Below are positions 1 through 64,000 of a stretch of DNA of 64,000 nucleotides, piece after piece (the stretch's first letter is position 1; each line of letters starts with the position of its first letter). The stretch covers positions 145,992 to 209,991 of the forward strand of contig VGOW01000001.1 of NCBI GenBank assembly GCA_016875735.1, read 5' to 3'. The DNA comes from Chloroflexota bacterium. Its GTDB lineage: Bacteria; Chloroflexota; Anaerolineae; Anaerolineales; VGOW01. The notes under the pieces are model-generated. The model was not told where the DNA came from, did no database searches, and saw only the letters and a list, made by a program, of their open reading frames with translations. The position numbers were made by a program, and so were the translations under genes.

Positions 1-289
1 CATCGAAGCCATGCAAGCCACCGGCGCGAACTGGCTGCAAGTGGTGCGCTACGGAGTCGTGCCGCAAATCGTGCCGCCATTCACCGCCTTCACCATTTAT
101 CGCTGGGACATCAACGTGCGCTCGTCCACCATCGTCGGGCTGGTGGGCGGCGGCGGCATCGGCTTCTTTCTCGTGCAGTGGATCAACCTCAGCGACTTCC
201 GCGCGGTGAGCGCCTCCTTCATCGCCATTCTCGTGGTGGTGATGGCGATGGACTTTGTGAGCGCGCGCGTCCGAGAACGACTGCACTGA
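1..289 (+). CDS. PhnE-type ABC transporter permease, C-terminal part
   Basis: The reading frame enters from outside the window (frame from base 2), so only about 95 C-terminal residues are visible. It is an inner-membrane permease of the phosphonate/phosphate-ester importer family. The visible part has the end of the EAA loop (EAMQATGANWLQ), the PQIVPPF segment, WDINVR and the glycine-rich VGGGGIG motif that precedes the last membrane spans. The same motifs recur in the next gene, whose ATG lies 2 bases after this stop, so the two permeases are probably paralogous partners in one transporter operon. The substrate cannot be read from the sequence; phosphonate, phosphite or a similar oxyanion is inferred from family membership. 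Confidence 0.85.
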   Translation, partial: IEAMQATGANWLQVVRYGVVPQIVPPFTAFTIYRWDINVRSSTIVGLVGGGGIGFFLVQWINLSDFRAVSASFIAILVVVMAMDFVSARVRERLH

Positions 290-291
290 TC

Positions 292-1449
292 ATGAACACG
301 ACCCGCCGCCCCGCTCTGCCCAGTTCGCTCCGAACCACGCTCATCGCGCTCGGTGTGATCGCCGCTTACGTCATCGCCTGGCGCGGCTCGCAAGTAGACT
401 TCCCCAGACTCTTCCGCGCGCTGGCGACGAATGAGAAAGGCCGCGAACTGCTCGGCGATTTCATGACTCCCGACATCGTCGCGCGGGACATCGCCCCCGT
501 GACTCTGCAACTGCCTCTGCCCGTGCCGTGCGGCTCCGCGCCCGAAGGCGAGGTAGCCGCCAGCGGCCCGCGGCTGGCGCCCAGCGTGGCCTGCGCCGAA
601 CTGCGCGAGAAGTTCACCGTCGAGGGATTCGATCTCGCGCCGAACACCGAACTGCAACTGCGCTGGCGGCTCCCCAGCGATCAATACTTCCCCGGCCCGT
701 TCATTGCCACCGACGCCGACGGCCACTTCTCCGCCGAGTTCGAAGCCCGCCCCATCGTCGCCACCAAAGACGGCGTGCCCAGCAAAATCGAAGTTGAACT
801 GCTCGTGCCGGTGGGCAATCCCAAACCCAGCCCCGCCGTTTACGAAGTGTTGGATGCCATCGTCATCACTATCTTTATGGCGCTCATGGCCACCACCGCC
901 GCCGTCATCATCGCCGCGCCGCTCAGTTTCCTCGCCGCCAGCAACATCACCAAACACGGCCCGATGGGCGCGGCCATGTATTACCTCACCCGAACATTCT
1001 TCAGCGTGTTCCGTTCTTACGAGCCGATCATTCTGGCCATGCTCTTCGCCTTTTGGGTTGGCTTCGGCGCGTTCGCCGGAGTGATCGCTCTGGCCATCAT
1101 CACCATCGCTTCGCTGGGCAAACTGTATTCCGAGGCAGTGGAGCATATCGATCCCGGCCCGATGGAGGCGCTCACCGCCACAGGCGCAAACCGCATCCAA
1201 GTGATCCTCTACGGAGTCATCCCGCAAATCGTCCCCGACTTCCTGTCGTTCACCATTTATCATTGGGACATCAACGTGCGTATCTCCACCATCATCGGCT
1301 ACGTGGGCGGCGGCGGCATCGGCTACTACCTGGCGCAGATGATCAACACCTCGCAGAACAACAAAGCCGGAACCGCCATTTGGGCTATCGTCATCGTCGT
1401 CTGGGCGATGGACTTCCTCAGCGCGGAGATCCGCAAACGCCTCACCTAA
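292..1449 (+). CDS. phnE: PhnE-type ABC permease with extracytoplasmic insert
   Basis: A 385-residue permease of the PhnE family. ATG at 292 is chosen because it follows the upstream stop by 2 bases; a longer frame would run back into the previous gene. One membrane span lies at about residues 13-30. The conserved permease core starts near residue 185 and includes the EAA loop (EALTATGANRIQ, about 292-303), WDINVR and VGGGGIG. Between them lie about 150 residues, including Cys80 and Cys101 and a beta-rich stretch around 107-175. In ordinary PhnE this link is much shorter, so it looks like an added extracytoplasmic domain, perhaps Ig-like. It probably pairs with the upstream PhnE. The ATPase and binding protein would lie outside the window. 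Confidence 0.85.
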   Translation: MNTTRRPALPSSLRTTLIALGVIAAYVIAWRGSQVDFPRLFRALATNEKGRELLGDFMTPDIVARDIAPVTLQLPLPVPCGSAPEGEVAASGPRLAPSVACAELREKFTVEGFDLAPNTELQLRWRLPSDQYFPGPFIATDADGHFSAEFEARPIVATKDGVPSKIEVELLVPVGNPKPSPAVYEVLDAIVITIFMALMATTAAVIIAAPLSFLAASNITKHGPMGAAMYYLTRTFFSVFRSYEPIILAMLFAFWVGFGAFAGVIALAIITIASLGKLYSEAVEHIDPGPMEALTATGANRIQVILYGVIPQIVPDFLSFTIYHWDINVRISTIIGYVGGGGIGYYLAQMINTSQNNKAGTAIWAIVIVVWAMDFLSAEIRKRLT

Positions 1450-1451
1450 TT

Positions 1452-1507
1452 CTCTGCTTCTCCGATTCTCCATTCGTTTGAAATTGGAGAGTTGGAGAAT
1501 TGGAGAT
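1452..1507. repeat. Imperfect GGAGA/TCTCC dyad between phnE and the GT2 gene
   Basis: TCTCCGATTCTCCA on the left and TTGGAGAATTGGAGA on the right can pair imperfectly around a TTTGAAA centre. The right arm also supplies the GGAG ribosome-binding sequence (1494-1497) of the next gene. The word structure resembles the TTTGAGATTTGGA-type repeats elsewhere in the window. It could act as a weak attenuator, but no clear U-tract follows. Confidence 0.4.
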
Positions 1508-1508
1508 T

Positions 1509-2255
1509 ATGCTCTCCGCCATCATCCTCACCCTCAACGAAGAAAAGCATCTGCCCGATTGCCTCGCCAGTCTGCGCTGGACCGATGAGATCGTCGTCTT
1601 CGACTCGTTCAGCGCCGATAGCACCGAGCAGATCGCGCGAGAGTTCGGCGCGCGGTTCATCCAGCATCCTTTCGCCAACTACGCCGCACAGCGCAACGCC
1701 GCGCTCGACTGCGCCAACGCCGAGTGGGTGCTCTTCGTGGACGCCGACGAGCGCGTGACGGCGCCCCTTGCCAATGAGATCCGATCCGTGATCGAAAAAC
1801 CGGAGCCGGTCGGCTGGTGGATCCCGCGCCACAATTACATCTTCGGCAAACTCACATTGAACGCCGGTTGGTATCCCGATTATCAACTGCGCCTCCTCCG
1901 GCGCGGCCGCGTTCGCTTCGATCCGAGTCGGCACGTGCACGAGTTGGCCGTGCTCGACGGGGAAGAGGGCCGTTTGCGAAACCCGCTCATTCATCTGAAC
2001 TATGATACGGTTGCGGAGTTCATCGCCAAGCAATACGCATACACGCGCTACGACGCAAGCATTTTGCGCGCCGAAGGCAAACGCGCCAAGCCGCAAAACT
2101 TCATTCTGCAGCCGCTGAGGCAGTTCTACTGGCGATGGATCGCGTTGGGCGGCTGGCGCGATGGCTGGCACGGCTTGCGCCTCAGCGCCCTCATGGCCTA
2201 CTTTCAATTCGTGCTCTACCGAAACTTGAAGGAAATGGACGAAAACCAGAAATGA
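1509..2255 (+). CDS. Family 2 glycosyltransferase, WaaE/KdtX-like
   Basis: A 248-residue GT2 (GT-A fold) enzyme. ATG at 1509 is preferred over the in-frame TTG at 1500; GGAG lies 11 bases upstream. The N-terminus has the nucleotide-sugar fold (LSAIILTLNEE, residues 2-12), a conserved DSFSADST segment, and the metal-binding DxD as VDAD (Asp78/Asp80) followed by ERV. The size and the order of motifs match the WaaE/KdtX group of core-glycan glucosyltransferases. The protein is soluble or membrane-associated with no clear transmembrane span. Donor and acceptor are unknown. It lies 59 bases after the permease gene and may be co-transcribed or read separately. Confidence 0.85.
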   Translation: MLSAIILTLNEEKHLPDCLASLRWTDEIVVFDSFSADSTEQIAREFGARFIQHPFANYAAQRNAALDCANAEWVLFVDADERVTAPLANEIRSVIEKPEPVGWWIPRHNYIFGKLTLNAGWYPDYQLRLLRRGRVRFDPSRHVHELAVLDGEEGRLRNPLIHLNYDTVAEFIAKQYAYTRYDASILRAEGKRAKPQNFILQPLRQFYWRWIALGGWRDGWHGLRLSALMAYFQFVLYRNLKEMDENQK

Positions 2256-2271
2256 GGTAAAATCCCGAAGC

Positions 2272-2799
2272 ATGGGTGAAGGTTTTGTGACCGATCTGAC
2301 TCGGCCCGTGCTGGTGCTCAACGCCAACTACGAACCGCTCAATGTGTGCGACACCAAACGCGCTGTCGGCTTGCTCGTCACCGGCAAAGCGGAGTTGGTC
2401 GTCAACGGTCGCGGCCACATCCGCACGGCGCGCATCATCTATCCCGCGCCATCGGTCATCCGGCTCGAACACATGATCCGCCGCCCGCGCCCGCGCGTCA
2501 AACTGTCCAAGCGCGAAGTCTTCCGGCGAGACAATTTCACCTGCCAATACTGCGGGAGACAGACTCCGCATCTCACCATCGATCACGTGATCCCGCGCCA
2601 TCGGGGGGGCGGACACCGCTGGGACAATTTGGTGGCCGCCTGCCCGCCGTGCAACCGGCGCAAAGGCGGGCGCTCGGCGGCAGAGGCGCAAATGACCCTG
2701 CGGCGCAAGCCGGGCGAACCTCCGGCCACAGCCAACTATCTTTTCGGGCGTCACCTCAAAGAAAACTCTGAGTGGGAAAAATACATTCAGGGTTGGTAA
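2272..2799 (+). CDS. HNH endonuclease family protein
   Basis: A 175-residue protein with a complete HNH/zinc-ribbon nuclease core: Cys91-x2-Cys94, Asp104-His105, an RHRGGG stretch, WDNLV (Asn119), and Cys124-x2-Cys127-Asn128. The N-terminal half (VLVLNANYEPLNV, then KAELV) is typical of the stand-alone bacterial HNH group that is widespread in Chloroflexota, cyanobacteria and actinobacteria. Their cellular job is not established; DNA nicking or repair is inferred from the fold. It follows the glycosyltransferase by 16 bases and ends just before a strong terminator, so it is the last gene of the rightward block. Nothing nearby suggests restriction-modification or phage origin. Confidence 0.88.
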   Translation: MGEGFVTDLTRPVLVLNANYEPLNVCDTKRAVGLLVTGKAELVVNGRGHIRTARIIYPAPSVIRLEHMIRRPRPRVKLSKREVFRRDNFTCQYCGRQTPHLTIDHVIPRHRGGGHRWDNLVAACPPCNRRKGGRSAAEAQMTLRRKPGEPPATANYLFGRHLKENSEWEKYIQGW

Positions 2800-2801
2800 A
2801 C

Positions 2802-2840
2802 AAAAACGCGAGCCGCAACCATGCGGCTCGCGCCGTTTTT
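2802..2840. terminator. Bidirectional Rho-independent terminator
   Basis: An 11-bp perfect stem (2807-2817 with 2822-2832; left arm CGCGAGCCGCA) closes a 4-base loop. Five A residues precede it (2802-2806) and five T residues follow it (2836-2840), so it can stop transcription from both directions. It sits between the convergent ends of the HNH gene (+) and the hibernation-factor gene (-). Confidence 0.93.
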
Positions 2841-2862
2841 CAGGGGGAACGGTTCTCGCCGC

Positions 2863-3435
2863 TCAGGCCAGATCAGGTTCGATCAAGCCGAGGTTGCCGT
2901 CTTTGCGGGTATACAGCACGTTCATTTTCGCCGTGTCGGCGTTGAAGAAAATGAAGAAGTTGTCGTGCTGAAGAAGAGCCATCTGCTCGATGGCTTCGGC
3001 TTCGGTCATCGGCGTCACCGGGAAACTCTTGCGGCGAACGATTTGCGGGCCGGGCGCAGCCTCGATGTCGGCGGCCAGCTCCGGCTCGGGCTCCATCGCC
3101 GTTTTCATTTCGGCGGCGTCGGCGCGGGTGTGGCGGCGCTTGGCCTTATACCGTTCGATCTGTCGGTGCATTTTTTCCACCGCTTCGTCAATTCCGGTAT
3201 ACATATCGGCGGCGCGTTCTTCGGTGCGGAGAATAGCCCCGCGCAGGGGCACGGTGAGCTGCACCACTTGGCGATCGTCGGCGTCGCGGGCTTTCTTCTC
3301 GACCGACAAATCGACCCGCACTTCGTTGATCTCCGAAAGATAGTGATCGAGTTTGCTGACTTTCTTTTCGACGTAGTCCCGCACTTTGTCCCACACACCA
3401 ATACCATGTCCTTTGATTACCACTTTATTCGTCAT
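2863..3435 (-). CDS. hpf: Ribosome hibernation-promoting factor, long form
   Basis: A 190-residue long-form HPF. Residues 1-110 match the S30AE/YfiA domain that binds the decoding and tRNA sites of the 30S subunit (VVIKGHGIGV, then VRDYVEKKVSKLDHYL). A charged linker leads to the C-terminal dimerisation domain (FPVTPMTEAEAIEQM, HDNFFIFFNADT, LIEPDL), which in long-form proteins joins two 70S ribosomes into a 100S dimer in stationary phase. ATG at 3435 has a GGAGG ribosome site. The start overlaps the comF stop by 4 bases (ATGA), so the two are translationally coupled. It ends at the bidirectional terminator. Confidence 0.95.
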   Translation of the reverse strand: MTNKVVIKGHGIGVWDKVRDYVEKKVSKLDHYLSEINEVRVDLSVEKKARDADDRQVVQLTVPLRGAILRTEERAADMYTGIDEAVEKMHRQIERYKAKRRHTRADAAEMKTAMEPEPELAADIEAAPGPQIVRRKSFPVTPMTEAEAIEQMALLQHDNFFIFFNADTAKMNVLYTRKDGNLGLIEPDLA

Positions 3436-4211
3436 GATGAGCCTCCATCGAAATTGAGAGTATCGGCGCTATCGTAACGCGCCCGCGCCAGAGTGTAGGC
3501 CCACACTTCTTTTGCCCCATTCTGAAGCAGGGCCTCGGCGCAGGCGGCCAAGGTAGCGCCGGTTGTACATACGTCGTCGATGAGGATGGTCGTGAGGCCG
3601 CGCGCGAGAGTCGGATCGGCGGCAAATGCTCCGGCAACGTTCTGCTGTCTCTGCGCCGCCGTAAGCCCCACTTGCGATTGCGTGACCTTCACGCGGCGCA
3701 GGCCATCGGCCATCACGGGCGCGCGTCGGTGCGCGCCGAGCTGCCGCGCCAACACTTCGGCCTGATTGAATCCGCGCTCGCGCAGCCTCTGCGCCGAGAG
3801 CGGCACCGGCATGAGCACGGCGTTGGCGGGCATCGATTCGGGCCAATGCTCCGACATCAGCCCGGCCAATGCTTCAGCCACCGGCGCGTTGTTGCGATAC
3901 TTGAGCGTATGGATGGCGCGGCGCAACGGCCCCTCGTGAAAGGCCAACGAACGCAGACCGCTGCCGCCAAACAAAACACGCCGACACTGACCGCATGGGT
4001 CAGTGATCGGCGCATTGCGTGGATAACCACAGCGGTCGCACACGTTGTGAGAGAGGTATTCGATTTGAGCGCGGCAGAGCGAACACAAACGCTCGCCCAC
4101 TCGCTGGCACCCCGAACATCGGGGCGGAAAAACCACGTCGAGCGACGACCACCAAACTCGCTCGATGAAAATACGAAACCGATCAGCGCCTCCGGCTCTT
4201 GTCGCCCGCAC
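3432..4211 (-). CDS. comF: ComF family phosphoribosyltransferase-like protein
   Basis: A 259-residue ComF-type protein. An N-terminal double zinc finger (Cys32/35/43/46 and Cys58/61/73/76) is followed by a type-I phosphoribosyltransferase fold with the PRPP-binding stretch ILIDDVCTTGAT near residue 215. ComF proteins support DNA uptake and single-strand processing during natural transformation, or act in recombination. The adjacent pilus genes make an uptake role plausible but unproven. The start is a GTG at 4211; no ATG lies upstream of the zinc finger, so the exact N-terminus is uncertain. It overlaps hpf by 4 bases and lies 39 bases after tadC. Confidence 0.9.
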   Translation of the reverse strand: MRATRAGGADRFRIFIERVWWSSLDVVFPPRCSGCQRVGERLCSLCRAQIEYLSHNVCDRCGYPRNAPITDPCGQCRRVLFGGSGLRSLAFHEGPLRRAIHTLKYRNNAPVAEALAGLMSEHWPESMPANAVLMPVPLSAQRLRERGFNQAEVLARQLGAHRRAPVMADGLRRVKVTQSQVGLTAAQRQQNVAGAFAADPTLARGLTTILIDDVCTTGATLAACAEALLQNGAKEVWAYTLARARYDSADTLNFDGGSS

Positions 4212-4250
4212 AGCCAGAAACCACCTCCCTCGTGACGCCGCCGAGATCGA

Positions 4251-5198
4251 CTAACCGCCGAAGATTCCGGCCAGCGCCGAGTTCCGCAGCAACAGCCCGG
4301 CCGGGCCGAGCAGCACAATCCAGATCGTGGGAAAGATAAAGAGCGCCATCGGGAACAGCATTTTAATCGGCGCTTGATGCGCTTTGTATTCGGCCCGCTG
4401 GCGGCGGCGCACCCGCATCTGATCGGATTGAATGCGCAGTATCTTGCCCATGCTCACGCCCAACTGCTCGGCCTGCAGAACGGCGGCAATGAAACTGGTT
4501 AGGTCGGAAACCTCAAATCGCGCCGACATATCACGCAACGCCTCGCGGCGGGTTTTTCCCAGCCGGATCTCTTGAAGCACACGGCCAAAACCCATCGAGA
4601 GTTCGTTGGCCCACTTCTCGTTCACTTTGCCCATCGCCGCATCGAAGCCCAACCCGGCCTCCACGCAAATGGTGAGCAGATCCAAACAATCAGGCAAGGC
4701 CTTCACCGCTTCATCTTGCCGGCGGCTGGCCTTGCTCGACAGCCACAGTTGCGGGAAGTAGTAACCGAGAGCGGTGAACAACAATGTCAACCCAATGTTG
4801 CGCGGCCAATTCTTCTCCGGCGCAACCATGAAGACGACGAACAGCAATCCGCCGATGCCGACGGCGGCCACGATGCGGATCATCATGAATTCGCGCGGGC
4901 CAAGGTTGCCCGGGTTGCCCGCCAGATCGAGTTGGTGTTGCGTGGCCTCTAACGCCGCTTCGGGAGTGAACCGGGTGGCCCACTGCCCCATCTGCCGGAT
5001 GATTGGCAGGAAGACTCGCTCGGTGATCGGTTGAGACATTTCGATCTCTTCGAGCGTCACCGGTTTCTCGCGAGAGCCGAACTCGGCCAACCGCGATTGC
5101 AGAGGGTCGGCGGCCTCGGGGGAACGGAAGCCGACAAAGACGAGGATACCGGCGATCACCACCACCACCACTACGCCGATGCCGATTAGAATTTCCAT
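4251..5198 (-). CDS. tadC: Tad pilus assembly inner-membrane protein TadC
   Basis: A 315-residue platform protein of the type II secretion F (T2SSF) family. It has an N-terminal membrane span (residues 3-23), a cytoplasmic stretch, two central spans, then the T2SSF domain (LPDCLDLLTICVEAGLGFDA, LGVSMGKILRIQ) and C-terminal spans. TadC works with TadB as the inner-membrane base on which the Flp pilus is polymerised by the CpaF ATPase. The start ATG has a strong GGAGGA site. It is 27 bases downstream of tadB, and the gene order tadC-tadB-cpaF-cpaE matches conventional Tad operons. Confidence 0.93.
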   Translation of the reverse strand: MEILIGIGVVVVVVIAGILVFVGFRSPEAADPLQSRLAEFGSREKPVTLEEIEMSQPITERVFLPIIRQMGQWATRFTPEAALEATQHQLDLAGNPGNLGPREFMMIRIVAAVGIGGLLFVVFMVAPEKNWPRNIGLTLLFTALGYYFPQLWLSSKASRRQDEAVKALPDCLDLLTICVEAGLGFDAAMGKVNEKWANELSMGFGRVLQEIRLGKTRREALRDMSARFEVSDLTSFIAAVLQAEQLGVSMGKILRIQSDQMRVRRRQRAEYKAHQAPIKMLFPMALFIFPTIWIVLLGPAGLLLRNSALAGIFGG

Positions 5199-5225
5199 AG
5201 GAAGTCCTCCACGCCAGCGAAACGA

Positions 5226-6260
5226 TCAGACTTCGATGCTGACGATCTTGCGGATGATTGCGCCGCCGAGCAGGATCATGATCAACGAAATGATCAACAG
5301 GCCCCAGCCGCACGGCTGATTCTTGGCGATAAAGAACTCGCCGATATATGGCCGATTGACGAGGGAGAGGATGCCCATTAGCGCAACGGGCATGAGGGTG
5401 ATGGCCCAGCCCGTGGCAATACCTTGCGAGGTGAGCACCGCAATTTCACCTTTGATGCGGATGCGCTCGCGGATAGTGTGCGAAATCACGTCGAGAATTT
5501 CGGCCAAGTTGCCGCCCACCTCGCGCTGAATGTTGATGGCCGTGATCACCAAATCGAGGTCTTCGCTGGAAATGCGATCCAGCAAATGGTCGAGGGCGGT
5601 TTCCATCGGGAGGCCGAGTTGTATTTCTTGAACCACGCGCCGAAATTCGACGGACATGGGCGGCGGCAGTTCTCTGGCGACGGCCTCCATAGCCTGCAGC
5701 ACACTGTAGCCGGAGCGGAGGGCGTTGACCAGCAGATTCAGGGTATCGCCCAGCTGGCCGTCGAAGGCTTTGATCCGCTGGCTCTTCCGATGGTTAACGT
5801 AGAACATCGGCGCGTACAGTCCGATCCCGCCGCCGGCCAGCGCATAGGCAATGTCCGCAGGGCCGCGATTAATCAAACACGATAGAATTGCCCCCCCCCG
5901 CGAAGTGCAGTCAGAGATGACAGAGAGCAAAACGCCGATGACGACGCCCCCGAGACAACCCATCAACAGCAGTACAGAATACTCGCCGACGTTTATTTTC
6001 AGATCAGCCGAGTTGAGGGTGCTCTGCACTTTGCCAAAGAAACTTCGGTTTCGCAGGGCTTCGTTGAGGCGCTCTCCGAGAGGGCTTTGGCGAGGTTTGG
6101 CTACAGTGGGAACAGGGGCGGCAACCTTCACGGTGGCGTCGGTGTATCGGCCAAGCCGTTCTTGCACCACCGAGGGTTGGTTGCGAGAGGCGATGATGCC
6201 GAATGCCACCAGCCCCAGAGCCAGAACCCCGCCCACGATTGCGATGATGATAGGCAGCAT
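5226..6260 (-). CDS. tadB: Tad pilus assembly inner-membrane protein TadB
   Basis: A 344-residue T2SSF-family platform protein. ATG at 6260 has AGGAG 7 bases upstream and is preferred over the in-frame TTG at 6284. The start is a membrane span (LPIIIAIVGGVLALGLV). Two spans surround a cysteine-containing loop near residues 125-155, then comes the T2SSF core (LGDTLNLLVNALRSGYSVLQ, IQREVGGNLAEILDVI), then two C-terminal spans. With TadC it forms the membrane platform of the Flp pilus machine. The protein is complete and of normal length. Confidence 0.93.
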   Translation of the reverse strand: MLPIIIAIVGGVLALGLVAFGIIASRNQPSVVQERLGRYTDATVKVAAPVPTVAKPRQSPLGERLNEALRNRSFFGKVQSTLNSADLKINVGEYSVLLLMGCLGGVVIGVLLSVISDCTSRGGAILSCLINRGPADIAYALAGGGIGLYAPMFYVNHRKSQRIKAFDGQLGDTLNLLVNALRSGYSVLQAMEAVARELPPPMSVEFRRVVQEIQLGLPMETALDHLLDRISSEDLDLVITAINIQREVGGNLAEILDVISHTIRERIRIKGEIAVLTSQGIATGWAITLMPVALMGILSLVNRPYIGEFFIAKNQPCGWGLLIISLIMILLGGAIIRKIVSIEV

Positions 6261-6322
6261 CTCTATCTCCTGTGGCTCCCGCAAGGCGGGAAATCTGGCC
6301 CTATTGTACGCCTAAATCGGGG

Positions 6323-7744
6323 CTAATAGCGTATTCGCTCGCCAATGCCAAAAATGGACGGCGGCAGTTGCAACCCGGCGGCCTCGATGCGATCCATGAA
6401 TTTGGGGCGGAGTCCCGTGGGGCGCATCCGACCCACAACGCGGCCATTTTCCACGCCGGTCTGCTCGAACACAAACAAATCGGTCATGGTAATGACATCA
6501 CCTTCCATACCTTGCACTTCGGAAATTTGTGTGATCTTGCGCGAGCCATCGCGCAGGCGCTCGAGGTGGCAAATGACATTGATGGCCGATGCAATCTGCT
6601 CACGAATGGCGCGCACCGGCAGATCCATGCCAGCCATGAGGGTCATCGTTTCCAAACGGGAGAGGGTATCGCGCGGGCCGTTGGAGTGGGCGGTGGTCAT
6701 CGAGCCATCGTGGCCGGTGTTCATGGCTTGCAGCATGTCCAGCGCGGCCTTATCACGAATCTCCCCGACCACGATCCGGTCGGGCCTCATCCGCAGCGCA
6801 TTGACCACAAGATTCTGGATCGTCACTTCACCTTTGCCTTCGATGTTTGCCGGGCGAGACTCCAATGTGACAACGTGCTCCTGCCGCAATTGCAGTTCGG
6901 CGGCGTTCTCGATGGTGAGGATGCGCTCATCGGCGGGGATGAAGCCGGAAAGAATGTTGAGGAACGTGGTCTTGCCGGAGCCAGTGCCGCCGGAGATGAC
7001 GATGTTGAGGCGGGCAATGACGCAGGCCTTCATGAATTCCATCGCTTCGGGCGTGACTGCGCCGAGGGCGATGTATTGCTCCACCGTGATCGGTTTTTTG
7101 GCGAACTTACGGATGGTCAGAGTCGGCCCCACCAACGAGATGGGCGGGATGACGGCATTGACGCGGGAGCCGTCGGGGAGGCGGGCATCCACATAAGGGC
7201 TGGATTCGTCGATGCGGCGGCCCAACGGAGCGACAATGCGGTCAATGATGCGCATCAAGTGCTCATCGCTTTCAAAGGTGACGGGGACGCGTTGCAGCTT
7301 GCCCTGGCGCTCGATGTAGATATTCTTCGCGCCGTTGACCATGATTTCGGTGATGGTCTCATCCTGCAACAAAGACTCGAGGGGGCCGAAGCCCAGAATT
7401 TCGGCGACGATTTGATCGAAGAGCCGCTTCTTCTCGGCGCGCGAGAGGACGAGGTTCTCCTCGTTGAGAATGGTTTCGTAAAGGTCTTCGATGGTTTTGC
7501 GCACTTCGGCGGTGCGGGTGACATCCATCGACGGATCCAACTGCTGCAAAAGCTTGTTCTGCACTCGCGTCTTGAGATCGAAGTAGGTGTCTTTAGCTTG
7601 CGTTTGGCCGGAGGGCGCTTCGGTGCGGCGCATGCGCAGTTCGGCAAGTTTGGAGCCTTGATCGCCGCCGGGGGGCGCGGGTTGGCCGGAGGGCGCCGCC
7701 GATGTGGGCTGCGGCGTCGTTTGTATGCGTTTGAGGAGAGACAC
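6323..7744 (-). CDS. cpaF: Flp pilus assembly ATPase CpaF/TadA
   Basis: A 473-residue type II/IV secretion ATPase. After a Pro/Gln-rich N-terminal tail comes an N-terminal regulatory domain (LFDQIVAEILGFGPLESLL). The RecA-like core follows, with Walker A GGTGSGKTT near residue 250, an Asp box around RILTIENAAELQL, Walker B DRIVVGEIRD, and a His box TGHDGSMTTAHSN. It hydrolyses ATP as a hexamer to drive pilin polymerisation through TadB/TadC. Translation appears to start at GTG 7744 with an AGGCGG site. It lies 62 bases upstream of tadB and 25 bases downstream of cpaE. Confidence 0.95.
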   Translation of the reverse strand: MSLLKRIQTTPQPTSAAPSGQPAPPGGDQGSKLAELRMRRTEAPSGQTQAKDTYFDLKTRVQNKLLQQLDPSMDVTRTAEVRKTIEDLYETILNEENLVLSRAEKKRLFDQIVAEILGFGPLESLLQDETITEIMVNGAKNIYIERQGKLQRVPVTFESDEHLMRIIDRIVAPLGRRIDESSPYVDARLPDGSRVNAVIPPISLVGPTLTIRKFAKKPITVEQYIALGAVTPEAMEFMKACVIARLNIVISGGTGSGKTTFLNILSGFIPADERILTIENAAELQLRQEHVVTLESRPANIEGKGEVTIQNLVVNALRMRPDRIVVGEIRDKAALDMLQAMNTGHDGSMTTAHSNGPRDTLSRLETMTLMAGMDLPVRAIREQIASAINVICHLERLRDGSRKITQISEVQGMEGDVITMTDLFVFEQTGVENGRVVGRMRPTGLRPKFMDRIEAAGLQLPPSIFGIGERIRY

Positions 7745-7769
7745 TGCTAACCGCCTTTCACTGATCTAT

Positions 7770-9023
7770 CTACCCGCCAAACAACCGGCGCGGCGCAGGC
7801 TTCTTGCCCTTTTCTTCCACCACTGCCGGTTCTTTCTCAGGCGCGGGGGCCAATCCTGCTTTGAGTTTGTTGGCCATGTCCAGCATCGCCATACTAAACG
7901 GGAGGCTACGATTGCCGATGAGGAGCGGCACGCCGCTGTTGATCGAGAACAGCACTCGCTCCTCAAGAGGAAGCTGGGCAGTGACTTCGTGCTTGATCGA
8001 TTCTTGAATGTTTTGCGCCGTGATGCCGCCCCGCTTGTCCACACGATTGAGGACAAACATAACGCGGTCGGCGGGGAAATTCAGGGCGTCAATCACATCG
8101 AAGAAAATGCGGGCATCCTTGATCGCCGGAATATCCGGCGTTGCCACCAATACTATTTTATCCGATACGTCAAACGCCGATAAGACGATTTCGGTGAGGG
8201 CTGACGGCGTATCGACAATCACATAAGCATATCGCGTTTTCAGAAACTCCAGCGCTTTTTTGACTTGCGCCGCATTGACGATATCGGCTTGTTCGGGAGT
8301 GGGCGGCCCCAAAAAGACTTTGAACCCGGCGCTGTGGTCGGTAGCCACGCTGGCGGCGAATTCCCCGTCGAGCGTCTCGGCGTTCTCGAACAGTTCGATG
8401 ACACTGTGCTGCGGCTTGAGATTCAGAAAGACGGCCAGATCGCCGAATTGCAGATTGCAGTCCACGAGCGCTACTCGCGTCTCTTCGGTGTGAAGGGCGA
8501 CGGCCAAATTGGAGGCGATGGTGGTGCATCCCACTCCGCCTTTGGCGCTGTAAACGGTGATGATCTTTCCTTCCAGCGGCGCAAAGGTTTGGCCGCCCGG
8601 CCCAACCGCTATTTGCATCGGCGCCGCCGCTGTGCGCAGCCTGCTGATTTCGTAAGCGCGTCGGATGGTGCTGATCAATTCGTCGCCGGAGGGAGGCTTG
8701 GTGAGAAAGTCTCTCGCGCCGGCCATCATCGCGCGCCGCAAATAGTCGGCGTCGCTCTGCACGGAGAGGATGACAATTTGGGCCGACGGCACGTCTTTGG
8801 AGATTAACTCCGTTGCCGTGATGCCATCCATATCCGGCATGTTAATGTCCATGATCACGACGTGTGGCCGCTTCTCTCGGGCCAACGTCACCGCCTCTTT
8901 GCCGGTTTTGGCGGTGCCCACCACCTCGATGTCTGCCTCGAACTGAAGCAGTTTTCTGATGTTCTCCCGGGTCTCGGCAATATCGTCTACGATCAAGACA
9001 CCGATCTTTTGACCTGCGGCCAT
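7770..9023 (-). CDS. cpaE: Pilus assembly protein CpaE: receiver plus ParA/MinD-like ATPase
   Basis: A 417-residue two-domain protein. Residues 1-125 are a response-regulator receiver with an intact acidic pocket (Asp13-Asp14), phosphoacceptor Asp59 (VIMDINMPDMDG) and Lys109. Residues 153-400 are a MinD/ParA-type ATPase with the deviant Walker A KGGVGCTT (161-168). CpaE proteins localise the Tad machine at the cell pole or envelope. Many lack a functional receiver, but here all key residues are present, so phosphorylation could control pilus placement. The adjacent histidine kinase is a candidate partner. The gene lies directly upstream of cpaF. Confidence 0.93.
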   Translation of the reverse strand: MAAGQKIGVLIVDDIAETRENIRKLLQFEADIEVVGTAKTGKEAVTLAREKRPHVVIMDINMPDMDGITATELISKDVPSAQIVILSVQSDADYLRRAMMAGARDFLTKPPSGDELISTIRRAYEISRLRTAAAPMQIAVGPGGQTFAPLEGKIITVYSAKGGVGCTTIASNLAVALHTEETRVALVDCNLQFGDLAVFLNLKPQHSVIELFENAETLDGEFAASVATDHSAGFKVFLGPPTPEQADIVNAAQVKKALEFLKTRYAYVIVDTPSALTEIVLSAFDVSDKIVLVATPDIPAIKDARIFFDVIDALNFPADRVMFVLNRVDKRGGITAQNIQESIKHEVTAQLPLEERVLFSINSGVPLLIGNRSLPFSMAMLDMANKLKAGLAPAPEKEPAVVEEKGKKPAPRRLFGG

Positions 9024-9081
9024 AAGGTTTCCGACTCTCCGATGTTACGGCTGCGGTGCGCGGCGCCGAGAGTTTGTCTCC

Positions 9082-9114
9082 AAACCTCACAGGTTTGAGA
9101 AACCTGTGAGGTTT
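9082..9114. repeat. Perfect 15-bp palindromic hairpin
   Basis: AAACCTCACAGGTTT (9082-9096) pairs perfectly with 9100-9114 around a 3-base GAG loop. It lies in the 127-base gap between cpaB and cpaE. Read on the plus strand it is followed by TTTTT, but no plus-strand gene precedes it, so it is not an obvious terminator for a known gene. The nested AGGTTT and AACCT words suggest a dispersed REP-like palindrome. It could moderate read-through from cpaB into cpaE. Confidence 0.85.
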
Positions 9115-9150
9115 TTACTCGGTTCGCCGCGCATCATATTTCGCGGTGAG

Positions 9151-10287
9151 TTACGGGCAATTCACTCCAATGCAGATGTATGTGCCGTCGGGCAGCGGGA
9201 CAATGGAGATGGGCGGTTCGTTCGGCAGTTTGGGCGGCTTGAGCTGTCGCACGGCGGGCTCGAGGCCGAAGGCCAACGGCGCCGGCACCGAGATGCGGGA
9301 ATGCTCGATGGCGTATTGCAGTGTTACGCTTTCGGTGTCCACGCGCGATGTGTCGCCAGCGGAGCGCAAGGCCAATGTGAGTTTGGCGTTGGCAAACAGG
9401 AAGTAGTTGACGACGAGTGAGTCTTGCGGGGACACAATGAGGGTGACGATGTCGGGCGGCGGGATGGCGGTGGGAGGCGGAGGCGGACTCCCTTCGGGGA
9501 GGGGCGTCGCGGTGGGCAGAGCGATCAGCACATCTTTATCGGTGAAGGTGCCCACTTTCAACACAATAGCATCCTGCACGACTTGCTGAACGACCAATCG
9601 CGGCCTCTGCTCCTCCGAGGGTTGGAGAAGAAATGGGATGCTGATCTGCCCCTCACTGAATTCCACCACACCTTCGGGGCCTGCCGGTTGAATGCTGAAG
9701 GTGAGGGAGCCCGTCACCGGATCCACCGTGACATTGGTGAACACACTGGCGTCGTCGGGCAGAATGGTTTGGGTGGTTTCGTTGAGATCGACGAACATGA
9801 GGGAAGCCAACACGTTGACGTGATCGCCCTCGGCCAGCCCATAGCCGACGCCGGAAAGCCGCGTCATGGGGATGGTGATGGCGACTTTCCCCGGCGGGAT
9901 GCGGAGCGCGGCTTCGGAGCCGGTGGAACTGAGTTTGCTGGCGTCATCGGCAACCAGCGTGCTCAATATCGGCTCGCCGCGCTCAATATCGTATCGGGCG
10001 AGTTTGCCGACCACCGCTGTCACATCGGTCATGGCCGTGCCCGGCAGGCTGGAAGTGGGCCAGGGTGCGAGGGCCACCGCATCGGGTGGAATCTGTTGGC
10101 CGCGCGACAGCGGCTGAACGGCTATCACGACTTGGGTGATTTCGACTTGAGGCGCCGGCGTAGCGCCTTCGGGGGTGGGCGTAGGCCCGCCGCCGCCGCC
10201 GCCGAAGCGGCTCAACACCAAAAACAAGGCCGCCGTCCCTAATAGAAGCAACAAACCAAGTAGTATGAAAAGTCGACCGCGTTGCAT
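9151..10287 (-). CDS. cpaB: Flp pilus assembly protein CpaB/RcpC
   Basis: A 378-residue CpaB/RcpC protein. It has an N-terminal signal anchor (residues 4-25), a run of six glycines and a TPTPEG linker, then a SAF domain (about 48-110: VVIAVQPLSRGQQIPPDAV) and the RcpC-type beta domain (AITIPMTRLSGVGYGLAEGD). In diderms CpaB works outside the membrane next to the secretin. No secretin gene is present here, so it may act at the wall. The start ATG has GGAGGG, which can be partly hidden in a small CCCCTC/GAGGAGGG stem. The C-terminal third is long and threonine/proline-rich (PTATPLPEGSPPPPP), perhaps a wall-spanning spacer. Confidence 0.9.
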   Translation of the reverse strand: MQRGRLFILLGLLLLLGTAALFLVLSRFGGGGGGPTPTPEGATPAPQVEITQVVIAVQPLSRGQQIPPDAVALAPWPTSSLPGTAMTDVTAVVGKLARYDIERGEPILSTLVADDASKLSSTGSEAALRIPPGKVAITIPMTRLSGVGYGLAEGDHVNVLASLMFVDLNETTQTILPDDASVFTNVTVDPVTGSLTFSIQPAGPEGVVEFSEGQISIPFLLQPSEEQRPRLVVQQVVQDAIVLKVGTFTDKDVLIALPTATPLPEGSPPPPPTAIPPPDIVTLIVSPQDSLVVNYFLFANAKLTLALRSAGDTSRVDTESVTLQYAIEHSRISVPAPLAFGLEPAVRQLKPPKLPNEPPISIVPLPDGTYICIGVNCP

Positions 10288-10330
10288 TCGGCCCTCCTCA
10301 AAAGAGGGGATGTGGACTACAGTGCCAAGT

Positions 10331-10358
10331 ATGATACTTTGATCGGATGAAAAGTCAA
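10331..10358 (-). promoter_or_regulatory. Putative sigma-70 promoter of cpaB
   Basis: On the minus strand TTGACT (10358-10353) is followed after 16 bases by TATCAT (10336-10331), about 44 bases upstream of the cpaB ATG and downstream of the flp terminator. This would let the cpaB-tadC block be expressed separately from the abundant pilin. Confidence 0.5.
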
Positions 10359-10390
10359 GCGAACTGAGGGCGGCGCAACCGCAGGCCGCT

Positions 10391-10423
10391 GAAAATACAG
10401 AGCCTCATCGTGCGATGAGGCTC
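10391..10423 (-). terminator. Rho-independent terminator of flp
   Basis: A 10-bp stem (10423-10414 with 10409-10400; GAGCCTCATC arm) closes a 4-base loop and is followed on the minus strand by TGTATTTTC. It lies about 43 bases after the flp stop and would separate the pilin transcript from cpaB. Confidence 0.8.
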
Positions 10424-10465
10424 CAACTTGCACAATCACCGGCGTCAACCGTGTGTCAGCCGCGG

Positions 10466-10612
10466 TCAGATATTGGAAACGATATTGGAGAAGACGTTGC
10501 CGATGGCAGGCCCCAGCAACGCCAAGATGACAATGACGACGACGGCCACCAAAACCAGAATCAACGCATACTCCACCAAGCCTTGCCCCTTTTCGCGTAG
10601 GATGAACAACAT
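10466..10612 (-). CDS. flp: Flp/Fap pilin
   Basis: A 48-residue pilin. ATG at 10612 is fixed by an excellent AAGGAGGTG site. A short basic leader (MLFILREKG) is followed by QGLVEYALI. Prepilin peptidase cleavage after Gly9 would put Glu at +5 and Tyr at +6, the Flp signature. The rest is one long hydrophobic helix (VLVAVVVIVILALLGPAIG) and a short tail. It is the major pilus subunit extruded by the CpaF/TadB/TadC machine. No prepilin peptidase gene is seen in the window. The gene has its own near-consensus promoter and terminator, as expected for a highly expressed structural subunit. Confidence 0.93.
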   Translation of the reverse strand: MLFILREKGQGLVEYALILVLVAVVVIVILALLGPAIGNVFSNIVSNI

Positions 10613-10664
10613 GTGGGTTTCACCTCCTTCCGGTGTGTATCGAGTGGTTATGTCACACGAGCGC

Positions 10665-10693
10665 ATTATAGGGGGAGGCCGTCTCCTCCGCAA
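10665..10693 (-). promoter_or_regulatory. Sigma-70 promoter of flp
   Basis: On the minus strand TTGCGG (10693-10688), 17 bases, then TATAAT (10670-10665). The predicted start near 10658 gives a leader of about 45 bases before the flp ATG. Confidence 0.75.
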
Positions 10694-10706
10694 TTCCCTG
10701 CAAGTA

Positions 10707-11768
10707 CTACATCAGCGCGTTCACGCCCCCCACAGGCAAATCGATTTCCACGCGAGTGCCCTGCCCGGGGGTGCTATCGACAAGCAGCAAGCCGCCGAGT
10801 AGTTCGGCTCTTTCTCTGAGGGTGCGCAAACCGATGTGTTTGCTTTCCTGCTGCGCCAGCGCCGCGCCCACGTCGAAGCCTTTTCCATTGTCTTCCACCA
10901 CCGCTCGCACCCGGCTCTCGTCCACATCCAAAGTGATTCGCACCTGCGAGCACTGCGCGTGATCGCGAATGTTGGCGAGCAATTCTTGGATGGCGCGAAA
11001 GGCCATCACCTCACGGTGCGGCTCAAAGCGGCGCTCCTCGCCGGCAATGGTCAACGTGGTTTGGATGCCCGACTTCTCCTCGAAACTCTTGACGTAGCGG
11101 CGAACAATTGGGGCCAGCCCCAAATCGTCCAGCATCATCGGCCGCAGTTCGGTAATAAAATCGCGCACCCGTTGGAAAGTGGCCGTGGCGGTCGTCTTCA
11201 GGTTTTGCAGTTCGATGCGCGCCTGTTCGGGATTGTTTTCGAAGAGTCGTTGGACAATCTCCGCCTGCAAAACGAAATTGGTGAGAGACTGCGCCGGGCC
11301 GTCGTGCATGGCTTTGGACATACGCTGGCGCTCCGACTCTTGCGCATCAATAATGCGAACGATGATTGGCTCGGCCTCATTGCCGCCTTTGGCCGCCGCG
11401 CCGGGCTTTGCAATGGTCGGCGACGCCTCACCGAGCGCTTCGAGCACACCCTCCAGCGTCTTTGCGTATCGGTCGAGGCTGTTCTGATCACTCTGCAACT
11501 TCTCCAACTGCCCGCGCATGGTGAACAGCCGTTGTTGCGCGTCGAGCGCCCCATCGTACACCTGCCGAATGTCGTTGCGCGGCACGGTCTCGAAATGTTG
11601 TTGCACTTGCCGCAGCTGGTTCGTGATGTTGGTGTTGCGCTGAGCCAATTTATCCACTTCGCCCCTGCTCTGCTCAATGAGCAGGCCGATCTCTTTCATC
11701 TCACGCTGAGTCTGCTCAAGTTCCTGCCGAACCTGATCGAGAAACTCCAGCAATGTTGTCTCTGCCAT
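10707..11768 (-). CDS. DegS-like sensor histidine kinase
   Basis: A 353-residue soluble histidine kinase of the HPK7/HisKA_3 type. ATG at 11768 is preferred; the longer frame begins with TTG inside the response-regulator gene. Residues 1-115 are a coiled-coil sensor region like the DegS N-terminus. The H-box ERQRMSKAMHDGPAQSL carries His155 in the HDGPAQ context. The HATPase domain has an N-box (AIQELLANIRDHAQ), DNGKGF and a GQGT motif. There is no membrane span, so the signal is probably cytoplasmic. It follows its response-regulator gene by 11 bases, making a cognate pair next to the flp promoter. Confidence 0.92.
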   Translation of the reverse strand: MAETTLLEFLDQVRQELEQTQREMKEIGLLIEQSRGEVDKLAQRNTNITNQLRQVQQHFETVPRNDIRQVYDGALDAQQRLFTMRGQLEKLQSDQNSLDRYAKTLEGVLEALGEASPTIAKPGAAAKGGNEAEPIIVRIIDAQESERQRMSKAMHDGPAQSLTNFVLQAEIVQRLFENNPEQARIELQNLKTTATATFQRVRDFITELRPMMLDDLGLAPIVRRYVKSFEEKSGIQTTLTIAGEERRFEPHREVMAFRAIQELLANIRDHAQCSQVRITLDVDESRVRAVVEDNGKGFDVGAALAQQESKHIGLRTLRERAELLGGLLLVDSTPGQGTRVEIDLPVGGVNALM

Positions 11769-11779
11769 GGCTGTCCTGC

Positions 11780-12472
11780 CTATTTCTGGGAATCCTGCAA
11801 GCGCACCCAACCGTGCCGCAAAGCGTACACGGCGGCCTGCGTCCGATCTTCCACATCCAACTTGTGCAAGATCGCCGTCATGTGATTCTTCACCGTCTGA
11901 TGGCTAATCCCCAACGTGGAGGCGATCTCTTTGTTGCTCAGCCCTCGTGTCACATATTGAAGTATCTGCATCTCGCGCGGCGACAGCGGCGAGTACATCT
12001 CCTGCATTTCATCTAATATCGGGCGGCCTGCCTGCGACACTTGTTTCTCGATCCACTCGTCCACACCGTCACGGTCGAACAACTGATCGCCCACCACAAA
12101 ATGCCCGCGCAGCACGTGCCGCAGCACTTCCACCAACTTCTGCGGCTGAACATCCTTCGGGCAAAAGGCGTGCGCCCCGGCGCGCAAAGCATGAACCCCC
12201 TGCTGGGCATCGTCGTAGGCCGTCAGCATAATAATCAGAGCCTTGTTTCGATCCGACTTCAACTGCCGAACGATCTGCAAGCCGTTCATGCCCGGCAGAT
12301 TCACATCCAACAGAATCACGTCCGGGTTCAATGACCGGATCAACTCGATGGCCTCGCCGCCGTCGGCGGTTTCACCCAACACAGTCATGTCGGGCTCGCC
12401 ACGCAAAATCTCTTTCAGGCCTTGCCGGAAGACGGGATGATCCTCAACGATCACGACACCTTTTTTGTCCAT
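11780..12472 (-). CDS. NarL/LuxR-family response regulator
   Basis: A 230-residue regulator. ATG at 12472 follows AGAGGAG. The receiver domain (1-120) has Glu10-Asp11, phosphoacceptor Asp56 (DVILLDVNLPGMNG), the conserved Thr (LTAYDD) and Lys (CPKDV). A linker leads to a GerE/LuxR-type helix-turn-helix (LSPREMQILQYVTRGLSNKE through QTVKNHMTAILHKL). It is probably phosphorylated by the kinase encoded 11 bases downstream and binds DNA as a dimer. Targets are unknown; the neighbouring flp promoter is the nearest candidate. Confidence 0.93.
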   Translation of the reverse strand: MDKKGVVIVEDHPVFRQGLKEILRGEPDMTVLGETADGGEAIELIRSLNPDVILLDVNLPGMNGLQIVRQLKSDRNKALIIMLTAYDDAQQGVHALRAGAHAFCPKDVQPQKLVEVLRHVLRGHFVVGDQLFDRDGVDEWIEKQVSQAGRPILDEMQEMYSPLSPREMQILQYVTRGLSNKEIASTLGISHQTVKNHMTAILHKLDVEDRTQAAVYALRHGWVRLQDSQK

Positions 12473-12501
12473 AGGACTCCTCTGAGTCTTAAGTCGTCGC
12501 G

Positions 12502-12531
12502 AGTATAGCACAGCCGTCAGAGCAGGCGCAA
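12502..12531 (-). promoter_or_regulatory. Promoter of the two-component operon
   Basis: On the minus strand TTGCGC (12531-12526), 18 bases, then TATACT (12507-12502), preceded by TGC to give an extended -10. It lies about 30 bases upstream of the response-regulator ATG. Confidence 0.65.
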
Positions 12532-12552
12532 ATATGCTGAGACTCTATCTGG

Positions 12553-12627
12553 GAGGATCGACCACCTGCCCCGCCTTTGGCGGGGTTGCGGTCGCCCGCA
12601 ATGGGCAGGGGCAAGCCCTGCCCCAAC
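12553..12627. repeat. 72-bp multi-hairpin dispersed repeat, copy A
   Basis: It contains CCGCCTTTGGCGG and GGGGCAAGCCCTGCCCC dyads. Its reverse complement matches 61979-62052 almost base for base, with only a handful of differences. It fills the gap between the end of the membrane-protein operon and the two-component promoter, where its hairpins could also end transcription of the 12.6-28.4 kb operon. Confidence 0.88.
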
Positions 12628-12644
12628 CGATTGGCAGATTGGCT

Positions 12645-14063
12645 CTAATGCCGCTCGAGCAGATATACAGTCATATTCAAGTTTGGGTTCGCCGGATCGC
12701 ACAAGGCCCCCGTTTGGAACTGCGGCTTCAAGTCGGGCTGGCGGGTGAACTCCGGACACCAGCCCGGGTACGTGATCACATACGTCGGCTTCCCTTCACG
12801 AATAAAATCCCACAGCCGTGAGTCATCGCCCATCAACGGAATCATTTCCGGCGAAACGAGTCCGGCCAAATCCATCAGCCGCACATCGGCAAAATAACCC
12901 AATGCCCCAATGTCGTGCGCCGCCACCAATGTATCCGACCCTGCGTGTGATGCGATCCACTTCGCCACCGCCACCATTTCATTGTTGATCACGCGCACAT
13001 CGGACACGAGCGCATTCGCGCCCAACCCCCAAAAGGCCGCCGCCGCCGCGCCCACACTCATCACCCACGCCCGGCTCACTACCCGCCGCCACATCACCGA
13101 GACATTCCACCGCGCCCACTTCGCCAGCCCCGCTCCGCCGATGGCGATCAACATCGGGATGACCGGAATGAGATAACGACCGTGCTGATAGGTCACCGGC
13201 AAACGCAGTGCATACGCGGCGAGGAACGCGCCCACCCATGCCAACTGCGGCCAGCGGCCTCGCGCGCCCAACGCCACGCCCGGCGCAAGCAACGCCAGCG
13301 AGCCGATGAGCGGCGCAGAAAAAATTTGCCACACTCGTTGCCACAGCGGCAGTTCCCTCAGAATGGCATACTCGGCTTGCTTCGCAAAAAAGGTGTTCGG
13401 CCAAACTTGCCCGCTCAGCGCAACATTGAAAATGAAATACGGGATCAGAATGAATGCCGCTCCACCCGCCAACCCTCCCAACCGTTTCAACCGCAGGGTT
13501 CCGTCAGCGGCCGCAGCCCAAACCGCCCACGCGCAAAACGGCAGCAGAGTCAACCCATCGGGCCGCGCCCACACCGCGAGCCCGATCAGCACGCCGCACA
13601 AAAACTCCCCTCTCCGTTTGGGAGAGGGGCCGGGGGTGAGGGCCCACGCCCCCATCGCCAGCGCGCAAAACAGAATCGTCTCCATGCCCGATGCCGCCGC
13701 CCACACCAAATGCCATTCCACTGCCGCCAACGCCCCCGCCCACCATTGCCCCGACACTCGATACATGAGCCACGCCGTCGCGCCGAGCAACAACGCATTC
13801 AGCGCCATCGCCCACAGCTCGTAATCGATTCTCAGCGTGTATCCGATCGCCAGCATCGCCGTCCACAACGGAGAGGTGGAGCCGGCCGAGGGCTGGCCGA
13901 GAATGAACGCCCACTGCCCGTGCCAGCCCAGATTGCGCGCGTAGGTTTGATGGATCCACGCATCGTCGAGCGGGAAGCCGGACTCGCCCGCCAACCGAAG
14001 CGCAACGGCATACCCCGCCGCCGATAACGCGCCGAGCGCGATCGGACTCCATTCGCGTTTCAT
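12645..14063 (-). CDS. GT-C-like polytopic membrane glycosyltransferase
   Basis: A 472-residue protein with many hydrophobic segments. ATG at 14063 overlaps the upstream stop by 4 bases. The first loop has FPLDDAWIHQTYARNL with an acidic pair (Asp33-Asp34), the position of the catalytic acid in GT-C enzymes that use polyprenyl-phosphate sugars. The sequence TSPLW follows the second motif. The C-terminal soluble part has DIGALGYF and GLVSPE, also present in the divergent gene at 28.4 kb. Residues 142-153 (LTPGPSPKRRGE) are encoded by a hairpin repeat that looks inserted. It is the last gene of the operon; donor and acceptor are unknown. Confidence 0.75.
   Translation of the reverse strand: MKREWSPIALGALSAAGYAVALRLAGESGFPLDDAWIHQTYARNLGWHGQWAFILGQPSAGSTSPLWTAMLAIGYTLRIDYELWAMALNALLLGATAWLMYRVSGQWWAGALAAVEWHLVWAAASGMETILFCALAMGAWALTPGPSPKRRGEFLCGVLIGLAVWARPDGLTLLPFCAWAVWAAAADGTLRLKRLGGLAGGAAFILIPYFIFNVALSGQVWPNTFFAKQAEYAILRELPLWQRVWQIFSAPLIGSLALLAPGVALGARGRWPQLAWVGAFLAAYALRLPVTYQHGRYLIPVIPMLIAIGGAGLAKWARWNVSVMWRRVVSRAWVMSVGAAAAAFWGLGANALVSDVRVINNEMVAVAKWIASHAGSDTLVAAHDIGALGYFADVRLMDLAGLVSPEMIPLMGDDSRLWDFIREGKPTYVITYPGWCPEFTRQPDLKPQFQTGALCDPANPNLNMTVYLLERH
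13605..13641. repeat. Hairpin repeat translated as LTPGPSPKRRGE
   Basis: CCCCTCTCC (13607-13615) pairs with GGAGAGGGG (13621-13629), followed by CCGGGGGTGAGG. The same word order (C-rich arm, G-rich arm, CCGGGGGTG tail) recurs at 63288-63334 and, in degraded form, at 35162-35202. Here it lies in frame inside the membrane-protein gene. Confidence 0.85.
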
Positions 14064-15604
14064 CGCGCGACCTCGAACAACTTCCACTCGCCCCAACGAT
14101 TTACCAATTGCAGTCGCTCGCCGCGCTCGCTTGCATACAATGCGCCCAGCCCGGCCGGGATATTGTGATCGAGCAAAACATAGCGCGCATTGAATCGGTC
14201 GGCGGCGAGGAGCAGAATGGATACATCGCCGTTAACGAGCGGGATGCCGGGGTGGCCGGTCGCCACCCAGAACCCGGGCGGGTTGTTGCTCATCACGACG
14301 GCGTCGCCGGGAATGGCCGCCCCGATTTCACGGAAGGATGCATCACCGCCGTTCCATTCTTTCAACCGAATCGTGATCATTGCCAGAGTCAGTATCGCCG
14401 CCATCGCAATAGTCAGGATCGAAAAATTAAGTTTGGCCTTTTCGGGCTGCCAATGTTTGAGGCGAGCGGCGGCCCAATCAATCGCGGCGTCGAGGCCAGC
14501 AAAGCAAGCGGCGAAATAGAAGGGCATGAGGGCGGCGCTGGAATGGAACAGTCCGCCGCGCGCGCCGGGGAGACTGAAAGCGAGAGTCATGGCGATGTAA
14601 AGCATGGCCGCATACAGAAGCGCCGGGCGGAAGTATGTGTGCCGACGCAATTGCCATAGGCCGAGCGCAATGAACGGCGTGAGGAAAACAAGCCCCTGCA
14701 CGCCGATGATGGTTTGAAGGTTGATGAGCAGGGACTGCCATTTGCCATCGAGTATCGCCGCCCATCCCGCGGCGAAGTATCGTTGCGGAGTGAGATTGGG
14801 CGGATAGTTGAAGAGATCGTTGTAATCGAGGAGCCACAGCGCGCTCGCGCCGCCGCGGCCCAACGGCGAGCCGACAGCGAGCATGTTGCGGATGAGCCAA
14901 GGGAGGGTGGCGAGGAGATAGCCGACAATGAACAATGACGAATGAACAATGAACAATGAGCCAATGAACAATGAGGGTCGGCGGGCGAATGGTTGCTTAC
15001 CACTCACCACGCACGAACCGCCGACCGCCAACAGCAGAATCCCATCGGCGCGGGTGAGGTGCGCCAACCCGGCGCCCACTCCGGCGGCGAAGGCCCATCT
15101 CCAATCTCTGCTCTCTGCGGTGTGTGAAATAGCGAGGAGGGTCGCGCCGCCGATGAGTCCGTAAAGGGCAAACGAATCGGTTGTGCCCCAATAGGCTGGA
15201 TAGAAGCCGCTGAAGATGGTGAGCAAGCCTGCGCCGAACGCATGGCGGTGGAGGCCGGTGGCGCGCAGTGAACAGTGATACGTGATCAGCGGGAGGAGGC
15301 TGGCGAGAAGGAGAAGGGGAAATCGCGCCGCCGCGAAGGATTGCCCAAAAGCCGCCATCGAGAGCGCGGCGACGATGGACGTGAGCGGCATCCAATAGAG
15401 GTGGCTCGGCTGTGGCAGCGATTGCGGATCGCCGAGATAATTCCACAGATACGGCTCGGTGAAGCCTTGCCCCTGCGCCAACCGCAGTGCGCCGCCGAAA
15501 TAATAGGCGTCGTCCACGTATCCGGGCGCGCGGATGAACGAGGCCGCGCCGAAGTTGAACAGCAGGGCGAGGGCGAAGAGGAAGAGAAGATCGCGGCGAG
15601 GCAT
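14060..15604 (-). CDS. GT-C-like polytopic membrane glycosyltransferase
   Basis: A 514-residue integral membrane protein. After the first span comes PGYVDDAYYFGGALRLAQG with the acidic pair Asp31-Asp32, the GT-C signature position, followed by about ten further hydrophobic segments and a C-terminal extracytoplasmic domain of about 100 residues (VATGHPGIPLVNGD). A loop of about 19 residues (around SLFIGSLFIVHSSLFIVG) is encoded by tandem ATGAACAATGA-type repeats and may replace or extend a membrane segment. It ends with a 4-base overlap with the next gene and begins 3 bases after the previous one, so it is inside a tightly packed operon. Confidence 0.75.
   Translation of the reverse strand: MPRRDLLFLFALALLFNFGAASFIRAPGYVDDAYYFGGALRLAQGQGFTEPYLWNYLGDPQSLPQPSHLYWMPLTSIVAALSMAAFGQSFAAARFPLLLLASLLPLITYHCSLRATGLHRHAFGAGLLTIFSGFYPAYWGTTDSFALYGLIGGATLLAISHTAESRDWRWAFAAGVGAGLAHLTRADGILLLAVGGSCVVSGKQPFARRPSLFIGSLFIVHSSLFIVGYLLATLPWLIRNMLAVGSPLGRGGASALWLLDYNDLFNYPPNLTPQRYFAAGWAAILDGKWQSLLINLQTIIGVQGLVFLTPFIALGLWQLRRHTYFRPALLYAAMLYIAMTLAFSLPGARGGLFHSSAALMPFYFAACFAGLDAAIDWAAARLKHWQPEKAKLNFSILTIAMAAILTLAMITIRLKEWNGGDASFREIGAAIPGDAVVMSNNPPGFWVATGHPGIPLVNGDVSILLLAADRFNARYVLLDHNIPAGLGALYASERGERLQLVNRWGEWKLFEVAR
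14924..14975. repeat. ATGAACAATGA tandem repeat inside a coding region
   Basis: The word AATGAACAATGA is iterated with small variations (five AACAATGA-like units) in the middle of the GT-C gene at 14060-15604. The same word forms a dyad at 58950-59019. The reading frame stays open through it. Confidence 0.85.
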
Positions 15605-15607
15605 GAA

Positions 15608-17158
15608 TCAATGACTGCCGAGACTCACGAACTCATGCACGGCCAAATCGTCGAAGTGCGTTATCGCCGCCAACAAAAAGTGATCGGCGAGCCAGGCGAG
15701 ATGAGGGTGCGTGTCCGGCGCATATTCTTCGATGGCCCTATCGAAGACGATAAACCACACGCGCCCTGCCCCGCCCACTGCCGTCTCGACATCGCTCACT
15801 GCAAACAAGCCCAACACCTCCTGCGTGGGCAAGGCCAGTGTGTCGCTTCCCGAACCGGGAGGGTCGGCGAGGAACGATTGCGGCAGACCGCGATCATAAT
15901 AGTGCATCGGGAAAAACGTGAGTTTGTTGCTGTGAAGGATCACATCGCCCGGCTCGGCATTTTGCCGAAGGAATGCGGCCGCCGCTGGAAAGTCCGGGCG
16001 CGGGAATTGCGCGAAAGTGTAGTGCGCCCATAGCCCGGCCACCGATGTGACTCCGAGCAACGCGGCCAATAGCCATCGGACTGGAGCGGGCATTGCCCCC
16101 CTCCAACTCCCCCCATTCGCGTCGCTCATGGGGGGAGAGAAAAGCCACCCCAACACAATCGAATACATCAACGAGGCGGGCAACAATGCGCGTTGAATGT
16201 ACACCGGCTGATAGAGCGAGGCGAGAAACAACAGTGTCGGCGTCCCGGCGGCCAGCGCCGTGAGCCACGCCGCCCGCCGCGACTCGGCGCCCTGGCGAGT
16301 CTTGAAAAGTTGAAAGAGCAGCATGAACGGCAGCGCCATCGCAGTGAACAACGCGAGCGTCAGCCACATTCGCGCCGCCAACAATTCCTCGCCCGCGTGA
16401 TACACCATCGCGCTTTGCAACAGCGTCACAAAATCGGGGCGCGTCACCCAATAGGCCTGCCGCAGTTTTGCGAACTGCCCCGGCACGTTGAGAAACCACG
16501 GCAGCCACAGCGCAAACGCCGCCGCCCCCGCCGCCGCCACTTTTGCAAACAGCTTCGGGCGAGGGAGCGTGCTCAACCCAAAGGCCAGCAAAAAAAACAC
16601 GGCGAGGTTGTGCATATACATAGCCGCCGATGAGAACACAGCAACGACGAGCCAATAGCGGATGGCCGATAGCGGATGGCGGATCGAACGCGCGCGGAGA
16701 TAAAACAGAACCGTAAGAGAACAAAACAGCGCCAACCCGGCATACATGCGCGCCTCTTGCGCGTAATGAACTTGGAACGGAGAGAATGCCGCGATCACCA
16801 TCCCCGCTATCGCCGCCCGTTTGCCGAACAACCGCCGACCGATCCCGTAGGCCGCCGCCACCGCCGCCGCGCCCGCGAACACCGAAAGCATCCGCGCCGC
16901 GAACGGCGACTGCCCCGCCGCTCGCATCCAGCCGTCGAGCGCAGTGTAATAGGCAATGGGGTGCACATCCGCCGATGCGCCCGCCACCGGAGTCAAAGTC
17001 CCGGCCAACATCGCCCGAAATCCTTTCTCGGCGAACAGCGCCGCAAACGCTTCGTCGTACCACAGCGGGCGCGCATTGAGGCCAATCAGCCGAAGGATAA
17101 AGGCAAACAGAAGCACAATGATCGGGGAGCGGAGGCTGATTGCGCCGTCATGCTTCAT
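15608..17158 (-). CDS. GT39/PMT_2-family membrane glycosyltransferase
   Basis: A 516-residue protein of the PMT_2/ArnT-like group. The first periplasmic loop carries PLWYDEAFAALFAEKG with Asp35-Glu36; the second motif is DVHPIAYY. SPFQVHYAQEARMYA is a hallmark of this family in bacteria. Multiple membrane spans follow, ending in an outer-face domain of about 130 residues. Family members move a sugar from a polyprenyl-phosphate donor to lipid, protein or glycan acceptors outside the membrane. Part of one loop (SIRHPLSAIRYWL) is encoded by a 12-bp tandem repeat. It lies 3 bases before the next gene of the operon. Confidence 0.82.
   Translation of the reverse strand: MKHDGAISLRSPIIVLLFAFILRLIGLNARPLWYDEAFAALFAEKGFRAMLAGTLTPVAGASADVHPIAYYTALDGWMRAAGQSPFAARMLSVFAGAAAVAAAYGIGRRLFGKRAAIAGMVIAAFSPFQVHYAQEARMYAGLALFCSLTVLFYLRARSIRHPLSAIRYWLVVAVFSSAAMYMHNLAVFFLLAFGLSTLPRPKLFAKVAAAGAAAFALWLPWFLNVPGQFAKLRQAYWVTRPDFVTLLQSAMVYHAGEELLAARMWLTLALFTAMALPFMLLFQLFKTRQGAESRRAAWLTALAAGTPTLLFLASLYQPVYIQRALLPASLMYSIVLGWLFSPPMSDANGGSWRGAMPAPVRWLLAALLGVTSVAGLWAHYTFAQFPRPDFPAAAAFLRQNAEPGDVILHSNKLTFFPMHYYDRGLPQSFLADPPGSGSDTLALPTQEVLGLFAVSDVETAVGGAGRVWFIVFDRAIEEYAPDTHPHLAWLADHFLLAAITHFDDLAVHEFVSLGSH
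16655..16686. repeat. 12-bp tandem repeat inside a coding region
   Basis: ATAGCGGATGGC occurs at 16655-16666 and again at 16669-16680, followed by GGATCG. On the coding strand it gives the peptide SIRHPLSAIRY. A related word set lies at 28419-28481 on the other strand (SPLAIRY, LFAIRYSP). Confidence 0.75.
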
Positions 17159-17201
17159 CGTTCATTTCTCATCGCTCATCGTTTGTCGTTGTGGCAACGC
17201 T

Positions 17202-18836
17202 CTACGATCCATCGGCCACTTCGAAAACCGTTACGGCTTCATTGGCGAACACGGCTTTGAGAAAAGTCGGCGGCGCGAAATCGCCCATCGCTCGCTCGGC
17301 AGGCCCGTAAAAGACAAACCGACAGCCGCATTCAACGAGCAATGCCTTTCCCTCATCCTCTGTCAGCGCCCCGCTGAAAAACTTTTCGACCGCCGCCGTC
17401 TTCGCCTCGTAATAAGCCGTTTCTATCGGGTGCCCAAGAAACACACGATGCCCGATGCGCGCCGGGATGAGACTGCCGGTTCGTTCCGAGACAAACACGG
17501 TATCCTGCCAATCGGAATGCTCGCCCAGCCAATCGACCGCCTCTATCACTTCTCTTCGATCAAAAAGTTTGGGCGAGTGAGTGGCAGCCAACAGCGCTCC
17601 ACCCAATGTGAGATACAACGACGACTGCAACGAGAAGGTGATGATCAATACAACGACCAAGCCTCGCATCCGGCGATAGGGGTAGCCGACTCTCGCCAAC
17701 CATCGTTTGAGTCCACCCCACCGCCGCAGGGCGGGCAAGAGTCCGTTTCCCAAACCGATAGCGGCCAGCACGGCCAATGGCCCCATCACCGCTTCGGTGA
17801 AGCGGCGTTGAAACTGAGTCGGCAAATAAATCAGAATCATCACCCCGATCACCCACGCGATCAGCACTCTTACTTCGCCCGTTTTGTGTCGCGCCACATG
17901 CCACGCGCCCCAAACCGCCAATGCGCCCGGCAAGCCCAGTCCGAGCAGATAATAGATTGGTGAGGGTGAGGTGATAGCCTCTGCATTTTGTTGTGAGAAG
18001 CTTTGCCAGACGGGATGGTTGAACACTCCCATCGAGTAAAGCAATAGGGGCATTTGAGCCGCCGCTAGTAAACTCAACGAGAAAATTTCTCGCGGCGCAA
18101 TGCGGCGCAAGCCCAGCCACTTCCAGGCCGCATCACCAGCCAGCGCCACATCTACAACAAGCGGCGCAAACGGCTGAATGGCTTGAACAGCCAACGCCGA
18201 CGCAACCCCGACGGCCAGCCAACGTCGTTGGCCGGTATGCCAGTGCTCAAGAAAAGCCAACACGGTCGTCCACATCAAGGCAAACACGGCCGAGAAGTGC
18301 GGAAAGACCATCAAACTGAAAAAGCCGTATAGGTCGATCAACCAGAAATCAACAGCCGCCATGTCCGGGCGAGGTTGCCAGCCGAAGACGAGCATGAGCC
18401 AGCCAAGTCCTGAGCCGAGAGCGAAAAGCAGAAATGCAACGCGGCGCAGGGCAACCGATCCAAGAAACCGGGCGGCAAAGAAATACATCGTCAGCAACAT
18501 CCACAGCCCGAACAGCCAGCGGGCGAGTTCATAGAGCACTCGCGGCGGCAGAGGCAAAACACGCCCAATCTGGCCAAGCGCGATATAGAATGTTTTGACA
18601 TAGGCCGGTGGAATTGCCTCCGACGAATGCAGAAGAGGATACTGCCACGAGCCGCGCAGTCCGGTTTGGATGCCGGCTAGATGCACGTTGTAGTCGAGAA
18701 AATCATAAACAGCGCCGAGGAAGATTTGATCCGAAGTCTGGGCGGCGTAACCGGCGGCAATCGGAACCGACGACAACAATAACACCATCAGGCTGGCAGC
18801 TACCACCCAGCGCAGCTCGGCGCGAGTGATAGTCAT
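17202..18836 (-). CDS. Polytopic membrane protein, paralogue of the next gene upstream
   Basis: A 544-residue protein; ATG at 18836 is preferred over the in-frame TTG at 18845. It has about twelve hydrophobic segments. It shares a clear architecture with the protein at 18926-20578: a GSW-centred loop, SEAIPPAYVKTFYIALG, GSGLGWLM, DFWLIDLYGFFS, FPHFS, QFQRRF, and a C-terminal CRFVFYGPAE motif. This family is not one I can name. The topology and the operon of GT-C proteins suggest a membrane glycosyltransferase. The acidic residue in the first loop (LDYNVHL) might serve as catalytic base. Confidence 0.7.
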   Translation of the reverse strand: MTITRAELRWVVAASLMVLLLSSVPIAAGYAAQTSDQIFLGAVYDFLDYNVHLAGIQTGLRGSWQYPLLHSSEAIPPAYVKTFYIALGQIGRVLPLPPRVLYELARWLFGLWMLLTMYFFAARFLGSVALRRVAFLLFALGSGLGWLMLVFGWQPRPDMAAVDFWLIDLYGFFSLMVFPHFSAVFALMWTTVLAFLEHWHTGQRRWLAVGVASALAVQAIQPFAPLVVDVALAGDAAWKWLGLRRIAPREIFSLSLLAAAQMPLLLYSMGVFNHPVWQSFSQQNAEAITSPSPIYYLLGLGLPGALAVWGAWHVARHKTGEVRVLIAWVIGVMILIYLPTQFQRRFTEAVMGPLAVLAAIGLGNGLLPALRRWGGLKRWLARVGYPYRRMRGLVVVLIITFSLQSSLYLTLGGALLAATHSPKLFDRREVIEAVDWLGEHSDWQDTVFVSERTGSLIPARIGHRVFLGHPIETAYYEAKTAAVEKFFSGALTEDEGKALLVECGCRFVFYGPAERAMGDFAPPTFLKAVFANEAVTVFEVADGS

Positions 18837-18925
18837 TTCAGACAACGCCTTTCATTTTTAACCGGGCATTTCCGCTGGAACTACAAGCAATGCACGCTGG
18901 CCGCCGAAGACCGTGGAGGGCGGAG

Positions 18926-20578
18926 TCATGGAATGAATTCATAAATCACCACTCCGTGCGCGGAATATCGTCGTCGAAAATAATGAGCCGAATCCGGATC
19001 AAATGGGCCTAGCTGCTGTTCGGCTGGCCCATAAAAAAGAAATCGGCACTTCAATGTCTGCAACAATCGCTCGCGTTCTGTGTCGTCAATCTCTCGGCTG
19101 AAGATGCGGTCAATAGTGTCTTGCTTCTGATAAAAGTCTAGCGTCAGATTCCAATGCCCAATACATGTGCGCGCGCCGCTTCGAGCCGGAATGTAGTTCC
19201 CGGTAGGGTATGCCGCCAGAGTCAGATCGCTTGCCGCGGCTTGCCTCAGCCAATCGGCGGCCATCGCAACGCCGCGCGGGATAAATATAGCAGGCGACCG
19301 GAGCCAAGCATTCATTGAATAGGCCCCCAGCAACAAGAGATTTGACAGCGTGCAAAATGCAATCACCAGATTCAGGCTGAGCATGCGGAGTCGGCGAGGG
19401 GAATACCAACGCGCAACGGGGCTGGCGGCCGATAGCCGCCGTATCCATGGAAGCACAACGGTGACTAATCCGATGGCGGCCAAAGCGCTCAACGGCGTCT
19501 GCGCGCCCATTATGAATCGCCTTTGGAATTGAAGAGGCGCATACAGCATGATCATCGCCGTGAATAACCAAACCAACATCAGAGCTTCACGCCCGACCCT
19601 TCGCTTGTACACCCTTAACCCGCCAATAGCCCCAAGTATGCTCACTGCCCCGAAGCCGGTCACGTAATAGCCAAAAGGCGGAGACATTGTGATGTCCTGC
19701 CTTGCCAGCGCTTCAAAAACCGGATTAGTAAGCGCCAGATAGAAGTAATAGAGCAGTGGCAACCCTGCGCCCATCATCGCCGCCGCAAATACCCCCAACA
19801 CGGAACTCGCCCCTGAGCGATGCAACCAGCTCAGCGTTATGGCCGACAAGATCGCCGTCATGATTATGACCGGCGCTATCTTCGGGTGGGCAATTGACAG
19901 CCCTAAACCGGAGACAAAGGCAAACGGCCCTAGTTTCCATCCCGGCATAAACGCCGCTCGAGTCATCGAAGCAAGCAGCGTCAAGGCCAATGCCCATGCT
20001 ACGGAAAAGTGCGGGACAAGCAAAATCGAGAAAAACACGTAAGCATCCATCAGCCAAAAATCTATGCTCGAAATGCCGTCCGGGCCGACAGGCCTGATAA
20101 CTTGCATCAACCATCCGAAGCCTGATCCCATGCATAGAAGCAAAAAGGCGACCTTGCGAATCGCAACCGATGCGATATGAACCCGAATATAGTCGTATGC
20201 TGCTAGAAGAAGACCCAGCCCACCCAGCCCCCGCACTGCATGGTAAGCAATCAAGGGCGTAACACCAAGCCACCGGCAGATGTTCCCCAGCAGAATGTAG
20301 AATTCGTATAGGAACATCGGCGGATGAGCCTCGGCGGTAAATGGCAAACTCATCAACCATGATCCATGCCGGCCCTGTTGCATAACGGCCAAATACACAT
20401 TAGCGTCAATAGAGTTGAATAGGATTCCTGAGAAGAATAACTCCGGAGTCTGGCGCAGCCACCCAACAACGTAGGGCACGAACGTCGCGGCTACAACGAT
20501 CGCCGACACGCCCAAGACCCAGATGATTTCCGAGCGGGCGCTACTCTGTGGGTTCGATTTGATAGAGCCGATACGCAT
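18926..20578 (-). CDS. Polytopic membrane protein, paralogue of the next gene downstream
   Basis: A 550-residue protein sharing the block order of its neighbour: IDANVYLAVMQQGRHGSW, AEAHPPMFLYEFYILLG, GSGFGWLM, DFWLMDAYVFFS, PLQFQRRF and a C-terminal CRFLFYGPAE. These conserved blocks identify a tandem duplication that has diverged strongly. It has about twelve hydrophobic segments and a soluble C-terminus. ATG at 20578 lies inside the end of the upstream gene (38-base overlap) with GGAG about 10 bases upstream. Function is unknown; GT-C-type glycosyl transfer is the best guess from context. Confidence 0.7.
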   Translation of the reverse strand: MRIGSIKSNPQSSARSEIIWVLGVSAIVVAATFVPYVVGWLRQTPELFFSGILFNSIDANVYLAVMQQGRHGSWLMSLPFTAEAHPPMFLYEFYILLGNICRWLGVTPLIAYHAVRGLGGLGLLLAAYDYIRVHIASVAIRKVAFLLLCMGSGFGWLMQVIRPVGPDGISSIDFWLMDAYVFFSILLVPHFSVAWALALTLLASMTRAAFMPGWKLGPFAFVSGLGLSIAHPKIAPVIIMTAILSAITLSWLHRSGASSVLGVFAAAMMGAGLPLLYYFYLALTNPVFEALARQDITMSPPFGYYVTGFGAVSILGAIGGLRVYKRRVGREALMLVWLFTAMIMLYAPLQFQRRFIMGAQTPLSALAAIGLVTVVLPWIRRLSAASPVARWYSPRRLRMLSLNLVIAFCTLSNLLLLGAYSMNAWLRSPAIFIPRGVAMAADWLRQAAASDLTLAAYPTGNYIPARSGARTCIGHWNLTLDFYQKQDTIDRIFSREIDDTERERLLQTLKCRFLFYGPAEQQLGPFDPDSAHYFRRRYSAHGVVIYEFIP

Positions 20579-22562
20579 CCCCGAAATTCTCCACGAGAAA
20601 AAGCGAGGATTTCAGTTTAGCCAACTCCTGCCAATCCTCTGGTTCAAACGGCTCGGTTCCAGAAGACTGAAATAGCTCAACCGCGAGATCGTAGATGAGG
20701 ACATGGGTGATGCCGGACCTTTGCCAGTCGATGAGGATGCTGGCGGACGTGCCGCCAAGCCGCCGAGCATGCCACCACGCATCCAGAATCCCGTCCGGAA
20801 TGCACCGGCCAGGATCGCAATAGTAGGAACGTGGCTCAAACATGAAAATGACTTGGCTGTCCACCGGCAGGCTGTTGACTGCGCGCATCGCCGCGTAATG
20901 CCAACCTAGTCGCTGGTATAGAAACTCTTCACGGGTTTGCAGGCCGAGCAGCACGCGGCCCGGGCCATTGGTTATGAAATCGCTGATCGATTGATAGCCG
21001 GTTAACGCCAGCCCCATTGCCAGCAAGACGCCGATCACGCGATGAACGGACAATATCTTTGTCGCCAATACCCGCAAGCCGTCAAAGGCGATAGCGCTCG
21101 CAAGAGCGAGCGGCGGCAGTATTGGAAAGAGCAATCGTGGCTGGACAGCCAATCGGGATTGGGCGGAGCCGAACAACCATACAGCATAGATTGCCGATGC
21201 CATGATCAATACGTCAACCAACCAACGCCGAATCAAGGGCGCACGATCAGCCGCCCCGATCGGCAGCATCGGCAGTAGCAGGAAGAACATGAAGCCGATA
21301 GTAGCATGCCACTCTCCTCCTTCAACGCCCAATATGCTCATGTACCAAGGAGCGGCAAGCAGCAATCCATGTTGGTTTGTGTAGAGCCAGCCGGAGCGCG
21401 GCCTGCTAAACCAAGCCGTGCGCCAACTATCCCACCCTACCCCGTTCGCAAAGAAAGGGTATGTTGGGTTGCCCGTCAGAACGAAGTTCTTCAGAAGGTA
21501 TGGAGAGGCTGTCAAGCCAGCCACAATGCCAAAGGCCATGAGCGCCTTGATCCGCTCGGCCCAGTTTGATTTCGCGCTAAAACTAATGACGAGCGCGAGC
21601 GCACAAATAACCACACCACCGCTGATCTTTGTTCCGAAAGCCAGACCAGCCATTAGTCCCGCAACAATCAGCCAGCGCGGGTTCTGCATATTGTCTTCGC
21701 GCCAGATGACCAATGCCCCGAAGCCAGCGGCTGTAAAAAACATTAGAGCGATATCGATATAAGGCTCGCCTGCCAAGAGCGGCACCGACGACGCACTGAG
21801 CAAGATGGCAACCGCCAGCCAACCTAGACGCGTCGTGCTGGAGCGTTGCCCCCATTGCCAAACTAAGCCGCATAGCAACACGCAAAACCACCAGTGCAAT
21901 GGGGCGGCGGCCAGCTCGCCGCCGATCAACAACGCCCAAGTGAAGAGAAGCTCAACACTGATTGAGTATCCTAAGGGGGGAATGGAAGCAGGCACGCTCA
22001 AACGCCCGGTCGCCACGTCCAGCTTTGGGCCAGTAAGATGATACAGCAACGCATCCCAGCTGATGACTGGCCCAAGCGCGTTTAGCAACGCAATGGCCAT
22101 AGTAAGCCCAACAAACGCAGCCAGCCCCCACTCCACTGTAGTGGGGGGCCTCACCTCCTGCCATACGCCCGCAAAATCTCTGAGCCAATCGCGAATGAAC
22201 CGGCGCAACACAAAAGCGGCCAACAACAAGAGCAGCCAAGCCGCGATCGAATTCAGCGTTCTAAGAAACCCGCAAACCAACACCACATAGCTAAGCAATC
22301 CCAATCCCAGTCCGGATTCATATGCTGTGCGCTCAAGGAGCGATTTCCGGGCGAATGGCAATTTCAGCCAACCTAGAACAGCGCGGCCAACACCTGCTCC
22401 GACTGCAATCAACATACTCGTGCATAGAAGAGCCCAAGTGGCGGCGCCCATTGCCATCACTTGTGATAGCACGATTGGCTTATGATTCGCATAGTAAGCA
22501 GAGGCAACAACCAATGCCCAAATAAAGACAAACCCCGAAAGGGCTCCTTTGAGGCGGCTCAT
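20541..22562 (-). CDS. Large polytopic GT-C-like membrane protein
   Basis: A 673-residue integral membrane protein. ATG at 22562 overlaps the upstream stop by 4 bases, so the longer frame is rejected. After four or five N-terminal spans comes ISWDALLYHLTGPKLDVATGRL, resembling the DALxYHLxxPK motif of a bacterial GT-C subgroup. EPYIDIALMFFTAAG follows, then many spans and a C-terminal domain with two cysteines (YCDPGRC). Its substrate is unknown. Base composition is somewhat more A+T-rich than in the flanking operon genes at 12-18 kb. Confidence 0.72.
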   Translation of the reverse strand: MSRLKGALSGFVFIWALVVASAYYANHKPIVLSQVMAMGAATWALLCTSMLIAVGAGVGRAVLGWLKLPFARKSLLERTAYESGLGLGLLSYVVLVCGFLRTLNSIAAWLLLLLAAFVLRRFIRDWLRDFAGVWQEVRPPTTVEWGLAAFVGLTMAIALLNALGPVISWDALLYHLTGPKLDVATGRLSVPASIPPLGYSISVELLFTWALLIGGELAAAPLHWWFCVLLCGLVWQWGQRSSTTRLGWLAVAILLSASSVPLLAGEPYIDIALMFFTAAGFGALVIWREDNMQNPRWLIVAGLMAGLAFGTKISGGVVICALALVISFSAKSNWAERIKALMAFGIVAGLTASPYLLKNFVLTGNPTYPFFANGVGWDSWRTAWFSRPRSGWLYTNQHGLLLAAPWYMSILGVEGGEWHATIGFMFFLLLPMLPIGAADRAPLIRRWLVDVLIMASAIYAVWLFGSAQSRLAVQPRLLFPILPPLALASAIAFDGLRVLATKILSVHRVIGVLLAMGLALTGYQSISDFITNGPGRVLLGLQTREEFLYQRLGWHYAAMRAVNSLPVDSQVIFMFEPRSYYCDPGRCIPDGILDAWWHARRLGGTSASILIDWQRSGITHVLIYDLAVELFQSSGTEPFEPEDWQELAKLKSSLFLVENFGDAYRLYQIEPTE

Positions 22563-23767
22563 GCGAGCGACCTCGGGCGGCAGGCAATTAATCCAGCCAG
22601 CAACCCCAAGGGCAAGGGAAGATACATGGGCCATTGTTCAATACGCCCCTTAACCGTCACAGCAAACAAGACCCACAGCCCTGCAAACATGACTGCCTCA
22701 ACAGCCGCTATCCAAATGTACGCCCTGCCTCCCCAGCGATTCGCGGCGCGCGCAAATAGATATACGAGAGTCGGCGTCATCATCACGTAGTTTGTCGTGG
22801 CAGTGCGGAGCGCAACCAGGTTGGTGATCACCAGCGTCAGCATCACCACCCAATCGAATCGCTTTCCTTCACCAAGCCGCGCTTGCCACCACTCCCATGC
22901 CAACCATCCTGCCAACAACAGGTTGAGTAACCACTCTACCGGTTGGCCAAGAAACGGAAACACGATACGAGTCAGCGTATTGATCGGTGAGCCAATATCA
23001 GTGTAACTACCATAGCTTTCGATCTGCCGGAGCATCATCGCCACCCAATCGGGCGCAAAGATGAACGACAACCCGCATAACACGATCATGCTTCCCAACA
23101 ATGAGATGGCAAGCCGCCACCGCCGCGCCGACAGACTCCACAATCCGATCAGCGGCACGATGATGAACGTCATTTGCGGTTTGGCAGTCGCTAACGCCAG
23201 AGTGATGCCTGCCAACACATCGCGACGCTCATGAATCGCCCAAAGGCCGCCAGCAATCAATACCGCTGACACGGCCGCAAACTGCCAAAGAATAATCGTC
23301 CGCGCCCCATGATAGAACATCAATGTCCACAATAGCGTAGCGGCCGCCAGCCATGCTGGCGGCGACCAGCGGTTGAATCGGAAGCTAAAAAGGGCCGTCG
23401 CTGCCAAAGCTGCTTCCGTGCAAACAGTGCCAACTGCGCGCGCCCAATTCCAATCAAGCCATGCGAGGGGGATGTAAAAAAAGATCGCGTAGAAAGGATA
23501 GGCGAAGTGGGCCTTATCTTCACCCGAGTCATTCGCCAATCGGCCATATATGGCTATCTGCCCGCGCTCACCAACCGCCTGACTGTATGGACTCAAACCT
23601 TCAAATAGCCACGCTCGAGCGCCATAGTAGCGCGGGATTGAATCATTCCCGCCAGGAACACGGATCGTGAAGTAATAGTAGGTGACCACCGTGTTCCCGA
23701 TCAGCGCTATTCCCAACAAGCTCAATAACATCCACTGCCGTCTGTCGAATCGTTGCTTTGCGCTCAT
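22559..23767 (-). CDS. GT87-like (DUF2029) membrane mannosyltransferase-type protein
   Basis: A 402-residue protein. ATG at 23767 follows the upstream stop by one base and is preferred over the longer frame. The first outer loop has GGNDSIPRYYGARAWLFEGLSPYS, matching the D-x-Y-x-G-SPY pattern of GT87 enzymes such as the alpha-mannosyltransferases of actinobacteria. FAYPFY and ATAKPQ are further family blocks. About ten hydrophobic segments follow and, unlike its neighbours, there is no large soluble C-terminus. It probably uses polyprenyl-phosphate mannose or another hexose. It overlaps the next gene by 4 bases. Confidence 0.75.
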   Translation of the reverse strand: MSAKQRFDRRQWMLLSLLGIALIGNTVVTYYYFTIRVPGGNDSIPRYYGARAWLFEGLSPYSQAVGERGQIAIYGRLANDSGEDKAHFAYPFYAIFFYIPLAWLDWNWARAVGTVCTEAALAATALFSFRFNRWSPPAWLAAATLLWTLMFYHGARTIILWQFAAVSAVLIAGGLWAIHERRDVLAGITLALATAKPQMTFIIVPLIGLWSLSARRWRLAISLLGSMIVLCGLSFIFAPDWVAMMLRQIESYGSYTDIGSPINTLTRIVFPFLGQPVEWLLNLLLAGWLAWEWWQARLGEGKRFDWVVMLTLVITNLVALRTATTNYVMMTPTLVYLFARAANRWGGRAYIWIAAVEAVMFAGLWVLFAVTVKGRIEQWPMYLPLPLGLLAGLIACRPRSLA

Positions 23768-23768
23768 A

Positions 23769-25260
23769 TCACTTGACCCGATACACCACAATCGGCCCAT
23801 ACGTGCCATCAAGCGTCGGCAGCTGCGTTATCGGCTCCAGAGTCCGCGCCCCGAAGAACGGGCTAAAACTTCCAATGGCATAGGCTTCATGATCGATGAT
23901 CAGAGTCCCGCCGCGCTCCACAAAATAATCGAGCAATCGTTTTTCTTGCCGCGCTTCGATTGCATCCCAATCCACCAGCCCGTCGAGGCTCAACACTCGC
24001 CGCCCGCTGTAATAGGCATAGATGCCGGCGTTGAACGCGCCCACCGTTTCATCGCCGCTCACGTTTTGCGCCAGCCACTCCGCGCCCGCGCGCATGTCGC
24101 TCTGCCATTTGTATTCCGGCTGGCCGATCATTTTGATCGACTGTCCGATCACGATCAACCCCAACGCAACCGCAACCCACACACCGAACCGCTTTCCAAT
24201 GGGTGCCGCCAACCCGGCGGCGAACGTTGGCCCGGCCACGAGCGCCGCGCCCCACGCCAGCGGCGCAAAATACCATCCACGCGGATACCAGCGCACGAAC
24301 GTATGCACGAACACGATCAGCAGCGCTCTGGCCAATGGCAGCCACAAGCGAGCCGCTCGCGCGCTCGTCAATCGGACTCGCCCAACGCGCACAAACAGCG
24401 CTCCGACAATGAGGGCAATCAATGCCACACCCGGATAAATGATCAAATAACGAAAACTGTAATTGATGATTGGGAACAGCACACTGCCCCACACGTCGCC
24501 GCCCGATTGAATGCGATACGCCACCAGAGACGGGATCGCCGCCGCCGATGACTGCACCACCGTGCCCACTCGTTGCCAGCTCCACACGAACCATGGAGCG
24601 ACGACTGCAACGGCGGCGACCATTGCGATGGCAAATGCAGTCCATCTCTTTTTTAGAATGAGCCACAGCGATAACACGCCGATGATCAGCCCAACATCGC
24701 TTCGCGCCAACACCGCGAGTCCCGCCAAGGCGCCGAACAGCGCCGCGCGGCCGTTCGATTCAGGCGACGCCGTCAGCCGCGCCCAACCGGCCACGCACGC
24801 GGACAGCATCATCATCGTCAACCCTGTTTCCAATCCATTGACCGATGCGCGGGTTGAAAAGATACAAGGCCATCACAGCCAACGACGCCCTGCGGGCCAA
24901 TGATCGATCCTCCCAACCACCGAACCACCCAACCACCGAACCACCCAACCATCCAGCAACCACATCGCAGACCGCCCCCAATGTCAGAACGAGATGCGCC
25001 GCCAGATCGCCGTTTGGGGCGAATCGAAAGATCGGCGCGATGAGCAATGCCCACAGCGGATGGAATCCATTCGTCGGCTTCACCCCGTCGAACGTCGCGC
25101 CCAATCCGGCGGCAATGTTGCGGGCAATCACAAAGTAAATGAAGGCATCGTCGGGCAGTGTGTGGGGAATGAGAGTCGTAACGGGCAGCCACGCGATGAT
25201 AAGCCGCACGGCCAGACCTGCCGCTATGATCACTCCCCACTTGCGCCGCTCATCAATCAT
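23769..25260 (-). pseudogene. GT-C-like membrane glycosyltransferase with frameshift
   Basis: Two overlapping frames together make one protein of about 500 residues. The N-terminal frame (25260 down) has LPDDAFIYFVIARNIAAG and GFHPLWALL, the same family as the genes at 12.6 and 28.4 kb. It runs out of phase near 24850. The other frame supplies SVNGLETGLTMMML and the whole C-terminal part ending at 23769. At the junction AACCCGCGCATCGG would be restored by one extra GC dinucleotide (or loss of one base), suggesting a 2-base slip in a GCGC run. It may be a true lesion or a sequencing error. The N-terminal half also carries a 16-bp tandem repeat. Confidence 0.75.
24913..24952. repeat. 16-bp tandem repeat inside a coding region
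   Basis: CCAACCACCGAACCAC is repeated exactly at 24913-24928 and 24929-24944 with a partial third unit. On the coding strand it gives a GWLGGSVVGWFGGW-type peptide. Because 16 is not a multiple of 3, any change in copy number would shift the frame of the gene. Confidence 0.9.
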
Positions 25261-26725
25261 CACTCATCATTTTCACAATTACTACTGAAAGCGCATCCCG
25301 ATACCGCACTGCCCAGTCCGGTTTCGCCAACAGCGCGCGGGCAATCGGCGCTTTGGCTTCCACCAGCACAACGCCAATGTTGTATTTCTCCAAAGTCTTT
25401 TCCCAATCCGGCCCGGCTGTGTAGGCGTTGAGATACTCGTTGAGAAAATCGTCGTCGTAGAGATCCGTGCGGCCATCCACGAACACGGGCACATCGGGAT
25501 ACAACGCCCATACGAGGTAGCCGCCGAAGTTGTATGAATTGAACATCGCGCCCGGCGGCGGATGCGTTTTGAGATATTCCGCCGCGCCCATCGGTGCAGT
25601 GAGTGCGATGGCCGACTTGGTCGTGTCGGGGTTCAGCGGCATGGCGATTTTCACCGCCGAGGCGGCGGCCACGAGAATCAAAAGCGCCCAATTCAGAGTC
25701 TGCATCACGGACGTTGGCGATGCGCTGTCGCGCAACTTCATCTGCGGCCAGCGTTCTCCCAACTCGGCAATGACCGAGTCAGCATGGCGCATGAGGACGG
25801 GCGCACACACGACGGCGAAGGCGGCGATATTGCGTCCGGCGAGCAGAGCCAATACGCTGAACACGGCGAAGAGCAAAAAGTCGGTAGTATCGAGTCGCCG
25901 CCGACCGAGACCTGCCGCGCCGAAAGTGATCAGCCACATGACGATGAACGCCTGCGCTTCGCGGGCGTGAAAATTTGGCGACTGCCACTCTTGAATATAG
26001 TTTTGCAATGCGCCGATGGAGACGGTGCGGAACGGATACCACAACATTTGTATTCCGTATGGGTTGACGGCCACCGCCGCCGCGCACGCCAACCCCATCC
26101 CGCCAACCCACAGCATTCCCCGCGACGCATCGCCGGATCGAAAGCCGCCAACGGCAAACGCAAAGGCGTAACCGACAAAAGTGATAGCGAGCAGAACAAA
26201 CCCAATGGCAAATCCGCCATGCAAGTTCACCCACACGATCATGAGCGGCGGCAAAATCCACAGCCGGTTGATTCCGCGATAGCGATAGAGGATGAGAATG
26301 TAGTTGAACACTGCCGTGAGCAACAACGAAACGATATGCGGGCGGGCCGCCCAATACACTCCCGACACGGCGGCGGCCAACACAACAACAAAAGCGCGCA
26401 GATACGATCCGCCCTCGCCGGAAAGATACACAAACAAAAACGCCAGCCAAACGATGATCGCCGTCGCCGCGTTAAGCCCGCCCCAACCGAAGGCGCGATA
26501 GAGGACGGCCATGGGAATCTCGCTGAGCCACGAGTGATTAGCCCACGGCTGGTTGAGGCGCGTGTGCGAGAAGGCGTCGAAGTTGAGCAGGCGTCGGTTG
26601 TCGAGCATCCACGTTCCGGCGCGCAAATGCCAAAAGGTGTCCGAGTCCACCGCCACGCGTGTTGCCATAGCAAAGAGGCCGACGAAGAGAATGGCGGTGG
26701 CGAGGCGGCGAGGGGTGAGAGTCAT
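25253..26725 (-). CDS. Polytopic membrane protein with C-terminal soluble domain
   Basis: A 490-residue protein with an N-terminal span, then VDSDTFWHLRAGTWMLDNRR (an acidic pair in the first loop as in GT-C proteins), NQPWANHSWLSE, VNLHGGFAIG and NPYG blocks. About ten spans precede a C-terminal domain of about 150 residues with VFVDGRTDLYDD. Proteins of this layout occur widely in environmental bacteria without an assigned reaction. A GT-C-type role is inferred from topology and context. It overlaps the upstream reading frame by 4 bases (ATGA). Confidence 0.7.
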   Translation of the reverse strand: MTLTPRRLATAILFVGLFAMATRVAVDSDTFWHLRAGTWMLDNRRLLNFDAFSHTRLNQPWANHSWLSEIPMAVLYRAFGWGGLNAATAIIVWLAFLFVYLSGEGGSYLRAFVVVLAAAVSGVYWAARPHIVSLLLTAVFNYILILYRYRGINRLWILPPLMIVWVNLHGGFAIGFVLLAITFVGYAFAFAVGGFRSGDASRGMLWVGGMGLACAAAVAVNPYGIQMLWYPFRTVSIGALQNYIQEWQSPNFHAREAQAFIVMWLITFGAAGLGRRRLDTTDFLLFAVFSVLALLAGRNIAAFAVVCAPVLMRHADSVIAELGERWPQMKLRDSASPTSVMQTLNWALLILVAAASAVKIAMPLNPDTTKSAIALTAPMGAAEYLKTHPPPGAMFNSYNFGGYLVWALYPDVPVFVDGRTDLYDDDFLNEYLNAYTAGPDWEKTLEKYNIGVVLVEAKAPIARALLAKPDWAVRYRDALSVVIVKMMSDD

Positions 26726-27672
26726 TTCGGCAAGTTGAGTTCGGCGGGGGTCACTTTACGCGAGAGATTATAAAAGATGCGAAAGTCGCCGATGGCTTTT
26801 TCCTCGAAGGCCACCCCAAGCGCGGCGAACTGTGCACGCAACTGTTCATCGAGGGTGGGATGTTTGGTGGTGATGTACGCCACACGATCACTGGCGGCCA
26901 CTGCCTCTCGGTATGGCGCGTAGCGGTCATAGCGAGTGGTGTATTTGAAGTCGAGATGATAGGGCAACGCTGCGGAGTATATCAACTTTTCGCCTGAAAG
27001 GAATGCCATGGGGAACGTGACCCAATAGTTGCTGTAGCCGCGCGTTTCGCCGCGCGCGATGAGGAAGTCGATCACGGCCGGCATGTCGCGCATGTCCACT
27101 TGCGCCACGGCGTCGAATTGAGTGGTGATGCCCGGCGGCGCGGTGAGCGCCGATTCGATGTTGCCCCACAGGTTGAAGGCCAGCACACCGCAAAGCGCGG
27201 CAATGGCGGCGCGCGGGTAATTGCGCCGGATTCGATTCAAAAGGTCTGCGGTGAACAGGGCCAGCGGCGGCGCCAACGGGAGAAAATATCGCCCTGAGGG
27301 ATCGTTGCCAAACGGGGTGGCGACGAAGGCCACGATGAGCGTGAGGCACAGTCCGGTCAACATGATTCTCGGCCACTCACGCAAGCCCGTTTTGATCATT
27401 CAAATGACTGCGCCGATGAAGAGGGACAGGGCGAGGGGCGCGAGCGGCAATGCCAGCCAACGCACGGCCCACGGCGGGCGCGCGCCGACGACGGCGGACA
27501 GGCCGAGCACGATGAGGCCGAAGAGGCGAAAGGCGATGGCGGCGAGCGGGCTTTGCTGTGAGGCTCCGGCGATGGCCGCGCCGCCGAGTTCGCTCACGGT
27601 GGCCGCGCCGAAGAGGGTGGCCTGCCACCACGGAAAACTGCCGATGACAAAACCAGACAGGGCCAAAATATG

Positions 27673-27752
27673 ATTCACCACAGAGAACACGGAGCGCACA
27701 GGGTTTTGACAAGCAGATTCCTCTCTGTGTTCTCTGTGAACTCTGTGGTGAA
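27673..27752. repeat. CACAGAGAACACGGAG dyad repeat
   Basis: TTCACCACAGAGAACACGG (27673-27691) and a right arm at 27723-27752 (CTCTGTGTTCTCTGTGAA, then CTCTGTGGTGAA) form an imperfect dyad of about 80 bases inside the decayed GT39-like gene. It is translated as HHRVHREHRE. Its presence in a gene with two other lesions suggests relaxed selection, although the frame is open across it. Confidence 0.85.
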
Positions 27753-28313
27753 AAACAAGGGCAATGCTTACCGGCAAAAGATACACGCCGATCAGTCCGA
27801 ATGTCCAAAACCCGAAGCCGGCCAACACGCCGAAGAGAAGCCATTCGAGGTGACGCCGACTCTTCTCGCGCAACCTCATCGCCCACAAGAGCAAAATGTT
27901 GCCGATGAGCAGTGTTTCGCCGTAGCCGCCGAGCGTCGCGGTGGTGTATAGAGTCACGAGCACGGTCGGGTATAGCCATGAGCAGAGCCGCCGCGTTCGC
28001 CGCCCAACGATCACGAAAAACTTTGAGCGCCAGCAAATACGTTGTGGCCACCGTGCCGAGATAGAGAATGAATTGGGTGATGCGAACGGCCAGCACGCTC
28101 TGCCCCAAAAGAACGAACGCGCCCGCGATGAGCCACGCATCGGCGCTGCCGAGATAGGCCTGCCCGTAAAAGAAGGCCGGGCGCTCACCCTGCAAAATGT
28201 GCCGGGCCATCAGCGCCACCACCGCCTCGTCGGCGTTGAAGGGAAAGGCATCGAGCGCCAGCAACGCCGCTTTGAGCGCAACCGCCGCGAGCAACGCGCA
28301 CACAATCCCTGCG

Positions 28314-28342
28314 TTGTCACGCGGAAATGATGACCGTATAAT
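28314..28342 (+). promoter_or_regulatory. Near-consensus sigma-70 promoter
   Basis: TTGTCA (28314-28319), exactly 17 bases, then TATAAT (28337-28342). The predicted start is near 28349, about 46 bases upstream of the ATG at 28395. It drives the rightward GT-C gene and lies across the 5' end of the leftward decayed gene, whose start may therefore lie further downstream than the first ATG. Confidence 0.8.
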
Positions 28343-28394
28343 CATTTGTGTTGATGCAAAATCTTGCATCATCAGCTACCCAATCCCTGACCCA

Positions 28395-29954
28395 ATGCCC
28401 CCTCAACGCCTCAACCCATCCGGCCATTCGCCACTTGCTATCCGCTACGCAAAGCGGCTGTTCGCTATTCGCTACTCGCCCATTCTCCTCTTCGCCCTCG
28501 CCGTGTTCCTTCGCCTCCTGCCCGGCGAGCGAATAGTGGACGATGCCTATATTACCTTTCGTTATGCGCGCAACATTGTCAATGGAGTCGGCTTCGTGTA
28601 CAACCCAGGCGAACATGTGATGGGCACCACCACCCCGCTCTACACCTTACTCATGGCCGCGCTCTCAATCCTTGGGCGAACCGGCAACTTCCCCGCCCTC
28701 TCGATCTGGGTGAACGCAATCGCCGATGGATTCACTTGCGCCCTTCTCGCCCCACTGGGCCAAACGATCAGTGGCCGCCGCCGGGTGGGAATCGCCGACG
28801 GGGTGCTGTATGCCATCGCGCCGTTCGGCGTCACCTTTGCCATCGGCGGAATGGAAACATCGGTCTTCGTATTGCTCATCACTCTCACTGCGTTGCTCTA
28901 TCTGCGCGATCACCCGGCGTGGGGTTTCACCTCGGCCCTCGCTCTCCTCACCCGCCCCGACGCCATCATCTTCATCGGCCCCATCGGCCTCGACTTCGCC
29001 GTGCGCATCTTCCGCAAACAATCCTCGCTCCGCTTTCACCATTTCGCATCCGTCATTCCCCTGCTCCTGTGGACGCTCTTCGCCGCCCTTTACTTCGGCT
29101 CGCCCATCCCGCACTCCATCGCCGCCAAAACCGCCGCCTATCGCCTCCAGCCCGCCGAAGGTTTCGTTCGCCTGCTTCAACATTACGCCACGCCGTTCTT
29201 CGAGAATCTCACCTTTCCGAACACGCCGATCCTCTTTGCATTCCTCATCGCCTATCTTTCGTTGTCGATCATCGGCATCATCAACGCCCTTCGCCGCGAC
29301 TCGCGCTCTCTCCCCATCACTCTCTACCCCTTTCTCTATTTTGCCGTCTTCGCCGTCGCCAACCCGCTCATCTTTCGCTGGTATCTCACGCCACCACTGC
29401 CCTTCTACTTCATCGTCATCCTCACCGGCCTCTCCGCCATACTTCAACTTCAAATCTCAAATCTCAAATCTCAAATTGCATTCATCATCCTTTGGACATT
29501 TTTCATTGCAATGAGTCTGCGAGCATGGACTCTCACACCCGATCACGGCCCGAACCGGCCCGCCCCGCAAATGGCCTGGTTCCAACTCGAGCAACTCTAC
29601 ACGCAGATCGGCAAAGACCTCGCCCCTGAAGTGACGCCGACAACCGTCATCGCCGCTGGCGACATTGGCGCACTCGGTTACTTCTCCGGCGCGCGTATCC
29701 TCGACACGCTCGGCCTCGTCTCCCCCGAATCGACGGCCTACTATCCCCTCCCGCCCGATCAACTCGTCATCACCTACGCCATCTCCGCCGATCTCATCGC
29801 CGAGGCGCGGCCCGATCACGTCGTCTTCCTCGAAGTGTATGGCCGCCGCACCCTCCTCGCCGACTCGCGGTTTCTGGCCGACTACACCCTGCGGCAAAAG
29901 ATTCCCACCGACATTTACGGAAGCGATGGGATGTTGGTCTATCAACACAAATGA
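28395..29954 (+). CDS. GT-C-like membrane glycosyltransferase (AftB/GT89-like layout)
   Basis: A 519-residue protein read from its own promoter, opposite to the operon. ATG at 28395 is chosen from the promoter position; the frame is open further upstream. The first loop has RIVDDAYITFRYARNIVNG (Asp49-Asp50) and GVGFVYNPGEHVMGTTTPLY. This is the pattern of GT-C arabinofuranosyl/glycosyl transferases that use polyprenyl-phosphate donors. The C-terminal domain shares DIGALGYF and LGLVSPE with the protein at 12645-14063. Residues 11-30 (SPLAIRY, LFAIRYSP) and a mid-protein QISNLKSQI segment are encoded by short repeats. Confidence 0.78.
   Translation: MPPQRLNPSGHSPLAIRYAKRLFAIRYSPILLFALAVFLRLLPGERIVDDAYITFRYARNIVNGVGFVYNPGEHVMGTTTPLYTLLMAALSILGRTGNFPALSIWVNAIADGFTCALLAPLGQTISGRRRVGIADGVLYAIAPFGVTFAIGGMETSVFVLLITLTALLYLRDHPAWGFTSALALLTRPDAIIFIGPIGLDFAVRIFRKQSSLRFHHFASVIPLLLWTLFAALYFGSPIPHSIAAKTAAYRLQPAEGFVRLLQHYATPFFENLTFPNTPILFAFLIAYLSLSIIGIINALRRDSRSLPITLYPFLYFAVFAVANPLIFRWYLTPPLPFYFIVILTGLSAILQLQISNLKSQIAFIILWTFFIAMSLRAWTLTPDHGPNRPAPQMAWFQLEQLYTQIGKDLAPEVTPTTVIAAGDIGALGYFSGARILDTLGLVSPESTAYYPLPPDQLVITYAISADLIAEARPDHVVFLEVYGRRTLLADSRFLADYTLRQKIPTDIYGSDGMLVYQHK
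28419..28481. repeat. GCTATTCGCTAC-type repeat at a protein N-terminus
   Basis: CATTCGCCACTTGCTATCCG, GCTACGCAAAGCGGC and GTTCGCTATTCGCTACTCGC are variants of one word with an internal GCAAAGCGG dyad. It encodes the first 30 residues of the rightward GT-C protein and resembles the 12-bp repeat at 16655. Confidence 0.6.
29446..29478. repeat. CAAATCTCAAATCTC tandem repeat in a coding region
   Basis: Four units of CAAATCT or a close variant lie in frame in the GT-C gene and are translated as QISNLKSQI. The same words form dyads at 46049-46124 and 55747-55788. Confidence 0.8.
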
Positions 29955-29988
29955 GAATCGCCATCGCCCCAATTCCCATTCACTGTTT

Positions 29989-30012
29989 ACCAATTACCGA
30001 TCACTGATCACC
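29989..30012. repeat. GATCACTGATCACC inverted arm, left of the methyltransferase gene
   Basis: CCAATTACCGATCACTGATC followed by ACC. Its reverse complement starts GGTGATCAGTGATCGGT, which is found exactly at 30931-30947 on the other side of the methyltransferase gene. The arm abuts the end of that gene and lies in the 46-base gap between two convergent genes. Confidence 0.88.
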
Positions 30013-30927
30013 CCTCGCCGCCTTCCTCCCATACGCCGTAAACAAATCCAACGTATTCACCGGCGCCATCCACTCGCCCATCTTCAACGCGGCAATCGCC
30101 CGCTCCAGTGGGCGGCCCACCCACGAGCCGAACGCCGCGCTCACCCGCCCGGCCAAATACCCCAAACGCAAATAACGCCCCTCGGTGTGATCGCCCACAT
30201 ATTGAAATCCGACTCGCTCCAGCATGGCCCGCAGAGTGGCCCGCGAGAAAAAGGCAATGTGCATCTCCATCAAAAACGGCCAACGCGCGCCCATCAACTT
30301 CGCCGTCAGGCTGCCCATGTCAATCGTATGAATGACAACAACGCCGCCCGGTTTGAGCAAGCGAAAAACATGATCGAGCTCGGCGCGGGGATCATCGAAA
30401 TGCTCGATGACATCCCACAACGTGATCACGTCAAACGACTCGGATGGGAAGCCAACACTGCTCAACGTCCCGCGCCGCACCGGCAGTCCCGCGCGCACCG
30501 CCTCCCCTACCGCCCACCCCGACGGCTCGATCCCTTCGGCGTCCCACCCCGCCGCCCGCGCCACTTCCACAAACACGCCAATGTACGCGCCCACATCCAG
30601 CAGCTTGCGCCCGTTGGGTTCGCCCGCAACTCGATGCAACGGCTTGAGGTGTTTGCGAAACGTCCGCTCACGGCCCGCGCGCTCGCGCAAATAGAGCGGG
30701 TCTTCCACTGACTCGTAAGCCTGCATCACTTCCGCCGGATCACCGCGCGGGTTGGCATACACGTAACCGCACCGCAGGCATTGCACCACTCGGTAATGCT
30801 GGCCGTAATCGGGCGAGGTGCAGAGGAACGCACTGCCGCCCTTCCCCCGTCCATTGGGCGATAACGTCGAAGGATACAGTTCGCGGCACTCATCCGCGCC
30901 GCACAGGTTGCAGGGAATAAATCGCAC
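30001..30927 (-). CDS. SAM-dependent methyltransferase with zinc-ribbon N-terminus
   Basis: A 308-residue class I methyltransferase. GTG at 30927 is preferred because residues encoded upstream come only from a simple repeat (start codon TTG). The N-terminus has a CxxC pair (CNLCG, Cys6/Cys9) and a second one (CLRCGYVYANP, Cys50/Cys53), as in the Methyltransf_23 proteins of glycan clusters. Motif I is LLDVGAYIGVFVEVA and motif II/III lies at FDVITLWDVIEHFDDP. Such enzymes often make C-methyl branched deoxysugars or modify sugar nucleotides. A short STLSPNGRGKGG insert in the zinc-ribbon domain looks repeat-derived. The gene is bracketed by inverted repeat arms. Confidence 0.87.
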   Translation of the reverse strand: MRFIPCNLCGADECRELYPSTLSPNGRGKGGSAFLCTSPDYGQHYRVVQCLRCGYVYANPRGDPAEVMQAYESVEDPLYLRERAGRERTFRKHLKPLHRVAGEPNGRKLLDVGAYIGVFVEVARAAGWDAEGIEPSGWAVGEAVRAGLPVRRGTLSSVGFPSESFDVITLWDVIEHFDDPRAELDHVFRLLKPGGVVVIHTIDMGSLTAKLMGARWPFLMEMHIAFFSRATLRAMLERVGFQYVGDHTEGRYLRLGYLAGRVSAAFGSWVGRPLERAIAALKMGEWMAPVNTLDLFTAYGRKAARGDQ

Positions 30928-31012
30928 GATGGTGATCAGTGATCGGTGATCAGTAATTGGTAATTGGCGAGCTGGCAACTGACTACTGATTACTGATTAC
31001 TGACTACTGACA
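30928..31012. repeat. GGTGATCAGT / CTGATTACTGA repeat, right of the methyltransferase gene
   Basis: GGTGATCAGTGATCGGTGAT and CAGTAATTGGTAATTGG are followed by an iterated ACTGATTACTGATTACTGAC tract. The first part is the inverted partner of 29989-30012. The last part runs into the end of the next GT4 gene and encodes its final residues (SVVSNQ). Confidence 0.9.
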
Positions 31013-32093
31013 GATACACTTCCTCAAACTTCGGCGCCGCCTTCTCCCAATCGAACTCCGACGCTTTCGCTTTTGCCGAGGCGCTCAATTGCGCTTTACG
31101 CTCCGGCGGCAGGCTGATCACTTCCAGCAATGCCTTCGCCGCCGTTGGGGCATTCGCATAATCGGCGATGAAACCGTTTCGTCCATCATCAATCACATCG
31201 CGGAAGGCCTCGATGTCGTTGACCACAGGCACAGCCCCAGCGGCCGTCGCTTCGAGCATCGCCAACCCGAAGCCCTCGTAAGTTGCCGCGCTCAAAAACA
31301 CTTCTGCCGCCGCCAACTCTCCTTTCAATGCTTCATCGCCAAGTTCCCCTTTCCATTCCACTGCGCCGCCAATACCCGATTCTTCTGCCTGCCGTTGGAG
31401 TTGGCCGCGCAGAGGCCCCTCGCCCACCACGACCAGCGAAAGGTCGGGACGAGCCTCGCGGGCGCGGGCGAAAACTTTCAATAGCCCACTCACGTTTTTG
31501 TTCGGCGCGAGTCGGCCCACCGTGATCAAACGTCCGGGCACGGGCTGGCGGCGCTCCATCGAAAACGAGGCGCAGTCAATCGCATTGTCAATCCGAACCG
31601 CCCATCGAGCGCGCGGCGCAAATCGTCGCTCGTCGCTGGCGCTGTTCGGGATCACTGCCGAAGCCGCCCACAGAGACCGGCGCGTGACGAGCGTAAAGTA
31701 TAACCGCTTGAGCGCGGAATGATCGGGGGTGTGAAAAAAACCGCCGTGCGTGGAGACGACGAACGGGCGGCGGTGAATCGATCTCGTCGCGGCAACGAAA
31801 TCGAGAAAGAAGTCTGTGTTGTGAACGTGCAGCACATCGAATCGACTCAGCAACGGGAGAATGCCCGGCGCAAAAAAAAACAGCGGGCCGCCAATAAACG
31901 GAACTCGATGAACGGGGATGCCGCCCACCACCTCCTCGCCGGCCAATGCGCCGGGCCGCCGCCACAATCGGTTGAGCGTCGCCACTTCCACCGTGTGCCC
32001 GCGCGCGGCGAGTCGTGTGGCGAGATCGGAAACGAATCGCTCCACCCCGCCCACCGAGGGATGATATTGGCGGCAGAGGTGGAGGATGTTCAC
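30990..32093 (-). CDS. Family 4 glycosyltransferase
   Basis: A 367-residue GT-B fold enzyme. GTG at 32093 overlaps the upstream stop by 4 bases (GTGA). The N-terminal acceptor domain begins NILHLCRQYHPSVGGVERFV with the Gly-Gly loop typical of GT4. The C-terminal donor domain has ITVGRLAPNKN, VVVGEGP and the EX7E motif in EGFGLAMLE. It transfers a hexose from a nucleotide sugar to a lipid-linked or glycan acceptor at the cytoplasmic face. The last six residues (SVVSNQ) are encoded by a simple repeat, so the native C-terminus may have been altered. Confidence 0.9.
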   Translation of the reverse strand: MNILHLCRQYHPSVGGVERFVSDLATRLAARGHTVEVATLNRLWRRPGALAGEEVVGGIPVHRVPFIGGPLFFFAPGILPLLSRFDVLHVHNTDFFLDFVAATRSIHRRPFVVSTHGGFFHTPDHSALKRLYFTLVTRRSLWAASAVIPNSASDERRFAPRARWAVRIDNAIDCASFSMERRQPVPGRLITVGRLAPNKNVSGLLKVFARAREARPDLSLVVVGEGPLRGQLQRQAEESGIGGAVEWKGELGDEALKGELAAAEVFLSAATYEGFGLAMLEATAAGAVPVVNDIEAFRDVIDDGRNGFIADYANAPTAAKALLEVISLPPERKAQLSASAKAKASEFDWEKAAPKFEEVYLSVVSNQ

Positions 32094-34399
32094 AGGCAGA
32101 TTAGAGACAAAGCCAAGGCATTCTGTGGATCGAGTTCCAGCACAGCGTGTTTGACTTGTTGAGATGCAACGCAGGAGTCGTAAGTATTCGACCAGATCAG
32201 TAACCGCTCGAAACGAGGCGGATCGGTTCTAGGATCGAAGTCCAATACTACCAGGCCATCTGTTACATCCATTGGCAATGGCTGGCGTTCATATAACCCC
32301 AAACTATATGTGCGCCCGAAAGTGCTCCCGGCGCCTTCCAGCCCAGAGTCAGCGAGGGCAAACAACGCACGACGATAATCGTTCATTGCCGCTTCGATTT
32401 CGCCAGCTTCGATTTCCACGTCGCCGGATAAGAGGGTCACGCGAGCGATGATAGGCGCGGGCAAAGAAGCAGAAGACAGAGCGGCCCTGATCAGATCGCG
32501 CGCCTGCTCTACATCGCCGCGGGCAATAGCTTGAGTGATTTCATCGATTGTCTCAGTCGTCGTGGCAGCGACAACAGGCACATCTTTCAAAGCTCGACGT
32601 CGAAGTTCGGTTTGTAGCCAATAATCGCGGTCACGCCAATCAGGGCGTTGCGCTAACACAGCCAAATATTCGCGATGCGCGCCATCTTCATCGCCCAACA
32701 CTTCAGCCATCTGTCCGGCGGTCAAGCGAATTGTTGGCGCAAGAGGCGCCAGTTCAACCGCCCTCTGCAATGCTTCGTAGGCCGCCTGCCTATCTCCATT
32801 ATGCCAGCGCGAGAGTCCCAAACTTGTATATGAAATCGCCAAATTGCCTTCCGTCGCAACTGCCGATTCGAAATGCCTTTGAGCCGCTTGCCAATCATCC
32901 AGTTCGGCGGATAACCATCCGGCATTCATTTGATAAAAAGCCAAAGTAGGATCACGGCGAATCGCCTCCTGCGCTTTTGCGTAAGCTTGCTCCACTTCGC
33001 CGTTGCTATACAGTTGCCGTGCTTCCTCAAATGAGCCATAAGCCATCAACCATTGAATCTGGAAAGCGAGGCCGACAGCAAAAGGAACGATCAGCGCAAC
33101 GATTGGAAAGCGCGAACGCGGCAGCGGTGCAGCCGTCATCAACAAAGCAGTCACCATCATCAAAGGCACCATCGTCGCTAAGCAGTGAGTCGGGTCATCG
33201 AGGGATGAATGGGTGACAAACCCGGTCAAACTAAAACAACTCGCCCAAGTCTCCAGCCGTAAGTCGGATGGCGCTGCTTTCACTCGTTGCCATCCTACGT
33301 GCGCCAAGAAAACCAATAGCATCGCCAAAGCGCCAACGCCTACCAATCCGAACTCAGCCAAAGTTTGTGCCACAATGCCGTGAGCATGAATGGGCCAAAA
33401 TTCGGGTGGCAGGGAGACGAAACGCGGAACTTCAAAACCAAAGCGTCCTGGCCCCACTCCCAACCAAGGGCTTTCCCACGCAAGCTGGCCAGCAATTTTC
33501 CAGAAGACAAAGCGAGTGGCAAACAGGCCGCCGCCGTGCGTCGGGTGAGAGCTTTGATACACGAGTATCCCAATGAGTACGGCTACGGCGCACAACCCTA
33601 ACCATATCCAGCGCTTCAAAAACGGTAACCAGCCCTCGCGTTTCGACGAATGGGATCGCCAAATCATTATAGCTGCCACCCCGGCCAACATCGAAAGCAA
33701 TCCCGCCAGCGCTCCACGCGACGAGGCAAAAACAGTGTTGACTGTATACATGATCAACCAGATCAACAAAGAACTTCGCACCCCGTGTCGAGGGGCGCGC
33801 CGCCATACCACTATCACATATGGCAAGGCCAAATTGGCTGAATTCATCAACAAGTTGGAATGGCCTAGTAGCGTCACTGGGCGATACAACGCCCCTAACA
33901 ATAGGGTGCCCTGACCACTGGCATAGTACGCATAAATTTCCAGGAGGCCGGCGGCCATTGCCAAACCCGATACGGTTAGTAGTGCATTAATTATCGAAGC
34001 ACGAGGCCAGCCTGCGGAAAGCCAATCGACTGCCATGAGGAAGATCAGCAGAAAGCCAGATAGCTTTAGCAAGCGAGCTGCGCTGACACGCCCATCGGGT
34101 GACACAGCCCAAGAGGCAAATGCCGCAAGGATAGTTGCCAACAGGCCCCATTCCAAGCCGGTGACCGACCAGGCCGCCCGTTCGGCAACACCTCGCCAAA
34201 GCAACCAACTGATCACCAATGATGCTCCTAAAATCAGTGTCACGACCTGCCAGAGCAGATAGGTGTTTGCAAACAGCCCTCCCCCTGCCAAGACAATGTA
34301 GCATAAAGCAACCATCGCCACGATGTGCTTCAGGCCGACCTCTAAGGAAGATCGACGAGAGAGGGGCATTCTTCCAAAGGCAACGACGCGTTCAATCAT
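32090..34399 (-). CDS. O-antigen ligase/polymerase (Wzy_C) with TPR tail
   Basis: A 769-residue protein. Residues 20-440 hold about a dozen membrane spans with the Wzy_C/ligase loop SPWLGVGPGRFGFEVPRFVS, then IHAHGIVAQTLAEFGLVG; the histidine region and preceding arginines are the expected active site. Residues 450-600 are TPR repeats (AYAKAQEAIRRDPTLAFY, AISYTSLGLSRWHNGDRQAA). A C-terminal domain follows with a second TPR-like stretch. It probably joins finished glycan to its acceptor or polymerises repeat units outside the membrane. The start overlaps the wecG-like gene by 8 bases and the end overlaps the GT4 gene by 4. A similar protein is encoded at 36459-38633. Confidence 0.88.
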   Translation of the reverse strand: MIERVVAFGRMPLSRRSSLEVGLKHIVAMVALCYIVLAGGGLFANTYLLWQVVTLILGASLVISWLLWRGVAERAAWSVTGLEWGLLATILAAFASWAVSPDGRVSAARLLKLSGFLLIFLMAVDWLSAGWPRASIINALLTVSGLAMAAGLLEIYAYYASGQGTLLLGALYRPVTLLGHSNLLMNSANLALPYVIVVWRRAPRHGVRSSLLIWLIMYTVNTVFASSRGALAGLLSMLAGVAAIMIWRSHSSKREGWLPFLKRWIWLGLCAVAVLIGILVYQSSHPTHGGGLFATRFVFWKIAGQLAWESPWLGVGPGRFGFEVPRFVSLPPEFWPIHAHGIVAQTLAEFGLVGVGALAMLLVFLAHVGWQRVKAAPSDLRLETWASCFSLTGFVTHSSLDDPTHCLATMVPLMMVTALLMTAAPLPRSRFPIVALIVPFAVGLAFQIQWLMAYGSFEEARQLYSNGEVEQAYAKAQEAIRRDPTLAFYQMNAGWLSAELDDWQAAQRHFESAVATEGNLAISYTSLGLSRWHNGDRQAAYEALQRAVELAPLAPTIRLTAGQMAEVLGDEDGAHREYLAVLAQRPDWRDRDYWLQTELRRRALKDVPVVAATTTETIDEITQAIARGDVEQARDLIRAALSSASLPAPIIARVTLLSGDVEIEAGEIEAAMNDYRRALFALADSGLEGAGSTFGRTYSLGLYERQPLPMDVTDGLVVLDFDPRTDPPRFERLLIWSNTYDSCVASQQVKHAVLELDPQNALALSLICL

Positions 34400-35216
34400 T
34401 TTTACTGTCGTATCGCCTCAAACCCGCCAACTGCATCCCCACCGCGATCACGAACTTCGGATTGTTGATCAAATACCGCCTCCACAACCGGCGCGGCTCG
34501 GTCGCCAAACGGAACAGCCACTCGAGTCCGCTCCTCTGCATCCAGCGCGGCGCTTGCCGTTTCAGCCCGGCGTGGAAATCGAAGGCCGCGCCGACTCCGA
34601 TCAGCACGGGTGCAGTCAACTGCTCACGGTGCGCGGCCATCCATCGCTCCTGTTTCGGCGTGCTCAGCCCCACCCACACAACATCGGCGGCAGAGTCGTT
34701 GATCATCTTCACGATCTGTTGATCCTCATCCTCATTCAGCGCGCGAAACGGCGGCGAGTGAGTCCCGGCAACCTGCAAGTTCGGGAATCGTTCGCGCAAT
34801 CGCGCCGCCAGCAGTTCTGGCGCGCCCTCTGCGCCGCCGTAGAAAAAATGCCGCCACCCTTTTGGCGTTGAACACTCGCACACGGCTAACATTAAATCCG
34901 GCCCGTACACACGCGATACTTGTCGGTATCCGCGCAAACGGCTCACCCACACCAGCGGCATCCCATCGGGCGTTACCATTCCGGCGGTGTTGTGGATTTG
35001 GCGCAGTTCATCGTCGTCTTGGCTTTCCATCACGCCGTGCACGCCGCTCACGCACACGTAACGCCGCTCGCGCCGAGCGATCCACCCTTCGATAATTTCC
35101 AACACCAGCGGCATATTGACCGCGCTGACATGCACGCCGAGCACATTGGCCCGCTCGACATCCCCCTCTCCCGTCACGCGGGGGAGGGGTAAGGGGTGGG
35201 GGCCGAAAGCCGTCAC
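34392..35216 (-). CDS. WecG/TagA/CpsF-family glycosyltransferase (GT26)
   Basis: A 274-residue protein starting at GTG 35216, which overlaps the epimerase stop as GTGA. Key blocks are NVLGVHVSAVNM, TPDGMPLVWVSR, FFYGGAEGAPELLA, DVVWVGLSTPKQERWM and GVGAAFDFHAGLKRQAPRWM, diagnostic of GT26. WecG and TagA add N-acetylmannosamine(uronate) to undecaprenyl-PP-GlcNAc, the second step in enterobacterial common antigen and wall teichoic acid. The wecB gene 10 kb upstream in the same locus would supply UDP-ManNAc. Residues 6-19 (PHPLPLPRVTGEGD) are encoded by a hairpin repeat, so the native N-terminus may have been remodelled. Confidence 0.9.
   Translation of the reverse strand: MTAFGPHPLPLPRVTGEGDVERANVLGVHVSAVNMPLVLEIIEGWIARRERRYVCVSGVHGVMESQDDDELRQIHNTAGMVTPDGMPLVWVSRLRGYRQVSRVYGPDLMLAVCECSTPKGWRHFFYGGAEGAPELLAARLRERFPNLQVAGTHSPPFRALNEDEDQQIVKMINDSAADVVWVGLSTPKQERWMAAHREQLTAPVLIGVGAAFDFHAGLKRQAPRWMQRSGLEWLFRLATEPRRLWRRYLINNPKFVIAVGMQLAGLRRYDSKND
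35162..35202. repeat. Degenerate hairpin repeat at the N-terminus of the GT26 gene
   Basis: CCCCCTCTCCCG and CGGGGGAGGGG arms are followed by TAAGGGGTGGGGG. It is a degraded relative of the elements at 13605 and 63288. It is translated as HPLPLPRVTGEGD within the first 20 codons. Confidence 0.75.
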
Positions 35217-36190
35217 TTTCCCATTCTCTCCCGCACCTGCGACTCGATCCACGCGTACGTGCGTGCCATCCCCTCCTCGAGTGGAATCTCCGGCTCCCAC
35301 TTCAACACTTGCCGCAAACGGGTGTTATCCGAATTGCGCCCGCGCACTCCCTGCGGGCCGGGAATGTGCTTCTTAGTGATCGTGATCCCGGCGATGGCTG
35401 CCGTCATGTCCGCCAGATCATTGATCGTGATCAGTCGATCCTGCCCCACGTTGAGCGGATCACGGTAATCGGACTCCATCAACTTGCGAATGCCGGTGAG
35501 GCAATCGTCGATGTAGCAAAACGAGCGCGTCTGTTCGCCGTCGCCCCAAATTTCAATTTCGTGGTTGCCCGTCAGTTTGGCAATGGCGACTTTGCGGCAC
35601 ATGGCCGCCGGGGCTTTCTCGCGTCCGCCATCCCATGTGCCCAGCGGGCCAAAGATGTTGTGGAAACGGACGACGCGCGTCTCGATCCGGCCTTCCTCAC
35701 GATAGTGCATACACAACCGCTCCGTCACCAACTTTTCCCAGCCATACGCATCCTGCGGTTGCGCCGGGTAAGCATCCTCTTCTTTCAGCGGAGTCACCTC
35801 GGCCTCCATCTGCCGATACTCCGGATAAATGCAGGCCGACGAGGTGAACAGCAATCGCTTCGCCCCATTCATCTCTGCCGCTTCGAGCGTGTGCAAATTG
35901 ATGAGCAAATTGTTGCGCAAAATCTGTGCGTGGTTGGATGAGATGAAACCCATGCCGCCCATATCCGAAGCCAGCGCATACACATCGTCCACGCCGCGAG
36001 CGGCTCGCAAACAATTATCGCGCCGCCGCAAATCGAATATCTCAAACTCGTCCGCGGCCGTCGGTTCGTATTCGGAATGCTTGATGTCCACGCCGCGCAC
36101 CCAATAACCCTCGGCCTTCAGCCGCTTCACAAGATGGTGGCCGATGAACCCGCCCGCGCCCGTCACCAGCGCCCTCGGTTGACTGCTCAT
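35213..36190 (-). CDS. gme: GDP-mannose 3,5-epimerase homologue
   Basis: A 325-residue short-chain dehydrogenase-type epimerase. ATG at 36190 follows GAAAGGACTC. GAGGFIG (11-17) binds NAD. The sequence blocks SDMGGMGFISSNHAQI, SSACIYPEYRQ, PQDAYGWEKL, RFHNIFGPLGTW, GREKAPAAMCRK, GDGEQTRSF and IPGPQGVRGRNSDN match plant GDP-mannose 3,5-epimerase closely. The catalytic set is present: Cys120, Tyr149-x3-Lys153 and Lys192. The enzyme converts GDP-D-mannose to GDP-L-galactose and GDP-L-gulose. In plants this feeds ascorbate and cell-wall sugars; here, in a polysaccharide locus, it probably makes an L-sugar for the polymer. It is coupled to the GT26 gene by a 4-base overlap. Confidence 0.88.
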   Translation of the reverse strand: MSSQPRALVTGAGGFIGHHLVKRLKAEGYWVRGVDIKHSEYEPTAADEFEIFDLRRRDNCLRAARGVDDVYALASDMGGMGFISSNHAQILRNNLLINLHTLEAAEMNGAKRLLFTSSACIYPEYRQMEAEVTPLKEEDAYPAQPQDAYGWEKLVTERLCMHYREEGRIETRVVRFHNIFGPLGTWDGGREKAPAAMCRKVAIAKLTGNHEIEIWGDGEQTRSFCYIDDCLTGIRKLMESDYRDPLNVGQDRLITINDLADMTAAIAGITITKKHIPGPQGVRGRNSDNTRLRQVLKWEPEIPLEEGMARTYAWIESQVRERMGK

Positions 36191-36248
36191 GTCATGAGTC
36201 CTTTCGCCACGATGGTTGGCAAGATTATGATGCGTTCGGGGACAGCGG

Positions 36249-36437
36249 TCAATTCCCACCCAACCGTTCCATCGCCGGCCCATGATCGGGAACAAGCCTC
36301 AGCGCTCGCCGGTACACCGACTCTGCACCCGCGCGGTCGCCCAACGCCGCCCGCCAATCGCCCACCCGGATCAATCGCGCCGCCCATCGATCGGTGAACG
36401 GAGCCGGAGTCAACTGCGGCGCGAGATCAATCGCCAT
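36249..36437 (-). CDS. Small TPR-like protein, in frame after the upstream stop
   Basis: A 62-residue ORF with a good AGGAG site 4 bases before ATG 36437. The sequence RLIRVGDWRAALGD...AESVYRRALRLVPDHGPAMERL resembles one TPR unit. It lies in the same frame as the 724-residue ligase/TPR gene that ends with TAA at 36461-36459, only seven codons upstream. It is either a separate small protein or the C-terminus of that ligase cut off by a nonsense mutation. The good ribosome site favours translation either way. Confidence 0.55.
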   Translation of the reverse strand: MAIDLAPQLTPAPFTDRWAARLIRVGDWRAALGDRAGAESVYRRALRLVPDHGPAMERLGGN

Positions 36438-36458
36438 TGTCTCCTGCCGAAAAAAGAT

Positions 36459-38633
36459 TTACCCATAAGCCGCCGCGCCGAACGATCCGGGCCCGAAAAC
36501 CGATTGAGCAAAATATCCATCCACCGCCGCCTCTCCCAAACTCGCCGCTGACTCAAAATCGCCGCGCGCCGCCGACGCCTCTGCCCACAGCCACGACACC
36601 TCCAACCGATCCTCGCCCGTATCAAAATACGCCAGTTCCACTTTCTTCAGCAACACTTCGGCGTCAGTGGCGCGGCCCATTTGCAGATACGTTGCAATCA
36701 ACGGCATGTAATCTCTCGCCCGGTCGCCGCCATTCGCCTTCGCTTCGAGTTGAGTCAGAGGGGGCACGGGCAGGGCCGGAGCGTTTGCCCACCACTGGCG
36801 CAGCACATCGGCGCGGAACGGCGTGGCCCGCCAAAAGTATGCATCGGCCCAATCGCGGCGCAGAGCGAGGGTTCGCACATATGCTTCGCGCGCCTCATTC
36901 CACTCGTTTGCGGCTTCAGCGGCCACGCCGTAATTCAATTGCAACAGCGGCGATCCACTGCCCAATGCCGCCGCCGCGCGAAATTCGTTCAGCGCGCGAG
37001 CCGAATCGCCGCGAGCAAAATACAACGCGGCAAGATTGGCGTGATTGAGCCACCAATCGGGATCGAGTCGCGCCGTCGTCTCGAAGACGGCGATGGCTCG
37101 ATCCAACGCGGCAGTGTCTCCCTCATTCGCGCGGATGCTTTCGGCCAATCCCCACTGTTGATGAGCGATGGCGGATCCCGGATCGCGTCGGGCGGCTTCT
37201 TCGAAGTGGGAGGCCGCCTCTGCCCACTGCGACCGTGTGGCCGAAACCACACCATCATGCAGCGGCGCGAGCCGCCACACGTTGTAGAGTCCGGTGGCGG
37301 AGAGAATCAGGCCGAGCGAGATCGGAAAGTATGTCTGCGCGAGGGCCAGTGGAGGCGCCGCCCGGAATCGAGCGGTCGTTCGAGTATCCGCGCCCCGACC
37401 GGCCAACCCTGCTCCGAGCAGAACGGTCATCAATAACGAGTTCATGGGTTCGACATTAACCGAATCGACGAGGCTGTGCGCGGCCCAGCAGATTGAAGCG
37501 GCCAACGCGCTGAGAGCCACAGCGCGATCATTGCCCGTGAGTCGATGCACTTGCCGCCACAGGGCAACGAAAGTTGCAGCGGCCAACACGCCAAACGCAA
37601 TTACGCCGACGACGCCAGTTTCAGCGAGCAGGTTGAAGAAGATGCTGTGGGCGTGGGCGAAGAAGCCGTAGGGCGGGACGGAGTTGTATCGAAGATAGGC
37701 GCTGCCGAAGGTGAGCGGCCCCTGCCCGGTGAGCGGCCTCTGCAAAAACGCTTTCCACGCCGGAACCCAAAACTCCACCCGAGCCTGACTCGCAGTGGCT
37801 TTCTGCGGGTTGAGAATCTGTCGTGAGGCGATCCTGCCCAACGCAACCAACGCGACGAAACCAATGAGGGCGATTGGCAAAGAGATTTGCCAGCGTCCTT
37901 TTGCGCGTTGCCATTGTGACCGGAAAAAAGTTGCGCCGCCGGACTCTTTCAGCTTGACGACAGCGATGGCGGCCAGCCCGGCGGCGAAGCCCAACCAGCC
38001 GCCGCGCGAGGCGGTGAGGAACAGCAAGCCCAACGCCGAAAGAATCCACAACGAGAGGAAGATGCGCGGCGCGCGCGCGCGCGAATCGATGAGCCGCGCG
38101 ATGGCCGAGAGGGTGAGCAAATTGAGGAAGGTGGCTTGGCCGTTTGCCAGCGGCAGGCGGTAGGCAATGTCGGGGATCCACTGGCCGGGGGCTGCCGCCA
38201 GCCAACCGCGATACCAGCTGAGAGCCAACAGCCACGACACACCCATGAGCAACGACCCGGCCAATAGCAAGGTTTTGACGAAGAGTTCGCGCGGCCAGCC
38301 GCGCGCCGCGAGCTGCGCGGTGAGCGCGAAGCCGAACACATACATGGCCGCCACCCACACTTCGTCGAGCGAGCGTCGAGGATCGATGGAGGTGAGCGCG
38401 GCGAGGAAGAGGGCGAGGGGAACGGAAAGCGGAGTCGGATTCGATACTTTGCGCCGGAGTCCGAGCGCAAGCCAAGTGGCCGAGGCCAGTGTCATCGCCC
38501 CCACGCCGAGGCGAATCAAATTGTAGTCGGAATATGCCCGCCAGGTGTTGGCGAAGAAGAGGAGGAAGGCGAAGAGGAGGAAGAGGAGGGATTCTTGGAG
38601 GAGGTAGGCGCGGGAAACTGGAGAGGAAGGCAT
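36459..38633 (-). CDS. O-antigen ligase/polymerase (Wzy_C) with TPR tail
   Basis: A 724-residue protein; ATG at 38633 is preferred over the TTG at 38651. About twelve membrane spans occupy residues 10-450, with the Wzy_C loop RVEFWVPAWKAFLQRPLTGQ, FGSAYLRYNS and HAHSIFFNLLAETGVVG. The soluble tail has TPR repeats (WAEAASHFEEAARRDPGSAI, ALDRAIAVFETTARLDP, ARALNEFRAAAALGSG). It has the same design as the protein at 32090-34399, so the locus encodes two ligase/polymerase-type enzymes, one perhaps a polymerase and the other a ligase. It ends just before a small in-frame TPR-like ORF. Confidence 0.87.
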   Translation of the reverse strand: MPSSPVSRAYLLQESLLFLLFAFLLFFANTWRAYSDYNLIRLGVGAMTLASATWLALGLRRKVSNPTPLSVPLALFLAALTSIDPRRSLDEVWVAAMYVFGFALTAQLAARGWPRELFVKTLLLAGSLLMGVSWLLALSWYRGWLAAAPGQWIPDIAYRLPLANGQATFLNLLTLSAIARLIDSRARAPRIFLSLWILSALGLLFLTASRGGWLGFAAGLAAIAVVKLKESGGATFFRSQWQRAKGRWQISLPIALIGFVALVALGRIASRQILNPQKATASQARVEFWVPAWKAFLQRPLTGQGPLTFGSAYLRYNSVPPYGFFAHAHSIFFNLLAETGVVGVIAFGVLAAATFVALWRQVHRLTGNDRAVALSALAASICWAAHSLVDSVNVEPMNSLLMTVLLGAGLAGRGADTRTTARFRAAPPLALAQTYFPISLGLILSATGLYNVWRLAPLHDGVVSATRSQWAEAASHFEEAARRDPGSAIAHQQWGLAESIRANEGDTAALDRAIAVFETTARLDPDWWLNHANLAALYFARGDSARALNEFRAAAALGSGSPLLQLNYGVAAEAANEWNEAREAYVRTLALRRDWADAYFWRATPFRADVLRQWWANAPALPVPPLTQLEAKANGGDRARDYMPLIATYLQMGRATDAEVLLKKVELAYFDTGEDRLEVSWLWAEASAARGDFESAASLGEAAVDGYFAQSVFGPGSFGAAAYG

Positions 38634-38666
38634 CGGCGACAAACTTCGCAAAACTGGATAGCGGAA

Positions 38667-39857
38667 TTACAAGCCACTCAACACCTGCCGGTACACTTGT
38701 TCCGTCTGCTCTGCCAATCGCTCCCAAGTGTACAGGCGATTTACTTTATCGCGTCCCCGACTGCCCATCTCTTCTCTGAGGCGGGGCCGCTCCAATAAAT
38801 AGATCAGTCTTTCAGCGAGGGCTGAAGATTCTTGCGGAACCAGAAACCCATCCGCGCCATCATCCACAACATTGCGCACTGCCGAAATATCGCACCCGAC
38901 GACGGGTTTACCCATGCTCCATGCTTCAGTGAATACACCTCCGAAGCTCTCTTGCGTGGAGGGCAAACACAGAATATCACACGCGGCCAGCGCATCTGTC
39001 TTCATCTGCAAATCAACCTCGCCTACTTCCAATACTCGCTTGTCTGTTACTGTGGCGAACAACCCAATGGAATACGTCGTGCGCGGGCCAACAAAAGCGA
39101 AACGCACTTCCGGGATCCGCCGCCAAACCAGATTTGCCGCATCGAGTAATTGGCGAATACCTTTGTATGGGTACTTCTGGCCCAAAAACAATACAAGTGG
39201 CGCTTCATTCAAATTGAAACGAGAACGGAAACGCGCGCCATCAGGGGCATCGGCGAGAATTGGCCCATGGCCAGTAACAAACACTTTCTGCTCTTCCACA
39301 CCCAATCCTATCAGGAGTTGCCGTTCGGCTTCAGTCAAAGCGATCACCGCATCCGCCTCCCGGTACAGTCGGTGATAGTAACGATGTAACCAGCCGCCCC
39401 ATCGTGGGTGATGAACAGGCGTAAATACGAATGGAATGCCTCGTTGCCGAGCCACTTTGAGGGATGCAAAACTCAGCCCCTCGCGACCGATCCGACAATT
39501 GTGGATCAACTCGGCATTCTGCGCCCATCGGTTGATTTCAGTAGTCAACGCGTCTGCGATGTTCGGCAAAGCCCATCGTTGCAGAGGAAAATACATCACC
39601 ACCCACGGGGCCAAGCGATGCCGCGCCGAGTCGGGCAAAGAAATTCTCTGTACAGGGATGCCATCCACTTCATAGGCACGTTCGGGCTGTGGAGCATTCA
39701 GGGTTGTGCCCATTAACCAATCCGTGCGTGATTCATCCCATTGTGTGACGACTTGCAATCGATGGCGACACGCAAGTTCTCGTGCGAGCTGATGCATATG
39801 CAATTGCGCGCCGCCAACGGAGGGGGGGTAGGCAGTGAGGGTGAAGAGGAGGTTCAT
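38667..39857 (-). CDS. Family 4 glycosyltransferase
   Basis: A 396-residue GT-B enzyme: LLFTLTAYPPSVGGAQLHMH at the N-terminus, FTPVHHPRWGGW in the acceptor domain, then LVLFLGQKYPYKGIRQLL, FAFVGPRTTY and the EX7E region as ESFGGVFTEAWSMGKPVVG. The last block, with EAxSMGKPVV, is typical of GT4 donor sites. It probably adds a sugar to the growing lipid-linked oligosaccharide in the cytoplasm. The ATG overlaps the upstream FkbM stop by 4 bases, with GGAGGT directly adjacent to the start, an unusually short spacing that fits coupled translation. Confidence 0.92.
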   Translation of the reverse strand: MNLLFTLTAYPPSVGGAQLHMHQLARELACRHRLQVVTQWDESRTDWLMGTTLNAPQPERAYEVDGIPVQRISLPDSARHRLAPWVVMYFPLQRWALPNIADALTTEINRWAQNAELIHNCRIGREGLSFASLKVARQRGIPFVFTPVHHPRWGGWLHRYYHRLYREADAVIALTEAERQLLIGLGVEEQKVFVTGHGPILADAPDGARFRSRFNLNEAPLVLFLGQKYPYKGIRQLLDAANLVWRRIPEVRFAFVGPRTTYSIGLFATVTDKRVLEVGEVDLQMKTDALAACDILCLPSTQESFGGVFTEAWSMGKPVVGCDISAVRNVVDDGADGFLVPQESSALAERLIYLLERPRLREEMGSRGRDKVNRLYTWERLAEQTEQVYRQVLSGL

Positions 39858-40777
39858 ACCTCCATGCCCAGAACCCTGAAAGGGGGCGCATCTTTTAGAC
39901 GCTTCTCTGCCGACTGCCTGTCACGCACCCAAATCGTGTTGTCCTCTCCCGACTCTTGGCGCGTGCCCGGGGTCAGTTCGATCAGTTCACGTTTGAGCGG
40001 ATCGTACTGGCAAGGTCGAAAGCCATATCTTTCAATAGTGTCAAATGTGGTGCGAGGCGCTATACCATAACGCTTACAGTTCTCGTTAATTTCGACAATC
40101 AGGGCTTGGAGGGAAGGGTCGCTGAGTGTGTGTGTACTTCCAGCAAGAACAAATGCCTCGTATCCCTCGACGTCAATCTTCATCAGCGTCGGCTGTCGAT
40201 CAACTAATACTGCATCAAGAGTAGTGGTTTCTATCTGAGCCAACTCATGCTGGTAGACATTATCGGCATTATCAGACACGACATGATTCAACGTATCCAA
40301 TTGCCAAGTGAATTTGATCGATCTGCGCTCGTTGCTCAGTGCCTGAGCATGGCAGTCAACAAGGCCAGATAGGCAATTCAGGGCAACATTCGCCTGCAGG
40401 CGATCAAACGCAATAGGTCCTGGCTCAAAGGCGACGGTGCCACACCCCACTACTCCACTGGCCAGGATCGTATACATCCCTACGTTAGCACCTGCATCAA
40501 CGAATAGATCGGTTGGTCGCAGGAAATGTAGCAAGAATCCCATCTCGCTGAATTCACTGAGCCCAACATAGATATTCAAAGTAGCCCCATGCATACTAGG
40601 GGACACCAGCAGTCTTGTCTTGTTCACAAATGGGATGGCGACGGGGCCGGGAACCAACCGGCTGCCAATTTGCCAGCGCAACCAGCGTAAAAGGGCCATC
40701 ATCGGTTGTTGGCGTGTCAGAGGATGATAGGCAACAACGCGGAAAGTGTAAAGAAGGTTACGCAGGTATCTCTGCAT
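39854..40777 (-). CDS. FkbM family methyltransferase
   Basis: A 307-residue class I methyltransferase with FVDAGANVGMYTILAS (SAM motif I), FEPGPIAFDRLQANVALN, TTLDAVLVDRQPTLMKIDVEGYE and an LIVEINE segment, the typical FkbM order. FkbM enzymes O-methylate hydroxyls of sugars or polyketides; in a polysaccharide locus a sugar O-methyl group is the likely product. An N-terminal amphipathic or hydrophobic stretch could hold it at the membrane. It begins 20 bases inside the upstream gene and ends with a 4-base overlap with the GT4 gene. It is noticeably more A+T-rich than the housekeeping genes. Confidence 0.92.
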   Translation of the reverse strand: MQRYLRNLLYTFRVVAYHPLTRQQPMMALLRWLRWQIGSRLVPGPVAIPFVNKTRLLVSPSMHGATLNIYVGLSEFSEMGFLLHFLRPTDLFVDAGANVGMYTILASGVVGCGTVAFEPGPIAFDRLQANVALNCLSGLVDCHAQALSNERRSIKFTWQLDTLNHVVSDNADNVYQHELAQIETTTLDAVLVDRQPTLMKIDVEGYEAFVLAGSTHTLSDPSLQALIVEINENCKRYGIAPRTTFDTIERYGFRPCQYDPLKRELIELTPGTRQESGEDNTIWVRDRQSAEKRLKDAPPFRVLGMEV

Positions 40778-42434
40778 ACTGTTCAGCCGGATAGATGAAT
40801 TCCGTGCCGTTCAAGATACCATCACAGATAACATCTAGGCCAGCATCCTGCCCGGGAGCAAGATCGTCCAGCCCAGAAATGTGCAATTGATAGGGAGGTG
40901 AGCCCCCAGTAGGCTTAATGCACCTCAACGGAATCATGCGTCGGAAGAAGAAGTGGTAGGCATATTTGCGTACACGCAGAGTAGTTTCGGCATCTAAGCG
41001 ATGTGGGAATGGCAATTGATCCAACAACTTGAAATACTCTTCGGGCGAACCTGCATCGTACGTTACTCCTTTGCCACGAATCCATGCTTCGCCAGCGACG
41101 ATAACTGGTAGCCCTAGACTGGCAAGTTCTACGCCGGTTTTTGTCCCATAAATGAGGACAGCGTTGCATTGAAGCATCGCAGCATATGTACTGATACGAC
41201 TCTCCGGCGGAATAATGAAAACATTGGGAGGCAGAACCGGAAATGCTTTTTTGATCTCAGTTTGAAGGGGTTGTCGCGAGGGGATGAGCCCACGCAATTC
41301 GGCTGGATGGATCCGCACGATTAACTGCAAGTTGGGATGTCTAGCGAAATAACGGATAGTATGTATCACCCAATCCAGCATGTTGGGAAAGGCATTAGCG
41401 CGGTAGTGTAACTGCGCATCCCAGATCACATTAGTCAACATGCCAATACACGGCTTAGAAAAGTCCACTTTCAATTCATTAACAATAGCCGCGATATTCT
41501 CTTGGGGCTTATCGTGAAACCAAATCCAGTCGCGCGTACCCTGCCAGCGGCTTTTCAAATAATCCATTCCCTCGGTTTCCAATCGATCTGACCACGAGAT
41601 ATTTTCCCAATTAGCCGTAGGCTCGGACAGCAAAGCATGGTGATATGTTTCATGATGAGTGAATATGAAACATCTTTTCCGATACGCCGGATTCCAATTA
41701 CAAACATGCACACCTTGTTGTCGCGCCACCTCCGCAATTATCCCTTGCGGCACGTAAATTCCATGATGGAAACAAGCTACATCAAACTTGTGGACGGCAA
41801 ACAACTGTTGTATCGCTTGCGCTGTGAGCAGAGATGCGTGGAAGTATCGCCGAAGAATAGGTTCGGCATATGGCTCGCCTTCCAAGTCGCCGCGCGCATA
41901 AAAGCGTAGGGCCCCAGCCAAAGCATGCTCTCCGATTGCCAAGCCGTCTAACGTGAACGAGCCGATTTCTGTAAAAGGCACTCTAGTTGCCAACTCGGCA
42001 ACACGTTGCGCGCCTTCGATTGTGATGAAGTCGCTATAGTGATGCACAGGTATGCCTAGAGAGCCATACATTTTGTCGGCTGGCGCGAAGCATGTTGGGC
42101 AAGTCCGTTGACGTGGGCCGAAACGTGCAAATTGAGATTGACTCCAGAATTGCCCTTCTTGAGCTTTTAAGCAAGCAGGGAGAGCTTTGTCGCAGAGAAG
42201 GATATGAACCTCAGCGCCACGTAGGGTGAGCGATACGGCTAGTGTGCTTTCGAGGATTGTGGCAGGCAGATGTCCTCCCACGCTGGTGGGGATCAGAACC
42301 TTTTTTCCAGCCCGGGTTGAAGATAGAGCTGCTTGCCAGCAATCCCGCTCATGGTCGAGAACTGCATCCCAAACAGGCTGGCGCATCGGCGCAGAAATGA
42401 ACTTGCGAAGCGATCTTTGGAGAAATGTCCACAT
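40758..42434 (-). CDS. Capsule polysaccharide biosynthesis-like protein (KpsS-like)
   Basis: A 558-residue cytoplasmic protein; ATG at 42434 is preferred over the GTG at 42479, which lies inside the upstream gene. It starts with a Rossmann-like region (KKVLIPTSVGGHLPATILES). A CPTCFAPADKMYGSLG segment follows, then FHHGIYVPQGI, and a second half with LIVRIHPAELRG, STYAAMLQCNAVLIYGTKTG and LGLPVIVAGEAWIRGKG. The last blocks resemble the GT-B C-domain of KpsS/KpsC-type (PF05159) proteins, which act on capsule lipid linkers or glycans. The exact reaction is unknown. The assignment is by motif resemblance, so moderate confidence. Confidence 0.65.
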   Translation of the reverse strand: MWTFLQRSLRKFISAPMRQPVWDAVLDHERDCWQAALSSTRAGKKVLIPTSVGGHLPATILESTLAVSLTLRGAEVHILLCDKALPACLKAQEGQFWSQSQFARFGPRQRTCPTCFAPADKMYGSLGIPVHHYSDFITIEGAQRVAELATRVPFTEIGSFTLDGLAIGEHALAGALRFYARGDLEGEPYAEPILRRYFHASLLTAQAIQQLFAVHKFDVACFHHGIYVPQGIIAEVARQQGVHVCNWNPAYRKRCFIFTHHETYHHALLSEPTANWENISWSDRLETEGMDYLKSRWQGTRDWIWFHDKPQENIAAIVNELKVDFSKPCIGMLTNVIWDAQLHYRANAFPNMLDWVIHTIRYFARHPNLQLIVRIHPAELRGLIPSRQPLQTEIKKAFPVLPPNVFIIPPESRISTYAAMLQCNAVLIYGTKTGVELASLGLPVIVAGEAWIRGKGVTYDAGSPEEYFKLLDQLPFPHRLDAETTLRVRKYAYHFFFRRMIPLRCIKPTGGSPPYQLHISGLDDLAPGQDAGLDVICDGILNGTEFIYPAEQYAEIPA

Positions 42435-42448
42435 AGAACAGGGCGAGA

Positions 42449-43999
42449 TCACTTCTGGGTTAGATGAAACTGTCCGCACCCGATCAACCGCTGGAAAAGT
42501 GGGTTACGAAGTGAAAGATCGAACATAAACGAGCGAATAGATGGGTACATTGCGATAAACACCAGAATGTAGACGATGCCCGCCAATGCTATTATCCCCA
42601 CAGCTGACAAACTATGTTGAATACGCAGGGCTTGAACTGTGAAATATGCGGTACCGAAAAGTACACAACTCACTATAATGAAGGGCAAGGTGTCAGCGAG
42701 TATCCAACGCCATTTTTCCCGCTGTAACACGTAGCGATGAGCAACATGAGGAATAAGTAAATAATAGACAATATTGAATAACACCCACCCCATGCCAGCA
42801 CCTGCCATTCCGAACTCGCTGATGAGAACATACATCAGAGGCAATAACGCGATGACGGAAATGGTATTATTCAGTAGAGCGATCCAAGTGATGCCGGCGG
42901 CCAATTGTAACGCAAAGGGGATCTGCATCATAGAATTGAACATGCTCGCCAATGCCAACATTGAGCATACCCTAGCCGCATGAGCAGCCACATCTTCGGA
43001 GCGCGTCCAAGTCAACAACACATCGTATGAGAAGAATATTAGCATCCCCGTTACTAGTGCCGAGATAAAAGAGACAACCTGCGCCGTCTTATGAAACAAT
43101 ATAGCCAGTTCTTCATCATTCCCGTTAGCAAACAAGGCGGTGAGTCGAGGGAAAACAGCAGAGACAACCGGCAGAGTAAACAGGCTGAGGCCGGCATAAA
43201 TCGTAGTGGCCGCTGAATAATATCCGACGTCGACAAGCGTGAGCAGTTTGCCTATTAGGATTCGATCTGACTGTTTGAGCAATGCAGCCACGAAAGAATT
43301 CACCCCCAAGGATGCACTGAACCGCCATAAGGAACGTATGGATTGAATATTGAAGATACCTGTTGGGCCGGTTGCCGCAGGCAAAGCTCGCCACGCCAAC
43401 GTTGCCATTAGCACTACCTCAAAGACGGCTACGATCACGTGTGTTATCAGAAATGCGATGATGGTAGGCGATACCAATGCGATAATGCCTATCGCACCAA
43501 GATTGCGCACTGTCGCAACTACCACATTAGCAACATTCGCATCTATTTGCTTCTCTGCACCTTGCAGCACACCCATGTACAACGAGATCGGCCAGCGCAA
43601 AGCAATAGTAATGCCGTAAATAACAGCCACAATTCGCACGTCATTGGACTGGAGATTCTGAACGTTGAGCCAATCAGTTGAGAGCCGTCCCGCTCCAACC
43701 AAAAAAGTAACAACTATCACCAGTGCCTCGGCCCCGTAGAAAATCTCCAGAGTACGCACCAGACCTCGGCATTCTCCAGCACGATTTGGGGTATTCAATC
43801 GGATAGCAATTTCACGATTGGCTGTTGTACTCAGACCTATATCAAGCAAAGCTACAATTGCTTGAAGGGATGCGAAGAAGCCCAACAATCCGTATGCTTC
43901 AATACCCAGGTAGTGGATCTGAATAGGCACTAACGCCAACCCTAGCAACCCGGCCCAACTCCTCCCGACAAAGTTGGCGATGGCGTTATACTTCAGCAT
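42449..43999 (-). CDS. Wzx-like oligosaccharide flippase
   Basis: A 516-residue MATE-superfamily/Wzx-type flippase. ATG at 43999 is chosen, within the last codons of the upstream gene. It has about 14 hydrophobic segments: NFVGRSWAGLLGLALVPIQI and LGIEAYGLLGFFASLQAIVA at the start, LLKQSDRILIGKLLTLVDVG in the middle, and GMAGAGMGWVLFNIVYYLL near the end, all typical of polysaccharide-transport members. It would move the lipid-linked oligosaccharide across the membrane for the Wzy_C proteins. The gene is A+T-rich (about 45% G+C in a sampled 60-base line at 43441) compared with more than 60% in recG. Confidence 0.9.
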   Translation of the reverse strand: MLKYNAIANFVGRSWAGLLGLALVPIQIHYLGIEAYGLLGFFASLQAIVALLDIGLSTTANREIAIRLNTPNRAGECRGLVRTLEIFYGAEALVIVVTFLVGAGRLSTDWLNVQNLQSNDVRIVAVIYGITIALRWPISLYMGVLQGAEKQIDANVANVVVATVRNLGAIGIIALVSPTIIAFLITHVIVAVFEVVLMATLAWRALPAATGPTGIFNIQSIRSLWRFSASLGVNSFVAALLKQSDRILIGKLLTLVDVGYYSAATTIYAGLSLFTLPVVSAVFPRLTALFANGNDEELAILFHKTAQVVSFISALVTGMLIFFSYDVLLTWTRSEDVAAHAARVCSMLALASMFNSMMQIPFALQLAAGITWIALLNNTISVIALLPLMYVLISEFGMAGAGMGWVLFNIVYYLLIPHVAHRYVLQREKWRWILADTLPFIIVSCVLFGTAYFTVQALRIQHSLSAVGIIALAGIVYILVFIAMYPSIRSFMFDLSLRNPLFQRLIGCGQFHLTQK

Positions 44000-44897
44000 G
44001 ACTTTGACTCGGCAATTCGCTTGCGCGGACAAAAAGATAGTTGCCAGTGTCTAGGTAGCCCGTGCCGTGTTGGCGGAACGATTGGATGCGGAAGCCCTTG
44101 GCTTTCAGGAAATCAATAGTCAATTGATATGTTATCAGGCCGGGCTCCAATTCAACCAGAATTGTCTTCAAAGCAGGATCAGCAAGTGTACGTTCAGCCC
44201 CCTTCAATACATCCAGTTCAATGCCATCGACATCGAGTTTGATGTGGTTGGGCTGCTCGACAAACTGGCCCACCAGATCGTCCATGCGATAACTCATTAC
44301 GGGTTGCCGAAAGGCAGGTTTGAAAGTGCCACCCTTGTTATCCACTGCCGTTCCCACTGCATGTAACGCTGCCCCTGGCAGTAGACTACTGTAATTCATT
44401 ATCACTATACCAGTTTGACTAGCGAGGGCGATACACAGTGGAATAATATACCCTCCACATCTATTGAGGTGGATATTGCGGTTAAGCTGTGCAAAGTTAG
44501 CGAAAGTCGGCTCAAAGGCGTACACCTTAGCATGTCCGCCTGTATGTTTCTCTATTAGCAGAGAATACGAACCTACATTGGCACCTACATCGAAAACTAC
44601 CTCACCCGACCCAATGAACTCTTCTATCCATCGGACAGTCTCAGGCTCCTTCATACAGGCGTTGCGCCGCGCCCAATATTCAATAGTTGAGTCGATATGC
44701 AAGTAAATTTCGTGCGATGCATAATCCATTTTCGCCACTGTTACCCATCGCTCGTGGAGTGCCGCCTGAACATATTGAGGTAGTAGTTTCAATAACCATG
44801 ATAGAAGAACAGCCACCATCCCAATTGAAACGTCACGAAGCTCAGCCAACGCTCGTCGCTGCTTCTGTGTGAGAAAACGGCGCACCAGAGTCTTCAC
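43986..44897 (-). CDS. FkbM family methyltransferase
   Basis: A methyltransferase of about 303 residues. GTG at 44897 gives a natural N-terminus (VKTLVRRFLTQKQRRALAEL). A TTG at 44954 that overlaps the wecB stop as TTGA is an alternative. A hydrophobic segment (MVAVLLSWLLKLLPQYV) may bind the membrane. SAM motif I is VFDVGANVGSYSLLIE, followed by AFEPTFANFAQLNRNIHLN, SYRMDDLVGQ, IKLDVDGIELDVLKGAE and ILVELEPGL, the FkbM order. It probably O-methylates a sugar. It is a second FkbM gene in the locus but only distantly similar to the one at 39854. A+T-rich like its neighbours. Confidence 0.88.
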   Translation of the reverse strand: MKTLVRRFLTQKQRRALAELRDVSIGMVAVLLSWLLKLLPQYVQAALHERWVTVAKMDYASHEIYLHIDSTIEYWARRNACMKEPETVRWIEEFIGSGEVVFDVGANVGSYSLLIEKHTGGHAKVYAFEPTFANFAQLNRNIHLNRCGGYIIPLCIALASQTGIVIMNYSSLLPGAALHAVGTAVDNKGGTFKPAFRQPVMSYRMDDLVGQFVEQPNHIKLDVDGIELDVLKGAERTLADPALKTILVELEPGLITYQLTIDFLKAKGFRIQSFRQHGTGYLDTGNYLFVRASELPSQSHAEV

Positions 44898-44950
44898 TGG
44901 GCAGTACTTTTCCGTTGTATCGTCAGTTGCAGATTGCGAAGCAATTGCAG

Positions 44951-46048
44951 TCAATAGATCGAGGGCAGAGACAACACCCTCACAATCTTCTCCGCCGCAT
45001 GCCCGTCGCCGAACGGGTTGATCGCCCGCGCCATTGCTTCGTGCGCCGCCGAGTCGTCGAGCAGGCGAGAGGCTTCGCATACGATGGTGGCTGTGTCGGT
45101 GCCCACCAGTTTGGCCGTGCCCGCTTCTATCGCCTCGGGGCGTTCGGTCACGTGGCGCATCACCAGCACCGGCACACCGAGTCCGGGCGCTTCCTCCTGT
45201 ATGCCGCCCGAATCGGTAAGGATGAGATGCGCCTTGCCCATCAAATGCGCGAACCCCAAATAATCCATCGGCGGCAGAAGGGTGACGTGCGGATGATTGC
45301 CCAACATCTCATACGCCGGACCGCGCACGTTCGGGTTAGGATGCACCGGATAGATGAGATGCACATCGCCGCGATCCGCGATCTGTTTCATCGCCGCCAG
45401 CATGTTAGCGAAAGGCAGGCCGAAGTTCTCGCGCCGATGCGCGGTGATGAGCACCAACCGTTTGCCGGAGGGATACGTCGGTAGCGAACCATTTGCCGGA
45501 CGAGAAACAATGACCCTCAACGCATCGATCACCGTGTTGCCCGTCACGTGAATGCGCTCTGCCGGAATCCCTTCTTTGAGCAGGGCCTGCCTCGCCGTTT
45601 CGGTCGGCGCGAAATGCAAATCAGAAAGTTGATCGGCCAGCACGCGATTGATCTCTTCGGGAAAAGGGTTGTTGCGATCATACGTCCGCAAACCCGCTTC
45701 CACGTGCCCCACCCTCACCCGGTTGTAAAACGCCGCCAGCGACGCCGCCAGCACCGTCGTCGTGTCGCCCTGCACCAGAATCCAATCTGGCTGTTCGCTT
45801 CGCAGAATGGGCTGGATGCGGCGCAACACCTCGGCGGCCACATCGGTCGGACTCTGATTATCTTGCATTACGTCCAAATCGAAGTCGGGCGTGATGTCGA
45901 AAATCTCCAGCACCTGATCGAGCATGTCGCGGTGTTGGGCCGTCACCAGCACCTTCGATTCGATGTTCGAATGCTTCCGCAGTTCGGCCACCACCGGGGC
46001 CATCTTCACCGCTTCGGGGCGCGTGCCAAAAACAGAAAGGACTTTCAT
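44951..46048 (-). CDS. wecB: UDP-N-acetylglucosamine 2-epimerase (non-hydrolysing)
   Basis: A 365-residue GT-B-like epimerase; ATG at 46048 is preferred over the TTG at 46063. Diagnostic blocks are VLSVFGTRPEAVKMAPVVAE, LVTAQHRDMLDQVL, VQGDTTTVLAASLAAFY, GHVEAGLRT, TGNTVIDAL, LITAHRRENFG, LTDSGGIQEEAPGLGVPVLV and MRHVTERPEAIEAGT. It converts UDP-GlcNAc to UDP-ManNAc in the cytoplasm. With the GT26 protein in this locus it supplies and uses ManNAc for a lipid-linked polymer. No UDP-ManNAc dehydrogenase (wecC) is present in the window. G+C returns to the high genomic level in this gene. Confidence 0.96.
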   Translation of the reverse strand: MKVLSVFGTRPEAVKMAPVVAELRKHSNIESKVLVTAQHRDMLDQVLEIFDITPDFDLDVMQDNQSPTDVAAEVLRRIQPILRSEQPDWILVQGDTTTVLAASLAAFYNRVRVGHVEAGLRTYDRNNPFPEEINRVLADQLSDLHFAPTETARQALLKEGIPAERIHVTGNTVIDALRVIVSRPANGSLPTYPSGKRLVLITAHRRENFGLPFANMLAAMKQIADRGDVHLIYPVHPNPNVRGPAYEMLGNHPHVTLLPPMDYLGFAHLMGKAHLILTDSGGIQEEAPGLGVPVLVMRHVTERPEAIEAGTAKLVGTDTATIVCEASRLLDDSAAHEAMARAINPFGDGHAAEKIVRVLSLPSIY

Positions 46049-46124
46049 AAATTCAAATCCCAAACTCCCAACTCCTAAACTTCGGATCGAACTTTGAGGT
46101 TTGAAGTTTGGAATTTGGAGTTTT
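46049..46124. repeat. AATTCAAATCCCAAACTCC dyad between wecB and the sugar transferase gene
   Basis: AAATTCAAATCCCAAACTCC (left) faces GAGGTTTGAAGTTTGGAATT and TGGAGTTTTC (right). The arms make a long imperfect hairpin that fills the intergenic gap. The left arm contributes the leader immediately before the wecB ATG. It belongs to the same word family as 29446-29478 and 55747-55788. Confidence 0.85.
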
Positions 46125-47494
46125 CAATAAGCGCCTTTGCCATCGATCACCACCCCAACCGTGCGCCACAGAATTTTCAGATCGAGCAACAATGAATAGT
46201 TGCGGATGTAGTAGAGATCATACTGCGTGTTGAGATGCATGGGCAGATCGCTTCGGCCATTCACCTGCCACCAGCCAGTGAGCCCCGGCGGAACCGCCAA
46301 CCGTTGCCTCTGCCAAGGCGCATACTTCTCTACAATGAACACCTGCTCGGGCCGCGGGCCCACTAAACTCATCTCGCCCTTCAGCACATTGAACAGTTGA
46401 GGCAATTCGTCGAAACTGGTGCGCCGCAGGATTCGCCCAATCGGAGTCACACGCGGGTCGTCGGGCCGTTTGTCAAATGAGGGGCGTTTATCGGCGTCGG
46501 CCACCATCGTGCGAAATTTGTAGACCCAAAAGAGTCTCCCGTTCTCGCCCACGCGCTGTTGTCTGTAAATGATCGGGCCGGGCGAGGTGAATTTGATCGC
46601 CAATGCAATCGCCAAGAGAAGCGGCCAACCGAAAATCAACAACGCAGTCGTCACAGTTAGATCGAAGAGGCGTTTGATGACCCACGCCGGGCCGTCGATG
46701 CGCGGCTCGCGCAAGCCAATGAGCGGCAGGCCGCCGACGAGATCGACACTGGATTGTATCATCACCAATTTGAGGAAATCGGGCACGAGGCGAAGGCGCA
46801 CCGGCTCGGCTTGCAATTGAAACGAGAGTCGTTCGATGTCGGCGTATCGGTCGCCGGGCAGGCAAATGATAATTTCATCCACGAGCAGGCCGCGCGCCAG
46901 CCACGGCATGTCTTCGAGATGCCCTACAATGGGCAAGCCCAACGGCCCGGCGGCGGCGGTATCGTCAACACAGCCCACGATTTCGACGCTGTGCCCGAGC
47001 CGCGAGCGGAGCGCCAGCACAATGGCCTCCGCCGATTCGGTTGCGCCGACGATCAGCACGCGAGTGAGCGGCCGACCGCGCGCGTGCATGAGCCGCAAAA
47101 TCAAACCGCTGGCCAGCCTCGCCGCCGAAAGCAACAAAAGGTCGAGCAGATAAAAATAGAAGATGAGCAGGCGAGGCGTGTCGCGAAAGGTAAAGTAGAG
47201 CGCCCCGCTGAAGGCAAAGGTGGCGGTGGACACGGCCACGAACAGGGTGCGCGCGTCGCCCACCGGCCTCACATCGCGGCGGATGTTGTACACCGACGTG
47301 GCCGCGAACACGACCGGCCACAGCGCCATTGTCATCAGATGCAGGTAGGGGTTGAGAAACGAGTTAGTGTCGCCAAGTTCGCGGCCAAGAGGAAGCCAAC
47401 GGCGCAGTGAGTCGGCGGCCGCGAGGGCCACTTGCGTCAACAGCACATCGGCCACTAGCAGGGCGATGATCAAACGCCGCAGTTTGCCGAACAT
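46124..47494 (-). CDS. Polyprenyl-phosphate hexose-1-phosphate transferase (WbaP/WcaJ type)
   Basis: A 456-residue initiating transferase. Four N-terminal spans are followed by a cytoplasmic Rossmann-like domain (RVLIVGATESAEAIVLAL through VGGLPLIGLREP), then a re-entrant membrane helix (KRLFDLTVTTALLIFGWPLL). The bacterial sugar-transferase domain carries SPGPIIYRQQRVG, FWVYKFRTM, RRTSFDELPQLFNVLKGEMS, LVGPRPE and PGLTGWWQVNGRSD. It transfers sugar-1-phosphate from a UDP-sugar onto undecaprenyl phosphate, the first committed step of the glycan made by this locus. It is the promoter-proximal gene of the leftward polysaccharide block and starts only 32 bases downstream of the rlmN stop. Confidence 0.95.
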   Translation of the reverse strand: MFGKLRRLIIALLVADVLLTQVALAAADSLRRWLPLGRELGDTNSFLNPYLHLMTMALWPVVFAATSVYNIRRDVRPVGDARTLFVAVSTATFAFSGALYFTFRDTPRLLIFYFYLLDLLLLSAARLASGLILRLMHARGRPLTRVLIVGATESAEAIVLALRSRLGHSVEIVGCVDDTAAAGPLGLPIVGHLEDMPWLARGLLVDEIIICLPGDRYADIERLSFQLQAEPVRLRLVPDFLKLVMIQSSVDLVGGLPLIGLREPRIDGPAWVIKRLFDLTVTTALLIFGWPLLLAIALAIKFTSPGPIIYRQQRVGENGRLFWVYKFRTMVADADKRPSFDKRPDDPRVTPIGRILRRTSFDELPQLFNVLKGEMSLVGPRPEQVFIVEKYAPWQRQRLAVPPGLTGWWQVNGRSDLPMHLNTQYDLYYIRNYSLLLDLKILWRTVGVVIDGKGAY

Positions 47495-47525
47495 GATCCG
47501 ATTATAGTTTGATTTCGGGTTGGGA

Positions 47526-48599
47526 TCAGTTTGACTGGGTTGGGGGAGCCGACACTGATTCTTGAGCCGCCGCCCGCAACTGCCCGCACCCGGCGTTGAT
47601 GTCGATGCCGCGGCGGACGCGCACGGTGCAGGGAATGCCGTGTGCGTCGAGGATGGCCTTGAAATCGGCGACGCGCTCGCGGGTGGAAGCGGCTCCGGCG
47701 AAATCGCGGGTGGGGTTGAGTGGGATGAGGTTGACGTGCGAGAGAAGTTTGGTTGGGCGGGTGAGCAGGCGGGCGAGTGCGCGGGCTTGCTCGGGCATGT
47801 CGTTCTTGCCGTGAATGAGCGCCCACTCGAACGAGATGCGGCGGCCTGTCTTTGCCACGTAATCGCGGCAGGCGGGCATGAGTATGTCCAACGGATATTT
47901 GCGGTTGATGGGGATCAGTTCGTTGCGAAGATCGTTGGTGGCGGCGTGAAGGGAGACGGCCAAATTCACTTGCCGCTTCTCATTGGCAAATCGCTCAATC
48001 ATCGGAATGAGGCCGACGGTGGAGAGGGTGAGTCGGCGCGCGCCGAAGTTGAAGGCTTCGGGATCGGTGAGGCGGTCAACCGCCGCGAGTGCCGCGTCGT
48101 AGTTGTGGAACGGTTCGCCCATGCCCATGATCACGATGTTGGTGAGGGCGTCGTTTTCGTTTTTGAGTTGGCGCGCAAACCACAACACTTGCTCCACGAT
48201 TTCGCCCGCGCTCAAATGGCGGTCGAAGCCCATTTGGCCGGTGGCGCAGAACACACAGCCCATGACGCACCCGGCTTGAGTGGAGATGCACAGCGTGCGC
48301 CGGTTGCGGTAGCGCATGAGCACGGTTTCGATTTGATAACCGTCGCGGAGGCGGAAGAGAATTTTGTGGGTGCTGTTGTCGCGCGAGCGAAGGTTGAGCG
48401 CGGGGGCGAGGGCGCTGAATTGGAGTTGGCCTTCGAGCAGTTCACGAAGGGCTTTGGGCAGATCGGTCATCGCCGCGAACGAGGGGGCGAGGCGAGTGTA
48501 GGCCCACCCCCATACTTGTTTGGCGCGGTAGAGAGGTTGCCCCCATTCGGAGAGGAGGGCGGCGAGTTGTTCGAAGGAGAGATCGAAGAGGGAGGGCAT
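47526..48599 (-). CDS. rlmN: Dual-specificity 23S rRNA/tRNA methyltransferase RlmN
   Basis: A 357-residue radical-SAM enzyme that methylates C2 of A2503 in 23S rRNA and of A37 in some tRNAs. The radical-SAM cluster motif is Cys111-x3-Cys115-x2-Cys118 (CVMGCVFCATG). GMGEPFHNYD and the C-terminal GCGQL region with Cys338, the conserved methyl-carrying cysteine, are present. The N-terminal accessory domain matches RlmN (LFDLSFEQLAALLSEWGQPL). The protein is complete with a short serine/threonine/proline tail. It follows the TPR-protein gene by 49 bases and precedes the polysaccharide block, but is functionally unrelated. Confidence 0.96.
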   Translation of the reverse strand: MPSLFDLSFEQLAALLSEWGQPLYRAKQVWGWAYTRLAPSFAAMTDLPKALRELLEGQLQFSALAPALNLRSRDNSTHKILFRLRDGYQIETVLMRYRNRRTLCISTQAGCVMGCVFCATGQMGFDRHLSAGEIVEQVLWFARQLKNENDALTNIVIMGMGEPFHNYDAALAAVDRLTDPEAFNFGARRLTLSTVGLIPMIERFANEKRQVNLAVSLHAATNDLRNELIPINRKYPLDILMPACRDYVAKTGRRISFEWALIHGKNDMPEQARALARLLTRPTKLLSHVNLIPLNPTRDFAGAASTRERVADFKAILDAHGIPCTVRVRRGIDINAGCGQLRAAAQESVSAPPTQSN

Positions 48600-48648
48600 G
48601 ATGAACGACCGGCAGGCGTATTGTCGCGCTTTCGCCGTCGTTCGTCAA

Positions 48649-50220
48649 TCAGCGTTTCATCACGTCGATCTGCATGAGGCGCTGTTCGGCCAATTGCTGG
48701 AGTTGAGGGTCGCGGGTCGTCTGGAGCGCGCGTTTGAAATCGTCGGCGGCCTTTTTGAAATCGCCTTTAGCAAAATAGATTTCGCCCCGGCTGAGGTAAC
48801 TGGGCGCGTCGCTGCGGTTGGCGGCAATGGCGCGCGAGAAGGCTTCGAGCGCCAGATCGTGCTGTTGGTTTTCGTAATAGGCGCTGCCCAAGTTGAAGTT
48901 GAGCACGGCATCATTGGGCCGCGTTTTGAGGCAATGGGCAAAGTCGTCAATGGCCTTGGCGTAGTTGCCGGACTTGTAATGCATCTCGCCGCGTTCGAGG
49001 CGGAGTTCAATCCGCTCCGGCAACCCGGCGATGGCTCGGTCGTAGCCGCGGATGGCGTCAGCGAACTCGCCGCGATCTTTGAGCAAGCGCCCGCGCAGGG
49101 CAAACACTACCGGGTCTTCGATGCCGTGTTCGATAGCCAGAGAGAGGTCTCGGAGCGCCGCGCTCTTATCGCCGCGCATGCCGTGAATGCGCGCGCGCTG
49201 TTCGTAGGCGGCGGCAAAATCCGATTTGCGGAGGATAGCCTGCGTGAAATCGTGCAGGGCTTGCTCCACCAATTTATCGGCAATGCTGACGAGTCCGCGA
49301 CGGTAATACGCCGACGCATTCTGCGCATCTACTTCGAGCAAGCGGTCATCGTTGGCCGCCAGCGCTTTGTGTTCTTTGAGTTCGAGCAGAGCGGCGCCCT
49401 TTTCATCCAATGCGCCCACGTGATCGGACTTGATGGATAGGGCGCGATCAAAATCTTTGATGGCTTCGCGATGTTTGCCCATGCGGGCGCGGGCGAGGCC
49501 GCAATAATAGAGCGACTCGGCTTGTTGGGGCGCGAGGCTCACTGCTTTCTCGAAATCGGCCAGCGCAAGTTTGTATTGTTTGAGATCGAAATGCACCACG
49601 CCGCGATTGTGCAACAGCAGAGGGTTGTTTGGCTCGAAGCCGAGTGCGGTGTCGTTGTCGGCCAGCGATTTATCCAATTGCTTCAAATGATAATACGCCA
49701 GCGCCCGCAGTTGATAACTCGCCACCACCTTGGGGGCGAGGGCAATCACTTTATCCAGATCGGCGATGGCGGCGTCGTGCTGCTTGGCCTTCACAAACGC
49801 TTCGGCGCGGTCGAAATAACTGCCGGGCTTGTCGGGCGCAAAATGGATGCACTTCGAGAAATCGGCGATGGCTTTGTGAGGCTCGCCCAACTCCATGAAG
49901 CATCTGGCCCGGTGATGATACGCCTGCGGGTTGCTGCCGTCGATGAGTACGGCTTGAGTGAGATCGGCTAACGCGCGGCGGGTGTCGCCCAGCCGCCGAT
50001 AGACGATGGCGCGTTCGACCATTGCTTGCGGTTCGTTGGGCTTGAGTTCGAGAGCGGTGGTGTAATCGGCGATGGCTTCACGGAAGAGATTCATCTGCCG
50101 ATAGATTCCGGCGCGGGCAATATACACGCGCGGCTCGTGGGGGGCCGCCTCCACTTGCGCGTCGGCGTCGGCGAGTTTCTTTTCCAGATCGGCGGCGGAA
50201 GGTTTGGCGGATCGAGTCAT
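48649..50220 (-). CDS. Tetratricopeptide-repeat protein
   Basis: A 523-residue protein made almost entirely of TPR units (about thirteen), e.g. AIADYTTALELKPNEPQAMV, AIADFSKCIHFAPDKPGSYF, ALADFEKAVSLAPQQAESLY, AIKDFDRALSIKSDHVGALD. There is no signal peptide or membrane span, so a cytoplasmic protein-binding scaffold is likely; its partner is unknown. ATG at 50220 overlaps the stop of the upstream HAD gene by 4 bases, which selects this start over the GTG at 50235. Confidence 0.92.
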   Translation of the reverse strand: MTRSAKPSAADLEKKLADADAQVEAAPHEPRVYIARAGIYRQMNLFREAIADYTTALELKPNEPQAMVERAIVYRRLGDTRRALADLTQAVLIDGSNPQAYHHRARCFMELGEPHKAIADFSKCIHFAPDKPGSYFDRAEAFVKAKQHDAAIADLDKVIALAPKVVASYQLRALAYYHLKQLDKSLADNDTALGFEPNNPLLLHNRGVVHFDLKQYKLALADFEKAVSLAPQQAESLYYCGLARARMGKHREAIKDFDRALSIKSDHVGALDEKGAALLELKEHKALAANDDRLLEVDAQNASAYYRRGLVSIADKLVEQALHDFTQAILRKSDFAAAYEQRARIHGMRGDKSAALRDLSLAIEHGIEDPVVFALRGRLLKDRGEFADAIRGYDRAIAGLPERIELRLERGEMHYKSGNYAKAIDDFAHCLKTRPNDAVLNFNLGSAYYENQQHDLALEAFSRAIAANRSDAPSYLSRGEIYFAKGDFKKAADDFKRALQTTRDPQLQQLAEQRLMQIDVMKR

Positions 50221-51014
50221 GAGTCGGCTTCCCACCGGGAGGTGAGTTCGGCGATGTCCTCAAACACCCAATCGGGTTGGTAATCCAATGCGATCAACTC
50301 CTCGCGAGTCGAAATGCCGGATAGCACAAGGATGCTGCGGATGCCCGCGCGCACTGCGCCGAGGATGTCCGTTTCTAAACGATCGCCGAGCGCGGCTGTG
50401 TCGCCTGCGTGGCCGCCGAGCCGGGCCATAGCCTGCTGATACATCATCGGCTCCGGTTTGCCCACGATCACCGGCGCGACTCCGGTGGCGGCCTGCAGTG
50501 CGGCCAGCACTGCCCCGTTGCCATGAACGAGGCCGCGCTCGGTGGGCAGTGTGGTGTCGGGGTTGGTGCCGATGAAGGTTGCCCCAGCGCGAATGTTCAA
50601 TGTGGCTCGCGCAAGTTTCTCCCACGTCAGCCCGCGATCCATTCCAACCACAACGCACGGGGCCTGGTCATCGCTGATGGCGAAGCCGCGTTCGGTGAGC
50701 GCCTGAGTGACGCCGGCCTCACCTATGGTATACACCGCCATGCCTTTCGGCGCAATCCCCTCGAGGTGAATGGCCGCCGCCTGCGCCGAGGTCAAAATCT
50801 CGTCGCGGCTCACGGTCACGCCCATGCGGCTGAGTTTGGCAATGTATTGCTCAGGGGTTTGGCTGGCGTTGTTCGTCGCCAGCACAAAACGAATCGAACG
50901 CCGCCGCAGGAAGGCGAAGAAGTCGGCCAGCCCCGGCGCGGGAACGTCACCGCGCCAAAGCACGCCATCCATATCGATGATGAGGCGGCGGAGGGATAAA
51001 AGCGCGGCGGTCAT
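50217..51014 (-). CDS. HAD-IIA hydrolase, NagD-like
   Basis: A 265-residue sugar-phosphatase/nucleotidase-type HAD protein. Motif I is LIIDMDGVLWRG (nucleophile Asp14, acid Asp16), motif II LATNNASQTP, then a C2b cap, motif III VGKPEPMMY and motif IV ALGDRLETDILGA. NagD-type enzymes dephosphorylate nucleoside monophosphates and sugar phosphates; the real substrate cannot be inferred. It starts after the clpP terminator and is translationally coupled to the TPR gene. Confidence 0.92.
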   Translation of the reverse strand: MTAALLSLRRLIIDMDGVLWRGDVPAPGLADFFAFLRRRSIRFVLATNNASQTPEQYIAKLSRMGVTVSRDEILTSAQAAAIHLEGIAPKGMAVYTIGEAGVTQALTERGFAISDDQAPCVVVGMDRGLTWEKLARATLNIRAGATFIGTNPDTTLPTERGLVHGNGAVLAALQAATGVAPVIVGKPEPMMYQQAMARLGGHAGDTAALGDRLETDILGAVRAGIRSILVLSGISTREELIALDYQPDWVFEDIAELTSRWEADS

Positions 51015-51060
51015 TGAGTCGCATTATAGGCGAGGGCATCGAGCCCAGTATTGCAGACGC

Positions 51061-51102
51061 AAAACAAAAAGACCTTCGGGGCAGCAATCACTCCGAAGGT
51101 CT
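51061..51102 (-). terminator. Rho-independent terminator after clpP
   Basis: A 10-bp stem (51102-51093 with 51079-51070; AGACCTTCGG arm) closes a 13-base loop. On the minus strand it is followed by TTTTGTTTT (51069-51061). It ends the tig/clpP block just before the HAD gene. Confidence 0.88.
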
Positions 51103-51114
51103 GATCTGAACGGG

Positions 51115-51732
51115 TTAATTCTTTTTGCTCTCTGCTTGTTTCTCCGGCGCGGCGAGGACATGATCGATCAGGCCATACTTCACCGCGCCCTCGGCATCGA
51201 GGTAAAAGTCGCGCTCGGTGTCGCGCTCGATCACTTCGAGCGATTGGCCGGTGTGCTTGACGAAAACTTTGTTGAGCTTTTCCTTGAGGCGCAGAATTTC
51301 TTTCGCTTGAATCTCGATGTCGGTGGCTTGGCCCTGCGCGCCGCCGAGAGGCTGGTGCATGTGAACGGTGGCGTTGGGCAGAGCGTAACGGTAGCCCTTC
51401 GTGCCCGCCGTGAGCAGCACCGTGCCAAACGAGGCGGTGACGCCGACGGCGTACGTGGCGATGGGGCAAGTCATCTGCTGCATGGTGTCGTAAATCGCCA
51501 GCCCGGCATAAATTTGTCCGCCGGGCGAGTTGATGTACATCTGGATTTCTTTTTCCGGGTCTTCCTGATTGAGAAAGAGAAGCTGGGCGACGATCACGTT
51601 CGCCACCTGATCGTTAATGGGTGTGCCGACAAAGATGATGCGGTTCTTCAGCAGAAGCGAGTAAATATCGTACGCGCGCTCGCCGCGCCCCGAAGTTTCG
51701 ATGACCATTGGAATAAGATTTTGGAAGCTCAT
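51115..51732 (-). CDS. clpP: ATP-dependent Clp protease proteolytic subunit
   Basis: A 205-residue serine protease. The catalytic triad is at Ser101 ([12 protein letters not shown]), His126 ([10 protein letters not shown]) and Asp175 (DTERD), with the exact 25- and 49-residue spacing of E. coli ClpP. The strand-forming [15 protein letters not shown] block is present. The Ser environment (ASFG) differs slightly from the usual ASMG. It forms tetradecamers that degrade proteins fed by ClpX/ClpC; no Clp ATPase gene is in the window, whereas clpX often follows clpP. It lies 151 bases after tig, matching the common tig-clpP order. Confidence 0.96.
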
Positions 51733-51883
51733 AGAATGTGTCCCTATGATTTGCCGCCGGAGCGTTGACTGCGCGCCTGCGGCCTTTCGGTGTGTGCCCG
51801 GCAGTCGAAGAATATCGCCTACCCTATCACGCCGATTGTTAGAGTTTTGCTAATGCGCCCCTGCCCGTTTGGACAACTCGCCT

Positions 51884-53371
51884 CTATTCGGCCTTTTGTT
51901 CGGCGGCGGATTCGGGCGCGGGCGCGGGCGCCGAGTCCAGTTCAGCGGCGGGGGCGGCCTCATCCACCGGCTGGGCTTCGGCGATGATCTCGGTCGTCGC
52001 CGGCAGAGGCGGATTCTCGCCTTTGGCAATCGCCACCACGCGCTTCACCGCCTGCTCCGAGAGCAAATCGAATCGCACCGAGCGGCGGGCGTTGGCGGTC
52101 TGCATCATCTTGCGGTAGCGGTCGGAGTCCTTTCCAAAAAGCGCCGACATCAGATCAATGCGCCCCTCCACTTCGTCGTCGCCCACCGTGAGGCGCTCGG
52201 CCTCAATCACTTTGCTAATCGTCAGCGAACGGCGCAGACGCTCGCGGGCGCTTGGCTCGAGGTCTTCGCGCAGCTTTTCATCCGTCACACCGCTGATCTT
52301 TTTATAATCTTCCAGAGTCAAGTTTCGTTCGCGCAAGCGGCGGTCGAGGTCTTCTTTCATATCCTCGATTTCGGATTCGAGCAAATACTTGGGATACTTC
52401 ACCGTCGCGCCGGCCACCACAATATCCACCGCCGATTTGGCATACTCTTCGTCGGCGCGGCGCTTGGCCTGCGCCACCAGCGCCTCACGAACTTTGGCGC
52501 GCAGATCGGCCAACGACTCGTAATTGCCCAGCGACTTCGCCAGCTCGTCGTCCCACTCCGGCAGGGAGCGGCTCTTCACGCCTTTGCATATCACCTCGAA
52601 GTGCGCCCCTTTGCCGCGCAGAGACTCGTTAGGGTAATCGTCGGGGAAGGTCAATTCAACGCGGCGCTCTTCATCGATCTTCATCCCCGCCACTTTGTCG
52701 GCGAAGCCGGGCGCGGGCCAGTTAAGTTTCGGATCGAGCAACACTTCCACATCTTTGTCGTCCATCAAAAACTCTTCGGTGGGTTGAGGCTGAGTCTCGG
52801 ATTCAGAGTCCGGCGCGGGCGCGGAGGCGGATTCCTCACGGGGCGCCGCCGATTCCATCATCACCTTGCCCACCACATCCACCGTGATCACATCGCCCAA
52901 TTCGGCGGGTCGATCCACTGGCTCGAGCACCGCTTCGTATTCCCGCATATGCTCCAAACTTTCGTTGAGGGCTTCTTCGGTCACATCGGCTTCGACGTAA
53001 CCGAGCCGCACATCGCGGTAATTGCCCAGTTCCACTTCCGGTCGGAGAGGAACGGTGTAAGTGAAGACGGGCGGATCGAGCTGGGCATCGGTCATTTGGC
53101 CGGGGCCGACGGCGTCGAGATCAAGTTCGTCGAGGGCCTGCTTATAGAGCGTTTGCGAGAGGTCTTCGACGGCGGCTTCTAAAACATTGTCCTCGCCAAG
53201 ATGGCGGATGACGATTTCATACGGAGCTTTGCCTTTGCGGAAACCCGGAATGGAATAGCGTTGGGCAAGTTTGCGCGCGGCCTTGCGCTTGGCTTCATCG
53301 ATCTGCGCCGGCTCCAATTCGATTTTGAGTTGGACTTCGCAGGTATCGAGGGGCTGTTGTTCGATCTTCAA
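51884..53371 (-). CDS. tig: Trigger factor
   Basis: A 495-residue ribosome-bound chaperone. The ribosome-binding loop is GFRKGKAP (43-50). The FKBP-like prolyl isomerase domain follows (ELGDVITVDVVGKVM). It contains an unusual acidic/Ala-Pro-Ser insert (SASAPAPDSESETQPQPT, about 180-197). The C-terminal helical chaperone domain comes next, and the tail is again Ala/Pro/Glu-rich. The start codon appears to be TTG at 53371 with an AAGGA site about 9 bases away; no ATG gives the family N-terminus. A promoter overlaps the end of the upstream gene. Confidence 0.95.
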   Translation of the reverse strand: MKIEQQPLDTCEVQLKIELEPAQIDEAKRKAARKLAQRYSIPGFRKGKAPYEIVIRHLGEDNVLEAAVEDLSQTLYKQALDELDLDAVGPGQMTDAQLDPPVFTYTVPLRPEVELGNYRDVRLGYVEADVTEEALNESLEHMREYEAVLEPVDRPAELGDVITVDVVGKVMMESAAPREESASAPAPDSESETQPQPTEEFLMDDKDVEVLLDPKLNWPAPGFADKVAGMKIDEERRVELTFPDDYPNESLRGKGAHFEVICKGVKSRSLPEWDDELAKSLGNYESLADLRAKVREALVAQAKRRADEEYAKSAVDIVVAGATVKYPKYLLESEIEDMKEDLDRRLRERNLTLEDYKKISGVTDEKLREDLEPSARERLRRSLTISKVIEAERLTVGDDEVEGRIDLMSALFGKDSDRYRKMMQTANARRSVRFDLLSEQAVKRVVAIAKGENPPLPATTEIIAEAQPVDEAAPAAELDSAPAPAPESAAEQKAE

Positions 53372-53475
53372 TGCTGGGATTCCTTCTGGTTTTTAACCGC
53401 GAATGGGCAGGCGCGAGTCGCGCCGCGAGGCTCGCGGGGAGTTCGTTCCGGCGACAAGCGCCTGTGAGCGGCGGG

Positions 53476-53484
53476 ATTATATCA
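53476..53484 (-). promoter_or_regulatory. Extended -10 promoter upstream of tig
   Basis: TGATATAAT on the minus strand (53484-53476) is an extended -10 (TGN-TATAAT); the TGA is also the stop codon of the upstream gene. No good -35 is seen. The leader to the tig TTG would be about 98 bases. Confidence 0.6.
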
Positions 53485-53946
53485 GACTTGCTGCTTCTCG
53501 CCGCGCTTGCTTTTGAGGACGTTGATGCCGTTGCGCGCCTGCGAGAGGATGCGTTCGAGTTGGGCTTCGAGTTCGCCGAGGCTTTCGATAACGTAGCCGT
53601 CGGCGTCGCCCCGAATGAGCTCGGCTTCCTGCTTGGCGTGGTCGATGATCTGCTCGGCTTTGGTTTGCGCGGCCACCGCCACATTTTCGCGCCGGAGCAT
53701 TTTGTCGCGCTCCTCGCGGGCCACCATCAGCGTGCGCTCGGCCTCTTCTTTGGCTTGAGCCAGAATCTTGTCGCGGTCAGCCAGAGTCTTCTGCGCCTTC
53801 TTCACCTCGTCGGGGATCGAGACCCGCATCTGATCGATCAAGTCGATCAGCCGATCTTGATCGACCATGATGGTGTTAGTCAGCGGCACCTGCCGCGCCG
53901 TGTTGACAAGTTCTTCCAGTCGATCAACGAGATGAAGGATATCCAT
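53482..53946 (-). CDS. Coiled-coil protein, ATP-synthase-b/DivIVA-like conserved hypothetical
   Basis: A 154-residue protein, ATG at 53946; the longer frame runs through a repeat. It opens MDILHLVDRLEELVNTARQV and LTNTIMVDQDRLIDLIDQMR, then a long alanine/glutamate-rich coiled coil (EVKKAQKTLADRDKILAQ through AEQIIDHAKQEAELIRGDAD). The same layout is seen in small conserved proteins encoded next to coaD in Firmicutes, often labelled ATPase. Their function is unknown; a cytoskeletal or scaffold role is only a guess. It lies between coaD and tig. Confidence 0.85.
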   Translation of the reverse strand: MDILHLVDRLEELVNTARQVPLTNTIMVDQDRLIDLIDQMRVSIPDEVKKAQKTLADRDKILAQAKEEAERTLMVAREERDKMLRRENVAVAAQTKAEQIIDHAKQEAELIRGDADGYVIESLGELEAQLERILSQARNGINVLKSKRGEKQQV

Positions 53947-53955
53947 GATCGAATT

Positions 53956-54033
53956 ATGAAGGATGACGGATGAAGGATGAATTGGCGCATTCGGGTTGCC
54001 ACCATTCATCCTTCATCCTTCTTCCTTCGTCCT
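53956..54033. repeat. ATGAAGGATGA dyad between coaD and the coiled-coil gene
   Basis: ATGAAGGATGACGGATGAAG (left) faces CATTCATCCTTCATCCTTCT (right) across a 20-base centre, filling the gap completely. The arms are made of the same GATGAAG word. It might act as a transcript-ending or stabilising hairpin. Confidence 0.88.
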
Positions 54034-54563
54034 TAGTCTCTGAGCGCCGTCATGGGCACGAGGGTTTGCCCATCGCCGCCAAGTTCTTTGAAGCGCCGGG
54101 CCAGCGCCTCTTGCACCAGCGGCGGCACCATCGAGCTCACGTCGCCGCCGAGCGAGGCGATTTCGCGCACGGTGGTCGAACTCAAAAAAGTGTGTTGTTC
54201 GCGAGTGACCAGCGCGCACACCTCGATCTCCGGCACCAGGCGGTGGTTTGCCAATGCCATGCGGAACTCGTGCTCGAAATCAGAGAACACGCGCAAGCCG
54301 CGCAGAATCACTTTGGCGTTGACTTGCCTGCAAAAATCCACCGTGAGGCCGCTGTATCCCGTCACAATAATTTTCGGGTGGTTGTCGAACACGGTTCGCA
54401 CCAGCGCCAGGCGGTCTTCAGGGGAGAAGAGCAATTGTTTGAGGGGCTTATCGTACGCGGCGACGATCACCTTTTCGAAAATGGCCGCGCCCCGTTGGGC
54501 AATGTCAATATGCCCGTAGTGGATCGGGTCAAACGTTCCCGGAAAAACTGCAACGATTCCCAT
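54033..54563 (-). CDS. coaD: Phosphopantetheine adenylyltransferase
   Basis: A 176-residue nucleotidyltransferase. The T/HxGH motif is in FPGTFDPIHYGHID (Thr10, His15-x2-His18), with RGLRVFSDFEHEFRMALAN and LSSTTVREIASLGGDVS matching CoaD. It transfers AMP from ATP to 4'-phosphopantetheine, the penultimate and regulated step of coenzyme A synthesis. It follows recG by 130 bases of repeat; the rsmD gene often found between these two is absent. It precedes the coiled-coil gene. Confidence 0.96.
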   Translation of the reverse strand: MGIVAVFPGTFDPIHYGHIDIAQRGAAIFEKVIVAAYDKPLKQLLFSPEDRLALVRTVFDNHPKIIVTGYSGLTVDFCRQVNAKVILRGLRVFSDFEHEFRMALANHRLVPEIEVCALVTREQHTFLSSTTVREIASLGGDVSSMVPPLVQEALARRFKELGGDGQTLVPMTALRD

Positions 54564-54572
54564 TCAACGATT

Positions 54573-54693
54573 CTTTGGAACGCAGATGACGCTGATGAAA
54601 CTCGATGAACGCTGATCTGCTTGATTCATTTATCAAGGAAATCGGCGTTTATCAGCGTTCAATCCGCGTTTATCAGCGTTCCCCTGTTCCTTT
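54573..54693. repeat. GATGACGCTGATGAA / TTTATCAGCGTT repeat between recG and coaD
   Basis: GAACGCAGATGACGCTGATG and GATGAACGCTGATC on the left face TTTATCAGCGTTCAATCCGC and GTTTATCAGCGTTCCC on the right, a dyad of about 120 bases. The right end reaches the recG stop. No gene is seen in it. Confidence 0.8.
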
Positions 54694-57264
54694 TCAGCTC
54701 ACGTCTCCAGCCCCTTCCATCTCGCGCCAGAATTCGGCCAGCCGCTCGGCGATGGCCGCGTGGCCGGGCCGCTCCAGTTTGGGGTCGGCGGCCAACAGGC
54801 TGGCGGCCTCCCGCCGGGCAAGGTAGATCAACGGCAGGTCGGTCAGTTTTGCCAATCGCAAATCGCCGAAGCCCGATTGCCGCGTGCCCAAAAATTCGCC
54901 GGGGCCGCGCAGTTCCAAATCTTTCTCGGCCAGCGCGAACCCATCCTGACTCTGTTCCATTGCTCTCAGCCGCGCGTTGCTTTCGTCCTTCGCGTTCGAT
55001 CCGAGATCGGACGCGAGCAAGCAATACGATTGATGCGCGCCCCGCCCCACGCGGCCACGAAACTGATGCAGCTGCGAGAGGCCGAATCGGTTTGCGCCCT
55101 CCACCAGCACCGTGCTGGCATTGGGCACATCTACGCCCACCTCGACCACCGAAGTCGAGACGAGCACTTGCGTTTCGCCGTTGCGGAAAGCGGCCATGGC
55201 CGCCTCCTTTTCGTCGGCCTTCATTCTGCCGTGAAGCAGCCCCAAGCGCAAGTCGGGGAAGATTTGCGTTTGTAGCCGCTCGTACTCGTCCACGGCCGCT
55301 TTCGCTTCCACCTTCTCCGACTCTTCGACGAGCGGGCAAATGACGTATGCCTGCCGCCCATCCTGCACTTGCTTTCGCAAAAAGGCGTAAGCCCGTTCGC
55401 GCTCGTCCACGTACAAAATGCGCGTGTCGATGGGCAAACGTCCCGGCGGCATCTCATCGATGATCGACAGATCGAGATCGCCGTACAGCGTGAGCGCCAA
55501 CGTGCGCGGGATGGGCGTCGCCGTCATCACCAGCAAATGAGGGTTGCCGCCTTTGCCGCGCAGCTTGGCTCGTTGGGACACGCCGAACCGATGCTGTTCA
55601 TCCACCACCACCAAACCCAAATTGGCGAACTCCACCTTTTCTTGAATGACCGCTTGCGTGCCAACGACAATCTTAATCGTCCCACCGCGCAGGCCATCGT
55701 AAATCGCTCGCTTCTCCGAGTCCGGCGTCGAACCCAACAGCAACGCAATTTGAGATTCGAGATTTGGAATTTGGAGTTTGAGATTTCGATAATGTTGTTC
55801 GGCGAGAATGGCGGTGGGGGCCATCATGGCCGCCTGCGCTCCGGCGTTCACAGCCACCGTCATTGCCAGCGCGGCCACCACCGTTTTGCCCGAGCCCACA
55901 TCACCCTGCAGCAAACGGTTCATCGGCGCAGTGCGGCTCATGTCGGCGCGAATGTCGGCCAGCGCGCGCTTCTGCGCTCCGGTGAGTTCGTACGGCAATC
56001 CCGCGATCTGATCATTCAATGGCGCATCGTCAATCGTCAGCGGCTGCGCCGTCTCCGCTTTCCATTCAGCTCTCTGCTTCTGCACGCCCAACTGCAACAG
56101 CATCATCTCGTCGAAAGCCAGCCGTTTGCGCGCCGCCGCCAACGACTCTTGGCTGTCGGGAAAATGAATTTGCGATAGCGCCTCACTATACGGAATCAAA
56201 TTGCCGCGCGAGCGAATCTCTTCGGGCAAGTGTTCGCTCACCTTCGGCGCAGTGTAGCCCACCGCTTCATACATCCAGCGGCGCATGGCAGTGGCGCTCA
56301 CATCTTTCGTCAGCGGATACACCGGCACAATGCGTCCCGTCTCCAACGACTCTCGATCCACACTTTCGAGCACTGGCCCCTTCAGCGTAAGCCGCCCCAA
56401 ATACGAATCCACTCTTCCGGCCACTTGCACCTGCCGGCCCGGCGTGAGTTTGTTCGCCAGCCACGGCTGATTGAACCACGTCACCTCAATCATGCCCGTT
56501 CCGTCGCTCAACACGCCGGTCACCATCACGGCTCGCCCGCCCTGAATCCGTTTCGTTCCGGCGTCCCACACCGTCGCCACAATCGTCACCTCTTCTCCGT
56601 ATTCGAGGCGGTTGATCGGTTTGAGGTGCGAGTAATCCACATGCCGGCGCGGGAAGAAGAAGAGCGCGTCGCGCATGGAGCGCAGGCCGAGGCGTTGCAA
56701 GTTCTCGGCCTGTTTGGGGCCGATGCCGCGCAGAACGGTGAGCGGCGCGTCGAGCCCCACGCCCGCAGGCTCGGGCGGCAATGCTCTGCGCTTTGTGGGG
56801 GCGGGCTTTGGGGGAATGGGGCGCGGCGCGGGCCGGGGCCGGGGCGGATCCCTGCGAGGAGGTTGGATGGGCTGAGAAGCGGGAGCGGCGGGCGGGGGAG
56901 CGATCTCTCGAACCGGAGCCGAGTCCATCGTAGGCGCCGACTCCACTTCTTGCGTGAACGCCGTTTTCTCCATTGGCGGCGGCTTTTCTTGCGGTTGCGT
57001 GAGTTGCGGTTTGGGCGGCGCAGTGGGCAACTTGGGCAGGAAGGCTTTGGCCGCCTCGGCGCGTTGCTCGGGCGCGAGCGAGCCGTAGTCGCGCATCCAC
57101 GCCACCGCCTCGGCAATCACCGCATCGTCGAAACCGGATTTGCGCGCCTGCTGTTCGAACGCCGGAACAAATTTGCCGAGGCCGCCGGAAACAGTTTTGT
57201 TATCGTATCCGCGAGTGCCCTCATTACGCAACATACTACGGAGTGTGTCGAAGGGGTTAGGCAT
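54694..57264 (-). CDS. recG: ATP-dependent DNA helicase RecG
   Basis: An 856-residue branch-migration helicase that reverses stalled forks and processes Holliday junctions. The family core starts near residue 170 with the wedge/OB region (LTVLRGIGPKQAENLQRLG, FFFPRRHVDYS). Walker A is GDVGSGKT (454-461), the DExH box DEQH (555-558), followed by MTATPIPRTLALTLYGDLD and QFRGRVGRG. The first 170 residues form an extension: a helical part (SGFDDAVIAEAVAWM), then a Pro/Arg-rich linker. Residues 493-507 (RNLKLQIPNLESQIA) are encoded by a dyad repeat, yet the spacing between conserved helicase motifs appears normal. Confidence 0.95.
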   Translation of the reverse strand: MPNPFDTLRSMLRNEGTRGYDNKTVSGGLGKFVPAFEQQARKSGFDDAVIAEAVAWMRDYGSLAPEQRAEAAKAFLPKLPTAPPKPQLTQPQEKPPPMEKTAFTQEVESAPTMDSAPVREIAPPPAAPASQPIQPPRRDPPRPRPAPRPIPPKPAPTKRRALPPEPAGVGLDAPLTVLRGIGPKQAENLQRLGLRSMRDALFFFPRRHVDYSHLKPINRLEYGEEVTIVATVWDAGTKRIQGGRAVMVTGVLSDGTGMIEVTWFNQPWLANKLTPGRQVQVAGRVDSYLGRLTLKGPVLESVDRESLETGRIVPVYPLTKDVSATAMRRWMYEAVGYTAPKVSEHLPEEIRSRGNLIPYSEALSQIHFPDSQESLAAARKRLAFDEMMLLQLGVQKQRAEWKAETAQPLTIDDAPLNDQIAGLPYELTGAQKRALADIRADMSRTAPMNRLLQGDVGSGKTVVAALAMTVAVNAGAQAAMMAPTAILAEQHYRNLKLQIPNLESQIALLLGSTPDSEKRAIYDGLRGGTIKIVVGTQAVIQEKVEFANLGLVVVDEQHRFGVSQRAKLRGKGGNPHLLVMTATPIPRTLALTLYGDLDLSIIDEMPPGRLPIDTRILYVDERERAYAFLRKQVQDGRQAYVICPLVEESEKVEAKAAVDEYERLQTQIFPDLRLGLLHGRMKADEKEAAMAAFRNGETQVLVSTSVVEVGVDVPNASTVLVEGANRFGLSQLHQFRGRVGRGAHQSYCLLASDLGSNAKDESNARLRAMEQSQDGFALAEKDLELRGPGEFLGTRQSGFGDLRLAKLTDLPLIYLARREAASLLAADPKLERPGHAAIAERLAEFWREMEGAGDVS
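55747..55788. repeat. TTTGAGATTTGGA-type dyad inside recG
   Basis: AATTTGAGATTCGAGATTTG then GAATTTGGAGTTTGAGATTT; the words match those at 29446-29478 and 46049-46124. It is translated as NLKLQIPNLESQI between the helicase motifs I and II. Confidence 0.8.
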
Positions 57265-57268
57265 TGCG

Positions 57269-58087
57269 CTATTTTACTATCGCTACTGCAACTGCGTTCG
57301 GGCCGATGTGTGTGCCGATGGTGGGCGCGGCTTGCAGGATGGGCGCGGGGGCGGCGCACTGTCCGGCCAGTTGATCGCGCACGTCGGCGGCGAGGGAGGC
57401 GTTGTCGGTATACATCACCGCCAGCCGCTCGAGGCGGCCCATCGCCTTCACCTGCGCGATGAATTCGGGCATGGCTTTGTGCCGCGTGCGATTCTGGGCG
57501 ATCACTTTCAGCGCGCCGCCCGCAAGTTCGATGAGCGGTTTGATTTGCAGAACTCCGGCGATAGAGGCGCGCAGAAGGCTGATGCGCCCACTGCGCCGCA
57601 GGTTATCCACCGTGTCGAGCAACGCCAGCACAACGGTACGGCGGATGGTGGAAGCAACAGCCTCGAGCACGGCTTCGAGCGCAAGCCCGGCGGCAATGGC
57701 TTCGGCGGCGGCGATGACGGGCCAGCCCACGCCCATGCTCAGTGATCCCGCGTCAATCACGCGCACGCGCCCGCCAAAAGGTTCCGCGCCGAGCCGGGCC
57801 GCGTTGTAGATTCCGCTGAGGGTAGCGGCAGTGTGAATGGAGACGATGGGGCCTTCGGGCAGAGAGGCGTAAACGGTTTCGAACTCCCCGGCGGCGGGCG
57901 CGGCAGTAGTGGGCAGAGGGTCGAAGGCCGCCAATCGGCGGTAATACTCTTCGCGGCTGATGTCCACGCTGTCGCGGAACGATTGCCCGCCCATCACCAC
58001 CAGCGACGGCACGACTCGAATGCCGTGCCGCTCGACGAGATCGGGAGGAACGTCGGCGGTGCTGTCGGTGACAAGGTTAATTGTCAT
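57269..58087 (-). CDS. DegV family fatty-acid-binding protein
   Basis: A 272-residue DegV protein: INLVTDSTADVPPDLVERHG at the N-terminus, FRDSVDISREEYYRRL, the SIHTAATLSGIYNAA lipid-head loop, VIDAGSLSMGVGWPVIAAAE and a C-terminal domain. DegV (FakB) proteins bind a fatty acid for phosphorylation by FakA, which is encoded two genes upstream. It is 4 bases from recG and begins 11 bases inside the second degV gene. Confidence 0.93.
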   Translation of the reverse strand: MTINLVTDSTADVPPDLVERHGIRVVPSLVVMGGQSFRDSVDISREEYYRRLAAFDPLPTTAAPAAGEFETVYASLPEGPIVSIHTAATLSGIYNAARLGAEPFGGRVRVIDAGSLSMGVGWPVIAAAEAIAAGLALEAVLEAVASTIRRTVVLALLDTVDNLRRSGRISLLRASIAGVLQIKPLIELAGGALKVIAQNRTRHKAMPEFIAQVKAMGRLERLAVMYTDNASLAADVRDQLAGQCAAPAPILQAAPTIGTHIGPNAVAVAIVK

Positions 58088-58943
58088 CCGGCAGCCCTTC
58101 GAAGACGATCACTCCCATGGCGTTGGGGCCGAGGTAGGTTGCCAGCGCCGGGCCGTACACTTCCACCGGAAACTCCCGGCCCGGAAAATCAATCGCCAAC
58201 TGATCGAGCACGAGCCGCGTGTCGGCGGTGATCTCCGGCGTGCTTTGCAGAATTGCCAAATGCTCCAGCTCGGAAAACTCGGAGGCGAACTCGATCAGTT
58301 TCTCGGTGGCCTGCAATCGGTTGCGCAACTTCTCCATCACCACGATGTCGCCCTCTTCGATGGCGAGGAATGGTTTGATGCCGAGCATCGCGCCGAGAAT
58401 GGCCTGCGTTTTGTTGAAGCGTTTGTTGTGCGCGAGGTATTCGAGCGAGTCCACGAAGAAGACGACATACACGCGGGGGATGAGGCCGCGCACAATGCGG
58501 ACGATGTCGTCGGGGGTGGCGCCGTCGGCGGCGGCGCGGGCGGCGGCCTCCACCAGCAGGCCAAGCCCCACCGAAGTCGTCATCGAATCGATCACTTGAA
58601 TGTTGCAGCGTCCTGCCAGCGGCTCGCTTCCTGCTTTGGCGTTGCGCCACACGCGCCCCAGTTTGCTGGAGAGGTGAATGGAAACGATTTGATTGCTCGA
58701 CTGGGCTGCCTCATCGTACACGGCGGTGAACTGTTCGGGCGTGGGGGAGGCGGCGGTGGGCAGGGCGCTGTTGGCCGCGCCCAGCCGGGCGAAGAATTGC
58801 GCGGGCGAAATATCGACGCCGTCGCGAAACGATTCTTTGCCGAAATGAATGGTGAGCGGCGCGACGGTGATGTTGTGCTTTTGCGCGAAGTCGGGGTCGG
58901 CGAAGTGCGCGGTGCTGTCGGTGACGATGCGGACGCGAGGCAT
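58077..58943 (-). CDS. DegV family fatty-acid-binding protein, second copy
   Basis: A 288-residue DegV/FakB protein; ATG at 58943 is chosen because the longer frame is repeat sequence. Blocks are RVRIVTDSTAHFADPDFAQK, SFRDGVDISPAQFFARLG, TAASPTPEQF, SIHLSSKLGRVWRNAKA, VIDSMTTSVGLGLLVEAA and the C-terminal fold. It is a divergent tandem paralogue of the next gene. Two FakB proteins with different acyl-chain preferences commonly serve one FakA, and both lie in one operon with fakA here, so use of exogenous fatty acids is strongly suggested. Confidence 0.93.
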   Translation of the reverse strand: MPRVRIVTDSTAHFADPDFAQKHNITVAPLTIHFGKESFRDGVDISPAQFFARLGAANSALPTAASPTPEQFTAVYDEAAQSSNQIVSIHLSSKLGRVWRNAKAGSEPLAGRCNIQVIDSMTTSVGLGLLVEAAARAAADGATPDDIVRIVRGLIPRVYVVFFVDSLEYLAHNKRFNKTQAILGAMLGIKPFLAIEEGDIVVMEKLRNRLQATEKLIEFASEFSELEHLAILQSTPEITADTRLVLDQLAIDFPGREFPVEVYGPALATYLGPNAMGVIVFEGLPDDN

Positions 58944-58949
58944 GAACTC

Positions 58950-59019
58950 AATGAACAATGAGAGAATGAACAATGAACGCGCCGACTCATTGTTCATTGT
59001 GTCATTGTCCATTGTTCAT
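58950..59019. repeat. ATGAACAATGAG dyad between fakA and degV
   Basis: AATGAACAATGAGAGAATGA on the left faces TCATTGTTCATTGTGTCATT and GTCCATTGTTCATTT on the right. The dyad fills the fakA-degV gap and the left arm runs up to the degV ATG. The words match the in-gene repeat at 14924-14975. Confidence 0.88.
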
Positions 59020-59025
59020 TTCCTT

Positions 59026-60717
59026 TCACTCCAGTGAAAAGATGTAATGGTAGTGGGGTTGTCCCCCGTGATAAGTTTCCACCGTGAGGTGGCCGAACTC
59101 TTCGACGATGGCCGCGGCGGCGGCTTGAGCCTGTTCTTCGGTGAGGCCGTTGCCGTAATACAGAGTCGCCAGTTCGCGGCCGGGCGCGTCCATGTGCTTG
59201 AGCAAATCGATGACGACTCGCTCGGGCGACTCTCCGGCGCAGGCCAGCTGGCCGTTGCGCAAACCGATGATCTGGCCTTCGGTCACCGACACCCCGTCGA
59301 GTTCCACCGTGCGCGTGGCCGTCGTCACCTCGCCGGTATCTATCTCGCCCATACGGTTCTGCATCGAGGCCGCCACCTCATCGAAATCGCCGTCGGGGTT
59401 GAATGACAGCATGGCGCTGATGCCCTGCGGCACGGTGCGCGTGGGAACGACTCTCACTTTCTTCACCGAGTGATCGGCGGCTTGCTGGGCGGCGAGTTGA
59501 ATGTTCTTGTTGTTGGGCAGGATGATGATCTTGTCGGTGAGCAGATCTTCGAACGCGCTCATGATGTCGGCGGTGCTGGGGTTCATGGTTTGGCCGCCGG
59601 AGACGATGGCAACCGCCGGGGCGGTGAACACGCGGTCGAAGCCGGGCCCGGGCGAAACGATCACCGCCACAATCTGCCCGTCTTTCATATCCACTGGCGG
59701 CTTGCCGCTGGCCTTGCCTCGCGCCAGCGTGTCGTCCATCTGCGCTAGCAGGTTTTCCATGTGCACGTTGACGACCGTGCCAAGCGACTCGGCCAGCTCA
59801 ATCGGTTGGAGGCGTTTCTCGATGGGCAAATGAACGTGAACGCGGTAAATATTTTCGCCCGCGCCCACTTGAATTGAAGTGCCGATGTTTTCGAGCTGCG
59901 CGTAAAAACTCTTGAGCTCGAGTTCGCGGTGCGGGCGAAAGTCCACCACCACTTCCCAATCCTGCCCCGGTTCCACCGCCTCCATTGCCGCGCCCACTTG
60001 GGCGAGATCGAGCGGCTTCACTTCGGCCTCGGGCGCGGTATCGAGCGGCAGGCCCAGCGCGTACCTCAGCATCCCTTCGAGCAAAAGGGTGAGGCCCTGC
60101 CCGCCGGAGTCCACCACGCCCGCTTGCTTGAGCACGGGCAGAAGTTCGGGGGTTTTGGCGACGGAGTCCCGGCCAGCATCCACAACACGGTCGAGGACGT
60201 AAAGCAGGTCGGTGTGATCGGCGGCGGCCACTTCGGAGGTCACGGCCATATCTTTGGAGACGGTGAGGATCGTTCCCTCCACCGGCTTCACCACGCCGCG
60301 ATACGCTGTGTCGGTGGCTTCGCGCATCGCGTGGGCCATATCGGCGGCGTTGAACTCGGCCTTCTCGCCGAGTCCGCGCGCGAACCCGCGCCAGATTTGC
60401 GAGAGGATGACTCCGCTGTTGCCGCGCGCGCCCATGAGCGCTCCGTGCGCGACGGCGTGAGCCACCTTGCCCGCGTTGACCTCGTTGCTGTTTTCGATCT
60501 CTTTCCACGCCGCTTGCATGGTGAGGAGCATATTCGTGCCAGTGTCGCCGTCGGGAACGGGGAAGACGTTGAGGGCGTTGACGGCTTGATAGTTGGCGGT
60601 GAGCCATTGGAGGGCGGCGTGGGTGAGGCGCTTGAGGCCGTGTCCGTCGCACGTGAGAATCTTTTCCCCTTTGCGAATCAAACGCCGCGCGGCGCGATGG
60701 TCATTAGGCGTTGGCAT
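59026..60717 (-). CDS. fakA: Fatty acid kinase FakA (DAK2 domain)
   Basis: A 563-residue kinase. The DAK2/DhaL-type ATP domain has NVFPVPDGDTGTNM (50-63), ARGNSGVILSQIWRGFA and VDSGGQGLTLLLEGML. A middle domain and a C-terminal DegV-like domain (IILPNNKNIQLAAQQAA; VVPTRTVPQGISAMLSFNP) complete the FakA layout. It phosphorylates fatty acids held by the two DegV proteins to give acyl-phosphate for phospholipid synthesis. It starts 2 bases after asp23, the standard asp23-fakA pairing. Confidence 0.95.
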   Translation of the reverse strand: MPTPNDHRAARRLIRKGEKILTCDGHGLKRLTHAALQWLTANYQAVNALNVFPVPDGDTGTNMLLTMQAAWKEIENSNEVNAGKVAHAVAHGALMGARGNSGVILSQIWRGFARGLGEKAEFNAADMAHAMREATDTAYRGVVKPVEGTILTVSKDMAVTSEVAAADHTDLLYVLDRVVDAGRDSVAKTPELLPVLKQAGVVDSGGQGLTLLLEGMLRYALGLPLDTAPEAEVKPLDLAQVGAAMEAVEPGQDWEVVVDFRPHRELELKSFYAQLENIGTSIQVGAGENIYRVHVHLPIEKRLQPIELAESLGTVVNVHMENLLAQMDDTLARGKASGKPPVDMKDGQIVAVIVSPGPGFDRVFTAPAVAIVSGGQTMNPSTADIMSAFEDLLTDKIIILPNNKNIQLAAQQAADHSVKKVRVVPTRTVPQGISAMLSFNPDGDFDEVAASMQNRMGEIDTGEVTTATRTVELDGVSVTEGQIIGLRNGQLACAGESPERVVIDLLKHMDAPGRELATLYYGNGLTEEQAQAAAAAIVEEFGHLTVETYHGGQPHYHYIFSLE

Positions 60718-60719
60718 AA

Positions 60720-61094
60720 TTAATCGGTGGTGCTCACTCTCAACCCCTGCACGTACACGTTGACCTCGCTCACCGAAAGGCCGGTCGTCTTTTCCACACT
60801 GAAGCGCACGGTGTTGGCGACCGAGTGCGCCACCGACGTGATGCGCGTGCCGTATTCGACGATGACGTGCAAATCGATGGCCACTGCGTCGCTGCCGATG
60901 TGAACGTCGATGCCCCGATGGGGATCGCCGGTGAGCATCGTGGCAATGCCATCCACCGCGTTCTTGGCCGCCATGCCCACGACGCCATACGAGCGGGTGG
61001 CGGCGTAAGCGGCAATGCTCGCCACTGCCTGCGGCGAAATCTCGATCTTGCCATCGGTTTGCGATGCGGGAACAACTTCTTTGTGATCGGTCAT
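60720..61094 (-). CDS. Asp23/Gls24 family envelope stress protein
   Basis: A 124-residue Asp23 protein; ATG at 61094 is chosen, the longer frame being non-homologous. Blocks are GKIEISPQAVASIAAYAATR, SYGVVGMAA, GIDVHIGSDAVAIDLHVIVE, YGTRITSVAHSVANTVRFSV and SEVNVYVQGLRV. Such proteins are cytoplasmic or membrane-associated and linked to envelope stress. They are almost always encoded beside fakA, as here. It is transcribed divergently from rpmB across a 96-base gap. Confidence 0.93.
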   Translation of the reverse strand: MTDHKEVVPASQTDGKIEISPQAVASIAAYAATRSYGVVGMAAKNAVDGIATMLTGDPHRGIDVHIGSDAVAIDLHVIVEYGTRITSVAHSVANTVRFSVEKTTGLSVSEVNVYVQGLRVSTTD

Positions 61095-61122
61095 AGACTG
61101 AAACCCCGAAGTATGGTAATAT
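61094..61122 (+). promoter_or_regulatory. Putative rpmB promoter
   Basis: TAGACT (61094-61099), 17 bases, then TAATAT (61117-61122) on the plus strand. The -35 overlaps the asp23 start codon region, so expression of the two genes may be linked. A CGGGCGC/GCGCCCG hairpin (about 61139-61163) lies in the predicted leader before the ribosome site. Confidence 0.4.
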
Positions 61123-61190
61123 CTCGTCTGCGAGACCAACCGGGCGCGAGCAAAACAGGCGCCCGTTATTTGTGAAAGGAACGAACTCAG

Positions 61191-61373
61191 ATGGCTAAGT
61201 GCAGTAATTGTGGCAAGGCAGTGGTCTTCGGGCGCGCGGTGTCGCACTCGAAACGCGCCACCAACCGCCCCTTCCACCCTAACCTTCAGCGGGTGACGGT
61301 GATGCAAAACGGCAAGCCGGTGAAAACCACGTGGTGCGCCAAATGCATCAAGTCGCTTGGCAAAGTGCGCTAA
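61191..61373 (+). CDS. rpmB: 50S ribosomal protein L28
   Basis: A 60-residue L28. MAKCSNCGKAVVFGRAVSHS includes Cys4-x2-Cys7, and the end has TWCAKCIKSL, giving the four-cysteine zinc-binding form. SKRATNRPFHPNLQRV is the family core. GAAAGGAA lies about 10 bases before the ATG. It is monocistronic, between the divergent asp23 gene and a strong terminator. Confidence 0.97.
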   Translation: MAKCSNCGKAVVFGRAVSHSKRATNRPFHPNLQRVTVMQNGKPVKTTWCAKCIKSLGKVR

Positions 61374-61391
61374 CCCTGTCCTCGCTCAACG

Positions 61392-61415
61392 AACCGGCGG
61401 CCCCGCCGGTTTTTT
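61392..61415 (+). terminator. Rho-independent terminator of rpmB
   Basis: AACCGGCGG (61392-61400) pairs with CCGCCGGTT (61403-61411), followed by TTTTTT. It lies 19 bases after the rpmB stop. Confidence 0.93.
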
Positions 61416-61528
61416 GTTTAACCCTCGCGCCGATCATACCTGCCCGACTCGTAAAACGCAAGGGAGTATCGCCCTCATTATTTGGTAAACTTGTCAACAC
61501 ACTCCACACGGCAAAGGATACCCCGCAC

Positions 61529-61951
61529 ATGGCTATTCGCAACTCATCGGCAAAATGGGAAGGCAACCTCAACGACGGCAGTGGAACGATGCGGCTGGGA
61601 AGCGGCGCCTACGAAGGCCCTTTCACCTTCGCCTCCCGCTTCGCCGACGGCCCCGGCACCAACCCCGAAGAGCTCATCGGCGCGGCCCACGCCGGATGCT
61701 TTTCCATGTTCCTTTCCGCCCTCCTCTCCAAAGGCGGCTTCCCGCCCAAAGCCATTCGCACCACCGCCACGGTCCATCTCGGCGACGGCCCGACCATCAC
61801 CCTCATTGAGTTGAACACCGAAGGCGACGTGCCCGGCTGTGACGAAAAGACTTTCCTCGAACAGGCCGACAACGCCAAGAAAGGCTGCCCCGTCTCGAAG
61901 GCGCTGGCCGCTGTTGAGATCAAACTGAGCGCCAAACTCATCGCCGCGTAA
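61529..61951 (+). CDS. osmC: OsmC-type peroxiredoxin
   Basis: A 140-residue OsmC/Ohr-family thiol peroxidase that reduces organic hydroperoxides. ATG at 61529 follows AAAGGATA. The two catalytic cysteines are Cys57 (GAAHAGCFSMFLSALL) and Cys120 (KKGCPVSKAL). NPEELIGAAHA is the family signature and the length and N-terminus (SSAKWEGNLNDGSGTM) match OsmC rather than Ohr. No OhrR-type regulator is nearby. It is a single-gene unit, ending just before repeat copy B. Confidence 0.95.
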   Translation: MAIRNSSAKWEGNLNDGSGTMRLGSGAYEGPFTFASRFADGPGTNPEELIGAAHAGCFSMFLSALLSKGGFPPKAIRTTATVHLGDGPTITLIELNTEGDVPGCDEKTFLEQADNAKKGCPVSKALAAVEIKLSAKLIAA

Positions 61952-61978
61952 TTTCTCCCAAGTGCCGGTCCGTAAACC

Positions 61979-62052
61979 CGTTGGGGCAGGACTTGCCCCT
62001 GCCCATTGCAGGCGACCGCAACCCCGCCAGAGGCGGGGCAGGTGATCGTCCC
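61979..62052. repeat. 72-bp multi-hairpin dispersed repeat, copy B
   Basis: Inverted copy of 12553-12627. It begins GTTGGGGCAGGACTTGCCCC and includes a CCGCCAGAGGCGG dyad before CAGGTGATCGTCCC. It lies between osmC and the truncated yceI/regulator junction, so it adjoins a rearranged site. Confidence 0.88.
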
Positions 62053-62063
62053 CTACGTTTGCC

Positions 62064-62156
62064 GTGCTCACTGTTTCCCTTTTGGGGACGCCGACTCTCA
62101 CCCTCGACCGGCGTCCCCTCTCCGTTAACCGCCGCAAGAGCCGCGCCCTGCTCTAT
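62064..62156 (+). pseudogene. 5' remnant of a BTAD/SARP-type transcriptional regulator
   Basis: From GTG 62064 the frame reads LTVSLLGTPTLTLDRRPLSV then NRRKSRALLY, which is the start of the N-terminal DNA-binding domain of BTAD/SARP-type activators (LLG..TLD..PL...RKSRALLYYLA). After about 31 codons the similarity stops and the sequence becomes yceI in another frame. Only the first 31 codons survive, so it cannot work as a regulator. Confidence 0.6.
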
Positions 62157-62577
62157 TGTCAACGTGGAGATCGACGCCGCCAGCATCAACACCCGCGAGC
62201 CTCAGCGCGACGGCCACCTCAAATCGCCCGACTTCCTCAACGCCGCCGAATATCCCGCCCTGACCTTCAAGAGCAAGCGCGTTCAGAAATTGGACGAGGC
62301 GCACGGTCGAATCGTCGGCGACCTCACCATTCGCGGCACGACCCGCGAGGTGGCGTTGGAGGTCGAATACAACGGTCAGGCCAAAAGCCCGTGGGGGTCC
62401 ACCAGCGCCGGGTTCACCGCCTCTACCAAAATCAATCGCAAGGATTGGGACTTGAACTGGAACGTGGCCCTCGAAACCAGCGGTTGGCTGGTGGGCGATG
62501 AAGTGAGCATCAGCATCGAGCTCGAAATCATCAAGCAGGCCGAAGCCGCGCCCGAAGCGATTGCCGTCGCCGCGTAG
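62157..62577 (+). pseudogene. 5'-truncated YceI-family lipid-binding protein
   Basis: The codons from 62158 give VNVEIDAASINTREPQRDGH, SPDFLNAAEYPALTFKSKRV, GDLTIRGTTREVALEVEYNG and INRKDWDLNWNVALETSGW, a typical YceI C-terminal three-quarters. The normal first 45 or so residues, which begin with a W-x-ID-x-HS-type strand and include the H(M/I)...GxF motif, are missing. Instead the open frame runs back through a regulator remnant and a repeat to ATG 61981 (198 residues). The lipocalin-like barrel, which binds a polyisoprenoid, would lack strands, so function is doubtful. Confidence 0.75.
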
Positions 62578-62598
62578 CCCCAAGGATTGAGTTGATAG

Positions 62599-62687
62599 CA
62601 ACCACGGATTGCGCGGATTTCACCGACGGGGTGAAGCATTTCCGTGCAATCCGTGAAATCTGTGGTTCCTGTCATCCGCGTTCCCCT
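62599..62687. repeat. AACCACGGATT / AATCCGTGAAATCTGTGGTT dyad
   Basis: CAACCACGGATTGCGCGGAT and TTCAC on the left face GTGCAATCCGTGAAATCTGT and GGTT on the right. It occupies the gap between yceI and the convergent TPR-like gene, and its end overlaps the stop of that gene (62672). It could end transcription from both sides. Confidence 0.85.
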
Positions 62688-63202
62688 CTGCCCCGCATCT
62701 CCATCGCCCGCCTCACCATTTCCTCCGCCGACATTCCCCGCATCTGCCTCATCATCCATTCCAACTCGGCCCGCTCATCGGGCGGCACGTTCAACTGACT
62801 CAGAATCTGCGTCACCTCATCCGGCCCGGTGGTCAGCGTAGGCCGGGCCTGCGGCGTGCGCGAATAGAACTGCGCGCGCTGGGCGGGAGTCATGGCCGCC
62901 AGCCGCCGCGCCGACTCTAACGCCTCCCGATCCGAGTCGGCGTCCGGCAGAGTCATTCTTTCGTCCAGCGCCACCACTTCTTCCAGCAATCGAATCGCGT
63001 CGTCCCATCGTTCCATGCCGGTGTAATAATCGGCGAGGTTGAACAGCAACGCGCTCAGCGTCACGAAGTCGTCGGCGCTTTGCGCCACTGCGCGGGCATG
63101 CGCCACCACGCGCTCCTGCGTTTCCGCCGCCGCCGCAAAATCTCCGCGCCCGGCCGCCGCCCGCGCCGAGTCAATCGCAAGGTTGAGTTGAGGGGTGAGC
63201 AT
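62672..63202 (-). CDS. TPR-like protein of unknown function
   Basis: A 176-residue soluble protein. The first 85 residues hold two TPR-like helical pairs (AIDSARAAAGRGDFAAAAET, TLSALLFNLADYYTGMERWD and DAIRLLEEVVALDE). The second half is a helical, methionine/arginine-rich region ending in EMVRRAMEMRGRGERG. No catalytic motif is visible. It starts about 160 bases from the formylglycine-enzyme-like gene, across two large hairpins, so co-transcription is uncertain. Confidence 0.75.
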   Translation of the reverse strand: MLTPQLNLAIDSARAAAGRGDFAAAAETQERVVAHARAVAQSADDFVTLSALLFNLADYYTGMERWDDAIRLLEEVVALDERMTLPDADSDREALESARRLAAMTPAQRAQFYSRTPQARPTLTTGPDEVTQILSQLNVPPDERAELEWMMRQMRGMSAEEMVRRAMEMRGRGERG

Positions 63203-63225
63203 GTTTTCAGATCCTCATTCGTTTA

Positions 63226-63334
63226 CTCCCACCCCAGCCCTCCCCCATTTGCAAAACCACAAATGGGGGAGGGAGAATGTGCGCTCTCCCCTCCCCAAAA
63301 GCGGTGTTCTTTTGGGGAGGGGCCGGGGGTGGGG
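63226..63334. repeat. Double-hairpin element with C-rich/G-rich ends
   Basis: First hairpin: CCCTCCCCCATTT (63238-63250) with 63261-63273. Second hairpin: CCCCTCCCCAAAAG (63288-63301) pairs perfectly with 63309-63322. The ends are mirrored: CCACCCCAGCCC on the left and GGGGCCGGGGGTGGGG on the right. It is the most complete member of the family seen at 13605-13641 and 35162-35202. Confidence 0.9.
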
Positions 63335-63361
63335 TCAGATCAGCTCAAACATTACGAAAGG

Positions 63362-64000
63362 TTAGTGGGAGCAACGAAAGCCGTCGTGGTTGAGCCCGAG
63401 GTCGGGGGTGTTCCTGTCGCGAATCGAAGCGCGAACGACCTGCGCATCCTCGTCCCAGGAGCCGCCACGCAGTACGCGAGCATCCCCCGATGTTGGCCCC
63501 GGCGGATTCGCGGAAGGCGAGTTGTTGTAGTAATTTTCGCCGTACCAATCATTCACCCACTCCCACACGTTGCCAGCCATATCCAATGCGCCATAAGGCG
63601 ATGCGCCATCAGGGTACGTTCCCACCGGCGCAGTGAATTGATAGCCGTCGTCCACTGTTTTGTCCGCCCAATCCACCTTCAAGTTGCTGTCGGCAAAGTT
63701 CAGCAAGTTGCCCGCCACGTTGCCATTGCCCCACGGATACTTGCGTCCATCATCACCCCGCGCCGCCTTCTCCCATTCGGCCTCGGTTGGCAAGCGGCGG
63801 CCGGCCCATTCGCAATACGCGCTCGCGTCATTCCACGAAACATTGATCACCGGATGGTTCTCCAATCCGCCCAAGTTCGAGTCTGGCCCGCGCGGGTGCG
63901 CCCAATCTGCGCCATTCGTCTGTTCCCAACTTGCCGATGACGGATTGAACACGTAAGACCAGCCCGCTTTCTCGGCGTCGGTTTCATAGCCGGTGGCCTC
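63362..64000 (-). CDS. Formylglycine-generating-enzyme-family (SUMF1-like) protein, C-terminal part
   Basis: The frame is open to the window edge, giving about 212 C-terminal residues of a SUMF1/FGE-sulfatase domain: [89 protein letters not shown] and DGFRCSH at the end. True FGE oxidises a cysteine in sulfatases to formylglycine; many bacterial relatives serve instead as sugar- or ligand-binding modules or effector domains of larger proteins. The start and any fused domain (kinase, TIR or other) lie outside the window. Confidence 0.9.

Follow-up and report, generated by a model that had tools for sequence, protein, structure and literature searches.

The window, by which we mean the whole 64,000-nucleotide stretch of Chloroflexota DNA that was analysed, carries a run of polytopic membrane-protein genes on the minus strand (12645-28372), beyond which a divergent plus-strand gene ends at 29954. 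The original prediction had described ten such minus-strand genes; the run of ten exists, but g8 and g10 are split and eight genes are open. By predicted family, the array comprises g1 (12645..14096), a GT-C of an AftB-like group; g2 (14060..15604) and g3 (15608..17158), both GT-Cs of PMT_2 type; g4 (17202..18845), a GT-C of an unnamed family, and its tandem relative g5 (18926..20578); g6 (20541..22634), a long PMT_2-like GT-C; g7 (22559..23812), a GT87 protein; g8 (23769..25263), an AftB-like GT-C; g9 (25253..26725), a GT-C of an unnamed family; and g10 (26722..28372), a PMT_2-like GT-C. The sizes of the overlaps between these genes vary with the start codon chosen. On the plus strand, the divergent g11 (28197..29954, likely start 28395) encodes a further AftB-like GT-C. 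It had been credited with its own promoter, and a plus-strand site that agrees with the consensus at 11 of 12 positions (TTGTCA-17-TATAAT, 28314..28342) does lie upstream of 28395; however, 11 promoter-like sites were observed in the region against 8.5 expected, and the site is a candidate only.

The g8 gene is interrupted by one frameshift near 24846 and its two frames match the orthologue in G002, a genome of the same genus, while g10 is disrupted twice, by a frameshift near 27968 and by an in-frame TGA (27400-27402). In G002 each of the two genes is a single open frame. A 53-base repeat (24909-24961) is contained in g8, with 30 places listed in the genome, the g8 copy included. Sequencing errors may be the source of these breaks, as the assembly is still a draft in 150 contigs.

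All eleven array proteins look like GT-C enzymes, judged by sequence family or by predicted fold, and fall into at least five families; their activity is predicted. At least four families and an outer-face glycosylation system had been proposed earlier, and the family, fold and synteny results fit this proposal, the function remaining a prediction. Taking as the GT-C fold a polytopic N-domain with an outer soluble C-domain, we obtained confident models with this predicted fold for both proteins that were modelled, g4 and g9, and the check for non-GT-C folds thus gave none; the assignment of the other nine comes from sequence comparison. Acidic residues of the first outer loop are at least 90% conserved in g1, g2, g3, g4 (six rows), g6, g9, g10 and g11, and fall short of 90% in g7. 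In g1, D44, D45 and E139 are present in 54 of 54 alignment rows, as is D194 in all 32 rows for g6.

With PMT_2, g3 (40.7 bits) and g2 (31 bits) score over the cut-off of 26.1, and 10 of the 18 rows of the g2 alignment, the window's row among them, match at E ≤ 0.001. The g6 product lies below this cut-off when searched as a protein (23.3 bits) and over it in the genome search (28.4 bits), with 7 of 14 rows matching at E ≤ 0.001; the g10 pieces score below it, and 11 of 18 g10 orthologues from other genomes match at the same threshold. Assignment of g7 to GT87 is supported by 54.6 bits (cut-off 25) and by 13/13 rows at E ≤ 0.001. Placing g3 in the Agl23 family of NCBIfam was rejected, the match being weak and far under the cut-off. 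The g4 and g5 products are 35% identical over 550 columns and no Pfam family was found for either, which bears out the claim that two of the genes share an unnamed family. Likewise g11 matches g1 (26% identity, profile match 99.9%) and g8, confirming a related eleventh gene on the opposite strand. Profile searches of the PDB with g1, g2, g6, g7 and g10 and single-sequence searches with g3 and g4 returned nothing relevant; the g4 profile gave one weak match, to 3vu0 (E 0.04), identified in the fold search as an AglB C-terminal domain.

The array could be imagined as a loose grouping of functionally unrelated GT-C paralogues, held together by tandem duplication, in a genome so rich in such genes (52 PMT_2 matches at E ≤ 0.01, of which 39 exceed the Pfam cut-off, with several in clusters), the more so as g4/g5 and g1/g8/g11 are paralogous, g2, g6 and g10 are distant relatives, and array membership differs between genomes. 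We consider this very improbable: only seven pairs of genes or gene pieces within the array find each other by BLASTP (E ≤ 0.1), the order is seen again in different families, with identities mostly of 25-60%, and among the 28 array loci in the set chosen by g9, 14 have g10 and g11 divergent. Profile comparison gave no relation between g4 and g9 or between g7 and g2. Recent tandem expansion was ruled out for most members by the occurrence of orthologues across families and the scarcity of internal BLASTP matches.

The 28 loci just mentioned come from 40 chosen by g9 matches within the same order, and each carries three or more of the array families, g9 included. Across Anaerolineales the array forms a conserved locus, also present in part of the class, and is neither isolated nor recent. 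Its sheer scale, earlier called unusual, is less telling given the 52 PMT_2 matches; the distinctive trait is that the array is found repeatedly with one gene order and the same neighbours.

In the window, those genes lie past g1 in the same direction: first a two-component pair, a response regulator with a LuxR-type domain (RR, 11780..12511, minus strand; Response_reg and GerE) and a DegS-type sensor kinase (HK, 10707..11810, minus strand; HisKA_3, DegS and HATPase_c), then a gene for a 48-residue Flp pilin (flp, 10466..10612, minus strand), then Tad pilus genes. The latter, again on the minus strand, encode CpaB/RcpC (9151..10287; SAF and RcpC), CpaE/TadZ (7770..9023; Response_reg and a ParA-type NTPase), the CpaF/TadA ATPase (6323..7744; T2SSE, 217 bits), TadB (5226..6284; T2SSF) and TadC (4251..5198; T2SSF), and with flp they form a co-oriented Tad/Flp locus. 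The pilin matches Flp_Fap with an E-value of 6.9e-7 and 29.4 bits, under the cut-off of 32.2, and its predicted mature form has 39 residues, with a serine at position 33. A terminator-like hairpin of 12 pairs with a T-rich tail lies 3' of flp (10398..10425, minus strand); such sites number 24 against 27.5 expected. Since the array runs into the pilin and Tad genes, Flp is a candidate acceptor. The two broken genes, the conservation of the locus in the order and part of the class, and this co-directional run are additions to the original prediction.

The same neighbourhood recurs in relatives. In g1-centred loci of the order, g2 adjoins g1 in 20/20 and RR or HK directly follows g1 in 19/20. Of 201 genomes of the order, 145 have CpaE at E ≤ 1e-60, and where it shares a contig with g1 it lies within 8 kb downstream and co-oriented in 85 of 87 genomes, separated from g1 by the two-component pair and usually also by a Flp pilin gene. 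At 8 of the 20 g1-centred loci the fetched stretch holds no Tad gene, an observation that speaks against a pilin substrate, and two of these eight show a pilin. A simple ORF test of the HK-CpaB interval found no pilin in 6 of 8 testable loci (L119, L223, L225, L227, L228 and L234), which again goes against a pilin substrate; five of the six are g1-centred loci that had also been pilin-negative earlier. Draft genomes miss genes, and related genomes are non-independent. On its own, adjacency counts for little as evidence, since a sigma-70 gene flanking the array at its opposite end is likewise often kept (near g11 in 25/80 loci, and in 19/33 array loci); gene order may therefore simply be slow here.

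General O-glycosylation of many surface proteins, the pilin being one of several substrates, would be compatible with the resemblance of the predicted g4 and g9 folds to oligosaccharyltransferases and with the 9 of 15 g2-g1 pairs outside the order that lack RR or HK in the fetched stretch. Moreover, passages of PMC12488501 read filament densities of a Chloroflexota archaellum as possible O-glycans and attribute them to unnamed existing bacterial machinery. We nevertheless hold this alternative to be rather unlikely, given the regularity with which RR/HK and CpaE accompany g1 within the order and the fact that the serine correlation described below concerns the pilin only.

Among pilins of g1-bearing genomes, 35 of 36 have a serine near the C-terminus and the remaining one a threonine, whereas a serine in this region occurs in 7 of 16 pilins from Tad genomes without detected g1. 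This pattern was spotted first and counted afterwards, it covers the pilin only, and other pilin positions likewise vary more in the genomes without g1. Further observations weigh against the pilin as acceptor: four genomes of 95-99% completeness (G016, G017, G112 and G113) have the serine with no g1 detected, and the genome studied here keeps it although g8 and g10 are broken.

Our preferred reading, held with somewhat less than even confidence, is that the array enzymes glycosylate the Flp pilin sequentially on the outer side of the membrane. The analysis shows the order of the genes, their families, a predicted fold for two proteins and a distribution that goes along with that of the Tad genes and the serine; enzyme activity, donors, acceptor, step order and regulation are inferred. 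Cytoplasmic GT2 enzymes encoded elsewhere in the genome would charge polyprenyl phosphate with sugars, which would then be flipped outward. In line with the original prediction, which saw no donor-making gene in the block, Pfam finds no donor-synthase domain there; a GT2 family does occur inside the array of two relatives, and its member in one of them resembles donor synthases. On pilin held in the membrane before assembly, the first sugar would be attached by one of the GT-Cs to the conserved serine at position 33 of the mature form, the remaining GT-Cs, each with one donor, would lengthen the chain, and CpaF, TadB and TadC would build pili from the coated pilin, with RR/HK as a possible regulator. 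A stricter version, which we find doubtful, would make the array a dedicated Tad-pilus glycosylation line in which about eight to ten non-redundant GT-Cs, two unnamed families among them, build a complex O-glycan, one sugar at a time, on a single invariant serine of the 39-residue Flp, on the outer side of the membrane and before assembly, such that lineages losing the line lose the serine.

The array might instead make a surface polysaccharide or glycolipid, for instance a branched envelope glycan comparable to the mycobacterial arabinogalactan built by GT-Cs, in which case the proximity of Tad genes would reflect conserved order and a shared surface function only. This has a considerable chance, though well short of even, of being correct. 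AftB acts on a wall polysaccharide, and g1, g8 and g11 are AftB-like; a large glycan suits many distinct GT-Cs, and eight to ten transferases are many for a 39-residue pilin; the sigma-70 adjacency is kept with no pathway link; and eight of the 20 g1-centred loci lack a visible Tad gene. In the window, a capsule-type locus (30001-47494) follows the array, with Wzy, WecG, flippase and sugar-transferase genes at 32090-47494, and its Wzy_C/TPR ligase-like family (cluster 20) recurs in or near the array of four relatives, which suits a polysaccharide. On the other hand, the mapped relatives, whose flanks were limited, did not show the remainder of this locus next to g11, and the pilin serine tracks g1. 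The capsule-type locus as a whole was accordingly dismissed as a conserved part of the array.

Within the collection searched, the literature search brought up no paper recognisable, from its title or the start of its abstract, as treating this array. PMC4877987 describes Anaerolineae as forming a core population in anaerobic digesters and links their Tad pili to cell aggregation. The locus offers a concrete and widely conserved candidate for O-glycan machinery of the kind implied in passages of PMC12488501, and it points to one residue. For two widespread membrane-protein families that Pfam does not name, it would provide a fold and a probable role, and glycosylation of the pilin, if true, would account for how filaments could come to be decorated in such bacteria.

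Several GT-Cs serve one pathway in the mycobacterial arabinosyltransferases (AftB, AftA, AftD and Emb), to which the array is likened by its GT-C fold. A g11 profile of 15 rows matches AftB (9dlf) with an E-value of 8.6e-11, the match being restricted to the first half (profile positions 40-248 of 526), and g11 reaches 22.4 bits with the NCBIfam AftB equivalog, whose cut-off is 1050; by sequence, it is only a distant relative of this beta-1,2-arabinofuranosyltransferase. An arabinofuranose donor was considered and set aside: a DPPR-synthase-like UbiA-type gene exists and barely passes its cut-off (218 bits against 207), but a search of this genome for the DprE1-type ALO domain gave no match, so an arabinose donor is unsupported. 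GtrA has one match genome-wide, outside the array. The predicted folds of g4 and g9 resemble those of the oligosaccharyltransferases STT3, AglB and PglB at sequence identities of about 9-15%; these enzymes carry a WWDYG motif in the C-domain, and neither WWDYG nor WWD occurs in the g4 and g9 translations.

The Tad genes of the window are the same set as the Anaerolineales Tad/Flp cluster (pilA/flp-CpaB-CpaE-CpaF-TadB-TadC) which, as PMC4877987 reports, is highly transcribed and contributes to aggregation; neither 'glycosyltransferase' nor 'glycosylation' turned up when the main text of that paper was searched for these terms. A close parallel for a GT-C gene alongside a pilin gene is TfpW of Pseudomonas, which, according to parts of PMC11841053, is encoded with group IV pilins and arabinosylates the pilin. 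That system pairs one GT-C with a type IV pilin, whereas here eight to ten predicted GT-Cs stand beside a Tad/Flp pilin.

On the minus strand of the window, ten gene loci for polytopic GT-C-like membrane proteins run from 28372 down to 12645 (g10 to g1), and an eleventh gene, g11, lies on the plus strand with a likely start at 28395. Open reading frames are intact in eight of the ten minus-strand genes; g8 carries a frame change near 24846, and g10 one near 27968 together with an in-frame TGA at 27400. Each of these two is a single open gene in G002, a genome of the same genus (507 and 542 residues, respectively), and since the window comes from a draft assembly in 150 contigs, errors in its sequence are possible. 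Short interspersed repeats occur at several spots within GT-C coding frames, among them one in g8 (24909-24961) found at 30 listed places genome-wide, the g8 copy counted, an inverted repeat in g10 (27674-27752) and one in g1 (about 13600-13640) that forms a terminator-like hairpin.

Among 201 genomes sampled from the order, probably Anaerolineales, g9 was present in 132 and g1 in 130 (E ≤ 1e-40 for both). Forty g9-centred loci were picked by hand, non-randomly, among the better-scoring matches, and 28 of them contained at least three array families at ≥90 bits, g9 included; several of the others run out where their contig stops. Genes are typically arranged as sigma-70, g11, g10, g9 and g7, then a central part that differs between loci (g6, g3, g4, g5 and others), then g2 and g1, followed by a response regulator (RR) and a sensor kinase (HK). 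The g11/g10 pair was divergent in 14 of the 28 array loci, with an extra gene in between in two. In a survey of the best 80 of 421 g11 relatives, no further array family was recognised in the flanks examined from the cultured Levilinea, Ornatilinea and Leptolinea. A second recurring cluster, in which g4/g5-like proteins alternate with polytopic proteins roughly 700-800 residues long, was seen in several families of the order (loci L046, L048, L049, L051, L052, L054, L055 and L056). Of 298 genomes in a class-wide sample, 100 had a g2 match at E ≤ 1e-35, a count that takes in the genomes of the order itself; in 20 loci examined outside the order, g1 adjoined g2 in 15, RR or HK occurred in six and pilin or Tad genes in four. 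Sequence analysis gives good support to the reading of the array as an old GT-C locus, probably for outer-face glycosylation.

Co-oriented genes 3' of g1 encode RR, HK, a 48-residue Flp pilin, CpaB, CpaE, CpaF, TadB, TadC and a phosphoribosyltransferase-domain protein, and the Tad pilin is our favoured, unproven acceptor. CpaE (E ≤ 1e-60) was found in 145 of the 201 genomes: 120 carried both g1 and CpaE, 10 g1 alone, 25 CpaE alone and 46 neither, a co-occurrence inflated by draft incompleteness and drawn from related genomes that are not independent. Both genes share one contig in 87 of 119 genomes (G146 lying outside this count), and in all but two of these 87 CpaE is downstream of g1, co-oriented and within 8 kb. 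At 20 additional, hand-picked g1-centred loci, g2 adjoined g1 in every case, g7 was nearby in 19, RR or HK was next to g1 in 19 (with an antisense match intervening in L229) and Tad genes were present in 12. The pilin was not recognised in 11 of these 20, and by a simple ORF test the HK-CpaB gap was empty in five of those 11 and also in locus L119. The sigma-70 gene near g11 is likewise conserved, which counts against arguing a pilus link from adjacency.

The proposed glycan acceptor is a serine at position 33 of the predicted 39-residue mature pilin, a pattern that was spotted first and counted afterwards. Pilins from 36 genomes with g1 were compared with those from 16 genomes having CpaE but no detected g1 (seven of the 25 CpaE-only genomes had no pilin in the stretch examined and two fell outside the comparison). 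Multicopy loci contributed one copy each, and two pilins were left out, a shortened one in locus L104 and a second, different Flp-like pilin of genome G024 encoded off the array locus (L127 position 11213). With g1, position 33 was Ser in 35 of 36 and Thr in one, whereas without detected g1 it was Ser in seven of 16, Thr in one and Asn/Gln in eight; within the single family f8, Ser was found in 11/12 genomes with g1 versus 0/8 without. At three f8 loci without g1 (L103, L109, L112), the interval from sigma-70 to RR/HK holds g9 as its sole recognised array family, and the Tad block is present. A CpaB gene tree was built from 38 proteins; it is without G068 (no CpaB obtained), G171 and several more of the genomes whose pilins were compared. 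Its supported branches force a minimum of four changes, whether gains or losses, to account for the nine rows lacking both g1 and Ser, with G192 (Thr) counted among them. Five rows (G014, G026, G051, G078 and G102) were labelled as having g1 and Ser though no pilin was found there; the nine-row label is unaffected, because it requires g1 to be absent. Against a g1-serine link, the serine is present in four near-complete genomes without detected g1. Positions around 33 are also more variable in pilins without g1, and general pilin drift is therefore an alternative.

A polysaccharide product would also suit the locus: members of a Wzy_C/TPR family turn up within or close to the array in four relatives, a point against the pilin reading. 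The window itself holds a polysaccharide locus at 30001-47494, with methyltransferases, GT4s, two Wzy_C-TPR ligase-like proteins, WecG/TagA, epimerases, a flippase and an initiating sugar transferase. No donor synthase was found within the window's array. A GT2 family lies within the array of two relatives (L092:10250-10957 and L108) and on the opposite strand near the array in three more, and the member compared, that of L092, resembles ArnC and DPM synthase. A UbiA-type protein (G000:C12:22851-23699, locus L243) scored just above the decaprenyl-phosphate phosphoribosyltransferase cut-off.

In the literature that we searched, no paper was recognised as treating this array. The Tad cluster was known from earlier work (PMC4877987), as were GT-Cs that act on pilins (PMC11841053), Flp glycosylation had been suggested, and possible O-glycans have been described on a Chloroflexota filament (PMC12488501).
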